A DNA stretch of 64,000 nt. Origin: Ceratodon purpureus (Eukaryota > Streptophyta > Bryopsida > Pseudoditrichales > Ditrichaceae). Position 1 is the stretch's first letter. Each line of letters opens with the position of its first letter. A program made the translations under genes and the position numbers. Below, in pieces: positions 1 through 64,000 of the stretch. Location of the stretch: positions 2,877,799 to 2,941,798 of the forward strand of contig CM026429.1 of NCBI GenBank assembly GCA_014871385.1, read 5' to 3'. Under the pieces are notes generated by a model, which worked only from the letters and a program-made list of their open reading frames with translations, had not been told where the DNA came from and made no database searches.

Positions 1-3000
1 GCTAACATGCTAATTAAGTGTATCAAAAAGTAGGACAAGCAGAGGAATCAATAACACTAACATTGACTTTGCTGGGATCCCATGAGAAGAAGCTGGTGAA
101 AAACGTCGGCTCGTTGCCTTCTGTGAATATGAAGACGGGAATATCTGGTAGCCTCCCATCCAACCTTGCGACTCGTTCAACATATTTCTGCGTGTAACAA
201 TTGAGATTCATGTCAATGCTCAAATTGAGACGCCGTGCTACATTTCTTAGACCCATGCCAACTTCAGGATATAATACCTGCAGTCTGGGAATTTAAATTT
301 TTAGCTTCTAAAGAGAACATTCTTGTTACAGAGGGACAGTCGTACCTTGGCAATATCTAAAGCATTTTCTTTTTCCTCCACGCTTGAATTCTGGCCAACC
401 CACTCGTAAATAGCATTGTTACAGTCCACGATCATGACTTCATCAGTCAGAAGATCGTCCTGTGTGAAGTTGTGCACTTCCGTCACCTGCACAATTTTCG
501 CCTCAGAATACTAACACAAAGAAAGCTGGAATAAGACCATTATAGCAGTGGTTGTTCAATCATGTACCGATATTTGGACGCTTAAATTGGGAACACAATA
601 ATATACAGAACGATGCACATCTCGAACTCAAGAAGCATGCCAACATACGTTTATCTTTAATAAACTGAAACTTTATTACAGGTAGGTGAAGGAAGAGATA
701 TAGATCATTACCTTCAGATTCCCTGAATAATTGTACGCAATCGATGATCCAAGGACATGCCATCAGAATTACGAAAGGTAAGAATTGTGCACAGTACAGT
801 TCACTAGAACGAACATTTGCCTGTTCAATTTTATAACTTACAAGCTCAAACAATATCACTAGAACAAAAAGAAGTCCCCACAGCATGTAATAATGAAGAA
901 AGTACAGATACGAGGTGGAGTAGAAGCAGATGATCGACTGTTACAAACAACAAACCATTCTCTATCCATCAACTGTACATCAACTGTACATGCACTCAGT
1001 AAAGAGAATCAGTAGAACAGATTCCAGAGAGTACAAGTTCCATATGATTGATGCTACAATCTTGCGGAGGCCTCACCTTGTGAAAGACTGCATGTATACA
1101 ACCTTGGATCCTTAGGACCGTCTTTAGGTTCCCGATGGCTTGAATATTTTCGTTTACCTCCAAGAGAACTCCAAAAGATGGGAGGCTCTAAACTTTCTTT
1201 CACGGGCCTTGCTATAACACCAGGCTGCACCAGTCAAACACACGTTGATTAGTTAGAAGTACATTCAACTATGCTTCTCCACAAATATTTCATACGGCTT
1301 TGTTCTTGAGCGTGAACCTAAAAGCTTGAACCCGAGTTTGGAGTCAGAGGACCCTTGCTTTAAACCCAGCATATGGATTTGAATCGCTGACATCATCAAG
1401 TGTATGCCTTCAGATCACACACAAGACTTGGAAACCATCTGCCAATTTTTTATTCACATCAACTACAATTAGCGTCTTAGCCCACCTTCAAAACTTCTGC
1501 CACCCGCAGAACAGACTTCTGACTCTCAGCAGAGCTAAGGTTGCCAGACCAAGCATACAACTTCGAGTTGGTTTGAAGCAGGAAGCAGTCGGAAGAGTTG
1601 AGTGAAGCTGATAACTGCAAACAATGAAAGAGAATATTACTCCAAATACCTGCATCATTAAGTAAAGCACGCCCTCCGTAATGATGCGTTAAACCAAGAA
1701 AGCATTTTAAAGCTTAAAGATCACACTATTTACCGGTTCTACTTGTACAGCCAGCACAATGTGCGGACCAACAGCTCGCACTCGCACCAACATTATTGGA
1801 TTCTCTTTGTGACCTGCAGCAGGGTGTTCCTGCCATAGGGTGGAAAGTACCAAATCATTAATATGCGAAAAAAAATCCTTCTTACTACCCGTAATTTCTT
1901 ACTTGCAACCCGTGCATTCACCCATCTTGCAAGAGTGCTTATCAACTACTAGCTCTTCATAAGAAAAATTAAAAACACAGTATCTAGCAATACAGTACTT
2001 TCGAGAACAATGAGAGCTGTTTGATGGCAAAAAAGTTGACAAACCTTCATTATGCACATGCATTTGAACAGCGCCAAAAATTGAATAGGCTCCTTCCCTT
2101 GGAAAATGATAGCCTGTCATGAATACAGATGTTTAGGTCACAGGCAATGTAGGCACAAAAAAGAACTACAAACACCACGCAACTAGGTTTCCCTGCCACT
2201 GGCACTATTTCATGCTAACAATATTTACACAGTTCCAAAATCTATGGTTGGAACAGGAGCTATGATCAAGTGTTTATCTTAAAGTAGTGAGGTTTTACCT
2301 CCACTGCACGTCCTTTAAGTCCTGAATTCACGTCCTTTATGATCTTTAACGACGAAGCCTTATCCTCCTGCACATCAAGCATGTTACTTATTACGGTACA
2401 AAAGCTTAGTATATTCAATCCATGATATAATGTACAATGGATATACCCATGGTCTAGCAACAATCTAAGTGTAAGACAGTGATATTCCAATAGAAATGAT
2501 GACATTCATAAGTTCTAAATTAACTGGTTCATTCTCATCGGCCATTGATATTGCGAATTTGCTCTTACCGGAGAGGCGTGTCGGCCAATCCAATTGCAGA
2601 GAAGGTACTCTTCTTTTCGTTCTTCTCCTTGATAAGTATAAAGCACAATGTAGCAGCTGCAGTCATAGAACTTTCCAACATCTTCAGCAGCAACTTCTTT
2701 CTTCACCCCGCCTATCACCCTCCACACCTGAGAAGAGGAAACCGTTTAAGTGTAAGCAGCTCGAAAGTATAAGTTTCCAATTAAACCGGCAAAGATTGAA
2801 ACAAGGTGACTGGATTACTAAAAGCTTCAAAAATATTTGGGTGTAAGGCAAACCTCAATCTTGCCACTCAAATTTGGAAGTGGTGGAAGTTCTTCTTTGA
2901 TAGGTGAACCTTTGAGAATGCCCTTTGTGTTGAGGCCTTGCTGCTTCAACAATGCTGTCACATCCACAATAGCAGCTCTATGAGAATGATTGTCCAAGAT

Positions 3001-6000
3001 ATCAATGTAAAGTCCTCGGTACTAACACGTTATAAGATAAAATGTAGACACACGTGCAGAAAATTCTAGAAATTGGACTTGCGAGAAGCTGAGAGCATAG
3101 AAAGAGGTGTTGAATAGCATGCTAGAACACATGCAATACACGTTTCCTGAATATGCTGTTCACATCCCTACGTATTTTGCAAAATTACAAACATCTATAG
3201 CATGATAAAAACACATACCTCAAGATTTTGCACAGCTAGTTAAGAAGAGAAGAAGTGAAATTCAACGCAGTATAAATTTCTTAGATACGCTCGAGTACGG
3301 TAATACTCGTCGTATTCTAAGGCAAGACATAATCGGTAAACATGACCAGCAGACCAAAGTAAAAAGATCGGTAAAATTCAGCATACCGGTACCTGCTACT
3401 TTGCCTCTACCTTCTTCGGAAACAGGGTGCTGTCCATTAAAGGACCACTTGTCAAAATATGAACGAAATTCTAATGTTTCAAATCCCTCGATGATCCGGG
3501 TGATCTGAGTGTGCTTCGGCCTTTTTTGACCAGTGATTAAACCCTGCACATATGCAAAACAACTTTCAGACTGCAGTTAGCAATACATGTGCATATTGCA
3601 CATCAATTTCGATTGCACGTATTCAGAAGTCCTTAAATATTTACTGTTGGTTGGAAGCTTGCACTCAACGATTGTGGACAAATAGTTTGAGCAAACATGA
3701 TCTTAATGGAAAACAAACAGACCATGAATGACAATACGACATAACCACAATAGCGGCAGGCTAGGTACTTAAGTTGTTGAATGGGGCACACTAAACTACT
3801 GGATGTTTCACATTTAATTACATTTCCATTTATATACAGATACAAGCAAAATTATCGTACATGCCATTCAAAGTAGTTGGCAAATGAACTTGCCTCGACA
3901 GTCGAAACAGCAGACTTTCTTGCATCAAGTGATGTGTTGCGACCTGCCCATATATATAGCTCAGTTCCGCAATCGAGCATGTAACACTTGCTGCTGTCCA
4001 ACATGTCCTTAGAGGTTTCCACTTCCTTGAAGCTCCCTTCTATGATACTGTAGTATCCAATGCGCACAAACAGCCATCAGTAACAATCTGCAATGCATAA
4101 AGGGCTACAAATCGTACACTTTTGAACCCAAAGAAAGTGTAATCTGAATACTTGAAAACTATCTAAAACACATCCGTGACGCCCGACCCATTTCTTACTT
4201 CAGGGCTTTCAGGATCCTAGATTTTACTACAACTTGCAAGATTCGAAGAAGTGAACCAATCAGAAGGCAAGGGTGTGATGCGACTTGATTGAGTAGAGTG
4301 ACAGCAGGTCGTTCACATACCATGATAGCTTAGGCTTGGCCAACGCAGGAGCATCATCTGCAACAGCGGCTTTCTTCGTAAGTGGAGCAAAGCCTCCAAA
4401 TAGAACCCAGAACTGGCCTGTGTCTGCTTCAGACCCAAGCGTACCATCATCTGCAACACCATTGAAATAAACACTTATTTAACAAGTGAGGCTCGCATAA
4501 CTCAAAATTGAGCATAAACTTGCTGATCGATACAACACCATAGATGTTATTTACCGTCTTCAACAATGTATACGACCATCTCATTCAGACCATTTGGGAA
4601 ACACAACTCAGCAACCCCGAAGTGTCAAATGACATTTGGAATAGTGCTGACAGTGAGAAGCTTAAACCTTCATCAGAGTCCTTACCTATAATGATGACCT
4701 CGCATTTTCCATCATGGTATGTATCCTTAATATACTGTACAACTTCTAGAGCTTTTCCTCTCTCTTGAATGCTGGACGTCTCCCCATTGAACTGGAAGAT
4801 AGTTGATTGCGTATCCAGAACAAAGACGTCATCATGGTTGAGTGAGGAACGAGCAAAGGGCACCTGTTATGGGAGGCAGTCAAGAAACCGTTCAGTTCAA
4901 AAACTTCACAGCCGAAATTATGTATCCAGAGTACATAGATCCTGCATCGTAATTAGTTTCCCCTGAAAATGAAGTTTACATCAAAAACCCTTCATTATAC
5001 TCAATTCACGTAGACACTTTATGTAGCAGGCAGAGGATGAAGAGGATGCAACAAATAGGATTCGTAAAGCAAAGAAGTGCTTGAGACCTGTGATACTCGA
5101 ACAGCACGCCTCCCTTTCACAATGAAGAGACGAGGCTCAACCTTCTCAGCCTCCACTTTCTTAAATCCAGAGGCAACACCACCTTCCAGGGGTATGATAC
5201 ATGGCTTGAAATAAGATAGGAACAGGTCTGTCTCGTGTTCGTGAGTCTCTCTGTACTGGACCGCGCGACCACCTAAAGCAGCATCTAGCTCAACTGTTTT
5301 AATTGCTGCAGTACCAGCCTCATCCTATAAGAAAGAACCATCATGTAACAAGCGATAAGCACTTACATTACATCAGAAGCTGTAATCGTAATCTGTATAT
5401 ATTTGTTTATCTTATGGATGGATATATTTTAGCTTAAACGTCGTTAGACTTTCTTCCCACACCACAGCCTGACAGCGTGCAATCTCCAAGCATATGCTTG
5501 CAAAAGTAGAGCCAAAGGTAGGTGGCTGCAAAAATTATGTCAACTTCAGACACTCGGCTACCAAAAATATCTGATGAAATTTGAGGCAAAGGTGTTCTGC
5601 TAATTCATTTACTGTATTTTAAAAGTAGTTCACAAAGCTCAAATAGTGAATAATCTAGCAAACGGATTACCTGACTTGTGTCCTTCCCGAGCCAAAAGTG
5701 AATATCGTAGTGGAATCCTCCAGACTTCAGAGCTGTAGTCTGTTACCAAAAGAGCAACAACTGCTTTAAAAACCAATTTAAGATGGAAAACAGTTGTTAC
5801 AAAGTTGAAGACAAATATCCGTGCTATTTGTCTGAATCACAGATAGTGCTATCCTCTATAGACAGAGTAGAACTTGAAGAGTCCAGCCGAAGTATTACCC
5901 TGAGTACAATATACGAATCTCCCGAGTAAAATTTTCCGTATGCTTCCTTAGGTAGGGGCACAGGTTTGAAATTTTCAATGCGCCATATATCCATTCCTCT

Positions 6001-6232
6001 GAAGATAAAAGTCAAGGGAAACAATCGCTTCGAGACCAATGTCTCACATATGTTACTATTCCAACTAAGGAGATCATAAGAAATGTGTACAGTATCCTCC
6101 CAACCGACAATTCTGAGTACAATTTACAATTGGATTCAAGAAGAGAAATCCCTAAAACAGCATGCAAGTAGGATACGGTTTCTGTCCAACTCCATGAAAA
6201 GCAACGTCGACATTCTTCATAGACACAGCCAT
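1..6232 (-). CDS. VLN: Plant villin (actin-bundling, gelsolin repeats G1-G6), 3' end outside window
   Basis: Villins bind, sever, cap and bundle actin filaments in the cytoplasm, usually under calcium control. Seventeen coding exons can be joined in frame (715 residues): 6232-6177, 5998-5899, 5739-5671, 5324-5088, 4863-4686, 4450-4321, 4047-3894, 3543-3393, 2975-2854, 2727-2569, 2367-2299, 2113-2045, 1829-1734, 1614-1486, 1224-1066, 486-346, 187-62. The start is set by [19 protein letters not shown], the usual plant villin N-terminus, running into [20 protein letters not shown] (G1). Further family signatures are [20 protein letters not shown] (G1), [18 protein letters not shown] (G2), [16 protein letters not shown] (G3), [16 protein letters not shown] (linker before G4), [20 protein letters not shown] (G4), [21 protein letters not shown] (G5) and [16 protein letters not shown] (G6). 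Reading stops after [10 protein letters not shown] with a GT donor at 61-60, so the C-terminal linker and headpiece are outside. The intron at 3893 uses a GC donor. The exon 15/16 junction is uncertain: the obvious GT donor at 1076-1075 breaks the frame, while a GC donor at 1065-1064 keeps it. The segment between G4 and G5 is shorter than in Arabidopsis villins. Confidence 0.95.
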
Positions 6233-7700
6233 CAGGCTGTTCCTCAAACTCCCTTTTAGCTCTTGAAATTGAACTCAAATTCACATGCATAATCCTATGG
6301 CAGGAACTGAGACTCTCTGCATGCGAACCTGCAAAGAAAAGAAAAGGAACTAGGAAATCAGAACAACCTTGGAAAAACAACGACATTTTGCTCAGCTTCT
6401 GTAAAAATAAGTGTGCAGCCAAGTATCCGAATGCACATCAAATCGTTCGTGGGTACTACGCTACCAAACCACAAAGGAGCAAATGTCTGTTGGCGATCGT
6501 GAGCTAATAAGACACGCGGATTGACAACCGGGTGCAATCCTTACACTAATGTATAAATGACAGAACATAAACCTAAAGTTAAATCTCCATTTCTTATCGT
6601 ACTCTTCTGCTGACTCTCTCTTAACGAGCAATCTAATTTCATAGAGACAAATTACTATTGAGCCTGATCACTAGACCTCAAAGGTAACCGAATCGATTGG
6701 AGAGTCTCATCGGCTGAAATGACTGCATAGAATTGCAGAGTATTAATCAACAGAGAATTGCAATCATACTAAAAACGACAAAGTAAAGAGTCAGCTCAAA
6801 GATAACCTAATCGCACCGAGGAACAAACTAAATTTTACCGTATAAGCGCAAATTTTTGCCCTATCTGCAGTTTAGCATAAGATGTAATTTCGATATTCGT
6901 ACAGCAAAAAGGACTCCCAGAAGTGCTAAAATGCTTACAACTGCATCAACACAGCCCTTAACAGTTTCCGTACTACCAGACGTGATCTAAACCGCGTTGA
7001 TAGGAAGTTCCTAGACTTTTTCACTGATGACAACAAAGTTTCACCTCCCAATGAAATTCACGTTCTTAAACCCAGGTCACAACTACGGAAGCGAAATCAA
7101 ACCCATCGCCTGTAAAATGCAACGAAGAGAGCCCAGAATAAGAGATACTCGCCGGCCTGCCTCTGTTACTGTTCAGACCAAGAGAAGAATCCTTCCACAA
7201 AGGATCCCGAACGCAAGAATTGCTAGTAATCTACACATCACCGCAAGCTCACACGTCCACTCAGGATCCAATCCGCGGAGAACTAATTCCAAGGGATCGC
7301 CTCGCCTCCGGTCACTCCAAGAGCCAGAAAAAACTCCAAAAAAAACAACCACCTGAAGCACAAAACCGGTACACCCACCCGATCCCCTCCCAAACAACCT
7401 CCCCTCACAACACTCTCCACCACTTCACAAACCAACCTGCCTCCCAGAACTCCACACAAACCAGCACCAACACACGCGCTCCGACTCCTCCAACACCACA
7501 CCACTGACTCATCACCAGAGCTCAGAAACGTACCAGTCGCAAGTACGATCTCCAAATGCGCAAAACCAGATCTCCCACACGCACTCCCACCAATCCAGGA
7601 CAATTGCTTCCACAGCAGTACTTCCACCACACTCCCTGCAAACGCGTTTGTCACGAAAACCACTTCACCTGGCACCTGGTATCGATACCCACATGGGCGT
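6233..7700 (-). promoter_or_regulatory. Villin 5' region: probable leader, leader intron(s) and promoter
   Basis: No coding exon is recognisable between the villin ATG at 6232 and about 7700. From about 7200 to 7680 the + strand is rich in C and A and nearly lacks G, so the strand read as villin RNA is rich in G and T. The same composition precedes the cyclin and telobox genes. I infer that transcription starts near 7680-7700 and that a leader intron lies between there and 6232. Short open frames in this block are composition artefacts. Confidence 0.4.
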
Positions 7701-7739
7701 GTAGGTACTCGTTAGACGCAGAATTTGAGTGGGGATCAG

Positions 7740-7965
7740 CGGGTGCGGGGTGAGAGCCCGCAAGGGGGCGAGAATAATGGCAGCGGGCGATGGAGGTGGG
7801 CGAGGGAGCCAGATGTGCGAGACGACAGTTGCGAGCCTGAGCGAAGAGTCGAAGTTGGGCTGTGTTGATGTCTAGATTTGTCTAGCTTCTTGGTCGCGGG
7901 GGACTCGTTCGGGGTGACCGGGGTGACCGGGGTGACCGGGGTGACCGGATGACCGGGGGGGCCGG
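7740..7965. repeat. G-rich block ending in a GGGGTGACC tandem array
   Basis: At about 7690 the + strand flips from G-poor to G-rich. At about 7908-7965 the block ends in four to five head-to-tail copies of a 10-base unit (GGGGTGACCG), followed by a partial copy and a run of G. No gene is seen. It could be part of a promoter or the start of a divergent transcript. Confidence 0.7.
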
Positions 7966-8861
7966 TTGAGGTTATCCCATGGCCTGCGCAGGGGGTTTTG
8001 GCAATGCCCCCATCATTGTGGGTTTCCAGGACTGTGTTGGGACTGTCCTCATTGTCGACGTTTCACGCGTCCAGGTTTTTTCTTTGGCTTGCGGTCATGT
8101 GAGTGTAAAGTAGAGGGACCACAAACCGACAAAATTGGAGCCCTTCCGTTGGGTAAACATAGAGAATATGAACCAAAACCAAACCAAAAAAAATAAAGTA
8201 ATAAAGTAAATAAAGTAAATTATAAATAATAAATTGGAGTTCTATCGAATTTTCTGTAATTTTTTTAGATAAAAAAAAATAGGGGTATCTGTAAGTGATG
8301 AATAGTTGGAAATTGTCACTAGGTGGCTCTAGAAAACAATGAGGGTTTAAAGATTAATATGCCAATGAGGGCACATTAACTGAAAATAGGAGTGAGAAAT
8401 TAGTACCATCATGATTTGATAATGGAGGTCTAGTTTTATTTTAGTTATTGATCATCTTACCTTGTTAGTACATGCTTTTCTTTTTATGACCATTTGATAA
8501 AGGGATGCTAGGGTTGGTGTTGGCAATTGTTCTATGTAGAGAAGTGCAAAAAACTTACCCAGTTATAGAAGTTTGTATACTAAATCACCTTGTACCTTTC
8601 CTCGTTTAAGTAAAATCATGCTAAAATATAGGGAGTTTTGCTACATTATAGGAAGTTGTATCATCCACTTTAATACCCTCTAGTATACATGTTATATCAT
8701 GTCTTGTTAGATTGATGTTTTATAACATTCTAAACCATTTTATTTACCAATAAAATTTGTGGGATTTTATCTCCGATTGACAATACAATCCATATTGGTA
8801 TTGTAAAAAGTCTAACAGTTGAGTTCCAAACATGTGCTTGACTTTTGTAGCAAGATTAGTT

Positions 8862-8926
8862 GAGATTTGGACTAATTTTAAATTTAGGAATAGTTTATTC
8901 CAAAATTTTAAATTAGTCCAAATTTC
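8862..8926. repeat. 31-bp foldback with 3-nt loop
   Basis: Arms 8862-8892 and 8896-8926 pair at 28 of 31 positions around a 3-base loop. The arms are AT-rich. The short loop and the absence of a longer stem make a microRNA precursor unlikely; a collapsed inverted repeat is more likely. Confidence 0.7.
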
Positions 8927-10935
8927 AAATCTTAAATTTTAAATTTTGGAATAATATTGATTTTATAAACAAACCTCGTTTATTGCATATGGTAGTAGAT
9001 GAAAATAATTAAATATATGAAAATGGAACATATGGCATTATACAATAAAGAAGGTTTATCTATATGTCCTTTTGCGAGGTCATTATGAAAGGTCCTTCTT
9101 AAATTTGGATCTTTACTTTAATATGATATGAGATTGCAATAATTTTTTAATGATAACAAGATTTTATATATAAGCCTTGTTGGTACATATCAATTTCAAG
9201 AGTCTACGCAAGTCAAGTTTATATTTGCCTAATATATTTTTCTTGCACAAATTGAATAAAATATATTCTACCAAAAACAATTATTGCAAAAAAAACTAAC
9301 ACTTTTACACAGGCTTGATAAATTTTAATTTAATTGTACTTAAAAGAGAGAAATATGCCTCCCTCAAATTATAGTAACTTGAATCCAATCTTGAAAAAAA
9401 TTATCTTAATCAAAATGTCAATGTCATGATTTTCCAGATGAATTATTTCTTAGTATATATTTTTCTGAATAAGCTCTAGATTATACTACTACATGAAGTT
9501 TATTTTAAACGAAACCTCTCTTCCTCACTTACATTTCATATTATGTCAAAATTATGTTTCGAGTTTTACATTTTGAGCAAATTCTTACAAGTGGATTGAA
9601 AGTTTATTATGGTGGAATGTGCATTGTAACCAGAAACACAAGATAAGTGAAGAAGAGGGACGTTCCTTACCTACCTACCAAATTGTTAGTATATGTGGGA
9701 AATTAGGAGGTGATTTAGCAATAGTGTTTGAAATTGCTAAAAATAGATATGGCATTTTATTGCTTGAAAAGTGCCTCAAAGTTGGTGAAATTTATAAATG
9801 AATCGTTGATTGAAAAAAACGTTGAGTTTATAACAACCCTATTATCTTCAAATTCCTCTTTTTCTTTAAATCACAGTTTATTTCATCAAGAAACTGTCCA
9901 CCAGCCCAAGCACCTTGAATGTAACCACTGGTCTTCAGTTTCTTTTGGCAAATGCAAGTTTCAATGTAGGACACCCATACCAAGTACATCACAAAACTTT
10001 TTCAACAAAACTATTCAAACCTAAAGGAGTTGGTCACGGGTGCATGCTCCACTTTGGTTGAATGATTCAAAGAGAATGCTTATTAGTGTGACAGAGATGG
10101 CATTGAACTGTCCATGGCTGAGAATAGGAAAGTGAGTTGGGATTCACGTATATAATTAAGTCTGGAATAATGGGTAGCAAAGGTGAGCGGAAGAGTCAAG
10201 GTCTGCAATGAGGGTTTGATGACCTGGCATGGGCCTCTCCGTGTTGAGGAAGTCCAATGAGAGGACCGTGACAGCTTAGATTAGTCTGCTACCTTGGGCA
10301 TCCTCTTTCATTGTTACCAAATATCACAACAAAATGAGTTCAATTTGACTTCATATTTGAACATATCAATGCAACTGGTAGTCTATCACACAACCAAGCA
10401 TTGCAAGGAAAAGTAGTGTTGCAATTGTCTTTGTTTCAGAAACTTCATTTTGACAAGTAAACAAGGATCCTTGAGTTTACTGATGTGGGAAGGCCTTGGA
10501 ATACCCTTGGCAGTTCCTTCCGAGTACTTGTGACAAAATTCTCTGTATTTACAAATTAGCACTTCTAAGTCAATCAACCTTCGAATGTCCAGTAAAACTT
10601 AACATGATGTTTCAAATTTCATTTTTAGCCAAACTCTCTAACTGCAATCCCTCCTCAAAATTTGTTGTTCATTCAATGAATTTGTATCTTATGAAAACCA
10701 TGAATATTGAGTGAAAGGTAAATATATATAAAATATCAAACATCAAATAAAAATTGACCAGTCATAATATTGTTGGATTTAATTTCACATATATAATAAG
10801 ATGATAAATTTTTACCTAGTCGAGAAGAATGAAAAATAAGCTAAATTAGTTTATTGAAGTCTTAAAGCAAGATTCGACAATTTTGATCTAATTTTGTATT
10901 ACATGAAAGGTGCAAGTCACGTTGTTATCACTTTT

Positions 10936-11100
10936 TTATATGGATGTATATAGAAAACTTAGATATATGGAGATATGAATGGATATGAAAAGCTTAGGTA
11001 TATGAACATATGTGTGGGTTTTGAAAGACTAGGCACATGAAGATATGAGTGACTGTAGAAAGACTAGGCACATGGAGATACTAGGCATATGAATATAAGT
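10936..11100. repeat. Degenerate tandem array, about 32-36-bp unit
   Basis: About five diverged copies carry the core 'aagactaggcacatgaagat'. A related single copy lies near 11418-11456. Unit lengths drift, as in an old minisatellite. Confidence 0.6.
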
Positions 11101-14100
11101 GGCGAAATATCGCCAGAAGGCAAAATAAAAATGGTAATTTCTATTTTTGGCTATAAAGTCCTAAAATCACTGATTCAACGAAGCCAGAAATTACCTAACA
11201 TGTAAGTTGGATGGAGCCATCATTCTCCCGACAAATTGCCCCTTTTAAGGTGTCTAGTTACATAATACTACATAATACTTGAAATTAGTGGGGAAAAAGT
11301 AGGGATTGCCAAAGAACTTCTCCATAAAAAAATTTGATGAAGCCAAAAATTCGCTCCTAATATATTCTTTGTGACCACCCTAGCACCAAACCAAAAATCC
11401 TAGGATTTACACTGATGTGTGGGTATTCAAAGAGTAGGCATATGAAGATATTGTGACATGTACAGCCCACATCAATGACCATCATGGCCACTGGATATAT
11501 AATATTGTGTATCATGTCCTCAGCCATCCGAGTACACCACTTTCATCAATATTCAAATATTTAACTTCTAACAGGATGTCAAATTTACACTAAAATCTAG
11601 TATCATGCTTGTACTTAGCTATTCCTACACTGAACATCAATATTTCATGGTCTATGACAATGAATATGTAGCACGTAACAAACAGTAGGCTTCTAGAATG
11701 TGTAGTGCTGTGTGCGGTGGCCTTACGAACTCCACGGACATGGATGTATGGCATCACACTGTTCCTGAGATTAAGGTAGGAATACCAGAACCGGTTAAAA
11801 TAAGGTGATTCGACCAGAAGCAATGGAGTTAGAAATTATTTGAAATTTTTTTGAGATGAAGAAGAAGAAATGATGAAGAATTTATTTTTTTGGCAGCTTG
11901 TTTCGTATTTTTATTCCCTTTAAATAATTATTTACAATTTTTCAAAGTAGGAAGTTAATCAAACCCCCTTTTTGTATACTAGACTCTTCCTAACCAAACG
12001 TGATGGTGTTCTAAAACGGTTAACTAACATCACGAAAAACTAAACGTAAGAAAATCATAATTGACATTATGTGGTAGAACATGATTGGTCCACCAAAACT
12101 TGGCTGCTTATGCAGAAATTCTCTGTTTTCGATCCACCATGTCCATGTTTCACTGTAACTCTACTCCACACCTTATGGGCATCAACCGTCTATTGGTTTT
12201 CCTACCTTAACTATGGTTAGCTAGTAGACCAAGTTCCCTACCACCCTTTTTTTTTTGGCATTGTAGTGCCAGTTTGCACCATAAAATACACCATGGCGAA
12301 CCCATAGTCTTACTGAATTTGAAAAAAACTCTGAAGTATCGCCAGGTGGGCAGCGAAGGAGGGATTGATGCAGCCACATGGGCTCCCATGTTACGGGTTT
12401 AGCTGGCGGCGGGCGAGTATTGCCCGGGGTTAGGATTTAGGGGCGGCCATCCCATTAGCGTCGTCGCCATAATGACGATATTAGGCGTTAAAGGCTCGCT
12501 AGATTGTGTGATCTCCTCGAATGTTGTGTCGCCAGATTTGCACCACCAATGCAGCCTTTTCGCCAGAAGGTTGAGGGCTGCTTAGTGTGTAATTACTGGT
12601 CCCAGATGAGTGTATGACGGCATGGGTTGATGGGTGTTTAATTTCTGTTGTTATTCATGGCGAAGGAAAATGGCTACTACATGCCTGCAATCTTGCATCT
12701 ATGGCTCAGTGCCAAATCCCAATTGTCGATTGCCGATTGTCTTAACTGTTAACTCTTAAGTTGTTAATGTTTTAGTTCAAATATGTTGCAATGGCGGCTG
12801 ATGCTGCTACGGTGGTTTTTGCGACCTCCATTTCGGCAACATATAAGAATCAGTGTAACCCTTGTTTCTCACAATCTGTTAGTGTCAATTGTGTGTGTAT
12901 GACGATTTGTGCGTGCGTTTTTCCACCTGCTGGGTTCTTTTCATGCTTCTTGACTGTTCTAATTAGCTTGTGGCAATGGATTCGGCCCATTCGGGTGATG
13001 AGGGATTCGAGGGAGATGTCATTGCCATGGCAGTGCGGGCGGCCATTCAAGCGCGGCAAGCAAAGGAGCGAGCCGAGAAGTTGGCATTGCAAGCGATGGC
13101 CGTGAAGCGCGGAGAGTTGAAGCGAAGTCAACCATTTTTGGAGAAGCGGCGGCGCCTTGCAGCCCAGAAGACGATGATGCGAAGTTTCTTTCACAGCACC
13201 CGCCACCATGGATCCGGCCAACCGCTCGCCCTCAACTTGGAGGGGACGGTGCCTTCAGATCGTGATGTGGAGGAATTGCGTTGTGAAGGTTGCGTGAACT
13301 CGGATTCGGTAGCAGATAGAGCTGTCTCTTTTGACACAACTCTTACACCGGGTTTTGAATCAGTATCAGGTGATACTGTTGTCATTAGTTCGAAGTCCCC
13401 TTCCATCACGGTGTCCTCTGAATCCGAGGATCCTGGAAACAGTGGATTGGCCGAAATCCCTTATAGATCACAGAGCAAAAAGTACTCACCACCCAGGAAG
13501 AAGAAGAAATTGGAGAGTGCAAAAAGCAAGGCCCAGAAAAGATACGACAAGCTTTGGAAGTTTCAATCAATGTGGGCTCCTGCATTACATTGACTGAGCC
13601 AATTTTGGCTAGTGACGGAATCTTACATATGGTCAAATGTAAGCCTTCATCTGCATTTGAGAGGAAGCCGTGCATCATGGCTCCCAAATCCGACACGCTT
13701 TTCAAACATGATGGGAAGAAGACGGCAAAAAAGGACATGCTCGTCTACAAGGTGAAAAAGGGTGAATAATACATTGCCCCTCAATGTCGACACAAGAAGA
13801 ATTTGCGCTTGTATGCCGCCCGCCCGCCTGCTACTGTGCTTCACCAAGTGAATGAGTGCACTACAATGGAGGCTCGTAAGAAGCGGGTCCAATTCTCAAC
13901 CCTTTTCCATGTTCTTGCTGAAGGTCAACCTATGTTGGAGTATGAGAGTCGTCTTGCATTGTACAAGCTCTTGAATGTCCCTGATCTCACTAATGCTCAT
14001 TGGTGTGACAACTTTGGTTGGGTCATGGCTTCCTATATGTGTAGGGTTGTGGTGGAGGAGATCAAAAATCTGATTAGAGTCGCTAGTTTTATAGTTGTTA

Positions 14101-15556
14101 CTGTCGATGAGGTTACTAGCGTCGATAATGGTAGCTACTTGTCTGTCCACTGTTACATTGTGAATGATTGGGTGAGAGTGCCTCATCTCATTTCGTTGGG
14201 GAGGGTGGATTGTGCACCCAACGCGAGTAATCTAACGACTTTGATCATGGACGCTGTTAAGAATGGGGGTGGGCTTGATCGTGAGATGATTGCCAACAAA
14301 ATCTTGAGTTTTGGGGCAGATGGACTCGCCTTTGCACAACAAGGTTGGAGATTTGGGGCCACGAAGTAAATCACCAAAGAGCATGCCCCCTTCTGCATTG
14401 GCGTCCATTGCGTTGCCCATAGGTGTAACGTGGCCTTCATGGCACTATCGACACAGCCGATTTTTGGTACTGTTGAGCAAGTGCTAAGCCAGATCAACTT
14501 GTACTTTTCTAAGAGCCCTAAGAGATTTTCGGAGTTTTGACAATTAGCAGAATCAACACAGACAAAGGGATTGAAGATGTTGTGGAAAGTAGAGACTCAG
14601 TGGGTGAGTCTCATTGAGCCGTTGCGGCGCTTGCTTTTAGAGTAGAGGACTCTCATACACAAGATGACCGAGGACATGGCGGACAATGATAAGGTTGAGG
14701 TATGTAATCTTGTATTGTTTTTTTTAAAGTTTATTTTTCTTGAACAGTATATGGTTTCAGTACATCTAATCGGAGCTACAGGTGCTGTGAACTAGGATCA
14801 ATCACAATTCACAACCAAATGTGTTTTTGATGCAATCAGAATGTGTGTTTAATTTCTACTGATTTGTGTTTCTGCCCTTGTACAGGCTTGCCTCGTGCTG
14901 CTCCTCAACCCTTACACCATACTTGGTATGTGCGCTCTACTGCCCCTTTTGGAAGCAATCGATGCCTTGATTACCTTTGCCGAGAAGCGTGATGTCTATA
15001 TTGTAGACTTTGTGACTGCCGTAAAAGTTTGCCAAGCCTAGCTGCAGAGCATGTATGAGGCTCATGCAACATCCTACTGCATTGATAAATTATGGTCCTT
15101 CAAGAATTTGCTTGATTATTTTCACAAATAGATTCATATCAAGTGGATTACTGACCTAAATGACGGATCAACCGTATTGTCATTTGTATGCCATAGGGAG
15201 CATATTCATGCCGAGCACAAGCTTGCTCCAGTTGATCGTGAAGTATGGAGCACCCTCGTTTCAAAGGTGAAGATGGAGTGCTCAAGTGAGTCCCTGATCG
15301 AATTTTGATCCCATTGAAATGTCAGTTTTTGTTTGGCTTTTCCTACATTAATTTTTGTTCTCAGTTGTGGTGTTAAGAACTAATTAACGTCTCTCTTGCG
15401 CTGTAGGTGTTGCCAGCATGTTGATCACAGAGCTGGATTCCCGCTTCCCAACCCAACATGTGATGAATTCCATGGGAATATTCAATCCTCAGTACTGGTT
15501 GCAATTGAGTGTCGAGGACCACTTCGACAAGCATCTCACCGTGCTCATGGACACAT

Positions 15557-16000
15557 TAGGGGAAAAATCAGGTCTCCAATGGGCCTTGCAAGACAGCCCG
15601 GATTAGGTGAGCTTCCTGCCCGCTGACACTTCTCTTCGAAATCTCATTGGTCAATATCCTGCCCGCTGACAACAAAATTCTCCCCGCTGACAACAGGATT
15701 CGCTGACAACAGGATCCGGTACTGTCCAATGGGGTGACAGCAGTGGGCACACGGTCGGTAACAGTATCATTACTGCTTGTATTGTCCAATGGGGGGGTGG
15801 GGTGGGGTGGGGTGGGGTGGGGAAGTGAAGCGATTGGCTGGACCCCCCAAATGCCAACTGCTGGCACTGCTGGCACTGCTGGCAGCATTTGGCAACCTGC
15901 TGGCACCATTGGTGCCAGCAGGTAAAGTGCACGGGCATGGCCTAATTTTCAGGCACGGATTCTGACCAAAGGCCCATTGGAGACCCCAATCTTCCCCTAA
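15557..16000. mobile_element. 444-bp MITE-like element nested in the hAT relic
   Basis: The ends are 32-bp inverted repeats (15557-15588 and 15969-16000) that match at 28 of 32 positions and start TTAGGGGAA. They share the core GGTCTCCAATGGGCCTT. A TA is present at both borders (TA-GGGG ... CCCC-TA), which suits a Tc1/mariner-type insertion, although the symmetric ATTA/TAAT context leaves other target sizes possible. The transposase reading is interrupted by it. The interior is made of short tandem motifs (CCCGCTGACAAC, GGGGT x5, CTGCTGGCA). Confidence 0.75.
15640..15915. repeat. Short tandem motifs inside the nested element
   Basis: Three motif groups follow one another: diverged copies of CCGCTGACAAC at about 15660-15710, a (GGGGT)n run at about 15790-15822, and CTGCTGGCA copies at about 15855-15910. 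The phrase TGTCCAATGGGG occurs twice (about 15725 and 15783). These are minisatellite-like and not coding. Confidence 0.7.
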
Positions 16001-16459
16001 TGCCTACATCCATGGAATAATTGTCAGCAAGGGCGATAATAAGTTGCTTGTTCCTGCAGTCATCGACCGGTACAAACTGATGTCCCAACGTGGTCTTCTC
16101 AAGACCTGTATGAGGAGCAATGCTTGCGCAGCCATGCTTCCACCTCTAGATGTCAATCCTTTGACAAAAGTGTGGCGAGTGTAAGATGGGAACAACCATC
16201 TCACGCAGAACTTCTTGGAGTTTATCAAACTTGCCCAAATTGCGGTCATCCACGTCCTGGGATCTATTGAGGACAAGCGGTTGTTCTCCTCAATTGCGTT
16301 CTTGAAATCGAAGCTTTGGGCGAGTCTGAATGAACACCTGCAAGTGGTTGTAGGCATGTACTCTCAAAGAATTTTCACCTTGGAGAACTTTTCTTATCAG
16401 AAAGTTTTCAACCAGTGGTTCATGGCAGGGGAAAGGGGTCGGTACTTAGCTCACGTATA

Positions 16460-19140
16460 GATATCAGTTTGTTATGTGATTCCTAGCATGGTTTCCGGCG
16501 GTATGGAGACCTTAGAAGCCTGCCGAGCTTAGTTGGTGGTGATGTGAATACTAGCTGTGATCTGAGCAACGTACTAGTGAGAGATCACCACCACGATTCT
16601 TCAGCTGCGGTGTTGTTTTTGTCGGTGAGCTGCTACAGTTTGTTGTACAGTGTTCTAAACTTGATAAGTTGATATGGTTGTGGATTTGTTGTGCATGCTT
16701 GGTTGTGGGCCACTCGGCCTTTTGGCTGTTTGATATACGTATGATGTTTGTCTAACTTCTGTTTAATGTACTTGCAGAGCCATAACTAACTCGAGCATTG
16801 GAGCTCTTGGCTTGTGTGCAGGCGATGGCATTTTGGTTTGAGCATTTAACTTTATTTTGCTACTGATTTTCATATGTATAAGTGAAATTCTCATTGAGGC
16901 ATCGGAGGGTGTGTGTTGGTTGTGCAGGTCTGCAGTAGCGCAGTTCATTCTCCCGTCCATTTCGTTGCAAGACTGCAGTCCATTCTCCTGTCCATTTCGG
17001 TAGAAACGTAGAATGTTTTGGTATTTGGTTTTTAATCAAGTGTAGTCAGTTTTTCACTCTCTTTTGAAAAAACCTTTGTCTAGATCGCCAAATCAGAAAC
17101 TGCTTCATGAGCATGTTTTGCCACTTGCACTCCAATTGTACATAACCTTTCGCCTTGAATGCAATTAAAATTAAAGAGAAATTGCTAACTAATGCATATA
17201 AAATTTTCGATACTTTGCCAGTATTTTGCTTCCAAAAAGTACCAAAATTGCCATGAACGCTTCAAACACGGAAATAATATAGCTATAAGGGCGAAATACG
17301 AAAAGGGTAAAAAAAAAGGTTGTTCCCCTACTATCGCATGCCACCCAAAACTGCAACTGGTATTGAACAAAGAATTGAAATAATGATATTATGGATAAAT
17401 AGTTTTGAGTCACTTTCATGTTTTTTAATTTTATTTAATCCCTAGAGGACAATCATCCACATTTGGGTTTTTTTAAAGTTTGGGCATGTATTTGTGATGT
17501 CAATTCTATATGTATTTTTTTGATTTTTTTTGTGAATGTTTGCCACAACAAGAACTTTGAGGGAATCTGTTTTTTTTATTTTTCATTTAAAGATTTAAAA
17601 AAATAGTTATGGTACCCAAAGTGGAATTTTGTGTTTGGCGAGCAGCCATGCTAAATATGTTACCTTTGAGATTTTTCCTCTAAATATTTAATGTTGTCAT
17701 CTTTGAGTTTTCAACAAAAATAAAATAAAAAATTTCAGTACAAAATGTTCATTCCAGAAAAGTTCAAAGTTTTATTACTATATCGGGCAATGTACCAAAA
17801 AACTTCTTCTTTCTTTCATAAAAGTTAAAAAATTTGTTTTTTTAGGTTTTTTGTTTTTTTCACTCAAAAGAAGGATATCAATATTTACCTTGACCATTTG
17901 GATTGGGACTTTGAGAAATAATGGAATCTCTAGGAATGAAATATGAATTGGCATTCTTGTCTATTCAACTTAATAAAAATATTGTTCTCAACATGCTACA
18001 CTTGTCTTTTGTGTGTAATTTTTTTTATACAATTACCTAACTTAGTCTTCTTTGTCATGCTCCAAAACCCCCAAAATCCATAATGCAAAAAACCTAAGAA
18101 AAAAAAAGTTAGAGTGTGTCAACCTAGTTAAAAATCGTCTGAAAAAAAGTTTATTTTCAAATTTCAATCGCTATAATTTTCTAATCTCTACAGTCAATTA
18201 TGATGGATTTTTTGGAGCTATTTACTGCAATAATCTAGTTGAAGATCCTACGGTTAGAATTGAAAAATAATGATTTTTTAGTCATTCATGCTCTTCACAT
18301 TAAAAATGGCATTTTTGAGTGTTTTTTGGAGAGACTTGAATTTTCTAATTTCTAACAATCTACTAGACATTGATTATCAATTCAACCATTAACAAATGTT
18401 GGTTAAATCAATCACAAGCTCGAGGTTGAAAATCTTCTAGACATCATGCTTCTTTGGCTTTGGAATATTGCATCCTTACATGTATCATTTGAATTCAAAT
18501 ATTAGTTCAAAAGGGATGACATAATAGAAATGGATTTAGTATTCCTTCATACCTATCATAATCTCTAACACACAAACCTTCTTCACTATGAAGGTATTTT
18601 TTTGATTATGACCATGTCAACAAATCTACATGTGTGTAAGTGTTTGTAAAGAGTGCTTAACCTCAAAAGGAATGTAAGGAATTTGAATTAGCAAAATTTT
18701 AGTTTCTTACTCACAATTTGGAAAAAAAAACAGCCAAATTCTTGTAGACCTATAGCTAGTCCTTCAGGAACATTAACAATGATGTCCATCTAGTAGGAGC
18801 ACTAGTAGAAATGAGCGTCAGCTACACTAGAATCAACACCAAGAACAAGCCTATTATGAGGTTTGAGGAAATGGTGTATATGGAACAATGTTTGGTGTAA
18901 TTGGACACGTGACATGTCCAATTCAGTCTGAGAGAAAAGTGGACTTGTAATGTGGGCCATGTCCCACTTTGGAATGTGCAGATCTACCTCCCATGATGTA
19001 CATGTAAAAATTATGGATGTATATTGCGGTGGATGAGGATTCTTCCAGGGGGTGCATTGATGATATTTGCTGCGATACCCGGGTCCATGTTTGCATGTTT
19101 AGGTTTTGATGTTGGTTGAGCCTTGTAAGTGGCATCCCAA
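16460..19140. other. Intergenic: hAT 3' flank, then AT-rich repeat debris
   Basis: The first 600 bases keep the base composition of the hAT relic. At about 17435 a TTAA followed by TCCCTAGAGGACAA resembles the left end of the TTAA-bordered family described at 30891-31831. Near 18245 the phrase GATCCTACGGTT, shared with that family, occurs, and near 17785 TATATCGGGCA occurs as in the inverted interior of the 30891 copy. No right terminus was found. No host gene is supported. Confidence 0.45.
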
Positions 19141-19144
19141 AAAA

Positions 19145-19237
19145 CAGTTTGCCACCACTTAATTAAATCAATCATGCTCTGGATACATGCCGAAAGTACC
19201 AAGAGCATGCTCGACTTAATTAAGTGGTGACAGACTG
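19145..19237. ncRNA. Candidate miRNA-like imperfect hairpin
   Basis: Two 42-nt arms (19145-19186 and 19196-19237) fold around a 9-nt loop. By hand, 35 pairs are Watson-Crick and one is G-U, with the remaining single mismatches scattered along the stem. Size and mismatch pattern fit a plant miRNA precursor. An old inverted-repeat element would look similar. Which strand is transcribed, and whether a small RNA is cut from it, cannot be seen. I do not recognise a known miRNA in it. Confidence 0.35.
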
Positions 19238-19366
19238 GTACACTCTGTACTTAGTATCCAAATGCGTGAGCTGAGCAGAGTGAGTGGTTATTTTTATACC
19301 CAAGGAGTGAGGTTCTCTGTGCAATGCTTGTGGGATATGTGCAGGGATATGTGCATGGATATCTAA

Positions 19367-19460
19367 TTAACCCCTAAAGGCCCTTGGTATTTTTGGAGTC
19401 AAAACTGCCAAAAACATACCCCTATTTCTATCATTTTGGTGCATCCATTTGCTTCCTGTT
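19367..19460 (+). mobile_element. Truncated left end of a TTAA-bordered element
   Basis: TTAA at 19367-19370 is followed by CCCCTAAAGGCCCTTGGT, closely matching the left end of the element at 30891-31831. No matching right end is present before the cyclin gene, so this is a fragment. Its right limit is a guess. Confidence 0.5.
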
Positions 19461-20393
19461 TGCCCACACTGCACATCCTCTGTCACTGTAGATGGAAAAC
19501 CTGTTGCCCAATTTGTGTGCCGATGGTGAGCATACTGAGACTCTCATAAACGCACACCTACACTTCACGGTTGTGTGCAGCACAAGTTAATTAGCTCACA
19601 TTTGAAAGTTCCATAGTTTTTGGGATGGCTTCGCAGCGAAACTTGGACTCTGCAGAGCACCTCATGACTTGGTCGTCTCCAACCTTCGGCAACTTGCTAC
19701 CAGCTCAACTGACCTGCTGGCAGATTGCACGCCAGCGCACCAAGGGACATTTTTTGCCCAAAATAACATACCTGAACTCTAAGAATTTATGATGAGGTCC
19801 ATATCAACGAAATATATGGGTTATGTGAATATGGACAGCGTCTGACCTGGCTCTCCTTGCTTCCCATTTCCCTCATTATAATGGTCACCTAACAGGATTA
19901 TATTGCCTTGGCAATGTGCCATAATTCCTGTGTGGTTGCCCGTGGTTACAGACTGCCATATCCTCTTCAGCATCTCTCACATAGAACAGTTTCTTTTTAA
20001 CAATGTGGGAGAGCTGAAAACGCTCTTAACTGTACTGTCAATCTCGAGCTTGATTATCCAAACTCGCTTCAGGTTAAGCCATGGTTCACTGAGCTTAATG
20101 AACCTGCTAGAGCCTGTGCATAATCTCCAGGCTGCTGATAATCTTTTCAGGACGGGCTTCAACAATGTCGGAGTCAGAAAATACCTTCGGAGTAATTCTA
20201 CTGGGTCTAATTCTAGAGTGTTGTGGATGTTATGACTAGGGTCTGGACTTCTTTCGTGTCCATGTTGAGACAAGTTCTTCGATCAGTTTCTTGAGCTATC
20301 GCCGTTGTGTGAATGATCTTTTCACCTGCTTTGCTCAGGATTGACGTGGTGATGATCGGTGAAGAAGAGTCTGGGAGCATTCCAGTTTGCCTG
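19461..20393. other. Region downstream of the cyclin gene
   Basis: No gene is supported. Short open frames on both strands at 19900-20270 have no recognisable motif, and the part nearest the cyclin stop (20394) is likely its 3' untranslated region. A poly(A) signal could not be assigned with confidence. Confidence 0.4.
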
Positions 20394-23151
20394 TTATGCA
20401 GAGCATTTCGGCCGAGGCTCGACCACCATGTCCACCAGAGTCTTATAACACTGCTGTGCAGCGAGCTACAAAACGCCACTATTTTAAGTCAGCAATAGGT
20501 CGGATTGTGTTCGATAAAACAGACACAGTATAGCTCAGCAGAAGTTTTAGTGTATAAGTTTCATGAGCTAATTGAAAAATCTAATCTGTATCGTCATTGA
20601 CCTGTAAGCTCTCTCATGAAAAGAAAAGACGCGTAACGATTAGTGACGATTATGTAAGATCTGATGTGTTACAAAGATTTTATTATGGACAGTTGGTGTT
20701 TAGAGGTTCATAATTATGTAGTACCGTATCCACAACCAAAACAGTCCGAAGGACTGGCATGAGAAGGGCCGCTTGAAGTGGCAAAGTTTCGTCCAAAATG
20801 CATTGCATCACACACAAGCTTACTATTGATTGTTCAAAGTCCAAAAACTCCACCTCTGCACCGGATTCAAGACATCCACAATATTGCAGCTTACTGTCAT
20901 GTTATTCACTGTTTTCTGAAATTTTTAAAATTTTAAATTTTTTTAACCCAATTTGAACTTGCACCTTAATTGATTCCTACTGTAAAATATCTCACCAAGT
21001 CTTGAAATCTCCTTCGGCCTAATCAATCCATTTAGTAGCATGCCCATTGTTCCCAGTCGTTAATGTGACATTTATAAATCCAGCGGAAGTATCTTGAATC
21101 TGGACAATGATATTGGGATAATTGTGAAACCTGTGAGAGTGAAGTGGATGAATTCATCGGCACGTCTGCGTGCAGCCTGCACGAGCGCCGAGGGGACTCC
21201 GCTGAGAGGCAGATGTGCAATCATGTTGTCCACGAAGTCCGAAGTCGTGACACCCAGCAGCTTCCAGCCCAGAACCTGAAGCACAACCGCCTCCATCTCC
21301 CGTAGCTTTGCTTCGCTCATCATCGTGCCTTCACCAGAAAATCTCTACAAAATCGTGCACAGATTTCGTTCACTGTGGATTTCAACGGGAAAGAGACAAG
21401 GATTCTGTTTAATGATTGAGGTGTACTTTGCAATCTGAGTATGGCGTTGGAAGGATTTAAAAGATGATCGTGCTGAAATTCGCTGAGAAGTTAGGTGTTC
21501 TGCACGTTACATTCTATCTGCTGTGACCGTTCCAACAAATTATCACAGTTTTCATGGTTAGTGGGAATGTCAAATAAATTAGGGTTGGTAAAATAATCGG
21601 GACAATTAACAGTGGCACTTGTACTTAATAAATCATCATTCCAATTGCAGGTGACTGACTCTTCGTTAGCAGCTAATGTCTCACAACGAATCAATCTGAT
21701 CGCTCAGAAAGCTTAGCACAGCTGAGATGAAATAGAAATGGGGAAGCCTTAATTGAGAAGAAGATTATGACATAGTTTTCTGTCACAGAATAACCTTATG
21801 ATTCTGGTCTGTGTAACACACAGAATACTGCCTCGCTGAGCTAAACAGATCTCCATATAGTTACTTGAATACAGTATAGGATATTAAGTAAAATGCTGTA
21901 AAATCAAGCCAAAGTGCCATGGATTACGCTAAGGGAAGCTAGGGATGGGGCAGCGGTGGCGTCCATCTTCGCTGCAATCGACACACAGGCTGCAGCAATG
22001 TACTGGAACTGCATTGCGGTGGTTGATTCAATCTGTAGATCAACACTCCATGGTCAGTAAGAGTGGCCCAACCCTCATATTACACGAGACCGCTGCGACA
22101 GGCATTCAATACATAATCACATAATTTCACAAATCGAAGCCGGTTTAAATTATGTTTACCACGGTGGAAACCATCGAAGTACTGAGGAAGCGATCCAGGT
22201 ACGCAACAGCGTGAGCTGCGATTAGGATTCGGAGCCGCAAGGCCTCCACCAGCTGCCATCCAAAATCACAGAGCCATGCATCAATTCCAGAGAGGGATGT
22301 AATATTGCAGGCACAAGACCATACAAAATGATGATTCAAGCCTACACAGCAAACGGTTTAAATCCCACTGCATGAATTAATCCATAAAAAAATACTCGGA
22401 CAAATATGACAAATAGCACAAAATACTCTGACAAAGGCATCCAAACGACTTCCAGACACACTTGGTCTAACACCAAGATAAGCGCTTGTTTACCAATTGG
22501 ACCACAAATGCATACTTCTGCGAGAAATTTAAAATCAGATTTGAGAAACATGTGCGTGAATTAGGAGAAGTACGTCTTCGAAAAGACATTGTAAGATACC
22601 TTGAAAATGTGGAAGACTCCATCTCGGCGCAAAGAACAAACTTCAGAAAAAGGCGACTTCGGTAAGTCAGACTCCATTAGCGCGTCGACGTAGCGAGCTG
22701 TGAGCCTATACGCCATTTGCGCCTCCCTCTCCTGCAGTACACACATCGCCTCTCCAAGCTCTGCAAAAGTGGGCCATGGAATACTGATCGAATCGGCCAC
22801 CAGTGCGACAGGCTTACGTCTCAGAGGTGGATCACTTCTCGCTGTGAATACGGCCACAGCGACGTCGTCGGCACAGAATATTTTGGGAGGGTAACCGGAA
22901 CGTGGAGAATATTCATCTCCATATTTGGACGGAAAGGAGCTCCCCCGCATCGGGTTGAAGGGGCTTAGCCTACTGGTACCGAGCCAGAGCGGCGCGTTAT
23001 TGTGGTCATCGTGATGCAGTCCAGCATGTCGGGCGGGGCAGTGAGTGTTTGGTGAGAGAGCTTCTCCGCAGAGAAGATCCTTCACCAGCACTCCACCAGC
23101 CTCTCCACCCAGCTGGGCAGTCATCTTCTCAAGGGGACGTAGTAACGTCAT
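20394..23151 (-). CDS. CYCD: D-type cyclin, full length (388 residues, six exons)
   Basis: D cyclins activate CDKA in the nucleus and drive G1/S by targeting the retinoblastoma protein. Exons 23151-22600, 22252-22160, 22032-21928, 21344-21131, 20855-20725 and 20465-20394 join with consistent phases and end at a TAA. The N-terminal region carries LLCGE (about residues 26-30), the LxCxE retinoblastoma-binding motif. The N-terminal cyclin fold runs from VLQEREAQ through RRDGVFHIFK, AHAVAYLDRFLSTSM and AAACVSIAAKMDA. The second fold holds LREMEAVVLQVLGWKLLGVT, FLDFEQSIVSLCVMQCILDE and QQCYKTLVDMVV. The Lys (about 237, in AAKM) and Glu (about 268, in REMEAVV) that contact the CDK are both present. 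The start is the ATG at 23151; a second ATG nine codons on is possible, and the frame is open upstream without ATG, so a leader exon cannot be excluded. The sequence diverges from angiosperm D cyclins, so I give no subgroup. Confidence 0.88.
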
Positions 23152-23950
23152 ATGTCTCTTAAAGGAAGCCGTCACGAAGACTGCCCGCTTCCCTTGAAAT
23201 ACTTCTCGCACTCATGAAGAACGACGTCTTCGGCCTACTCATATCGGCAGACTTCAACGCACCGTACAGCACCAGCAAAAAACGCTCCAGAGCGCGATCC
23301 TCACAGAATTATTAGGATCACGAACTCGTATGTAATTCCCTAAACTAGAGAGGGAGCCTCCTCTCGAGAGGATTCAACAACCAATTGAAAGCCTCCGTCA
23401 CGAACCTCCATGGTTGCCAGCCCATGTAAGCTCTGCACTGCTCTTGCAACTCCCAATCACCTCCTAGCAGAAGCGTAGAAACTATAACCAAACTATCAAC
23501 GAAGCAAACACACTCCACTCCCCATACTCCAAAACGAGATCACCCTGACCGAACTCACCCCCTCACTCCACTTCTAACCCATCAGTCTCACCGCTACAAA
23601 CTCACAACCTACCACAACAACACACCGAAGCACCCACCCACACACCCACACACCTCTCCACTGCACACTCAGAATCTCATCTCATGAAGCCTCCACACAA
23701 CAAACAGCTTCCAACCACCTCACAACACCCGAAACACAAACCGGAGACAAACTCCCCGAACCGATCGAAAATCCACAAGGTTAAAAATTCTCCACGAAAA
23801 CAACCCGCTCGATACGACTCACAGTTTTAGCCTACAATGTCACGAGCTTTACATGCTCAACCACACAGGAACCACAGCGCCACAACCAGACATGCATGGT
23901 CCGAACCTGCAGCACAGTACAACATACATGTCCGCTAAGCTAGTCGTCCT
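23152..23950 (-). promoter_or_regulatory. Cyclin D upstream region with G-poor (+ strand) block
   Basis: Between about 23440 and 23800 the + strand is rich in C and A and poor in G, as upstream of the villin and telobox genes. I infer leader and promoter sequence of the cyclin gene. No TATA box or known element is assigned. Confidence 0.4.
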
Positions 23951-24348
23951 GGCGAGCGGATCCCAGCTGATCCCATGAGTCGGCTCCAGAGATCATGAGA
24001 GCTCTGGAGCCAGGCCAAGTAGATATATGCGTGGTATGGTTACACTGACGTCGTCCGGCACAGACTGATCGACATCAGAAGCTTGATATAGAACTACTGC
24101 TCCTGCAGCAGCCATGGTGCCAGTGCTGGTGCTGCACCTGCTGCTGCATGGTGGTGGTGGAGTCAAGAGAGGAGGAGGAGGAGGAGCAGATTGGAGATGG
24201 TGGAGAGGAGTTTTGGGGAGTTTTGGGGGGTCCCAAGAAGGCGAGAAGCAAGACGACGTCGCCTGCAGCGTAGTAGACTGCGCTTCCATACGTACGCCGC
24301 ACACCGTAGAATCTCGGTTTTGGCTCATCTAGGCTTTTCGTACATTAT

Positions 24349-24633
24349 GGTAGCGACACCCATAACCGACAGGTGACCTATAACCGATCAATATCCTAAT
24401 TCCTAGATTGTGACAGAACAGATGTACCTCATTTGTATATATTGGTTCTGGGTTTTGAAGTACTTTTCACTTTGAAAATAATTGTACAAATTTCAATATT
24501 GGGAGATAATTCATGGGAAAATGCTAATTTTTTATAAACCTTATTTTCCTACGAGCTAAAATTATCTCCTTGTCGATAACCCAAGTTTTGATATGCTGAA
24601 ATGCTTAAGTTGTCGGTTATAGGTGTTTGTACC
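24349..24633. mobile_element. 285-bp MITE candidate, GGTA...ATAACCGACA termini
   Basis: Terminal inverted repeats 24349-24371 and 24611-24633 match at 19 of 23 positions and share ATAACCGACA. A second copy of ATAACCGA lies just inside the left end. TTA occurs next to both ends (24345-24347 and 24634-24636), which could be a 3-bp PIF/Harbinger-type duplication, but one extra base on the left makes this uncertain. No coding capacity. Confidence 0.6.
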
Positions 24634-24639
24634 TTAGAT

Positions 24640-25250
24640 CATCGCCTTCCACGTTCCGAGTCCCTAGGTCTCCATTATAAAAATTTAAATTTTAAATGGA
24701 ATTAAAATTGGATTTGGAATTGGAATTGGAATGGGCAGAGGGTGTGTTTGGGTAATTTAGTGCAAGCTGAACAGGATTTCATGCAGTTAATATCAAGGTT
24801 TAGGTTGTAAGTGAGGTTGTGCTACAGTACTTTCGCTGCATGAATGGAATTTAACTGCAGGTTTATGGTGTTAAACTGGTGGGGGAAGACGGATTTGGAT
24901 TTAGTTATGACATGGTTTTTTGGAACCTAGATGTTATTGGGCGTTTTTTGTGTTGTTTTTTATTTTTATTTTAAATAGTGTTTTTGAGAAATAGGCTTGA
25001 TTTTTATGAACTTTGGTTTTGTTTCTTTTTTTGGGGTGAAGTTCTATTTGGTTTTGATTTTGGGAAGATAGGTGTTGAGAGCTATTGAGAAATACATGGT
25101 TAGGTGTTGGTTTGTATGGATATGCATGGAAGTAGATAATTATGTAAAGTGGGGGATTTTGCAACCATTAGTTTAGTTGGTTTTGTTTAAAGTACGTATA
25201 ATTCAAATTCTTTACAAAATATACGTGCGGAGAGATTGAGGAAACGATTG
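24640..25250. other. AT-rich intergenic sequence
   Basis: Contains short GGAATT-type simple repeats near 24700-24735 and T-rich stretches. No gene or further element could be supported. Confidence 0.5.
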
Positions 25251-25387
25251 ATTTTACTATCAAGGTTATTTTATTCTTCCGTTGTCCGCTCCTTTTCAGG
25301 TTCAAATATTCCTGGATCTACACCTTTGATCTTACAGATCACCATGAAAGTTCCATTGCATTATCTATATGAAAAAGAAACTAAGGA

Positions 25388-25700
25388 GCGTCATTGAAGG
25401 TACGGTAAGCATCATTAGAGGTAAGGGTGTCATTAAAGGTGAAGGTGTTGTCAAAGCTGAAGGGGTCATCAGAGGTCGAGTGAAGGTGTCGTCAAAGCTG
25501 AAGGGGTCATCAGAGATGGAGTTGTCATTAAAGCTCAGGACGTCATCTGAGGTGACACCATGTTACATCATTGAAGGTGAAGGAGTCATCAAAGGTGCGA
25601 GCGCCGAGCGTCACCAAAGGTCAGGGCGTAATTGACGGTAAAGGCGTCATCAAAGGTGACGGCATTACAGAAGGTACCAAAGGCTGTCATTGAAGATACT
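25388..25700 (+). repeat. 18-bp minisatellite (GGTGTCATTAAAGGTGAA-like)
   Basis: About fifteen diverged copies of an 18-base unit run head to tail. Because 18 is a multiple of three, the + strand stays open from 25369 to 25635 and reads as hexapeptides such as GVIKGE, GVVKAE and GVIRGR. The reading breaks down in the second half and has no flanking exon context, so I treat it as a minisatellite and not as a gene. Confidence 0.8.
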
Positions 25701-26002
25701 GAAGTTTCTACGATCATTCATTTATTCCTCTATATTCATTCTTCTTTAAGTTTGGATTTCTTCAAATAACCATGATTACAGGTAATGATATGAAAGTTCA
25801 ATCTTCACTATCTATATATCACAGAAAATGAAGGCATCATAGAAGATACATTTTTTTCCAGATCATCAAGATTAGCTCTATCTTGACTATCTACAAAAAG
25901 GCATTTTAGAAGGTACTAGAATTTGTATTAGTATTTTTATTCTTCTTTGTCCACCTTTCTTGAAGTTTAGATTTTTGAGATCAAAGTTTATGATATGAAA
26001 GT

Positions 26003-26052
26003 TTCCCTTGATTATTTATATAATAAAGCAATCAACTAAATAATCAAGGGAA
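26003..26052. repeat. Perfect 16-bp foldback
   Basis: Arms 26003-26018 and 26037-26052 are perfect reverse complements with an 18-nt loop. It sits inside the decayed higher-order repeat. Confidence 0.75.
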
Positions 26053-26955
26053 CTGAAATTTGTGTCTATATTTTATCATTCCTGTTTAATTTGTTCTTTT
26101 TAAAGTCCAAATCTTTTTGGACCTTTCATATTAAAGGTAATGATAAAAAGCTCCATCTAAAAAGTATAAGATAATTATTGTTTGAATTTAAATTTCATAA
26201 AAACCTTCAGTCAAAACAAGAGTTTATTTTACATAAAATTTTCAAATATTTAAAAAACTCACGCTTTGTATTTAAATCAAATCTCATAGTATTTCATAAT
26301 TTTAGATTTTATTGCAAACACTTGAAATAAAGATTAATAAATACCAATCATCTATGAATATTATTGTTGCTAAAAGTAGAAAGGGGATACGTTCATATTC
26401 ATTACATGTAGAGCAAAAGTTGCTACACACTACCATAACTATTTACCATGTCATGTCAATCTTTTTCGCAAAATTAAAAAAAATAAAAATATCAAGATCT
26501 TCATCAACAACATAATCCACCATAGAAAAACAAAAGATTACAAAGGTTACAACAACTAAATTTTGTATGTACTCAAAGGACTTGTCTTATGTCACATGGT
26601 AGGATTTTGCTTGATAGAATTATTTTTCTTGCTAGCCATTGTTCATTTATTTGGACAAGCCACAACATAATACACTACCAAGTCAACTAGTTGGTTTTGA
26701 GTTTGAACCAATTCCATGAGATAGATATTCCACTGAACTACCGATGACCTCGTGACTTTGCAAACATCACACACAAAAATCAACCATTTATAATACACAA
26801 CCACCATGCAATTAGACCAAATTCCAAGAAATTATTTTGGCATTCACCAATTTATCCATTACTCTTAAATATTAATTTTTTGTTGCAAGTCACAAGTTAT
26901 TGATCGCAATTTACTGGTTATTGTTTAGAGTGTCTACTCTCAAAGGTGAGGAGTA

Positions 26956-27171
26956 AGGTAGGATGTTGCAAAACCGTAAACGACGAAAAACCATAAACAA
27001 GTAGCATGTTTGTTCATTCTAGGGTAGAAATGTAGTCCCACGTTATATGTCTTATTTTCTGTGACCTAAAAAATAAGTCATATACTAAAGAGCTACACTA
27101 TCAACCTGAAATGAATATACGTTATGGATGTTAACGGTTTCCGTCGTATACACTTTTGTAACATCCTATCT
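26956..27171. mobile_element. 216-bp MITE candidate with TA borders
   Basis: Imperfect terminal inverted repeats of about 31 bp begin AGnTAGGATGTTnCAAAA and share ACGACGnAAA further in. A TA dinucleotide flanks both ends (26954-26955 and 27172-27173). No coding capacity. Size, TA borders and inverted ends suit a Tc1/mariner-type MITE. Confidence 0.55.
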
Positions 27172-30100
27172 TAGTTCTATGCCGCTAACCTACGTCCAGA
27201 GTGGTGGAACAAACGGACACTTAGTTCACGTTGGTCTCCAACAGAGAGTGGAGTTTTGCTTCTTGTAAGGTAGGAGGCTCGGAAATGGACCATCTAAGCA
27301 GATTTTGCCCTCTGTGAAGAAATCTGTCAATGGGAAATTTCAGAACATATTTTTGGTTGGAAGATAATCTGAGAACAGTTGAGTGGCAATTTTAATCGAA
27401 ATTTTGTGGCTCTCCCTGAATTAGATATTTGTTTTTGAAGGCATCAGCCGAGAGTGTGCTATTTGAGCTCATAGGTCTTTCATAAACTGTTCACTTGCAA
27501 TCCTAAATAAAAATGGGGAAAACAAAGAGAATGATTGGTTCATTTCCTTTTTTCCTTGGTTCATTCACTAACTGTATCCGCTTAATTTCAGAACCAACTC
27601 ATGTCCATTTCACAGCCATCTAGTGGGCAGTTCTAAATGCCCGAACTGTTCTCAAGCCTTCTACCTTAGTAGAAGAAGGGTCAGAGTGAACAAGGATCCT
27701 ATCTTACATGGTGCATGTAGGCTGAGAATGCCAGACCTTTGACGCGGACAGTGCACCGTGCAGATGCCAGACCGCTTTTTATGGCTGCAACTGCTTAGAT
27801 CTTCAATGCCTTTGAGGATCCTCACATGACGTTCAGCATTTGATGGCAGGCTGCATGTTTACCACAGCCTGGTATACAGTTCAAGAATTACACCGTTCTC
27901 GGACGCAAATTTCTAGCAAAGCAAAGCTGGGCCTTCAGCTTAGTGGATTGGAAATAACAACTTTCCTGTAGTAATAAGGACCCAGCTGTACTCTAACACA
28001 CCTTTTCGCATTCTAGATCTCGGCCTTGAATGCTAAAAGAGCAAATCATATTGTTTAATTTCACCAAGTTTGCTAAAGTTAGGGATCTCTCTCATTCTTT
28101 CCTTCACTGCAAAAACTCACTGTGAGTTTTGAGGTCTGGTTTACCCTCTTGTTGTTTACGAGGGTTTTGTTTTGATGTTGTTTGTGGCGGATGGAGTTCT
28201 ATTATAGGGCCCAACATTGGCAAAATTTGTACATGTATATACGGTAGTCAGTTTGTAAGTTCCCAGAATACATTACAAGTTTTAATTCATAGAAACTTAT
28301 GTTGGTTTGGTAATCTGTGTTTGTCTTTTGTAGTATACAAAGATCTTGTCATACAAATATCACAGAAAGCAATGTCCATATATTCTTATAGTATGAAAAT
28401 CACAAATATATTTTATATTTATTTCCTTAAAAATGATAGATTATATACATCATTTGAAGATAAATAACCAAAAAAAATATATCACCGGAATGCACATGAT
28501 ATTTGACTCCACAAGATAATAAACTTTGTAATAAATGAATGAATCAAATTTATAAAGCTCAACATTTATGGTACCCATTATTGTAAATGACTTCCTTTGC
28601 ATTGTTGCAATCATAATTAGATATTATCCTAACATTGAAATTAAAGTCAAGATAAAATAGTCAATGGTTGTAGCACATCAATGAAATATCAATCTTAAAA
28701 TATTGTAGCACATATCTTCTAAACACATCTTCAAATGAATATTTTTTTAGTAGTTTAGAACCATCATGGTCTATTAACTATTTTAGATTCAATTTCAGTT
28801 TATATCTAGAAATTGGATTTTGAAGTGATTCTTAGAGAATAGCTTAATGGTTTATCATTTTGAATGAATAATTTGGTCTCCTACATGGTCTATTCTCACT
28901 TTATACTACTTTCAAAAGCCATTGCTACAAAAAGTTAGACTTTGTTCAAGAAGCAAGAACCTTTAGAAGGCTTTTGGACACTTGGCCTTTGAAGATGACC
29001 TTTAAAAAAAGGCTCTAAGAAGGACGACCTAATTGTATTGCTTACCAACATCAAGATTGAGTTTTGCAACCAATTATTGGACTTTTGCCCACAAAGCAAC
29101 ATAGAAGAACCCCCAAAGTGTGAGGTACACAATCCAAAGATAGTGTAATTAGGGGTGCTTTACACCACGGATCAAGAACTTATAACATGCAACTATAAAT
29201 TCTATGATTTGTTCCATCAACTCGTTCCGGGAAGGCTTGGATTTACACTACCAAGAAAAAAAAAAACTGACCAAAGGAGTTGAGGTCCTCAACAAGTCTA
29301 TAAACAACCCTAGTGGATAATGTTGAAGGGTCTACACTTAATCAGAGGTCCAAAGGCTTTGAAAATTACATTTTTTTGAGATTTGACCATGGAAGTGTGA
29401 CCATGAAGTATGACCATTAAATTATTTCATTTTCCTTGGTTACGGACCTTGGTCTGTACTGTAAGCCACCCCTTACTTTCTCATCGTTAGAAAAACTTGA
29501 GTCTGCTTGGTGTAAATAATGTTCTGTATGATGGGAAGGGTATCTGTAGCAAATCCCCAAAGCCTCTGATTTGTAAGTTGTCTGAGATTGTGCACAGAAT
29601 TCCATTCCGGCTTGTGCCATGGCTGAAAATGATCATTCAGTCTCCGCCTGGGGCTAACTTAGTCCCAGCTCCTGACAAAATCCATGCTTCTATGTGACGA
29701 ATTCTAGAAGGCAGTGTTTTTTTCGCATGATCTTACTCCTGATCCTTTTTTCATAGGCTGCAGGCTCCCAATCTTTTCCCGATCTTCTTTAGACTCAACT
29801 TCATGGTGGTTTTGAAATTGAAAATTGTCAAGGAGACGGTTACAACATAATTAAGAACTTTTGTCGTCCTTGTTGTCCTGAAGGTAAATTTTGATATGAA
29901 GTTACACAGTCGTTTTTGAAGAAGATAGATTTTAAGTACTGGACAACGTACTTTTAGCACGATGTCCCTGAACTGTCAATCAAGGCAGCACCAAAACCTC
30001 TCACTTTCATTTTGGCCTCTACCTAGTACCAGTTAATATGTATCTACTGTATTACTGTTGCTGTTACATATTCACGATCAGAGATTCTGGATGTCTCTCA

Positions 30101-30890
30101 ATACCCATTAGCCTTAAAATGGTAACTTCAACAGAAAATTAATCTGGTCCGCTGTAAATCCACTACCAGTGGAAACAAGGTAGTATGAGCTGGACCGCTT
30201 CACATCAAGACTGAGTTGAAAGGCAGGCCATCAAAATTCTCAGAGTCCAGACCAATAACGGCGAGAGTCCAAAGTGTTGGGCCAAAAACACACATAAAAA
30301 TATGTGAACTGAAGCCTTTGGCTAGTCATAGCTGCGTGATGCCCGAAACACTAAGTCCAAATGTTGAATATTTGAAATTAATAGAAAATTGTAGAGTAAG
30401 TTCAAAATTCTAGGAAAGTAGAAGGTGAACACTTTAATAATGAACATGTGGAAAATATTTCAGTGAAAAATTCATTGGAATATCAACGTTATGAGTTACT
30501 TAAATTTGGCATGTTATGGATCAACATATCTTTAGGGCCAATGATTGTCAAAATGTTAATTAATAGAGCATGACAAGGCTTGTGCATGATGACTGGCCAT
30601 CAATAGCCTAAGAACCTTGTGTTCTTGTTTATGTTTTAATAGAAAATATTGACATACTCTCAAAAGAAGTTTAAATAGGCCAAAAAGGTGATCCAAACTT
30701 TGTTAAAGAAGCTCAAATACTAGTTCATCTTTCTTTAAATGCTATTTTTTGAGGCACCAAATTTTTAATTTGTGTTGTATTATAACACTTATAGATTGGA
30801 TGAAATTACATAAATCAAATGAATGAGCAGAAGTTGAACTACTCGTAATTGCTTTTTTCATCTAAGATTTGAAACACTATTTGTGGATAA
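27172..30890. other. Intergenic region without supportable gene
   Basis: Composition alternates between moderate GC (27540-28020, 29450-29700, 29990-30360) and AT-rich stretches. The moderate-GC parts might be decayed genes or elements, but no open frame exceeds about 110 codons or shows a motif I can name. A 35-bp module at 27200-27234 recurs at 46265-46299. Confidence 0.5.
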
Positions 30891-31831
30891 TTAATCCCTA
30901 AAGGTCCAAGGTGTTTTGGCACCTCCAAAACCGAAAACTTGCAGATTTTAACCACCTTATGGAAATTGATGTATGTTTCCAATAAAATTTGCTTTCTGGT
31001 ATATCCAACTGTAAGATCTATAACCTAACTACGTTCATTAACCCCTCGTCAAATTTCAACCGTTGGATCTTGACCATTTGTGAGATTATAACAATCAAAG
31101 TTTACTGTTTGTTTTTTTTGGCTTTGTCGGAAAGGCATAGTCTAAATGGTGCCAAGGGAAACTTGATGATTGTTATCCCAAACATTTTGCTCATATTTTT
31201 TTCCATATATGTAACTAAGTTGGGCACCTCCATGAAAAAATTTGGAGATTCATTTTGATTTTTTGGCCTTCATGCAAATTAGTTTCGAGAAGGAGGTACA
31301 AAACCCACAATATGGTCAAACTTAAATAACATTAAAGATTTTTGGTTTGCAAAAAAAGTGAAAGGTAAAAATTTATATCTATATATTTGTGAATTTTAGA
31401 AGAAAAAAATAGTTTGAAAAATTCCTAAATCTCAAATTTTGACAATTCTCGAAAGGAAAAAATGGAAAATCACAAAAAACTAGGAAGCTTGTTCATGTAA
31501 TTTTTGGAGGCTGCCCTTGTAAAATTGGTAAACTTTTTGACTTGGATCACTTTGGATTTTGAGTAGTGATTTGGTTATAAACATATTTCTATTTTTTTTA
31601 TTAAAAAAGAAACCTATTTTAAAAATGCCCAAAGTTGACTTGAAATATAAAATTTCTAGTTGAAGGTTCTAAAATTAGAATTTGACTTTGAAAATTTTAT
31701 CACGTACACATTGTGGTAAAGGGAGCATTGAGTAAAAAAATTAGGCAAAAAATATTACTTTTAACCTCTTCATCTAGGCTGCCCGATATAGCAAAAAGCC
31801 ATTTTGGCTTTCCTGGACCTTTAGGGGTTAA
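30891..31831. mobile_element. TTAA-bordered inverted-repeat element (piggyBac-like architecture), 933 bp
   Basis: TTAA flanks both ends (30891-30894 and 31828-31831). The termini are inverted repeats of about 16 bp inside the TTAA, C/T CCCTAAAGGTCCA, with two mismatches over the 20 bases including the TTAA. No open frame of useful length, so it is non-autonomous or decayed. A TTAA target with ends starting CCCT is the hallmark of piggyBac-type insertion. The interior carries the phrase AACCGTTGGATC, variants of which recur in related copies. Confidence 0.7.
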
Positions 31832-32947
31832 CATTTAGAAGGACTGAAGCTATACATAGTATACTTAATTGAACATCTATCAATCTAACAATAAACTCAG
31901 AGCATTAATTTTTTTACCTTCAACTTGGAAACTTATGAATTTGACTTTTGAAGTAGTATAACTTTTAGAAAGAAAAGTTTAGAAGGTTTGGACTTCATCG
32001 TGAACTTGACACAATGAATAAGCAAAGGTTCCAAAATCCATATAATAACAAATTTGCTTTATATCTTCGTTTGGTCAGAAGCTCCAAATTCTAAGTAGAA
32101 AATCAATGTCCACCTTAAGGAATGAATTTATGTGGAGGTACTTTAGATAACACATTCTATTTTTGGATAATAGACTTGAAATACCAAAGACACCTTCATG
32201 TCAAACAATGATTTTTTAATAAAAAAAATAATCATGAATCTTCAAAGAGTGTTAAAAAAAATCTCTATAAACACATTCAAATGGGTGGATAAGCAACCAT
32301 GAAAATATTCATAAAATGAAGCCTATAGTTGTGTTTTCCTCCATATTCTATTTCAAAAAGTGCCATGCATGAAGCTTTATTCCACCATACTCTTGCCATA
32401 GTAAACAAAATATTCATAAAGTCAACAACTCTTTTGCCTTCTTTTTTTATGTAAATGAAAAACTAACTTATATTTGTATGTAGCCGCAAAATAATTATGT
32501 AAAAAATATTCAAGATTTGAGTGATTTATTGATGTTTCATTTACAAGAAATGACACAATTTTTTTCAAAAGTGATTTGAATGGTATTACTTGCCATGCAC
32601 AAGCTTCATGCCATGCTCCAATTCTATATGGTCATCCCCATCTTTTTTGGAAGTTGCCTTATGGTTCTACAAATTTGCCCTACAAGCCCTTCCCCTTCGC
32701 TCCCTTCCTTTCTACTACCTAAAAGAATTTTAAAATTACCCAACTCAATAATTAGTCTATTCTCTATTCTAATGAAGGGACTACAATTAGACCTTATATG
32801 TGGACTCAACTAAATTGATTTTTTTATATTACATGTTATAATCTAAGGATTTGATTTATTTTGTAGATAGATCTAACACCTTCAATACATCCAATTAAAG
32901 ATTGTGATTTCAAAACCACCAACTAAAGAACTATTATAAATAGTTGA
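31832..32947. other. AT-rich spacer between two TTAA-bordered elements
   Basis: No gene or structured repeat could be supported. Short open frames at 32580-32813 lack recognisable motifs. Confidence 0.5.
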
Positions 32948-33770
32948 TTAATTCCTTAAGCATCAACCCAACAAAAATGGTATGATTTTGGATTCCGTCA
33001 GGCTCGCCATAAGTCACTTTTTATAGAATGAAGTTGTAATTTTGGCACAATATAGACAATTATCATATCTTTTTAACAAGACCGTTCTAAATTCCTCATA
33101 CTTTAAGAGATATCCACAGTCAAAGTTTGAACACACTATTGGGGCATATTGAAATCTGCCCAAAACTGAAGTATATGCTCAAAATCTGCCCAAAATTAAT
33201 TAGACACAAGAAACTTCAAAAATTCACCAAAATATTAGATTTTACTTTTTTCAAGTTTTGTTTTTTTACATGTAAATACAATTTGAAGGCATGGTCTCAC
33301 CGCTCCGATTTTCAATCCAATATTTCTCCATATGCCTTTTTACTATCATAAACCAGCCTTTGTATTATAATTTTAGCATACATCCATGTGAAAAATCAAG
33401 CATTTTTTTTAGGTTTTATAGGTTGAGGGAAAAAAGTCCATGGACATATTCTTAACCCACCTAGGAACAAGAATATGAAGAGCCTTAAGTCAAATTTTCT
33501 TTTGAAATTGGGTTTTTTGGCTCACGAAACTCTTGAAACCCATTTTGCAACGAGGGAATTTTTTTTTCCAACTTAGAACATTATGATCTCATAAAAGGTA
33601 AAGAGTTTGAATATAAGAATTAGGGTGCACATACATGTACAAGTAAGGTACTAGATCCTACAGTTATTTCCTCCCAAAATACATCAAAATTTAAAACTTA
33701 CACCTTGTATTGAAAGTTTCTAATTTTGAAGGTTTTTGGTAGTCTGAGGCCTTTCAACTTTAGGGTTTAA
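32948..33770. mobile_element. TTAA-bordered element, subfamily with CATCAACycAACA left end, 815 bp
   Basis: TTAA flanks at 32948-32951 and 33767-33770. The left end reads TTCCTTAAGCATCAACCCAA. The right end, read inward, is ACCCTAAAGTTGAAAGGCC, which contains an exact plant telobox AAACCCTAAA when the flanking bases are included. By eye it is about 85-90% identical to 49743-50573 over several hundred bases, including the phrase GGTACTAGATCCTAC near the right end. No coding capacity. Confidence 0.75.
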
Positions 33771-34720
33771 TTGAACTTATGTGCCCAATACCACCATTTC
33801 ATTTCTAGTTACACCATCATCTCATTCATGTTATTCACTATTCTCATTTTGGTACATATAAGACATTTCCTAGCTGGAGGTGATGAGCAATTAGTGGATA
33901 TGAGCTATACTACCTCACTACCTTGTGTGGAGATAGAAATGGTTTCTATTTATAGGTCTTGGTTCATAATTTATTCATGTGGTGACCAAAAAATTACATC
34001 AAAAAGTGCATTGGAATCATCTTTCTTTTGCTTATGGAACTAATAAGAAATAGTTTTAATTACTAATAGTAAGTGCGCTAATTACTTAAATGCTTAGAAA
34101 GAGGCTGAAATACCTCAGAGATGGTTAGAAGTGGATTGAATGGGTGGAAGCCAGGGGTACTATTGGTGTTGCAGAAATGAGAACAAGGGAATTGGAGGAA
34201 CTGCAGCATTTGTGATGGTGCATCATGCCTGTTCACACAAGCAAATAATCCTGCAAAGGTAGCATTTGTAGACAAGACTCTCCAGTTCTATAGCCTTGGG
34301 CTCTTGGATCCCTGTGCATTGCTCAAGGAATCACAGATGGTCAGGTAATGTTAATTTTTTTGAATACTCATTGTGGCTAATAATTCATACTATATATAAA
34401 ATTCATACTATATTCAATATTTTTAAAATTTTAATAACAAAGGAATGTTGATAATTTATGGGTAAAGTTTGGTGTGATGTATTAAATTGTGACACTTTAA
34501 GAGTGGTGATTTTTCTACCGTTTTTATTGCTTAATTTTATGAGTATATTCAGAACACTTTAACGATCTGTTTTGAATTAAAATCTTAAGAATTTTTCATA
34601 AATCAACTCAATATGAGATGAATCATATTAAATTCAGTTATCATTCCCATTATGTAAGTTTCACATATGCACAATGTTAACGAACCATGAGATTTTCTAC
34701 TATTTTGGGAGAATTAGATG
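33771..34720. other. Intergenic region, no supportable gene
   Basis: A stretch at about 34080-34330 has more balanced composition than its surroundings and might be decayed gene or element sequence. No motif was recognised, and the rest is AT-rich. Confidence 0.45.
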
Positions 34721-34729
34721 AATGCCATC

Positions 34730-35520
34730 CATGAGAGATCTTGCCGCTTTTGAGTAGTCAATCGTCCAAAATCTGGATGTTGTGAAGCAAAGAAGTGAGA
34801 TTGATAGAGTAATGCCATGCATGGCCTTCATCTCCAACTAAAACATGTAGCACAACAGGACTATCATCTTTGATATGAAATTCAACACGGGAGAGAAGTT
34901 GTTGTAGAGGCATGGTGAAGGTTGTTATGTGGAGAGAGCAGAATAGGAGTTACACATGAGAAATGGGTAATCTTGGCATTCACTACCAGCGGAGTGGCAG
35001 TAGGACCCATCAGATTTAAGAAGAAAAGAGCCTCCTCCACTGAAGGAAGCATTCTTGAAAGGCAAACATAACTGCCTACCACAAGATGGCAACGGTACAC
35101 CTCAAAACAAAAGCAACTATCACATGCACGAAGCCAACGTCAATGGAGTACAATGCAGATGTCAACAAGGCAAACAGACAGATGCAGGAATAGAGAAGAG
35201 AAAGTGAGAACTGAGCACTGGAACAGACTGCTGGATTGAATTATGAGTGGGGTTGAACCCCTATACAAGGACTAGCAAGTGCGAAGAATCCACATCGCTC
35301 CTTCTCCAGAGCTGGGTTAGCTACAGAAGCACTAGGGCAAAAGCTAACTACAGTGCGGTGTTGTGATGTCGGCAAATTCGATGTGAAGTGTGTGCAAAGA
35401 TACAAACTAAATTCTATGCTAGAGGCAGGGACCAATCAATATACAAGATTAACAGCATAAAATTGGGGACCCATCTACAGTGCGAATGCGAACTGCCGTT
35501 CTCTATGTACTACCGCAGCT
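34730..35520 (-). mobile_element. Possible LTR-retrotransposon fossil (LTR plus adjoining leader)
   Basis: Read on the minus strand, about 35520-35080 looks like a long terminal repeat: a promoter-like TATA region followed by a pyrimidine-rich leader, then near 35080 a GTGGTAGGCAG stretch reminiscent of a tRNA-Met primer site. The adjoining 34730-35070 would be internal sequence. It is broken and old, and no second LTR was found. Family (Copia-like is possible) and limits are uncertain. Confidence 0.3.
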
Positions 35521-36021
35521 GAGTTGAGCCAACTAGTCCAACCTTCAACTAGTCCAACCTTCATGGAGTACCAAAGGAAAGGATGAGAAGGGGTATGATA
35601 CGAATGGCTAACCTTCGTATCTGCGCATCCAAGCATCCTGTTCAGACGGGATGACCTCCAGGCTTATGCGTCTCTTATTGGCTTTTGCGTAAGAAGAATG
35701 AAAATAAACAGTAGTCACAGCTAACGTTGTCCTAAAGGCTTTTGAATGGATGGTACAAGCGGAAACCTAGGAATTAACAACTGAGCTCTTCAAAGTTACA
35801 CTTTACAGGCGAGCCTGGGCTGCAGTGGCGGCCCCTTGGACACGGCAGACGGTGTTGGTGACCGACACCGCAGATTTTGCCTTCGTTGGCAAAGACAATA
35901 CAGCACAACATCCGTGAATGTCTGTCCTGTACTTCTGGTCGAATCCCCACACAATTCCAGCCATAATGACTGGATCCATCGGTGGTTAGGAAGATAAATA
36001 ACTTCCAGAGAGATCAGGAAT
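35521..36021. other. Region downstream of the telobox gene, including its likely 3' untranslated region
   Basis: The telobox coding region ends at 36022, so sequence just below that is probably untranslated trailer. A small direct repeat (CTAGTCCAACCTTCA) lies near 35529-35563. No gene is seen. Confidence 0.4.
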
Positions 36022-39000
36022 TTAGAAATCGAGATCGGCCTGCTGTTTGGCTGCATGCTCAGTCCAATATGCATGTGCACGAGTCACTCTTTCTAGTAGC
36101 TCTTGAGGAACAGGTTCCCCCCTGCGCTGATGTGGGGCAATGCGGGCGGTGTGAACCAACGTCTTCCACTTGTCCTGTAAACCAACACATTGCATCAAGT
36201 TAAATTATTGCAAACCAAAGTGAGATTACCCTACTCAGAATGAAAGTGCCAAGATTCAAAGAAACATATGAATTCCTAAAATAAACTCTCTTGAAAAACC
36301 GACACCAAGGAATATAACTTAAGAAGATTATTACAAAAGCAAAGGATTCAAAGGACACCTTTAAATCGACGTAAGTCCTATGCTTGGCCTGTTCAAAAGC
36401 CCGTAATTTCACGTCACGCCACCTGTTTCCACCGCCCATAGTCAGATTAACATAAGCTCATTTTATTTCAATACTAGGTGAACTTTGAAATATCTAGTTC
36501 GAGTAGCCTTTCCAGTTCTCAAGTTTCTCACTACCAAGATCTTATTTCAGACTGGGTTGAGATCACAATTTGATGAAGAAGATAAACATTAAAAGCTCAA
36601 TCGTGCCACTAATTCTGATACCTGGTAAAATTTGTTGATGATAATTAGCAGAGTATTTCATAGTCTAATACGAATGTCTAAAGCTCAGCGGTAAATTACC
36701 TGCCAGTGCCGAGCTTCTCCACGGCATGGACTAGCGCTTCTACCTCCGAAACGCTGAATGGACGGCGCACCCTGCGTTTGCCGTTGTCGAGAGCGCGAGA
36801 TATCTTACTTCGCATGGGGACAAGAGCCATACCAGGAACATTATCTCCAGTTCCCAGACCTGGATGCAAGATAATGGCCCCTGATCCAGCCACAATGGAA
36901 TCGTGAGAAGATGATGGCGCAGGAGACGGTGAATCAACCTCATTTCTTGCACGCCTGCTAGCATCGGCCTGTGCGCGTATAGCAGCTAGAGCCCCTGCTG
37001 CAGCGACACGGGTTGGATGAGGTGAGATAACCATGCGCTCGCTCATATGCTTATTGGTCTTCGTGACATTGCATCCCTTTACAGATTCCTCCGGAGTTGC
37101 AGAGAATGCCACCCCATTGCGTTTCTCATCAACAAAATCCTCTTGGTCACTCGACATCGAGGGTGGCACATAAGACGGGTCAGGGTCAACCACTACCCCA
37201 CTGGACTTGTTCGAGCGTCCTTTCATGGGGCACCGAACTCCTCCATCGCCAACCCCAGAAAGCCCAGGGACTCCATAGACGGGATACCTGCATGGAGCAA
37301 CAAAATGTTAGTGATGATAAGCAGAATCACCACCACTTTCGTTATACGGACTGTAGACTTCACCTAGTTTTCCAAAACAAATGCACGTTACAGTACAAAT
37401 CACTAGTACCCCCAAGCATAAAATTGCCCTCGGTCTAGAGATATCCATACCTAGGTGCTGGTTGATTGGCAGCACGCGAAAGTACAAGCAAAGGGTCTTC
37501 AGCTGTAGCAGAGGCCGAAGTAAGTACGGGACTAGGCTCTAGCATGAAGCCAAGAGACTCTGGCTTTGCACTACGGGAAATACCAATCTGTGATAGAGTG
37601 GCAGCCTCGTCAGGAACTTTCTTGCCTTGCATCAACACCCGCACTCGAAGGCCACCTCCGAGCAAATTCATCGCTGCATCCATCACTGCTCTCTGAAGAT
37701 AATAACAGAAAAACAATCAACCATAGAGGATGTCAGAAAATATAATGAAACGCAGTGGGTAAAACGAATTTCATAATATGTTTTAACCCAGGTACAACCA
37801 TGACCAGTTTCCTCAGAAATGATCACAGGGATTTTGAACCTGTGAGGGCTCTCAGTTCTACCTTGAGACTTGCGACACTTGCTGATTCAGGTAGATCCAC
37901 GAAGAGTTCTGGAACTGTAAATGATTTAATGCTGAGCTTAACTGCACCATCCACAGAGTACATAAGCATATCAGCTCTAGTCACATTCATTGATGGTTGG
38001 TCAGCCATAATCCATACATCCTGAACATGATAGTCCGAAAATGAAAACAGCCTGACAGCATACCATGTGGTTCCAGTGACTTCTTTGAAACAAGTTTAGC
38101 CGACCTGGCAGTTGGAGAAGATGCCACACTGGCTGCTTTAGCTGCATCAAGAAGCAAGGTCTGTAAGTTATAGCTTCACAAGACAATCATCGAGATATGA
38201 GTGTATTGGTTTCATGAAGTTTAAGATAATTAAAGACACATAAATGAAACCGTAACTAATTGAATACCAGGCTATCTTACTAAGATGCACCAAAACGATA
38301 GAAGCAAGGTAGCCAGTTGAGATTATAGCTTCATTCCCTTCGAGTCTCTATACAAGTCTTGCACAAATTTGCAAGACGTCACATCTAAGCCATCATACTG
38401 AGAACATAACAGAAACATACATACTAAAGCTGAAACAACGCAAACATACCACTGCGAAGCTTGGCTGCAGCCGCAGGAGGCTCACCAGCTACACACTCAT
38501 ATTCCAGCTCCATAAGATCACTGGTGTCCAAATGCAAATCTGGAGTGGTTTTGGAGCTACCATCCACCATTTTCTTTCTTTTGTTTTGCAATCCTCGTGT
38601 TGTCCTCTGCCGAGTAAATGCAGCAATACCGCTAAAAAACATTTTTTTCCCATACCTTGAATCTGCAACAACATTCCACAACATAGCTGAATACAGAGCT
38701 CCTTAGCTTGCTGAAAGCAAGCCTCATAGAAGTCCGGTACCAACAATTAGCAGGCCTCAACAAAATGCTTCCTCACATTAGTAAGGCCAAGCTCATAGTA
38801 AGGTCCGGAACTTCTTAACCAACAGTAACGACTTGACATACATACTCAGGCTTATCACCCGAGATGTATTAGAAATGCTTCAAAAAGAGATAAATGGGAA
38901 ATTTCTTCTAGCTACTCGAACCAACGCGTTCATTCCTAGTTAACAAGCACTAATACTTCAAAAGAAGCGTCACAGCAACAATGAGGATTAAAACATGACA

Positions 39001-40803
39001 GAGTATTACTACCTTCGCTAGAACCTGAATCTGTGGACTCCATTTCAGTGTGCTGGCGCTTCGTCCTGGTAGTTCCAGCGACGTGATTGCGTTTAGCAAC
39101 CTTGACAGCCCTTCGAACCTTTAAGCTCTTACTGTATGAATCTAGTTTTTTCGTCATTGTCTCGGGATGAAGGCGTTGAGATGAACGATAAACATGTTCT
39201 CTCTTGTAAAATTTCCCATCCATTCTACTCATCACCCTCTTCACCATGGGCCTAGTACTTCGGCCCTGAGCTAGCCCCAGAGCTGCAGCACGAAAAGTTG
39301 CAGAAGAGGCAGCAGCGGGTTGATTCTTCCTGGACCCAAGCACATTCTTCTCTTCAATCTCCATGCTAGCTGTTTCATCTCCCACTACTTCAGTTCCCCC
39401 TATCAGCTCAGCCGATTCACCATATTCTCCGCTCTCGGACATCTTGCACTGCATGTGAATCTCCGGAGTTGAGTTCAATGAGTTCTTGGAGGGTTGATAA
39501 GGACTTCCTTGCACTAGAACAGATCCATCTTCTGCCTCATCCAGCGACTTGGCGCAAAGAATCATATTTTCGGACTTCTCCAACAGCTTACAAGAGGCCT
39601 TGTCAGAATCTGATGACGTCTCGCTTGCAATGGCTGCTGCTTCAACCATCTTAACGCAAGGGGTTTCTTCAACAATCTCCAAGACTGCTTGCTTGACCAC
39701 TTCCTGTGTCATCTCTGAGGCCGACTCTTCAGCCGTCAGAGTTTCGTAGATCTTTTCTGCAGGGTATTGCTCGACCTCTGTACTTCCCCCACATGCTTCG
39801 GAAACAGGTAGCATCTCCTTGACCTCATAAGAGGGAGAAGCTGGACTAGGTCCAGCGCGCGTAGTCGACATGTCGCTCTCACATAGTGGCAGCGTAGTCT
39901 GCATAAGATTTGAACTTGGATGTGAGAAGACATATGAAACATATCAAAATACAGATTGTATGCACAAATTTCTACAGTACTGAAAACAGCAAGTTCATGG
40001 TTGGGTAAAAAAAAACTTGTGTGACCAATAAATACAAATGGGACGTAGACAACCAGAACGGGAAACATGAAACGATGGAGCAAACAAGAAGACAAACATC
40101 GTCAGAATATTTACCAGGTCTTCGAGCGGCGAGACATTCATATGTACAGGTGCACCATTGCCTTCATCCACTAAAACATCCTTTACAAAGACTTTCCGCT
40201 TCTCTTCCTGTGATGGAGTCCGAACCGCGCAGCTCACGGTTTCCAGATCGTTGCTAGCCTGGACAGAGATGTCCTTGATCATACACACATCCGTGAAACC
40301 ATCTGCATTTACCGTAGGTTTTCCAGCTGGTTGAGGTTTATCAACGGATGTGAAGTCTTTCACGCTCTCAAGACTTGTTATTTGAGAATCTAAATCAGAC
40401 TGTGGCTTGTCTTTGGACGCTTCCTGGTGAGTCTGCTTAGTCTTATTTGGATCTTCGCTTCCTGCGTCTTGCAGGATTTGACCAGCCACAGTGGCAAGCA
40501 GGTCAAAGACTCCAGTGCGAGTCAGGTTATTGGCCTGCCGCTTCGCAGCATCGCCTCCTCGTCCCTGGTGTTTAGTCAAACTTGTCAAGTCAGAATTGAA
40601 AATCCGATTGTATGCTTGAAAAGAAAGCGCAAGACATGTGAAGTATTCATGTTATAACTGCCAGGAAATCCAAATACATAGTTGCATTAATTCATGTCAT
40701 GTCGGACCAAGAATCATACCCGCTGGGACCGCATAGCACGCGGAAGAGCAGGTCCATCGTATCCTGGAAAGCCACCACCAACTCTTCGAATTCGAGCCTC
40801 CAT
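36022..40803 (-). CDS. TRFL: TRF-like telomere-repeat binding protein (Ubl + C-terminal telobox Myb), ten exons
   Basis: Proteins of this plant family (TRP1/TBP1, RTBP1) bind double-stranded telomere repeat (TTTAGGG) in the nucleus. Exons 40803-40720, 40564-40115, 39898-39013, 38662-38450, 38141-38064, 37974-37862, 37692-37451, 37287-36700, 36422-36359 and 36174-36022 join in phase to 956 residues, longer than the roughly 550-700 of angiosperm members. The N-terminus MEARIRRVGGGFPGYDGPAL and the following GVFDLLATVAGQIL match the family's N-terminal boxes. A ubiquitin-like region (about 578-665) contains VKLSIKSFTVPELFVDLPES and LGGGLRVRVLMQGKKV. The C-terminal Myb (about 866-925) contains RRPFSVSEVEALVHAVEKLG, RWRDVKLRAFEQAKHRTY and the telobox signature VDLKDKWKTLVHTA. 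The tail, GEPVPQELLERVTRAHAYW, is also typical. Extra length sits mainly in exon 3 (295 residues, acidic and Ser-rich). The acceptors of exons 2, 5 and 6 were chosen to keep frame and are less certain than the rest. Confidence 0.93.
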
Positions 40804-43800
40804 CCTCGCTCACAATTCCCTTACACACAAGCCATTCACAGCAGCAACCGCTTTTGTGGCTGATGATAAATTGATTCGATGTCGTCCCGACCAATGTTTG
40901 GTAACATAAGATGTTCAAAACTCTGCAAATTGAGAAGCAACAAATACATCAGCGATTTTAAGACAACAGGAGGACCCCCGGAAGCCGTCTGTAATAGAAT
41001 AAAACCGCCGCTCTGCCTATCGTAAAAAGTTAAAGGCGCGAGTTATTTAAAGGTATTCGTTTGTGTAAACATGCATCGCCTGACTCATCGTAAGAACGGA
41101 AGAAAAAATAGAACGGATCTGGAAGCCTTCGCTCTACTTGGCACAATAAAGGTGACTCCGTACTCTACCGGCGATTAAGTCAACATCTCATCAAGGGAGG
41201 AAAAACTTTGAACAGTTGCGCCAGAAATTCATAAGCTTTGACATCGAGCATCATACGTCCAGTCACGTGATTTGGCCTCCGAGCATCTGATAAACCTTCG
41301 CTAAGAATCAGACTCAAACGTAGCAGAACCATACATCGTTTAAGTTTGTCATAGTAAAGAAGACAATTGACCTGGTCTCAAAGTCTACATGTATGGGATC
41401 TGAAGAAGAGACCACCCACAAGGAAAAGCGAAACCCTCACACACGATCTCCGCCGAGCAGGCTTCGAGCGGATCAAAAACTGTTATTTAACAAACTGGCA
41501 CAAGGTGAACTTCAACGCGCCCCTTCTGCAATATTCGTGATGACCGCTTAACAACACACAAACCCTTGAAGCTCTGAAGGAGAACGATGGTTAAAGCGCG
41601 AGAGAACACGGTGGAGGCACGGTTGCAAAAACCATTGGCTTCACTAATCTGTGGATCTAACTCCACAATCGCCTCCAGAGAACACAAATTAACGTGCTGA
41701 TTTAAAGTCCTCACAGCAAAGTTACCAATTATTGATGTACAATAAAAAATTGTCTTAACGAATCTGTTGAGGAAAACCTTCGACTAAACCCTCGCAACGA
41801 ACCAACTTCGAAACATAACTAATGTAGCATTGAAAGTAGCCGAAATCGATTTATCTCACTGCGCCAGACCGAGGAGAAGCGCCTTAAAAATGCGTTCCGA
41901 GGGCTAAAAGACAGGAGGGAGTATAGATCTGGAGAGGCGTTGCGCAATAACCTTCAACAAAAACCCCTGCTGCTCCATGAAACCTCCGTCAAAACCTCTC
42001 TGGAACCTCGGTCATCCTGTTAAGCAACCGTCTCCTGCAAGGGAGTTTTGCGAAGCGAACGCGGTGATCCTCTCCTTCGCAAGACGAGAACGCCGGGTAG
42101 CGTACACGATTAAAATGGCGCTCGGAGAACACATCCGAGACGCAAGTTTGTTGCTAGAGCGCCTTTAACGCGCCAAGGTGAAGAAGGCACACAGGCACTC
42201 CAAATCCCGAAGTGCTGTTGAAACTCACACGCTGCTCGCGACACAGTTTCCTAATACTCCGAAGGACTCGCGGAGGTCTAAAACGTCGGCACTGAGTCAA
42301 CTCTGCCAACCTTTCCTCAGAGTCCAAAACAGGGCGAGCATCTCACTTATAAAACGAAAATGAGAGAACTTCTCTGATCGCTACCTTGTAACGTGGCCAC
42401 AGAGTCCGTGCTGAATAGCCAGCAAGCACGGCACGTATCCATAGAGTCCACGAAAGCAAGACGACCAATTTTTTTGCCCAAACCAAGTCAATTGCCTCAG
42501 ATACACCAAAAACTGTCAACTGTGTTCCAATTGCTTCACTAAGAAGCGAAAGAATACGAAGCAACCAACAGATCTGATGCTTAACGATACTAACAAAGCA
42601 TTTGTGCCAAGTACTCCGCTAAGCAAACCACAGACTCGTGAATAGACAACCGAAACGTGCGCGACCATAACAACTAAGACGCCTGCACAACAGCTCGCGT
42701 CTTGCAATGACTTAAGAAACCAAGACCAAAACAACCCGAACACGAGATGAAGCCTGTGCGCAATCTTTGCCTCTGCGAACCGCACCTTCGCATAATCACT
42801 CCAGAAAAGCTTCTTCGACATCAATTAAAGAAGAGAGTGCCAAGAAAAAGTCCGTGGAAACGAACACAAAACCAAGCCATAAACCTTGAAGATCACGACC
42901 CGACCGCTCGCGTTCCAACCGAGTCAAACTACTTCACCAACACGGACTCCAAGTGTCAGTCTCCCGTCCTCACTAACGCAATCAACAGAAGCGAAAACCG
43001 CAATGCATCCAAGAACAGAATGCGAACACCGTCCCTCTAGAGCACCACGAAAATTAAACCTCTGCCACTCACTCACTCCCTCCCCCACTCCCCCCCTCCC
43101 TCCCCTCCACAAAACCAAACTGATCATCACTCACGCCACCTCGCCTAAACCAAAAACCTCCACACCAAACCCCGATCATAAACCTCACTCCCCCACACCT
43201 CTCACCCCGCCTCACCAATCAACCTCCCAATCGCCTCTCATCACCAAACTCCCCGAACTCCAAACCACCACAACCATCACCACAAGGACCTCTCCACAAA
43301 CACCACTCCACTCCCGCACTCCCATCCACCAAGCCAATCAACAAACCTCTCCTCTCCACAACACCATCCCCCTCCCTCCACCCCCAAGCCACAACCACAA
43401 CCAAACGCGAGATCAATTCCAGAGCGCTCGTTAGCGATCCCGCACCTTGACGACGGCAGATGTCCCCCGATACAACACCAAACCGCGAGTGCAATACACC
43501 GATCGAAAGCTTAGCGCGTGGCGAATCCGATGGCGAGCCGCGCCTGCGAGCACACCCTCCCGAGAATGAAAGAATTGGAAAACTCCGAAGCGGACTCAAG
43601 CTCTGTCTGTGTCTGTGCGTCTCTCCTCTCTCTCTTCACAAAACAAGTTCTCTTCAGAAACCGTGTCATAGCGACGAAACCTGTACTTCCCAGACCCCGA
43701 CCCCCCTCTACCCCCCACCTACATCCCCCCTCCTAAATCCACCATCTCATAGATCTCCCCACACGCCACCCCCAAACCCCTCACAGGACACAAATCCACC

Positions 43801-43900
43801 ACCATTTCCGAGCAACACGAAGGACGCAAATCATACTTCATGAGTACATTTCCTGTTTAATATTTATAACGAGGGAGTTACATTTGTGTGGGGGAGTTTT
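40804..43900 (-). promoter_or_regulatory. Telobox-gene 5' region: leader, probable leader intron(s), promoter
   Basis: No coding exon is recognisable between the ATG at 40803 and about 43900. The + strand is extremely G-poor from about 43060 to 43440 and C-rich over about 42900-43830, then flips to G-rich at about 43900. I infer that transcription starts near 43850-43900 and that the leader is spliced. CT- and CA-rich open frames here are artefacts of composition. Confidence 0.4.
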
Positions 43901-44310
43901 GGGTTTTTCGTAGATGATGTCGGTATCTAGGGGGAGGTGACGGGAATGGGGGGGATTGGCGACGTCACTTTTGAGGGGGGGTCGGTTTTGGGTGCAGTAC
44001 TCTGGTGTCAGCGAGATGGAGCACCGCTTGACCCGGTCATTGCGTTACCCGCTCGTCGCGGCCGGCAGCTTAATTCGGAGATATCCGGATGGGCAGGGGT
44101 CTCACCGGTGGTGGGGGGTCGCGGACGGGGTAGCGACGGTCGGAGTCCTGCCCGGGCTGACCGCGCTCCCGAAAAAGCGCGGACTGGGGCCACGAGATTG
44201 CTGCCCAGGCTGACCGGACCATTCCCACCATACAACCACCTACCATGTGCTTTTGCCCCGGTTTTACCCCCCGAAAGGTGGGAAGGGGCGCGGTAAAATG
44301 ATCGCTGGGC
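43901..44310 (+). other. GC-rich, G-skewed island upstream of the telobox gene
   Basis: From about 43925 the + strand is G-rich (GGGGGAGGTGACGGGAATGG and similar), followed by a CpG-rich stretch to about 44295. Open frames on both strands reflect GC content and lack recognisable motifs. It could be promoter sequence or the start of a divergent transcript. Confidence 0.5.
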
Positions 44311-46163
44311 GTAGTTACTGGAGGAGAGATGGAATTATTGGGGCTATCAATTGGGCCTGGGTTTATGCTATTGAGAGGCTGGTTTGTGTGTTATTGAGAG
44401 GGTTTTGGGTTTTGGGTTTTGAAAGGGCAGTAGTCTTTTTCAAGCTTGAGCGGTTGGTTTGCTTGGGCTGTACACTGATGGAAATGTGTTTGGCACACTT
44501 ACCATCAGTTGTTGAAATGTACTGCGTTCATTGATGTGCTCCTCTGTGATTCGGAATGGCTGGTGGGAATGCCCTAAGGTCGGGGCATTTCCAATACCCA
44601 AATTGTACACAAGCTGGTGTAATTTCTTTCTCACTCAGTTCCCTCTATTATTTGAAAAGAGTGATATATACCATTGATGGATTTTTCAATTTTGAGTTGT
44701 GGATTACAAGTTTTAGAGTGTTTATAAGAACTATAACATGAAGAAAAAAATTCTCATTCCATTCTCCAACTTGTTTTTCAAACAGTATATTTCATTGTGA
44801 TTACTAATTCGTTGAAAGTGTATGACAATTATTAGCAATTTGTCTGCTTTTCAGCTTCAAAAATCTAAGTAAACCTGTCATGATTTCAAGGCTAGCGTAT
44901 TTTTAAAAATTACAGATTCGACTGTATTTGATTGTCATGAATTTATTTTTTTAAATGAGTCAGGAAAAGGTTGAATAACATTTACATAAGGTAGTACATC
45001 AATTTTGGCATACCATCCTTCAGTGGAATCAAGCCCTTTCAGTTAGATATTAACTTTTATAAGTGAATAACATTTCTATACAAGGTATTAATTTGGTACT
45101 TTACATTTTGGTATAAACAAAATTGAAGGTGGGAGTAGATTTGAATTTGTTTTCATACCTCATTTTGTAGTGCTCTTTGAATTGGTGCTAGAGAGTTATG
45201 AGGCAAATATTTGGTCCAAACTTTAAGCATGATAAGTAATACACTATACGAGCATGATATAAAAATAGACTTTATTGTCGAAGTTTTTTTAAATTTTAAA
45301 ATATTCATGTTAATGATATTTATTTTATACGCCAATATTAACAAGGTATATTGTTGGTACATTAAATTTGCCTTATACCAAGGTGGACACAAAATATGAG
45401 CTGAAAGTGGATCTTTCTTTTACTTCAGTTTAATCTTCTCGAGACAACTCTCAGATGTATGATAACCTCAGCCATATCATACATCTTTATGCAACTAATT
45501 GATTTATGTTAATTTTTAAATTTTTCATTAGTAACTAAAACAATTTGAAAAATGAAACTCACTTCATTCATTTATAATTAAGAACTAGATGAAAATCTTG
45601 ACGATCTTTTAAAACTCCATCTATTGTAAGATCATTCGAAGTTCATTTCAGCAATTGGATGTGAATGAGCACATGGAAGGCATGGAGAATGCATTATTAT
45701 ATATTTGACAAGTGAATTGAACCAATTTGTTACTTGTTCAAAGGTCTATTTATACCACTAAATTCTTCCAATCCCACCAAATATCCACATTTTTATAATT
45801 GGACAATTCTTTAGTGGGTGAACAATTTTTAATGATCTATTTTGGTGAAATACATTGTTTTTTTGCACTAAGGTATCTAAAAGGAATGACCTACAAAAAA
45901 TGCTTATTTATGAGCCTTTGTGACCACATTTTTTTTATAAAGTTACTTTGAGTGGCAACTTATACAAATATTTTTTCATTCATCCATCCATCCATCAAAA
46001 TAATTATCTTTTTTACTTTCAATCCGGAAAAAGAAATCTCAGTTCGACTTCATATTGTCTTTGATTATGAGTTCCATGAAGTTACCTTTAGATTAAGAAT
46101 AGATCTATGAAGAGACAATATAGATCTAGAACTAATAACGACTTTACTATATTCAAAATTATT
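44311..46163. other. AT-rich intergenic region
   Basis: Three diverged copies of a GGTAT...GGTAC...TTTGG motif occur near 44985, 45080 and 45345. A 12-bp perfect foldback lies at 45453-45486. No gene is supported. Confidence 0.5.
45453..45486. repeat. 12-bp perfect inverted repeat
   Basis: AGATGTATGATA and its exact reverse complement are separated by 10 bases. It is not followed by a U-tract and is in intergenic DNA, so no terminator role is proposed. Confidence 0.7.
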
Positions 46164-46297
46164 GTATACAATACATAAAATATAATTTTTTGGATCAGTG
46201 GTAGAACAAGCATACACGTTATTCACGTTGGTATACAATATACAAAATATAATGTTTTAGATTAGTGGTGGAACAAACATACACGTTATTCACGTTG
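46164..46297. repeat. Tandem duplication, 67-bp unit
   Basis: Copies 46164-46230 and 46231-46297 both start GTATACAATA and end CATACACGTTATTCACGTTG. They differ at several scattered positions. Their last 35 bases resemble 27200-27234. Confidence 0.85.
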
Positions 46298-46537
46298 GTT
46301 TCTTTTGTGGTTCACAACTGATATTTTTTCAGTAAGGTATAGCAGTGGCAGTGGCACACGTTCTCGGCCTTATCGTACTACTTGTATAGTGTCAACGTGA
46401 CCAGAGGCAACATGATGTGAATGGAGGCAAGACGATGTGAAAGGTAGCATTATTGACTTGACAATGTTGGAGGGCATTTCAATGATGTTGATCTTGATAT
46501 TGAAGTGCTGGAAGTTCATGAACATAGCTGCATCTCT

Positions 46538-46742
46538 CTACATGTTCTTTAGTAGTTGCCACTTGCTTATAAGCTAAGTCTTTAAAGTTTATGTCAAACT
46601 TCAACCACCAACTTGAAGTATATATGTTGAACTACTGGAAAAGTTTGTGACCGAGTTCAATCTCTTAACATGTTCTCTAGTGATTATCATTTGCTTCCAA
46701 ACTAAGTCATTGTCAAACTTCAACCACCAGCTTCAAGCATCT
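46538..46742. repeat. Direct duplication spaced by about 130 bp
   Basis: Two blocks of about 75-85 bp begin ACATGTTCTnTAGT and end TGTCAAACTTCAACCACCA followed by a GCTT/ACTT variant. An old tandem duplication of non-coding DNA. Confidence 0.65.
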
Positions 46743-49738
46743 TTGTAAACATTATTTAGCAGAGTCCAATTGATCAAATCAACTTGTAGTCGACCCTTTC
46801 ACATTAACAATCAAACAATGTTACTATATTACCTTATGTTTTTACTAATTTTTTAAATTAAATTGTCAACAAAATTTACAAAACTAAATGTCATCATTTT
46901 TAACCTTTCAAAATGTCAATCCACTAATTATTTTTTGAGTTTACAATAAACATTAAAAATCATATGAACGTGTTTTTGTGGTTAAAACCTCAAAGGAAAT
47001 CACTGAGCTAATAACAACCTTTAAAAACTGTGGTTACACAATCAAATTTCAATCTTTAATTTTTAAAAATGATAAAATTCTACAAAAAATAATTTGATTG
47101 GACTACATACATTCCATTCACACAGTCTATTCGTAAAGAACTTGTCAAGGAATTTCAAAAAAGTGCTTTTGAAATTTGTTCAATTTTCTTCACCATGAAA
47201 AATAACCAAATTAGTATAATTTGGATAAATAATTTTGTTTTTTTTTTTTTAAATTTAAAGTCCTAGTGTATGTAAATCATGTATAGCTTAGAAAAATCTT
47301 AAATAATACTTTGTTTAAAATAAATTTTAGAATGCTCGCATTAAAATTCACATGTATATATTTTTTACATTCATTGCTAGCAGTACGTGTGTATGTATGT
47401 AAATACATAATTATACATTCTCTTAGTATTCTTATATAAGATCCTTCAAATGAAACCAAGAAAAAATGAATAATATATCCAATATTTCCTGCATTGAAAT
47501 TGGCAATTTCTGAACTTTTTCAATCAAAAACATATCAGAAAAATTAGTTATTGAGTTGTGAATTGTATCATACACTACAAACTATGTAACTCTAATCTCT
47601 TAATTTAAAAATCATTTAATTTCTTGATTGCATATCAAAAGATCAATGTATAACATGGAGCCCATAAATGGAAACTATTAGAATTCAGTCTACTGTATAC
47701 ACATAATCAATAATTGGAACTTTTGGGGTCAAATTCTGCGTTCCATGGAGATCAACACAATGAGGTTTGAAATTTGGTTTTCGTGTGCAATCAGTAAAAA
47801 GGTGGGATAATGAAACGGAGTGGGGCCACCACCCACCCAAATGGCCCTAATGGGGCCCACCACCCAATCCCCCTCCCACCAATAACACAAGGCCACTTGG
47901 ATGTGCAACATGCTGCAAGGTGAAGGTGACCTCACATTGAGTCACCCCAGGAAGGGGTAGAAGAGAGAGGGGAAGGGAAGGGAAGGGGATGAAGGAAGGG
48001 GGTGCAGATAGGGTAGAATGTCCTTAAACCGCAAATTTAAGCATTTGGGTATAGGTGTGGGGCTCTTATGTATTTTCTGAGAATTTTCATCAAAGGTAGA
48101 ACAAGAATGATGCTGAAGGCAATTTTTTTCGGAATTAAATAGCAAAAATCCAATTTATTATGAATATTGTAAGTGAAAAGTGTCCTAGACCTAAAAGCGA
48201 TCAGTGCTGAAATGTACAAAAGAGGTACATCTGATTTTTTAAAATCTAGAAATCAAGCCTGAACGGTTTTGGGTCTTGGTTGGTTCAAGGACATTCTACC
48301 CTAGATGATGATAAGTTGGGGTGGGCATGGCCTGGCCCCCACACACACAAGTGCGGAATGCATGTGGCGAGGATGAGACAGCAGACGCCCAGCGAATGAG
48401 CTGCAGAGGACTGCTCTTACTCCAGGGTCAGGACTATGCTCTGTATGGCTCCCCCGGATTATACCATTCCCCCCCAACCCCACCACTTGGGTCCACATTT
48501 CTGACCTGGAAATGGAGACGCTCCCTGCCACAAAATTTCAACCAAATTTCATGGCTGCCCAGCCTCACCATTTGATCCTTTCAGTTTTTTTAAAAAAGGA
48601 TTAAATAAATTGAGTGCATTGTTCCTTGGGGATGCTGGGATCTTGGGGGTGATAGGGTGGGGTGGAGTGCTGCTGTGCCCATCACAGGTTGCAGCTTACA
48701 AGCATTTGGAGGCTCTTGTCTGATGCTGTCAAGAAAGAAGAGCTAATTTGGATATGCTCTCACTTGCTGAGGTTGTGGTGATCATGTTTGGTTTGCTACA
48801 AGGATAAACTCCGGGAGACGATTGAAGGAAGAGTGTGCCGTAGCAGGGTGACTACTTCGTTCAAGGTAGTTTTTTCCAATCCACAAAGGTCGTTTGAGGA
48901 AGATGCTAAATCCCTCTGACAATTCTTTTAATAAAGTTTTGTGTACGAATAAAAAACATAACCTTCTCCAAAATCATAAAATAATGCATGATGGAATAAA
49001 ATTACATGCAAAAGTTAAAGACATATCGTGATTCAATAAAAATTGTTGTTTTACTATTCATTTAAGTAATTTTTGTTTTTTGTTTTTAATTCTCTAATGA
49101 AAAGGAAAATTCAAAACAACAACAAAAAACTATAGAACTCCATGTAATGGTTTTTGAATCCCACATGACTGGGTTGAATACCCTACTGTAGGTGATGCTG
49201 TGCAGGTTAAGTGAGCACACTGCCATGAGTTTTGAAATACTCCAGTGAGAGAAAAATACAGACAGGGGAGCTTAGTGGAAATGGCAAATGCCAAATGCCA
49301 TAAATTGTGATTCAAGGTGACCAAATGGGTGCAAATCATAGGATACCATCATTGCCAGGCACCGTGAGACCAAGAAATGATTTGTTGGTCCAAATATACA
49401 CTGCCTGGGGACCAAGTCTCCCTAATGAGCCAAGGCCACTCGATTTCCAAGTGTTCTTGACTTTGGAATTTGGAAACCTCAGCTTATCACATGCGCAACC
49501 TCACCAAGCCCAGCTGGCTTCGGTCCAAGTTGGGCTTCCAAGTCCGCCTCAAGGTTGATTGTCTTAGAATCACCAAATTAGGCATTCTGGTCTATTTTTG
49601 GAAATTATGGACTTGGATCAAAACATGACCATATTTTAATAGTGAGTATCATAAGGATTGCAAAAATTTGCATCAAGTAATTCATATTTGTCAATTTTAC
49701 ACTAAATTTGAAAGTATAATATATTCTCTAGCACATTT
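46743..49738. other. Intergenic region, no supportable gene
   Basis: Mostly AT-rich. Exceptions are a C-rich patch near 47820-47890, a purine tract of GGGAA-type repeats at 47960-48003, a GC-moderate stretch at 48310-48560 and one at 49130-49560. None shows an open frame with recognisable motifs. Confidence 0.5.
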
Positions 49739-50577
49739 TTATCCCCTAAAGCATCAACTCAACAGTTTTGGTAACTATTTAGGGTCCGGTCAGGCTCCCT
49801 GTAAGTCAAAATTTACCGGATGTGGCTCTAACTTTGGCACAACATGGGAAATTTTCATATCTTTTTAACAAGACCATTCATACTTCAAAATTCTACATAC
49901 TTTAGGAGATTTTCGCAGTCAAAATTTGAAAACACTATTCGGGCATGCTGAAATCTGCCCAAAACTGTAGTATATGCTCAAAACGTGCCCAAAATTAATT
50001 GGATCATAGAAACTTCAAAAATTCACCAAAAATTGAGATTTTATTTTTTTCAAGTTTTGTTTTTCCTACATGTAAATAAAATTTGAAGGCATGATCTCAC
50101 CGCTCAGATTTTCAATCCAATATTTCTCCTTATGCCTTTTTTACTATCATAGACCAACCTTTGTATTTGAATTTCAGCATACCTCCATGTGAAAAATCAA
50201 GCATTTCGTTAGGTTTTTTAGGTTGTATGAGGGAAAACATTCCATGGACATATTCCTAACTCATCTAGAAACAAGAATTTGAAGAGCCTCACATCTAGTT
50301 TGCATATGAAATTGGTTTTTTTGGCTCACGAAACACTTGAACCCATTTTCCAACATGGGAAAAAACTTTTTTCCTACTTAGAACCTTACAATCTCACAAA
50401 CGTTAAGGAGTTTGAATCTAATATTTGGAGTACATATACATTAACAAGTAAGGTACTAGATCCTACGGTTATTTCCCCCTAAATACATCAAAACTTTAAA
50501 AAATTACACCTTGTATTGAAAGTGTCTCATTTTGAGGGTTTTTGGCAGTTTTGAGGCCTTTTAAGTTTAGGGGTTAT
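49739..50577. mobile_element. TTA(A/T)-bordered element, same subfamily as 32948-33770, 831 bp
   Basis: TTAT flanks both ends (49739-49742 and 50574-50577). The inverted termini are CCCCTAAAG (left) and CCCCTAAAC (right, read inward). The left interior GCATCAACTCAACAGTTTTG is shared with the copy at 55655, and the interior is about 85-90% identical by eye to 32952-33766. If the family targets TTAA, the flanks have since mutated or this insertion used TTAT. Confidence 0.75.
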
Positions 50578-53500
50578 CATTTGGTTCTCTACATCCAAGT
50601 CCTTGGTTTTTAGCTTCTAAATATAAGCAAACTTAAAACTACCAACATGTTGCAAACTACTTAGAAAGAAAGACACTATAGTGAAGTGAAATTCGATTAT
50701 CTTTGATGCGGATTCAATAACAGGTCAAATTAAGGGTGTTGGTATGGCTCATAGTTTTAAGGCAACCAATCCTCTATGAGAGGTTAATGCCAATGATGTT
50801 GAAGCTAATTTACAAAAAGAATATTTGTTTATGCCAAGAAAAAAGAAAGTTTTGACATGGCTTCAAAATGGCCTAAATGAAACAAATTATGCTTTTGCCT
50901 TGGTCCAAACCAATTGACTTCAATTGCTCCATGTCACTTGTTGTCTTCAATGTAATAAGATATACTTATAGCCCTTCTAAATTTGAATGTTGGATGATGT
51001 ATTTGACTCCATCATTATAAAGACCTTGAGATTGATTTTGTGAAATCAACTAATCGTCTACAAAGATTCAAGCATTCCAATAATCCAAATTGGCCTTCAC
51101 ATAAACCTTTTTATCCTCTAAACCTTAAATCACATGCAAAGTCAACTTCGTGAAACATGAATGTTTCAATATATTTTCTTTTCATTTTTAAAAAAAAAAT
51201 CTAAATTTTTAGTAGAAATTGTGCCCTCCATGACTAGATTTCCGTGTCTTTGGTCATAAACATGGTCACTTCTTCTACTCATGGAGGGTGTCGTTTCCAC
51301 CTTGATTGCAAGCAGCCTCAAAGCAAGAATCAGTAACTGAAAACTTAGCCAAACTTGTGAACTATCTATGTACGAAAACTTAAGAATAATGCCTATGTTG
51401 TAGGAAGCCTGGAGGCCTGCTATTCTTTTAGCACGTTGAAAGTACTAATTGTTCGAATCAATATTAAACAAAAACAATAAAAATGAATGAAAAATAATAT
51501 TTATTGATGTATAATTAATTCACATTGGTCTTAAAAAGAGGCCATGATTGAGTAACACAATGAACTAGTGTCACCAATCCAATTTTCTTCAATTTCAAGG
51601 AGTATCATCTTCAATTTTGGATTCAAATTGTCATCGTAAAGTTAGTGACAACAAATGTCAACAAAGTATTGATCTAAAAACATTATGGCAATTATAAATA
51701 ATATCATACGCATGATAATTTATCATAATTCTAAGTAATATATTGTAGAATCATCATTTTAATATAGGCTACAAATAATTAAAAAGTAAAGACTAGTGGA
51801 TGTAAAGAAGATAATATTCATTTTTGTCAATATGTAGATACCATATTGTGTATAAGGTAAATTGCCGCTTTCACCATCACAATTCATAGGTGATAGTCAA
51901 AAGTAAAAAAAAGCCATTTATTGACCACCAAACTTATATCACTATAAAAAATAGGTGGAAGAACAGTGATCATGGATTAAAATTTTATATAATTGAGTTG
52001 AAAGGATTTTTAAAGAAAATCAATGCAAAATAATTTTTAAAGAAAACATGAAATAGCAACATGCCATGATATTTATATTTACCATACCATGACAATTCCA
52101 ACTTTTTGATGCTGGTATTAGAATAGAAATAGAGTATCTATACATATACAAGATGTTGATTATTAGTTGTTCATTGGATGATGAATGGATTAGTCTAGTA
52201 ATACTCTTGTAGATTTTTCTCCAACACCCTTCAAAAACTCACATAAATTTATTTTGGTCCAAAAATTATGATCTATTCACATTCTCATTCATATCTATGA
52301 ACTAAAATTGTGAGTTAATGCCTACAACATTCAACACTGAAGAATGAACTGTGGTGTTTCATTTTTTTTTAAGAAATAATTAAAATAAAAAAACAAAATA
52401 AAATCCTCAGCGTGGTGGTAATGGGGCAGCCCACCTTGTGTAAGTTCCAATTAAATACTGGTAAGCATGAACTACATCTCTCCAAAGAAAACTCAAAAGT
52501 GATGAACACGGACTCAACAAGCTTCCAGCAGGAGAAGATGCACCACCTTGGTGACCAATCAAGAGTACATAACACTTCAAGCCCAGCCGGCTAACTTACC
52601 TTAGAAGCTTTGCATCAGGCTTTTTTTCCTTGCAAATCATCTGATTCATCCCAATCATCCCCCCACATATGACTCATCACACATTATCTAAACCTGGAAA
52701 TTCCTTCATAGAAATAGACTGAAGTGCAAATTAAGGCAAGGGAGGACATGGGAACCAATCCCATACCCCCCTAGGAAGCTCCTAATCATTTTGCTTGGAT
52801 TCCAATTCTCAAGGTGCCCTCCTGGATTCCTCCATCAAAATAAACATAAAAATAACCATATGAATAAGTGAATGTATAAATATTCGATCCAGGTATGATC
52901 CCCCTATTAGAGCAGTGGAGAAGGTGGGCCGGTGACCGTGGTCCTGATTTTGAACCTGTAGCCGGAGGCCCGTACTTTCCCCCGCCGAAACCCCGGGTGA
53001 CCCCATCATCTGATCCCGGGTCAGTCGCCATGTGTTGCTCGTCGATCTCATCGCTGGATCAAACTTTACCACGCGGTATCCGTGTTGAAAACTGGAGGGG
53101 GGGTATTTATTTGAAATATAAGTTACTGTGGTGTTATCATGAGAGGGGGCCGGTATTTGAGTGTCTGCACCTGCCCCTGTATATTTTCTCTCTGCACGTC
53201 AAATTGCAGTGGTAAGCATACCGGTGTGGGTTCCCACCGACGAACGCAATCTGCACTGAAAAGCCAATTTAGTGCGGCCCACAATTTTGTGATTGGGGGT
53301 TAGAGTATGTGATTCATGGGGAAAAAGTAATATTTGAAATATGGTGGTTACCTTTGATAAGCTTAGTATGGGTTGCAATGCATACATGTGAGTTAATGTG
53401 GTAGAAGATTATTATTTCATGAATTTATGAATTATTGGGGTGTAATGTGGGTGTTGAGATAGAAGATGGCTTAGTGAACAAACTTAGTACATTTTTTCTT

Positions 53501-55654
53501 TTAAGAAGATTACCGTGTTTAATATGTTTTATTGGGCAATTCAATTTCTCGTTGTCTAATGGCTTACAAAAAAATAGAAAATAAAATAAAATCTACATAC
53601 CAACAACAAAACAAAACAAAAAAAAGAAAAAGAAAAAGAAAAAAGAAAAAAAAATGATAGAATACAAAGTAACATTATATTTTTATGTATTTACATGATT
53701 TGTTTCTTGTCTACTATTTTTCGTGTGTTTTAGTGTAGGTGAAAAAGACAAAAGATAATCCTTTTTTTTTAATAATAAACAAGAACTCACAAAATATAAA
53801 ATCACGATCATATATCTACATTTCATCTTTGTATGTTAGAAGGGTACAAAATTTGGTATCTAGATTTCTATATTTCTTTAAAAATATTTATGAAAAAAGT
53901 AATGAAAACACATTCAAAGAATCAATATTTTCTTAATTTGAAAATTTAGACTAATTCCTATCAAAAAAATGTAGGCACATGCTCTAATCACTTCTTTTCC
54001 ATAGCAAATGAATTGAAGGATGCTTTAAAAGAAAATGTCACTTTATGCAATGTTTCAAAAGACTTATAAATAGTTGGGATTCATGTAAATTGTATTCTTT
54101 TATAGTATTTATATAAATTGTTCTAATACATTATATTAATTATATTATGTCATTACCAATTATCAAGTAAAAAAAAGAATCACATAATCTCAGGAAAAAA
54201 GATCCAATACTAAGCGTTGTATATTAAAACTTGACAAAATCTATGATCTTGTTAAAAACTAAGTTCGTCTAAAATTTAAATGTATTTTTGTGAAACCAGT
54301 TAAATTTTGTTACTTATGGGCCAAAAATTCATCATAATTACCCAAGTCCTTCCCTAAGCTCAAAAACATTTCCCCTTGCAATTATAGAAGAAGACAATCT
54401 CTAATGGACTGTATCACGATTATAAACCTCCTATTGGGATTCATGATCTTTAATTTCCATATTTTTGCTATTAAATTCTATAATTATCAATTGATTTTTT
54501 CTTAGAAAAACAGGACCATCTCATAATACACACTAAAAATAAGGGATTAAAAAATTAAAGAATGAATGAAAAAATGAATGAAAAATAGAATACAACATTT
54601 GGGGATAACAAGGTAAAAGGTTCGAACTACTGTTCGACTTGTGCCCAAAAAGGGAAAAAATCTATAAACATCATAAAATGCTGGAATGAATATAGGTTGG
54701 AAGATCCTCAATTCAGTACAGTTAATATTTAAACCTAGAATCTGATGCTTGGACTTACCATAACTATTTGTTTTAATTGTTTTTTGCATTTCATGCTTAT
54801 TATTAAGTTGTCTGGCAATCTGGTGGGGACTCAGTCTGGAGCCCTGTAGATGATGATAAGAGCAATTATGTACGCTTGTGAGTACCCCAAAGTACATTGG
54901 AAAATGGGGAAAATGAAGGAGCACATCCAAAACACATTAAATGAAGTCTTCCCAGAAAATGGGAGCCTCCCCAAAGCCACCCAGACAGACGTCCAGACTT
55001 CACAGGGTCTTCAAAATTTAAACTCATTCCTACAACCAATGGGCCTCTGGGTTGGGTTAGTTTCTTAATCCCTGACATTGTCTGAAGAACTATCTCCAGA
55101 CTACGGAAGCAGGAAGGAGCTGCACAAAGATTGCACATGTGCTTCCCCATATTTGGTTCAGAGAGTTGCAATTGCCCCTCATGCATTTGTACTAATGGCA
55201 AATGCATTGTCTGTAAATCATCGTGTTTCATGGATGAAAAGGAATCCTAAGTGCTTTTGGGTTGTGAGAAGTCTCCACAAGGGGAGTTTTGTTCGAAACT
55301 CCTCAAAATTTGGACTTTCTCCATAGTTTCTCAAATTATTCTTGTCTAATCTCCACTATGCATTTTTTTTTCTTGTAACTTGAAATGATGTAGCATAAAG
55401 TAAATGCAATGTTAGTCTTCCATAGCTTGTTTAATGTGAAGTCGGCATAAGTTACCTTTGTAAACAATTTAACCAATGTTGAGTATTTTTGCTTCTTCAA
55501 ATCTCATTTCTAATGAAGTTTGTAAATAAAAAAAAAATTCAAAATAAATATGCAAATTATACAATACTACCCAAAATGAAGTACTTGGCTTTTAGTTTGA
55601 TGATGAATTTATATTCTAGTCTATGAAAGACATTGTTATCAAAATCAAAGAATG
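50578..55654. other. Long AT-rich intergenic region with one GC island
   Basis: No gene is supported over 5 kb. A GC-rich island at about 52880-53260 has short open frames on both strands with no recognisable motif. Poly-A and GAAAAA-type simple repeats occur near 53600-53660. A moderate-GC stretch at 54840-55330 also lacks recognisable coding features. Confidence 0.5.
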
Positions 55655-57007
55655 TTAACACCTAAAGCATCAACTCAACAGTTTTGGTTCGATTTAGGGT
55701 CCGGTCAGGCTCCCTAAGAGTAAAATTTACCAGATGTGACTGTAACTTTGGCACAACATGGGAAATTGTCACATCTTTCGAAGAAGACCAAATTTTATTT
55801 ACATCAGGCCTGTAGGTTAAGAAATAATTAGTGTTTACATATCCAAAGTCAATTTAGGGCAACTGGGGCAGATTTGTGGCGGATGGGAGTGGTGTACCAA
55901 ATATGTGACACTCTACAATGACTTCTATATGATCTTTATGAAACCGTTTCAATTTATTTTTTTAAACTGGATTTTGAGAAATCCAACCGTAGGATCTTAT
56001 TCAGAGCCATCCAATTAGTAAAAGTATCAAGTTTTGTAAATTTTGACTGTAAGGATTTTGAGATACATTCAGTCAAAGTTCTAATTTTTTTATAAAAAAT
56101 TCAGACAGATCAACAGTGATTGAGTCACCTTCGTCACCCATTTTTCCTTCACCATTTTCTCCTCCTAAACCATACTCCCTATGTTTCCAAAAGAAACCAT
56201 GGTTTCCATTTCGGGTCAGGATTAAGCACACTGACGCCGCCTTGAATTTTGCTTATTTTAATTGAAAGTGTCATTTGGCTTAATACGGATTTCAAGTGCC
56301 ATAATGCCATTTGGCTTAACACGGTTTTCAATGTGTATATTGATGGTTGACTTCCTGGTAATAATGAAACCATGGTTTCTTTGTGAAACAAAGACTTTGT
56401 GGAAAGGATGGTTTCTTTTGGAAACAAAGGGAGTAGTATATGCTGTAAATTCATATTTATTTTGGATTTATTTATTTTTTGGATTTCTTTCCTCTACAAT
56501 TTCTTTTCTATACAAATGCATGTATACACCATTCGGATTTCAAAAAATAGGTGATCTTCTTAGGCATTTGTAGTGTGGAAAAACAGCCAGTGTTTATGCA
56601 TTTCATTTTACTCCCGTCATTGAAAATGTGCTTTTCCAATGCTTCTGTGTGTTGGCTGGTCTTCAATTTTTTTGAGCATACTCCCAACTCACTTTAGAAT
56701 CCAAAATTGAAGAGCCTTCAACCATACAATCTCAAAAAATTGGCTGTTTCACTCTCCAAAGGGTGGTTGTCCGTGCTGGATAGTACAGAAAAAAACTTTT
56801 CTCTCAAGTTCAAATCTTATGATCTTCCAAACGGTGAAGAGTTACAATCTAAAATTTTGTGTACACATACATGTACAAGTTAGGTACTAGATCCTGCGGT
56901 TAGATTCTTTAAAATACGTTCGAATTTGCATAATTCTAACTTGAACTAAAATAGGGCAGAATTGAGGCAAATCTTGGGATTTTATGGCCAAAAACTTCAG
57001 GGGTTAA
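55655..57007. mobile_element. TTAA-bordered element carrying a nested MITE, 1345 bp
   Basis: TTAA flanks at 55655-55658 and 57004-57007. The left end CACCTAAAGCATCAACTCAA matches the subfamily at 49743. The right end, read inward, is CCCCTGAAG. Near the right end GGTACTAGATCCTGCGGTTA matches the other two members. The interior is divergent and is lengthened by the 259-bp element at 56175-56433. No coding capacity. Confidence 0.7.
56175..56433. mobile_element. Stowaway-like MITE nested in the TTAA element, 259 bp
   Basis: Inverted termini CTCCCTATGTTTCCAAAAG (left) and CTCCCTTTGTTTCCAAAAG (right, read inward) differ at one position over about 26 bp. TA flanks both ends (56173-56174 and 56434-56435). 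CTCCCT ends with a TA target are the plant Stowaway (Tc1/mariner) pattern. The near-perfect termini suggest it is younger than its host element. Confidence 0.8.
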
Positions 57008-57331
57008 CAGCATACTAAGAATTCAAGTAAAACATACTAAATATTGTGATTATATACTTGAAAATATAAAATATCAAAGACTAAGTAAAAGAATATTCCG
57101 AACCTAAAGAGACCCCCTCTCGTATACACAATATGAATGTAATACCTTCTAGTCCGTCTTATTACGTTATAGTCAAATTCTTGTTTGGCATTATGGAATG
57201 TGAAAAGTGGCAATAGAAGAAGTTTTGAACCAGACATTTCCGTTAAGCACTGCCGGGCTCCCTGCCTTTACAAATCGACGCAGTTAATCACACAAAAAAT
57301 TTGTAGGGCCCTCCACATGTGGATATAATAG

Positions 57332-57369
57332 TGCAGTGCATGATTAAATATTTAATGGTGCATTGCATC
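57332..57369. repeat. Near-perfect palindrome
   Basis: The sequence reads TGCA..ATTAAATATTTAAT..TGCA with almost no loop, giving arms of about 16-18 bp with two or three mismatches. It lies directly left of the tRNA-like stretch. Confidence 0.55.
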
Positions 57370-57389
57370 GTTAAACGGGGAAGGGAATT

Positions 57390-57432
57390 GGTTCACGAAG
57401 GTCGTCAGTTCGAATCCCGACACTACTTAACG
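57390..57432 (+). other. tRNA-like B-box stretch (possible SINE or tRNA remnant)
   Basis: GTCAGTTCGAATCCCGAC contains a T-loop/B-box match (GTTCGAATCC). A clear A box, an anticodon arm and acceptor pairing are missing, so it is not called as a tRNA. A tRNA-derived SINE piece is possible. Confidence 0.3.
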
Positions 57433-57437
57433 CCGTG

Positions 57438-57784
57438 TTAACCTTTAAACGTCATTTTAGGGCCTGGGGGGCAGCTCGGAGAGAATCTTTAGCACTGTAG
57501 CACCGCGATATGCGGCAGTGTAGCACTGTTTAGCACTGTAGCACTACGGCACTGCTGAACTTTAGCTGCCCCAACCTCAAAACTTGTTCAATTTGATTAC
57601 TTTGATTGCTTACCAACGATTCCACAATCTCTCAAATGAAGGGAAAATTTGGAATCTAGATCGCTTTTTCAGTACCTTTCCAACGCAACAAGTCTCGCTT
57701 GATTTGGTTGAGAAATGAAACTTCTGTCTCCAATTATTCCATTAAACCAAGCCCGTGGGGCTGGCTCTGACGTTTAAGGGTTAA
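57438..57784. mobile_element. Short TTAA-bordered element, 339 bp
   Basis: TTAA flanks at 57438-57441 and 57781-57784. The 13-bp inverted termini are CCTTTAAACGTCA and CCCTTAAACGTCA (one mismatch). The interior includes tandem AGCACTGT motifs near 57490-57550. The ends differ from the CCCCTAAAG type, so this is a separate subfamily or an independent family with the same target choice. Confidence 0.65.
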
Positions 57785-60307
57785 ACCCCAGCCCTCGCGC
57801 GGCACGTGTAATTACACGCTTTCGTGTGTTCTGCCCTCGGGCGTGTATTTACGGGTGACGCACTCGAGCCTGGGCCCTAAACAAAAATCATTCTACCATA
57901 GAATCGTGTTATTGCCAAAACATTAACGATGATAGAGTGTGATTACTGTGTTATAAACAAGAGACAGCATGATAAGTGGTCAGTTGTGGCTATCATGCCA
58001 AGAGTCCAGGACAGGAGTCCACTGGGTCAAGTGTGGCTCAAAAAGAAGAAAGAGTGGAATAAATTTAAAGTGTGGTTTAGGATGTGTTTACTTATGCTAG
58101 TCCTGATCATGAAACAACATCAAAACACAAGGCTCCTCTCAACCTGTGATCACTGATCATCAGAGGCCTATCTTTACACAAAAACATGTGACCCAGTACC
58201 CCACTTTCCTAGCCACTTGTCACCAGAGGCTTGTCTCAGGCAATGCATACAGTAGTGTATTTACTGTGGTCCAGATTCTAGAACTCACTATGATGGGCAC
58301 CTTAATCCTGCCACGTGGCCACATAAGTGGTTAAATACAGGTGTCAGGTGATGAAAGGAAATGCAAGTGCTGAAAAAAAATTAAAAACAAAAAAGGAGAA
58401 AAAGATAAAGGAACCTACTTGTTCGATAGAGGAGTACCACAGTCATGGTGATTGTAAATTTCTGTTCCAGAAAAAATTGGAGTCTGGAAGGGGAAATAGC
58501 AGAGCATGCCACCTGGATCTATTGCCTGCCTGTTGTAATGGTATTGGTCCATTAGAGTACAACCTTCTCGCCAGTGGGCGGAGATAGCATGACAAAGGTG
58601 ATAAGTAGTGATGCGCGATCGGTAAAATGGGACCCTCTCATCTCATTTGTTTCACTGTTTACTTTTGTAGTGTGGACTCACTATACCGAAATTCTCCATG
58701 AAATTTTATTTACATGTGAGCTGAAAATATGAGTTGTATGGATATATATATTTATCTTAATATTCCATACATCTTACTCTAATTTAAAGAGATAGGATTT
58801 CGAAAATTAATAATTTTCTTGGAAGTTGCATGAAATATTGATTAATACATATACATTGAAAAAGTCATAAAATTCTCCAAACATCAAAGGATCATCCTCC
58901 ATTCCATTGATTTCCCTTTTTAGCTATATTGGCCTACTTTTTGAAGAAAAATTATCTCAATTCTTCTTACGTAACCATATTTTGAAAAGATATAAGATCA
59001 CAAATCTCACTATAAGCAAAGGAACTAGAAAACTTCTAAAAAAAAAAAGAAAAAAAAAAGAAAAAAAAAACTTCTAAAGTGAATCTACCCCTCGTATAAG
59101 TAGAGAAAACATCATTGTAGAATGTGATGTATAGAATGGACAATACTTCCACACTTGAAGGATCACTAGTGGAAAGAGAGTGGCAGATGACCAAGGCAGG
59201 TGACCAAGAATTTTCCTGGTCATCTCCTGTTCCAGTTAGAGTGCAAGGATTGGCTGGAGGGGAATAAACCGAGAATTTGCGGAATCGAACTCCGGCGCAT
59301 GGGTCTGAGCGTCATTCCTCCCAAGTTCCCCCGCGGAACCGCCCCGGGCCCTTCTATTTCCTGTTCCGCAGAATGTGGCAACTGTAGCGCGTTAGTCAGT
59401 TCTAGTAGAATCTCTGATGAATTACCCGATCAGTAAGTTTCGGTTATATGGTCCACGGTGAATATGATTTTTTATGGTTTTGGCATTCTGAAGTTCACCG
59501 GGTATGTGTGGGCGTAGGGTTCATCAATCCTGTCCCAGTGCATGGGTTATTGATATCCGGACCGAGGTCATCAGAAAATGCGGTTTCATCGTAGTGTTCT
59601 GTACCTCGCAGGGTTGGGAGATCTGCACACTCCGTTTTCCATATCAAAAACTCACTGCATTTTTATATGAATGTGCAGAGAGTGTGCAGATACTGATTGT
59701 TGACAGATACACCGACCCCCTCGCACAACAAACCCAATAACAGTCAATCCACCTCTACCACCCCCTCCTACTCATACATAATGAACTATAAAGGGCAGAA
59801 CATTGTCAGATCTGCTACCGCACAATCATGAATATAAACGCCGCCATTTCACAATGAGACGCATAACCATTTAAGTCTAGCAGTATGTAAGATATACATG
59901 GTGGAACAGAACAGAGGACTGAAAGCATTCGACAGCCATTACCGGGCAGTATATACTTCAGGAAAGGAAAGGCATGTGCTGTACAGAAGGCCTTGGTTTA
60001 ACGACAACCAATTCATGTCGACATAGAACACAGATAGAAAATTATATTCACTTCAGGAAATGAAACCCAGTGACTACAGCCCCAATCATCATAGTCCAGA
60101 GTTCCTTCGGCAATATCACAGAATATGAAGCTACTTAATTTGGTCGATAGCAGTGACTGTCATCATTCGAGAAAACACCTTAACAGTAGGCAGTAGAAAA
60201 ATGGATGCTGCAGCAACTACCTATGAAACCGTTGCAATTGTAGCGTCGTATGGAGAAGACATGGCACTTATGGTCAACAAGGGCGACTGTACAACTCCAT
60301 ACCTGTA
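57785..60307. other. Intergenic region and likely 3' trailer of the 60308 gene
   Basis: No gene is supported. An A-rich microsatellite at about 59037-59070 is bordered by CTTCTAAA on both sides. A GC-rich stretch at 59240-59360 contains, on the minus strand, GAGTTCGATTCC, another tRNA T-loop-like match without tRNA folding. A 12-bp inverted pair (ATCTGCACACTC / GAGTGTGCAGAT) lies at about 59621-59695. Sequence just below 60308 is probably the untranslated trailer. Confidence 0.4.
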
Positions 60308-61825
60308 TCAGAGAGAATAGCATCCGCCATGGTTGGATGGATCCTCCTCCACTGTTGCAAGGGACACTTTCTCCAGCATATCCGACAATTCCTTCGCAGA
60401 TGTGGCCTCCTGTCGACGGCATTCCCCTTCCGATGTTGTAGATGCAGATTCTCCGAGGTGCATCAACGCCAGTCGCTCCAACGCGAACTCCGTCACTTCA
60501 TCTGCATGGTAGGGAGAAGATGGAGGCAAGTCCGGCATACCCTCCGGTGAACAGACGGACATCTCTGGCAGAACGCCCCAAAATGCAGACGACTGTATGC
60601 ATTCAAATTGCGAAGACGTTGGTATCGTCTCAGAGGTGCTGTCCTCATCCCTGAAGTCGTCCACCAAAATTGGATTCGAAGCAGTACTTCCACATCGTCT
60701 CAAAGAAGTATGTTCAGTGGACAGGCATATTCAAGTAAACTATCCTGCTTTCAGATCATTCCCGTTTCCAAAATCTTGTGATACTTAGGTTGACTGCGCT
60801 TACAACTTCTTCGTCCCAGTAAGTGTATCATACCGCGAAGGAAGTTACGTTTAAAAAAGATCTGGTTTTCCCAGGGAAAATTACTGTCGTCCTCGTTAGA
60901 GGACGAATGTTCAAGATCTGGAAAAAGTTAGGAATTGCCGGTACACGTCTGTTAATTACAACTAATGTTATGAATGAACTACATGGTCCGTATGCGTGTG
61001 CTGGCACAAAAAAAGCCGACTGTGTGACTTCAGAAACAACATTCAACGAACCTAGTAATGTGCACAGTGAGAGTGGAAATCCTCACTGGAAGAGTTCTCG
61101 CTCCTTCCAAAACAGATTCCAACTTCCTCCGAACTCCACGCCTTCGATGCCTCCGATTCGGCACCATCGTCAAGGAAGGAGAGGTCCTCAGGAGGTGGAG
61201 GTGAACCAAAACTTGGACCCGGTGCGTGAATTACCGGTCCGTATCCTCCAGCGAATGGATTCTCCAAGACATAGGGTTCTGGCGGCAACACGGAATCATC
61301 TTTAGCCTCTGAAGACGCCAATGCAACACCAACCGCCTCCAATTGTTCAGGGGGGGGAGTCGATGGACGGCTCCGAACATTTCCTTCCGCCATGGCTTCA
61401 GTAGGAACAGAATTGAATTCTGTGCTTGCAACATCCTCCATCTCAACATCTTCACCCTCGACCTGCTCGCCTTGAGGAGGTGTAATCGGGCCCGGATTTC
61501 GTTGGTCCGATTTAGCAGGCCCAGACCCGGTGTTTCGAGAGTCACTGTCGACGTTGATTGGACATGCGAAGCAGCTTCCAGAGGGATTGAACGGGACATT
61601 CAGCTGCGAGAGGAAGGTCTCGAAGGTGTAACCTGCAGCGTTTCCCAAGTGAATTATGTCTTCGTAACACTCCTTCGACCATACAAAATGAGAGGAGTCC
61701 TCGAAGAGGCGAGAAAGAGCAGGCACATCGGGCAGCCATAGCTTAGGCTCCCGGTGGTGTTTCGCGTCCCGATTGAAGAAGATAATAGACATCCAGGCAA
61801 GGATTGAGCCCTTCTCGCAATCCAT
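60308..61825 (-). CDS. Unrecognised acidic, Ser/Pro-rich protein, about 420 residues
   Basis: I do not recognise this family. Three coding exons join in phase: 61825-61087 (the exon itself starts at 61828), 60917-60785 and 60698-60308, ending at TGA. The start is the first ATG, MDCEKGSILAWMSIIFFNRD. Residues 1-80 look folded (WLPDVPALSRLFEDSSHFVW, CYEDIIHLGNAAGYTFETFL). Residues about 81-250 are low-complexity and acidic with Pro runs (GEDVEMEDVASTEF, RPSTPPPEQ, SFGSPPPPEDLSFLDDG) and one NPF triplet. Then come a short basic stretch (FFKRNFLRGM...LLGRRSCKRSQPKR), a second acidic part (PILVDDFRDEDSTSE) and a C-terminal helix-like segment (SAKELSDMLEKVSLATVEED). The basic stretch could be a nuclear localisation signal, but location is a guess. 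The intron at 60784-60699 is only 86 bp and its acceptor is weak (TTTGAG), so that join is the least sure. Confidence 0.6.
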
Positions 61826-61980
61826 CTTCTGTATTGAAGAAAACAGGAGTCAAGAGGAACACGGAGGAATACCAGTTTCTTCTGACACGGTTAACAAAGT
61901 TGAACTAGCAGGAAGGGAGATAAGGAATTCAAGAGTAACGTGATAACGTATTTCTAATGAGAAAGAGGTGATTTCCATAC

Positions 61981-62049
61981 CTCAAGACTGGGCTGAAGGT
62001 CTCCTAGACAAGCGGGTTTAGGATTTGATATGCAACTGAGACATGATAG
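61981..62049 (-). other. Probable upstream exon of the 60308-61825 gene
   Basis: An intron 61980-61829 has a good donor (CTTGAG/GTATGG) and acceptor (TACAG/AAGATG). Upstream, 62049-61981 is open in the same phase (SNPKPACLGDLQPSLE, then K-M) and preceded by a CCAG acceptor. There is no ATG in it before an upstream stop, so it is either a leader exon or part of a longer protein starting further upstream. Confidence 0.4.
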
Positions 62050-64000
62050 CTGGCTCGGTTGACGTGACTACCAGAGCCACCAATGCCCACTGTACATGGC
62101 ACCATCATCGTCTTCTCTGCATGTTCTCCATTACGATCTCCCACAATTGGAACCATGATAACCAGATCTCCAAAATTGCTTAACCCATCCTGTCATTTGA
62201 CAATACCATAACTTACTAATGATTCGGGAAATCACGAACTCTGGAATATCCACATCAGCCAAACCATGAGAAGGAACAAAATGAACAAGAAACTGATAGG
62301 TTATGTCATGGAAATGTCAGTATTCGACAGGGCATGAATCTAAATTGCAGTCGTGGCAAAAAACATCTGCGCTGGAAGATCAATCACTTACCAAAGTGGT
62401 TTCACTCATGTGAACAGCAATAAATCACGCCCGATTTCCATTACGAATACGCATTGCCACATGCAGAAAACATCAATTGATATCAAAACTGAGGAACTCC
62501 AACAGCAAAATCTGAGTCGATCTCCCTCCAACATGTGCCATCGTAACTTCATCCCAACTCTACTTTCATCAGTTGTCCTCTCAGTCCGCTTCGACTGAAT
62601 GTCTTGCACATATCACACCGTCACGGATCAAGCAGTGACACATATGACGGGATCGAAGAGATGTACAACTAGTTGTAATTGAGTGCGCTAAAAGAGACTA
62701 CTAGTCAAGTACTCTAAGGATTTGATAGCTAGTTGGAGGTCTGGTACGATGTACTAGGCACAGACCTGATCGTTTGTAGCAGATCATAATGTCGGGCGTA
62801 CTGTCGCCCTCACTATACTGAAGACATCCAAAGAACCATCAGTCGAACAGATTTCTCCTCTGGTAGAAGCTCCTATCGGTTTAGAGTCACTTAGTAAGCA
62901 CACATTGATGCAACATACATACTCGTATACCGAGGACAGGGGTGGCCTTCCTCATTGATGGTCTGCAATGAGTATGAGCTATTTCTACAGTAATGTCCTC
63001 GGTGTACTCGGGCGTATCGTGTGTCCATCAGAATGTCCAGAATCTATTAACTGTTCACTACAATCAGGTGAAGTACATGACAGTCTTCCAAGCAGTCTTC
63101 ATATAAGGGGAACATTACCAGACTAATCCTCCCACGTTTTCCAAGATGAGAGGAACTATGTGCACTACAATCTGAAAATCACCTGGGGAACTTGGAGTAA
63201 CTAGTGATCGTCTCTACAATGTGAAGTCTATGTCGGACAATTATGATTAAGTATATTAACACTCTACTTCACTGCGGAATATTGTAAGACCTACACGATA
63301 TAACTGGAGGACACAAAACATCAATGTCGTATAAGCACTGTCCGTAACCGATATATCACTCATTATTACATATTGCAAAATGTAAACTCACAGATCCTGG
63401 AACCATTTCATACTGGAGGTTAGTCATACCACGTGAGCATATGTGGTTCTCTGCGGGAAATGCGTGTTTATAGAGTATACTTTTTTAAAAAAAATGTCCG
63501 CACAAAAAGGGAAGCAGAACATGAATAAAAAGAAAATATAACGTGATGTTCTCCTGCACCTCCGCACGTGCTGTATACGTTCACGTTAGAAAAGATATTG
63601 TACAGTTTGTAAGCTCTCATGATATCATGGAAGGATCCTCTCTTTCAGCCGAGTGCTGAGAAGACGTCTCTGATATATGAATCCCGAAAAATTGCATTCT
63701 CTGGGAAAACCATTTACAATCCGTACGCCAAGGTAGCGGAACAATCAATTCATGCTCTGCTCTCGTTCGTAAGTCACTGCAATTTCACTTGCAAACGTAC
63801 TATGTATCTGCAAAATAATTAAAACAATGAAAGAAGTAACATTAGTGTGGGAGAATGTCAGCCACGTGAATGGAGAAACCAGTTTCCGAATTAGTGGCAA
63901 CGTATTCTCTGGAGGTAATCCACACACTATTCCTGGCGTATTTTGGGTTAAGACTATTGTATTCTCAACTTCACATTCTAGACATACGGATCCAAATTTT
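62050..64000. other. Upstream flank of the 60308 gene, no gene seen
   Basis: Several short frames on both strands (for example 62406-62609 minus, 63619-63822 plus) lack recognisable motifs. A minus-strand stretch near 62060-62210 is open for about 60 codons but in a different frame from the exon below. The G-poor block found upstream of the other three genes is absent, so the transcription start may lie beyond 64000. Confidence 0.35.

Follow-up and report, generated by a model that had tools for sequence, protein, structure and literature searches.

TTAA-bordered elements with inverted ends of piggyBac-like pattern in a moss

Introduction

The closest described systems to the elements reported here are the piggyBac transposons, which are known and have been studied mainly in animals. 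According to the printed rule, piggyBac elements carry TIRs of 12-19 bp with the terminal sequence CC[C/T]T and use TTAA as their target (PMC2872659), with TTAA and ATAA (which reads TTAT on the opposite strand) given as the typical duplications (PMC8634313). Among the piggyBac MITEs described from coral, one family starts CCCCT, and in three the TIRs seem to be shorter (PMC2872659).

Reports from plants are of a different kind. A plant review lists PiggyBac among the plant DNA transposon superfamilies (PMC10794571), whilst in angiosperms it is one of seven MITE superfamilies named from TIR and TSD (PMC10004981), and a fern repeat table holds 1230 PiggyBac matches amounting to 122 kb (PMC6890710). 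One abstract attributes piggyBac to plants and names none (PMC10813416); a beetle paper calls it occasional in plants, with red algae as the example (PMC12732532). A survey of plant MITEs in 207 genomes describes five superfamilies and one special group, Micron, and the word 'piggybac' has 0 occurrences in it (PMC12550479). A further candidate source, PMC10619864, was set aside, as both of its matches in the text available are to 'piggybacking'. Going by the accessible parts of this open-licence PMC literature, land-plant piggyBac appears to consist of automatic repeat labels or of MITE calls made from ends alone. An earlier sequence-only reading of the DNA analysed here, which had taken piggyBac as not established in land plants, was fair in this respect, if not clean, given that reviews and repeat tables do list PiggyBac.

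Results

Five bounded elements

The window (the whole 64-kb stretch of DNA that was analysed) comes from a moss close to Physcomitrium, so that its description as plant DNA is correct. It contains five elements that start and stop where the sequence-only reading had placed them, their boundaries coinciding with TTAA or, in E3, with TTAT:

30891-31831, minus strand: E1, non-coding TTAA element of 941 bp with its two 4-bp repeats counted in; ends TTAA-TCCCTAAAGGTCC...GGACCTTTAGGGG-TTAA
32948-33770, plus strand: E2, TTAA element, 823 bp; ends TTAA-TTCCTTAAG...CTTTAGGGT-TTAA
49739-50577, plus strand: E3, non-coding element with TTAT at either side, 839 bp; ends TTAT-CCCCTAAAG...GTTTAGGGG-TTAT
55655-57007, plus strand: E4, TTAA element, 1353 bp; ends TTAA-CACCTAAAG...CTTCAGGGG-TTAA
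57438-57784, no strand assigned: E5, element of a separate TTAA family, 347 bp, TIR CCYTTAAACGTCA; ends TTAA-CCTTTAAACGTCA...TGACGTTTAAGGG-TTAA

That TTAA-bordered elements with inverted ends are present is confirmed. Each of the five has the same four flanking bases, in register, at both sides (TTAA in four elements, TTAT in E3), as in the 4-bp target site duplication of piggyBac. Inverted termini are likewise present at all five, those of E1-E4 being near CCCCTAAAG and those of E5 reading CCYTTAAAC. Counted directly inside the 4-bp repeat, the TIRs match at 14/16 positions in E1, 12/13 in E5, 8/9 in E3, 7/9 in E4 and 6/9 in E2. E1 and E5 fall within the 12-19 bp of the piggyBac rule; in E2, E3 and E4, where only 6, 8 and 8 of 13 positions match, the TIRs are short and imperfect.

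CC is the first dinucleotide at six of the ten ends and CC[C/T]T is found at two, both of E5; the eight ends of E1-E4 all depart from that rule in their first four bases, which read CCCC (four ends), TCCC, TTCC, ACCC and CACC. Classed by purine and pyrimidine, eight of the ten ends start YY, one AC, one CA and none RR.

Across 20 read-through frames, six each from E1, E3 and E4, two from E5 and none from E2, no coding sequence for a transposase was recognised. These gave only weak, unrelated Pfam matches (best E 0.029, GAD-like) and no DDE_Tnp_1_7, and the six frames of E4 gave no Pfam match at E <=1. With lengths of 347-1353 bp, the elements are short, TIR-bounded and, as judged from the same scan of E1, E3, E4 and E5, non-coding, as MITEs are. 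Rfam and tRNA searches each returned 0 matches, as did one scan of viral contigs for an inner motif, a search that may omit records close to the window's own genome.

Controls on TTAA pairing

TTAA occurs 398 times in the window, and at loose thresholds (8/9 or 10/13 TIR matches, spacing <=3 kb, >=3 G/C) it shows no excess of pairs: 6 and 5, against 5 and 6 for AATT and 8 and 9 for TTTT. At a TIR of at least 12/13, by contrast, four TTAA pairs are found in the 64 kb against two for the other 15 A/T tetramers together (ATAT 1, TTTT 1, the remaining 13 none), whilst 200 random A/T anchor sets gave a mean of 0.06 stringent pairs and a maximum of 1. One of the four TTAA pairs connects position 19367 with the right end of E1. 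The case for E2-E4 is made by their homology to each other and not by this stringent test.

The terminus TTAWCCCCTAAAG was also counted against 20 first-order Markov sequences. It occurs three times without mismatch (none in the Markov sequences), four times with one mismatch (mean 0.6) and eight times with two (mean 2.85). With three mismatches the count is at the Markov level (30 observed, mean 34.7), and weak single ends are for this reason uninformative.

Relatedness among the copies

E2 and E3 are 82.8% identical over 835 columns (32954-33769 against 49745-50576), nearly their full length, the alignment starting 6 bases inside the left boundary and stopping 1 inside the right. E4 matches both in its left ~136 bp, where the alignments start exactly at TTAA/TTAT, and again in a stretch of ~113 bp further right (56790-56902), which stops ~105 bp before its right boundary; its interior is unrelated to theirs. 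The outer 60-bp flanks of E2-E4 agree at 10-20 of 60 positions in the three pairs, which is chance level. Among the copies in the window, similarity is thus confined within TTAA/TTAT and the flanks are unrelated.

In an anchored comparison of ends, 11 of 78 end pairs exceeded z 3.5, each scoring above all 60 dinucleotide shuffles. With the 9-bp TIR excluded, like ends of E2-E4 reach z 10 to 25, and the left end of E1 reaches z 4.8-5.4 with the right ends of E2, E3 and E4. On these alignments E1 is a distant, reversed relative, its left subterminal region corresponding to the right one of E2-E4. Both ends of E5 stayed below z 3.5 in every pairing with the ends of other elements. The five elements do not, then, form one close family as had been proposed, E1 being distant and E5 separate.

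A full-length homology of E1 to E2 and E3 was considered and dropped: it exceeded mononucleotide shuffles (93 against a maximum of 63, and 81 against 52) but was lost under dinucleotide shuffles and stricter gaps (36 against a maximum of 43, and 31 against 34). E1 is homologous to E2/E3 only in the anchored subterminal stretches. The motif CCAACYGTWGGATCT, a pattern picked after the elements had been inspected, has seven sites against 0.45 expected; six are in E1-E4 and one is in a probable further copy at 17435, and in each of E1-E4 one site sits 103-128 bp from the corresponding end.

Additional termini

Two further features resemble E1-E4:

17435-18365, plus strand: X17, probably a sixth, decayed copy, with TTAATCCCTAGAGG as its left end; the right end, at ~18365, was placed by eye and is uncertain
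19367-19420, plus strand: lone terminus TTAACCCCTAAAGGCCC..., matching the consensus at 13/13

Both had been noted as partial ends. There is a terminus at 17435, but rather than a lone end it probably has a decayed partner near 18365. Full-length comparisons of this copy were not significant in any of seven tests with dinucleotide shuffles; only its right part was matched, with two of the three E2-E4 right ends (z 4.1 and 4.8). The terminus at 19367 is present as described and has, by eye, CAAAACTGCCAAAAAC in common with the right end of E3; its subterminal region stays below z 3.5 in the anchored comparison, and no convincing partner end was found. An element spanning 19367-20710 was rejected, the candidate partner at 20710 scoring 26 and unrelated sites 27; its six frames contain no Pfam domain.

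Discussion

Assignment to piggyBac

There is good support for a cut-and-paste transposon that is specific for TTAA and has mostly CC...GG ends. We think it likely that non-autonomous DNA transposons of the cut-and-paste kind are represented by E1-E4, together with the probable decayed copy at 17435 and the terminus at 19367, and, separately, by E5. Since they target TTAA and have short ends of the CCCCTAAAG type, their transposase would most likely belong to the piggyBac superfamily. The family name is suggested by the ends alone, and among the superfamilies for which a printed rule was found, piggyBac fits best (PMC2872659, PMC9587614, PMC12732532). The elements would insert at TTAA, rarely TTAT, with duplication of those 4 bp, and presumably move by cut-and-paste; an autonomous piggyBac-type partner, present now or once, would supply the transposase in trans, perhaps recognising the terminal 9-16 bp together with the subterminal sequence that is conserved at the 'right' end.

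With piggyBac and its MITEs as described from coral (PMC2872659) and beetle (PMC12732532) the elements share the TTAA duplication and its TTAT/ATAA variant, the mostly CC...GG ends, and short non-coding derivatives that are moved in trans. They differ in their moss host, in the short and imperfect TIRs of E2-E4, in the CCCC or variant ends of E1-E4 in place of CC[C/T]T, in a length of 0.35-1.35 kb instead of ~100 bp, and in having yielded no transposase in the frames scanned. To call the TTAA target and CCC...GGG ends diagnostic of piggyBac was too strong, as TTAA is duplicated by Kolobok as well and the frames scanned yielded no transposase; the sequence-only interpretation as a whole is partly supported.

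Other explanations

TTAA-specific elements of another superfamily, described or not, whether of Sola type or from a plant lineage that has a transposase of its own, could have acquired piggyBac-like ends by convergence. We regard this as unlikely, though it deserves some weight: the elements show no transposase, the ends of E1-E4 are not exact CC[C/T]T, the window also contains a GG...CC TTAA element, TTAA is common to at least one further superfamily (PMC9587614), and the fern repeat table has 1.57 Mb of Sola against 122 kb of PiggyBac (PMC6890710). Set against this, the piggyBac pattern as printed combines TTAA and a TTAT/ATAA target with ends that are mostly CC...GG; no printed Sola rule for target site or end sequence was found for comparison in the accessible open-licence PMC literature.

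Very improbable is an origin from Tourist/PIF-Harbinger (3-bp TWA) or Tc1/mariner/Stowaway (2-bp TA) elements, with the TTAA context a side effect of target preference. Both superfamilies are usual sources of plant MITEs, which are likewise short, non-coding and AT-rich (PMC12595863), and TA and TTA are both contained in TTAA. Their duplications are, however, TA or TWA as described there, whereas all five elements here have four identical flanking bases. The 4-bp duplication is favoured because E3 has TTAT at both sides: a 2-bp TA reading of E3 would need two independent changes, whilst a 3-bp duplication puts the two ends out of register and the TWA of PIF/Harbinger is not seen.

Kolobok-type elements share the TTAA-specific 4-bp duplication found here and have been reported from green and red algae, but their ends are given as 5'-RR...YY-3' (PMC9587614), and with none of the ten ends of E1-E5 starting RR this scarcely credible origin is largely refuted. 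By that published rule only one feature of the window fits:

11771-12210, no strand assigned: TTAA element of a second kind, 440 bp long, with GGTAGGAAWACCA (12/13) as its ends, GG...CC

Its ends are Kolobok-type by that rule, and Kolobok is the better label for it.

A pairing of the common TTAA sites by mere chance, for which the site number, the loose-threshold counts and the weak single termini might speak, is refuted for E1-E5 as a group by the stringent-TIR controls, the random anchor sets and the confinement of E2-E4 homology within TTAA, and doubt stays only for 17435 and 19367.

Significance

Five bounded moss copies with TTAA/TTAT duplications provide end sequences for searching any moss genome, as TTAACCCCTAAAG-like ends or TTAWCCCCTAAAG...CTTTAGGGGWTAA pairs. 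Finding an autonomous element would settle whether native piggyBac transposons exist in land plants and would make horizontal transfer, and a tool native to plants, questions to be asked. More speculatively, and with somewhat more doubt than confidence on our part, mosses may have TTAA-specific systems of their own, comprising no fewer than two lines (CC...GG and GG...CC) in 64 kb, whose transposases, not yet described in land plants, would belong either to a piggyBac clade of bryophytes or to a new superfamily that had converged on piggyBac-like ends.

Other elements in the window

The length of E4 is owed in part to a nested, TA-flanked element:

56175-56433, no strand assigned: Stowaway-like MITE nested in E4, TIR CTCCCTWTGTTTCCAAAAGA, with TA on each side (56173-56174 and 56434-56435)

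We call this element Stowaway-like from its typical ends, and ORFs at 13 kb are presumably hAT, a name given from their typical motifs.

Boundaries and termini of the elements

The elements considered here are:

30891–31831: E1
32948–33770: E2
49739–50577: E3
55655–57007: E4
57438–57784: E5
17435–18365: probable decayed sixth copy (the 17435 copy)
19367: lone terminus
11771–12210: separate TTAA-flanked element, 440 bp, ends GGTAGGAAWACCA (12/13), GG...CC

On re-reading the sequence, the start and stop positions proposed by the sequence-only reading were recovered for all five elements E1–E5, as was its claim of TTAA (once TTAT) on both sides: the four flanking bases are identical within each element, being TTAA in E1, E2, E4 and E5 and TTAT in E3, and in every case the direct repeat stops at 4 bp, with no longer match. 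The terminal consensus, TTAACCCCTAAAG, was drawn from 12 ends (the ten ends of E1–E5 plus those at 17435 and 19367, the last two chosen for their likeness to the consensus), with positions 2, 3, 9 and 12 invariant. G+C content is 31–35% in E1–E4 and 44% in E5.

Termini with no more than one mismatch occur seven times in the window against 0.6 expected (mean of 20 first-order Markov sequences), those with two mismatches eight times against 2.85, and those with three 30 times against 34.7. Strict inverted pairs (at least 12/13 inverted bases, three or more G/C, spacing 100–15,000) number four from the 398 TTAA sites, whilst all 15 other A/T tetramers give two in total and 200 random A/T anchor sets a mean of 0.06 (maximum 1). 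The four include one pair linking the ends of two different elements and also the GG...CC element at 11771, and the TTAA excess within the window disappears under looser TIR thresholds. E2, E3 and E4 fall below the strict threshold; the case that they are real depends on homology.

Family structure

Such homology is seen between E2 and E3, which BLAST aligns at 82.8% identity over 835 columns, from 6 bases inside the left boundary to 1 base inside the right. The left part of E4 matches E3 (88% over 138 columns) and E2 (71% over 136), in both cases with the first column exactly at the TTAA/TTAT, and a right block of E4 (56790–56902) matches E3 at 79%; beyond it, the terminal 105 bp have diverged too far for BLAST to align. 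In ungapped comparisons of E2–E4 pairs, the outer 60 bp give 16–20 matches on the left and 10–18 on the right, against 36–45 and 27–36 for the inner 60 bp. The E2–E3 Kimura distance is ~0.21, counting the 20-bp flanks, from which we infer that these copies are old.

Subterminal stretches of 221 bp, without the 9-bp TIR, were compared for 13 ends in all 78 pairs (60 dinucleotide shuffles each), and 11 pairs exceeded z 3.5. The 11 are all six like-end pairs within E2–E4 (z 10 to 25), the E1 left end against the right ends of E2, E3 and E4 (z 4.8–5.4) and, for the 17435 copy, its right part against E3 and E4 (z 4.1 and 4.8), the right end of that copy having been set by eye beforehand. Neither end of E5 nor the 19367 terminus attained z 3.5 in this test, and at full length E1 and the 17435 copy scored no higher than shuffles against other elements. 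The motif CCAACYGTWGGATCT, a pattern picked after inspecting the elements, has seven sites in the window against 0.45 expected: six in E1–E4 and one in the 17435 copy. One site in each of E1–E4 lies 103–128 bp from the corresponding end.

Mobility and coding content

Inverted ends, a fixed target and duplication of that target point to cut-and-paste movement by an end-binding transposase. Pfam was scanned with all six read-through frames from each of E1, E3 and E4 and with two of the six from E5; it returned weak, unrelated matches only. The earlier claim that the copies lack a transposase agrees with the frames scanned, and E2 shares 83% identity with E3, so that E1–E5 most likely moved in trans.

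E4 carries a further insertion:

56175–56433: Stowaway-like MITE inside E4, TA duplication on both sides, CTCCCTWTGTTTCC ends

We call it Stowaway-like from its typical ends; being nested in E4, it was inserted later than E4.

piggyBac or Kolobok

Kolobok elements also target TTAA but have RR...YY ends (PMC9587614, in part). The first two bases of the E1–E5 ends are YY in 8/10, CC in 6/10 and RR in none, so that these ends fit piggyBac and not Kolobok. The GG...CC termini at 11771–12210, the one such TTAA element known in the window, would instead follow the Kolobok pattern under the rule given in that part of PMC9587614; by eye, the imperfect inverted repeat of this element extends to ~40 bp.

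For piggyBac, excerpts of PMC2872659 give TTAA, TIRs of 12–19 bp and CC[C/T]T ends, with exceptions among coral MITEs. Against this rule, TIRs are short and poor in 3/5 elements and, among E1–E5, CC[C/T]T ends occur in E5 alone. In beetle piggyBacs CCCT is the commonest start and TTAA is not kept in some copies (sections of PMC12732532), and typical piggyBac targets are TTAA and ATAA (sections of PMC8634313), the latter being, on the opposite strand, the TTAT that flanks E3. That E1–E5 behave as TTAA-specific piggyBac-type elements is well supported, and we consider it probable that they belong to piggyBac itself.

PiggyBac labels have already been given in land plants (portions of PMC10004981, PMC10794571 and PMC6890710), and a limited search of open-licence literature, represented by partial texts, found no curated moss piggyBac family. 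The kind of element is already known; the host is unusual.

Host affinity and other features

36025–38095, minus strand: TRP-type telomere-repeat-binding protein gene, MYB telobox exons

Among the best 120 of 751 relatives of the TRP-type protein, the two with the highest scores cover 99% of the query, at 83% and 74% identity, and a third covers 71% of it at 91%; Sphagnum is next (76% over 53%), Taxus and Selaginella (51%) are lower, and Physcomitrium has 82% over only 45% of the query. A 13-row tree unites Physcomitrium, one further row and the window protein (96/96) within a set of six that takes in every named moss but none of the other named plants (98/98); the long branch of Physcomitrium makes its own position less certain. 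Over the C-terminal 115 residues Physcomitrium is closest (109/114), followed by the two Sphagnum proteins (99/115 and 91/108) and the seven other plants (71 to 86 identical residues). The protein sequence of this gene places the window in a moss.

ORFs at 12967–14596 are reminiscent of a hAT-like transposase; Pfam gave no match for them or for 13600–14800 read through. Close to E5, on its left, is a tRNA-like GTTCGAATCCC box (57408–57418), where ARAGORN finds no tRNA and which is perhaps a tRNA-derived relic. Repeats at 18-base spacing (GTGAAGGTGTYGTCAAAGCT...) at 25421–25678 possibly code for a hexapeptide repeat, and a 67-bp tandem direct repeat at 46164–46302 has a partial third copy 19 kb off, at 27200–27238.
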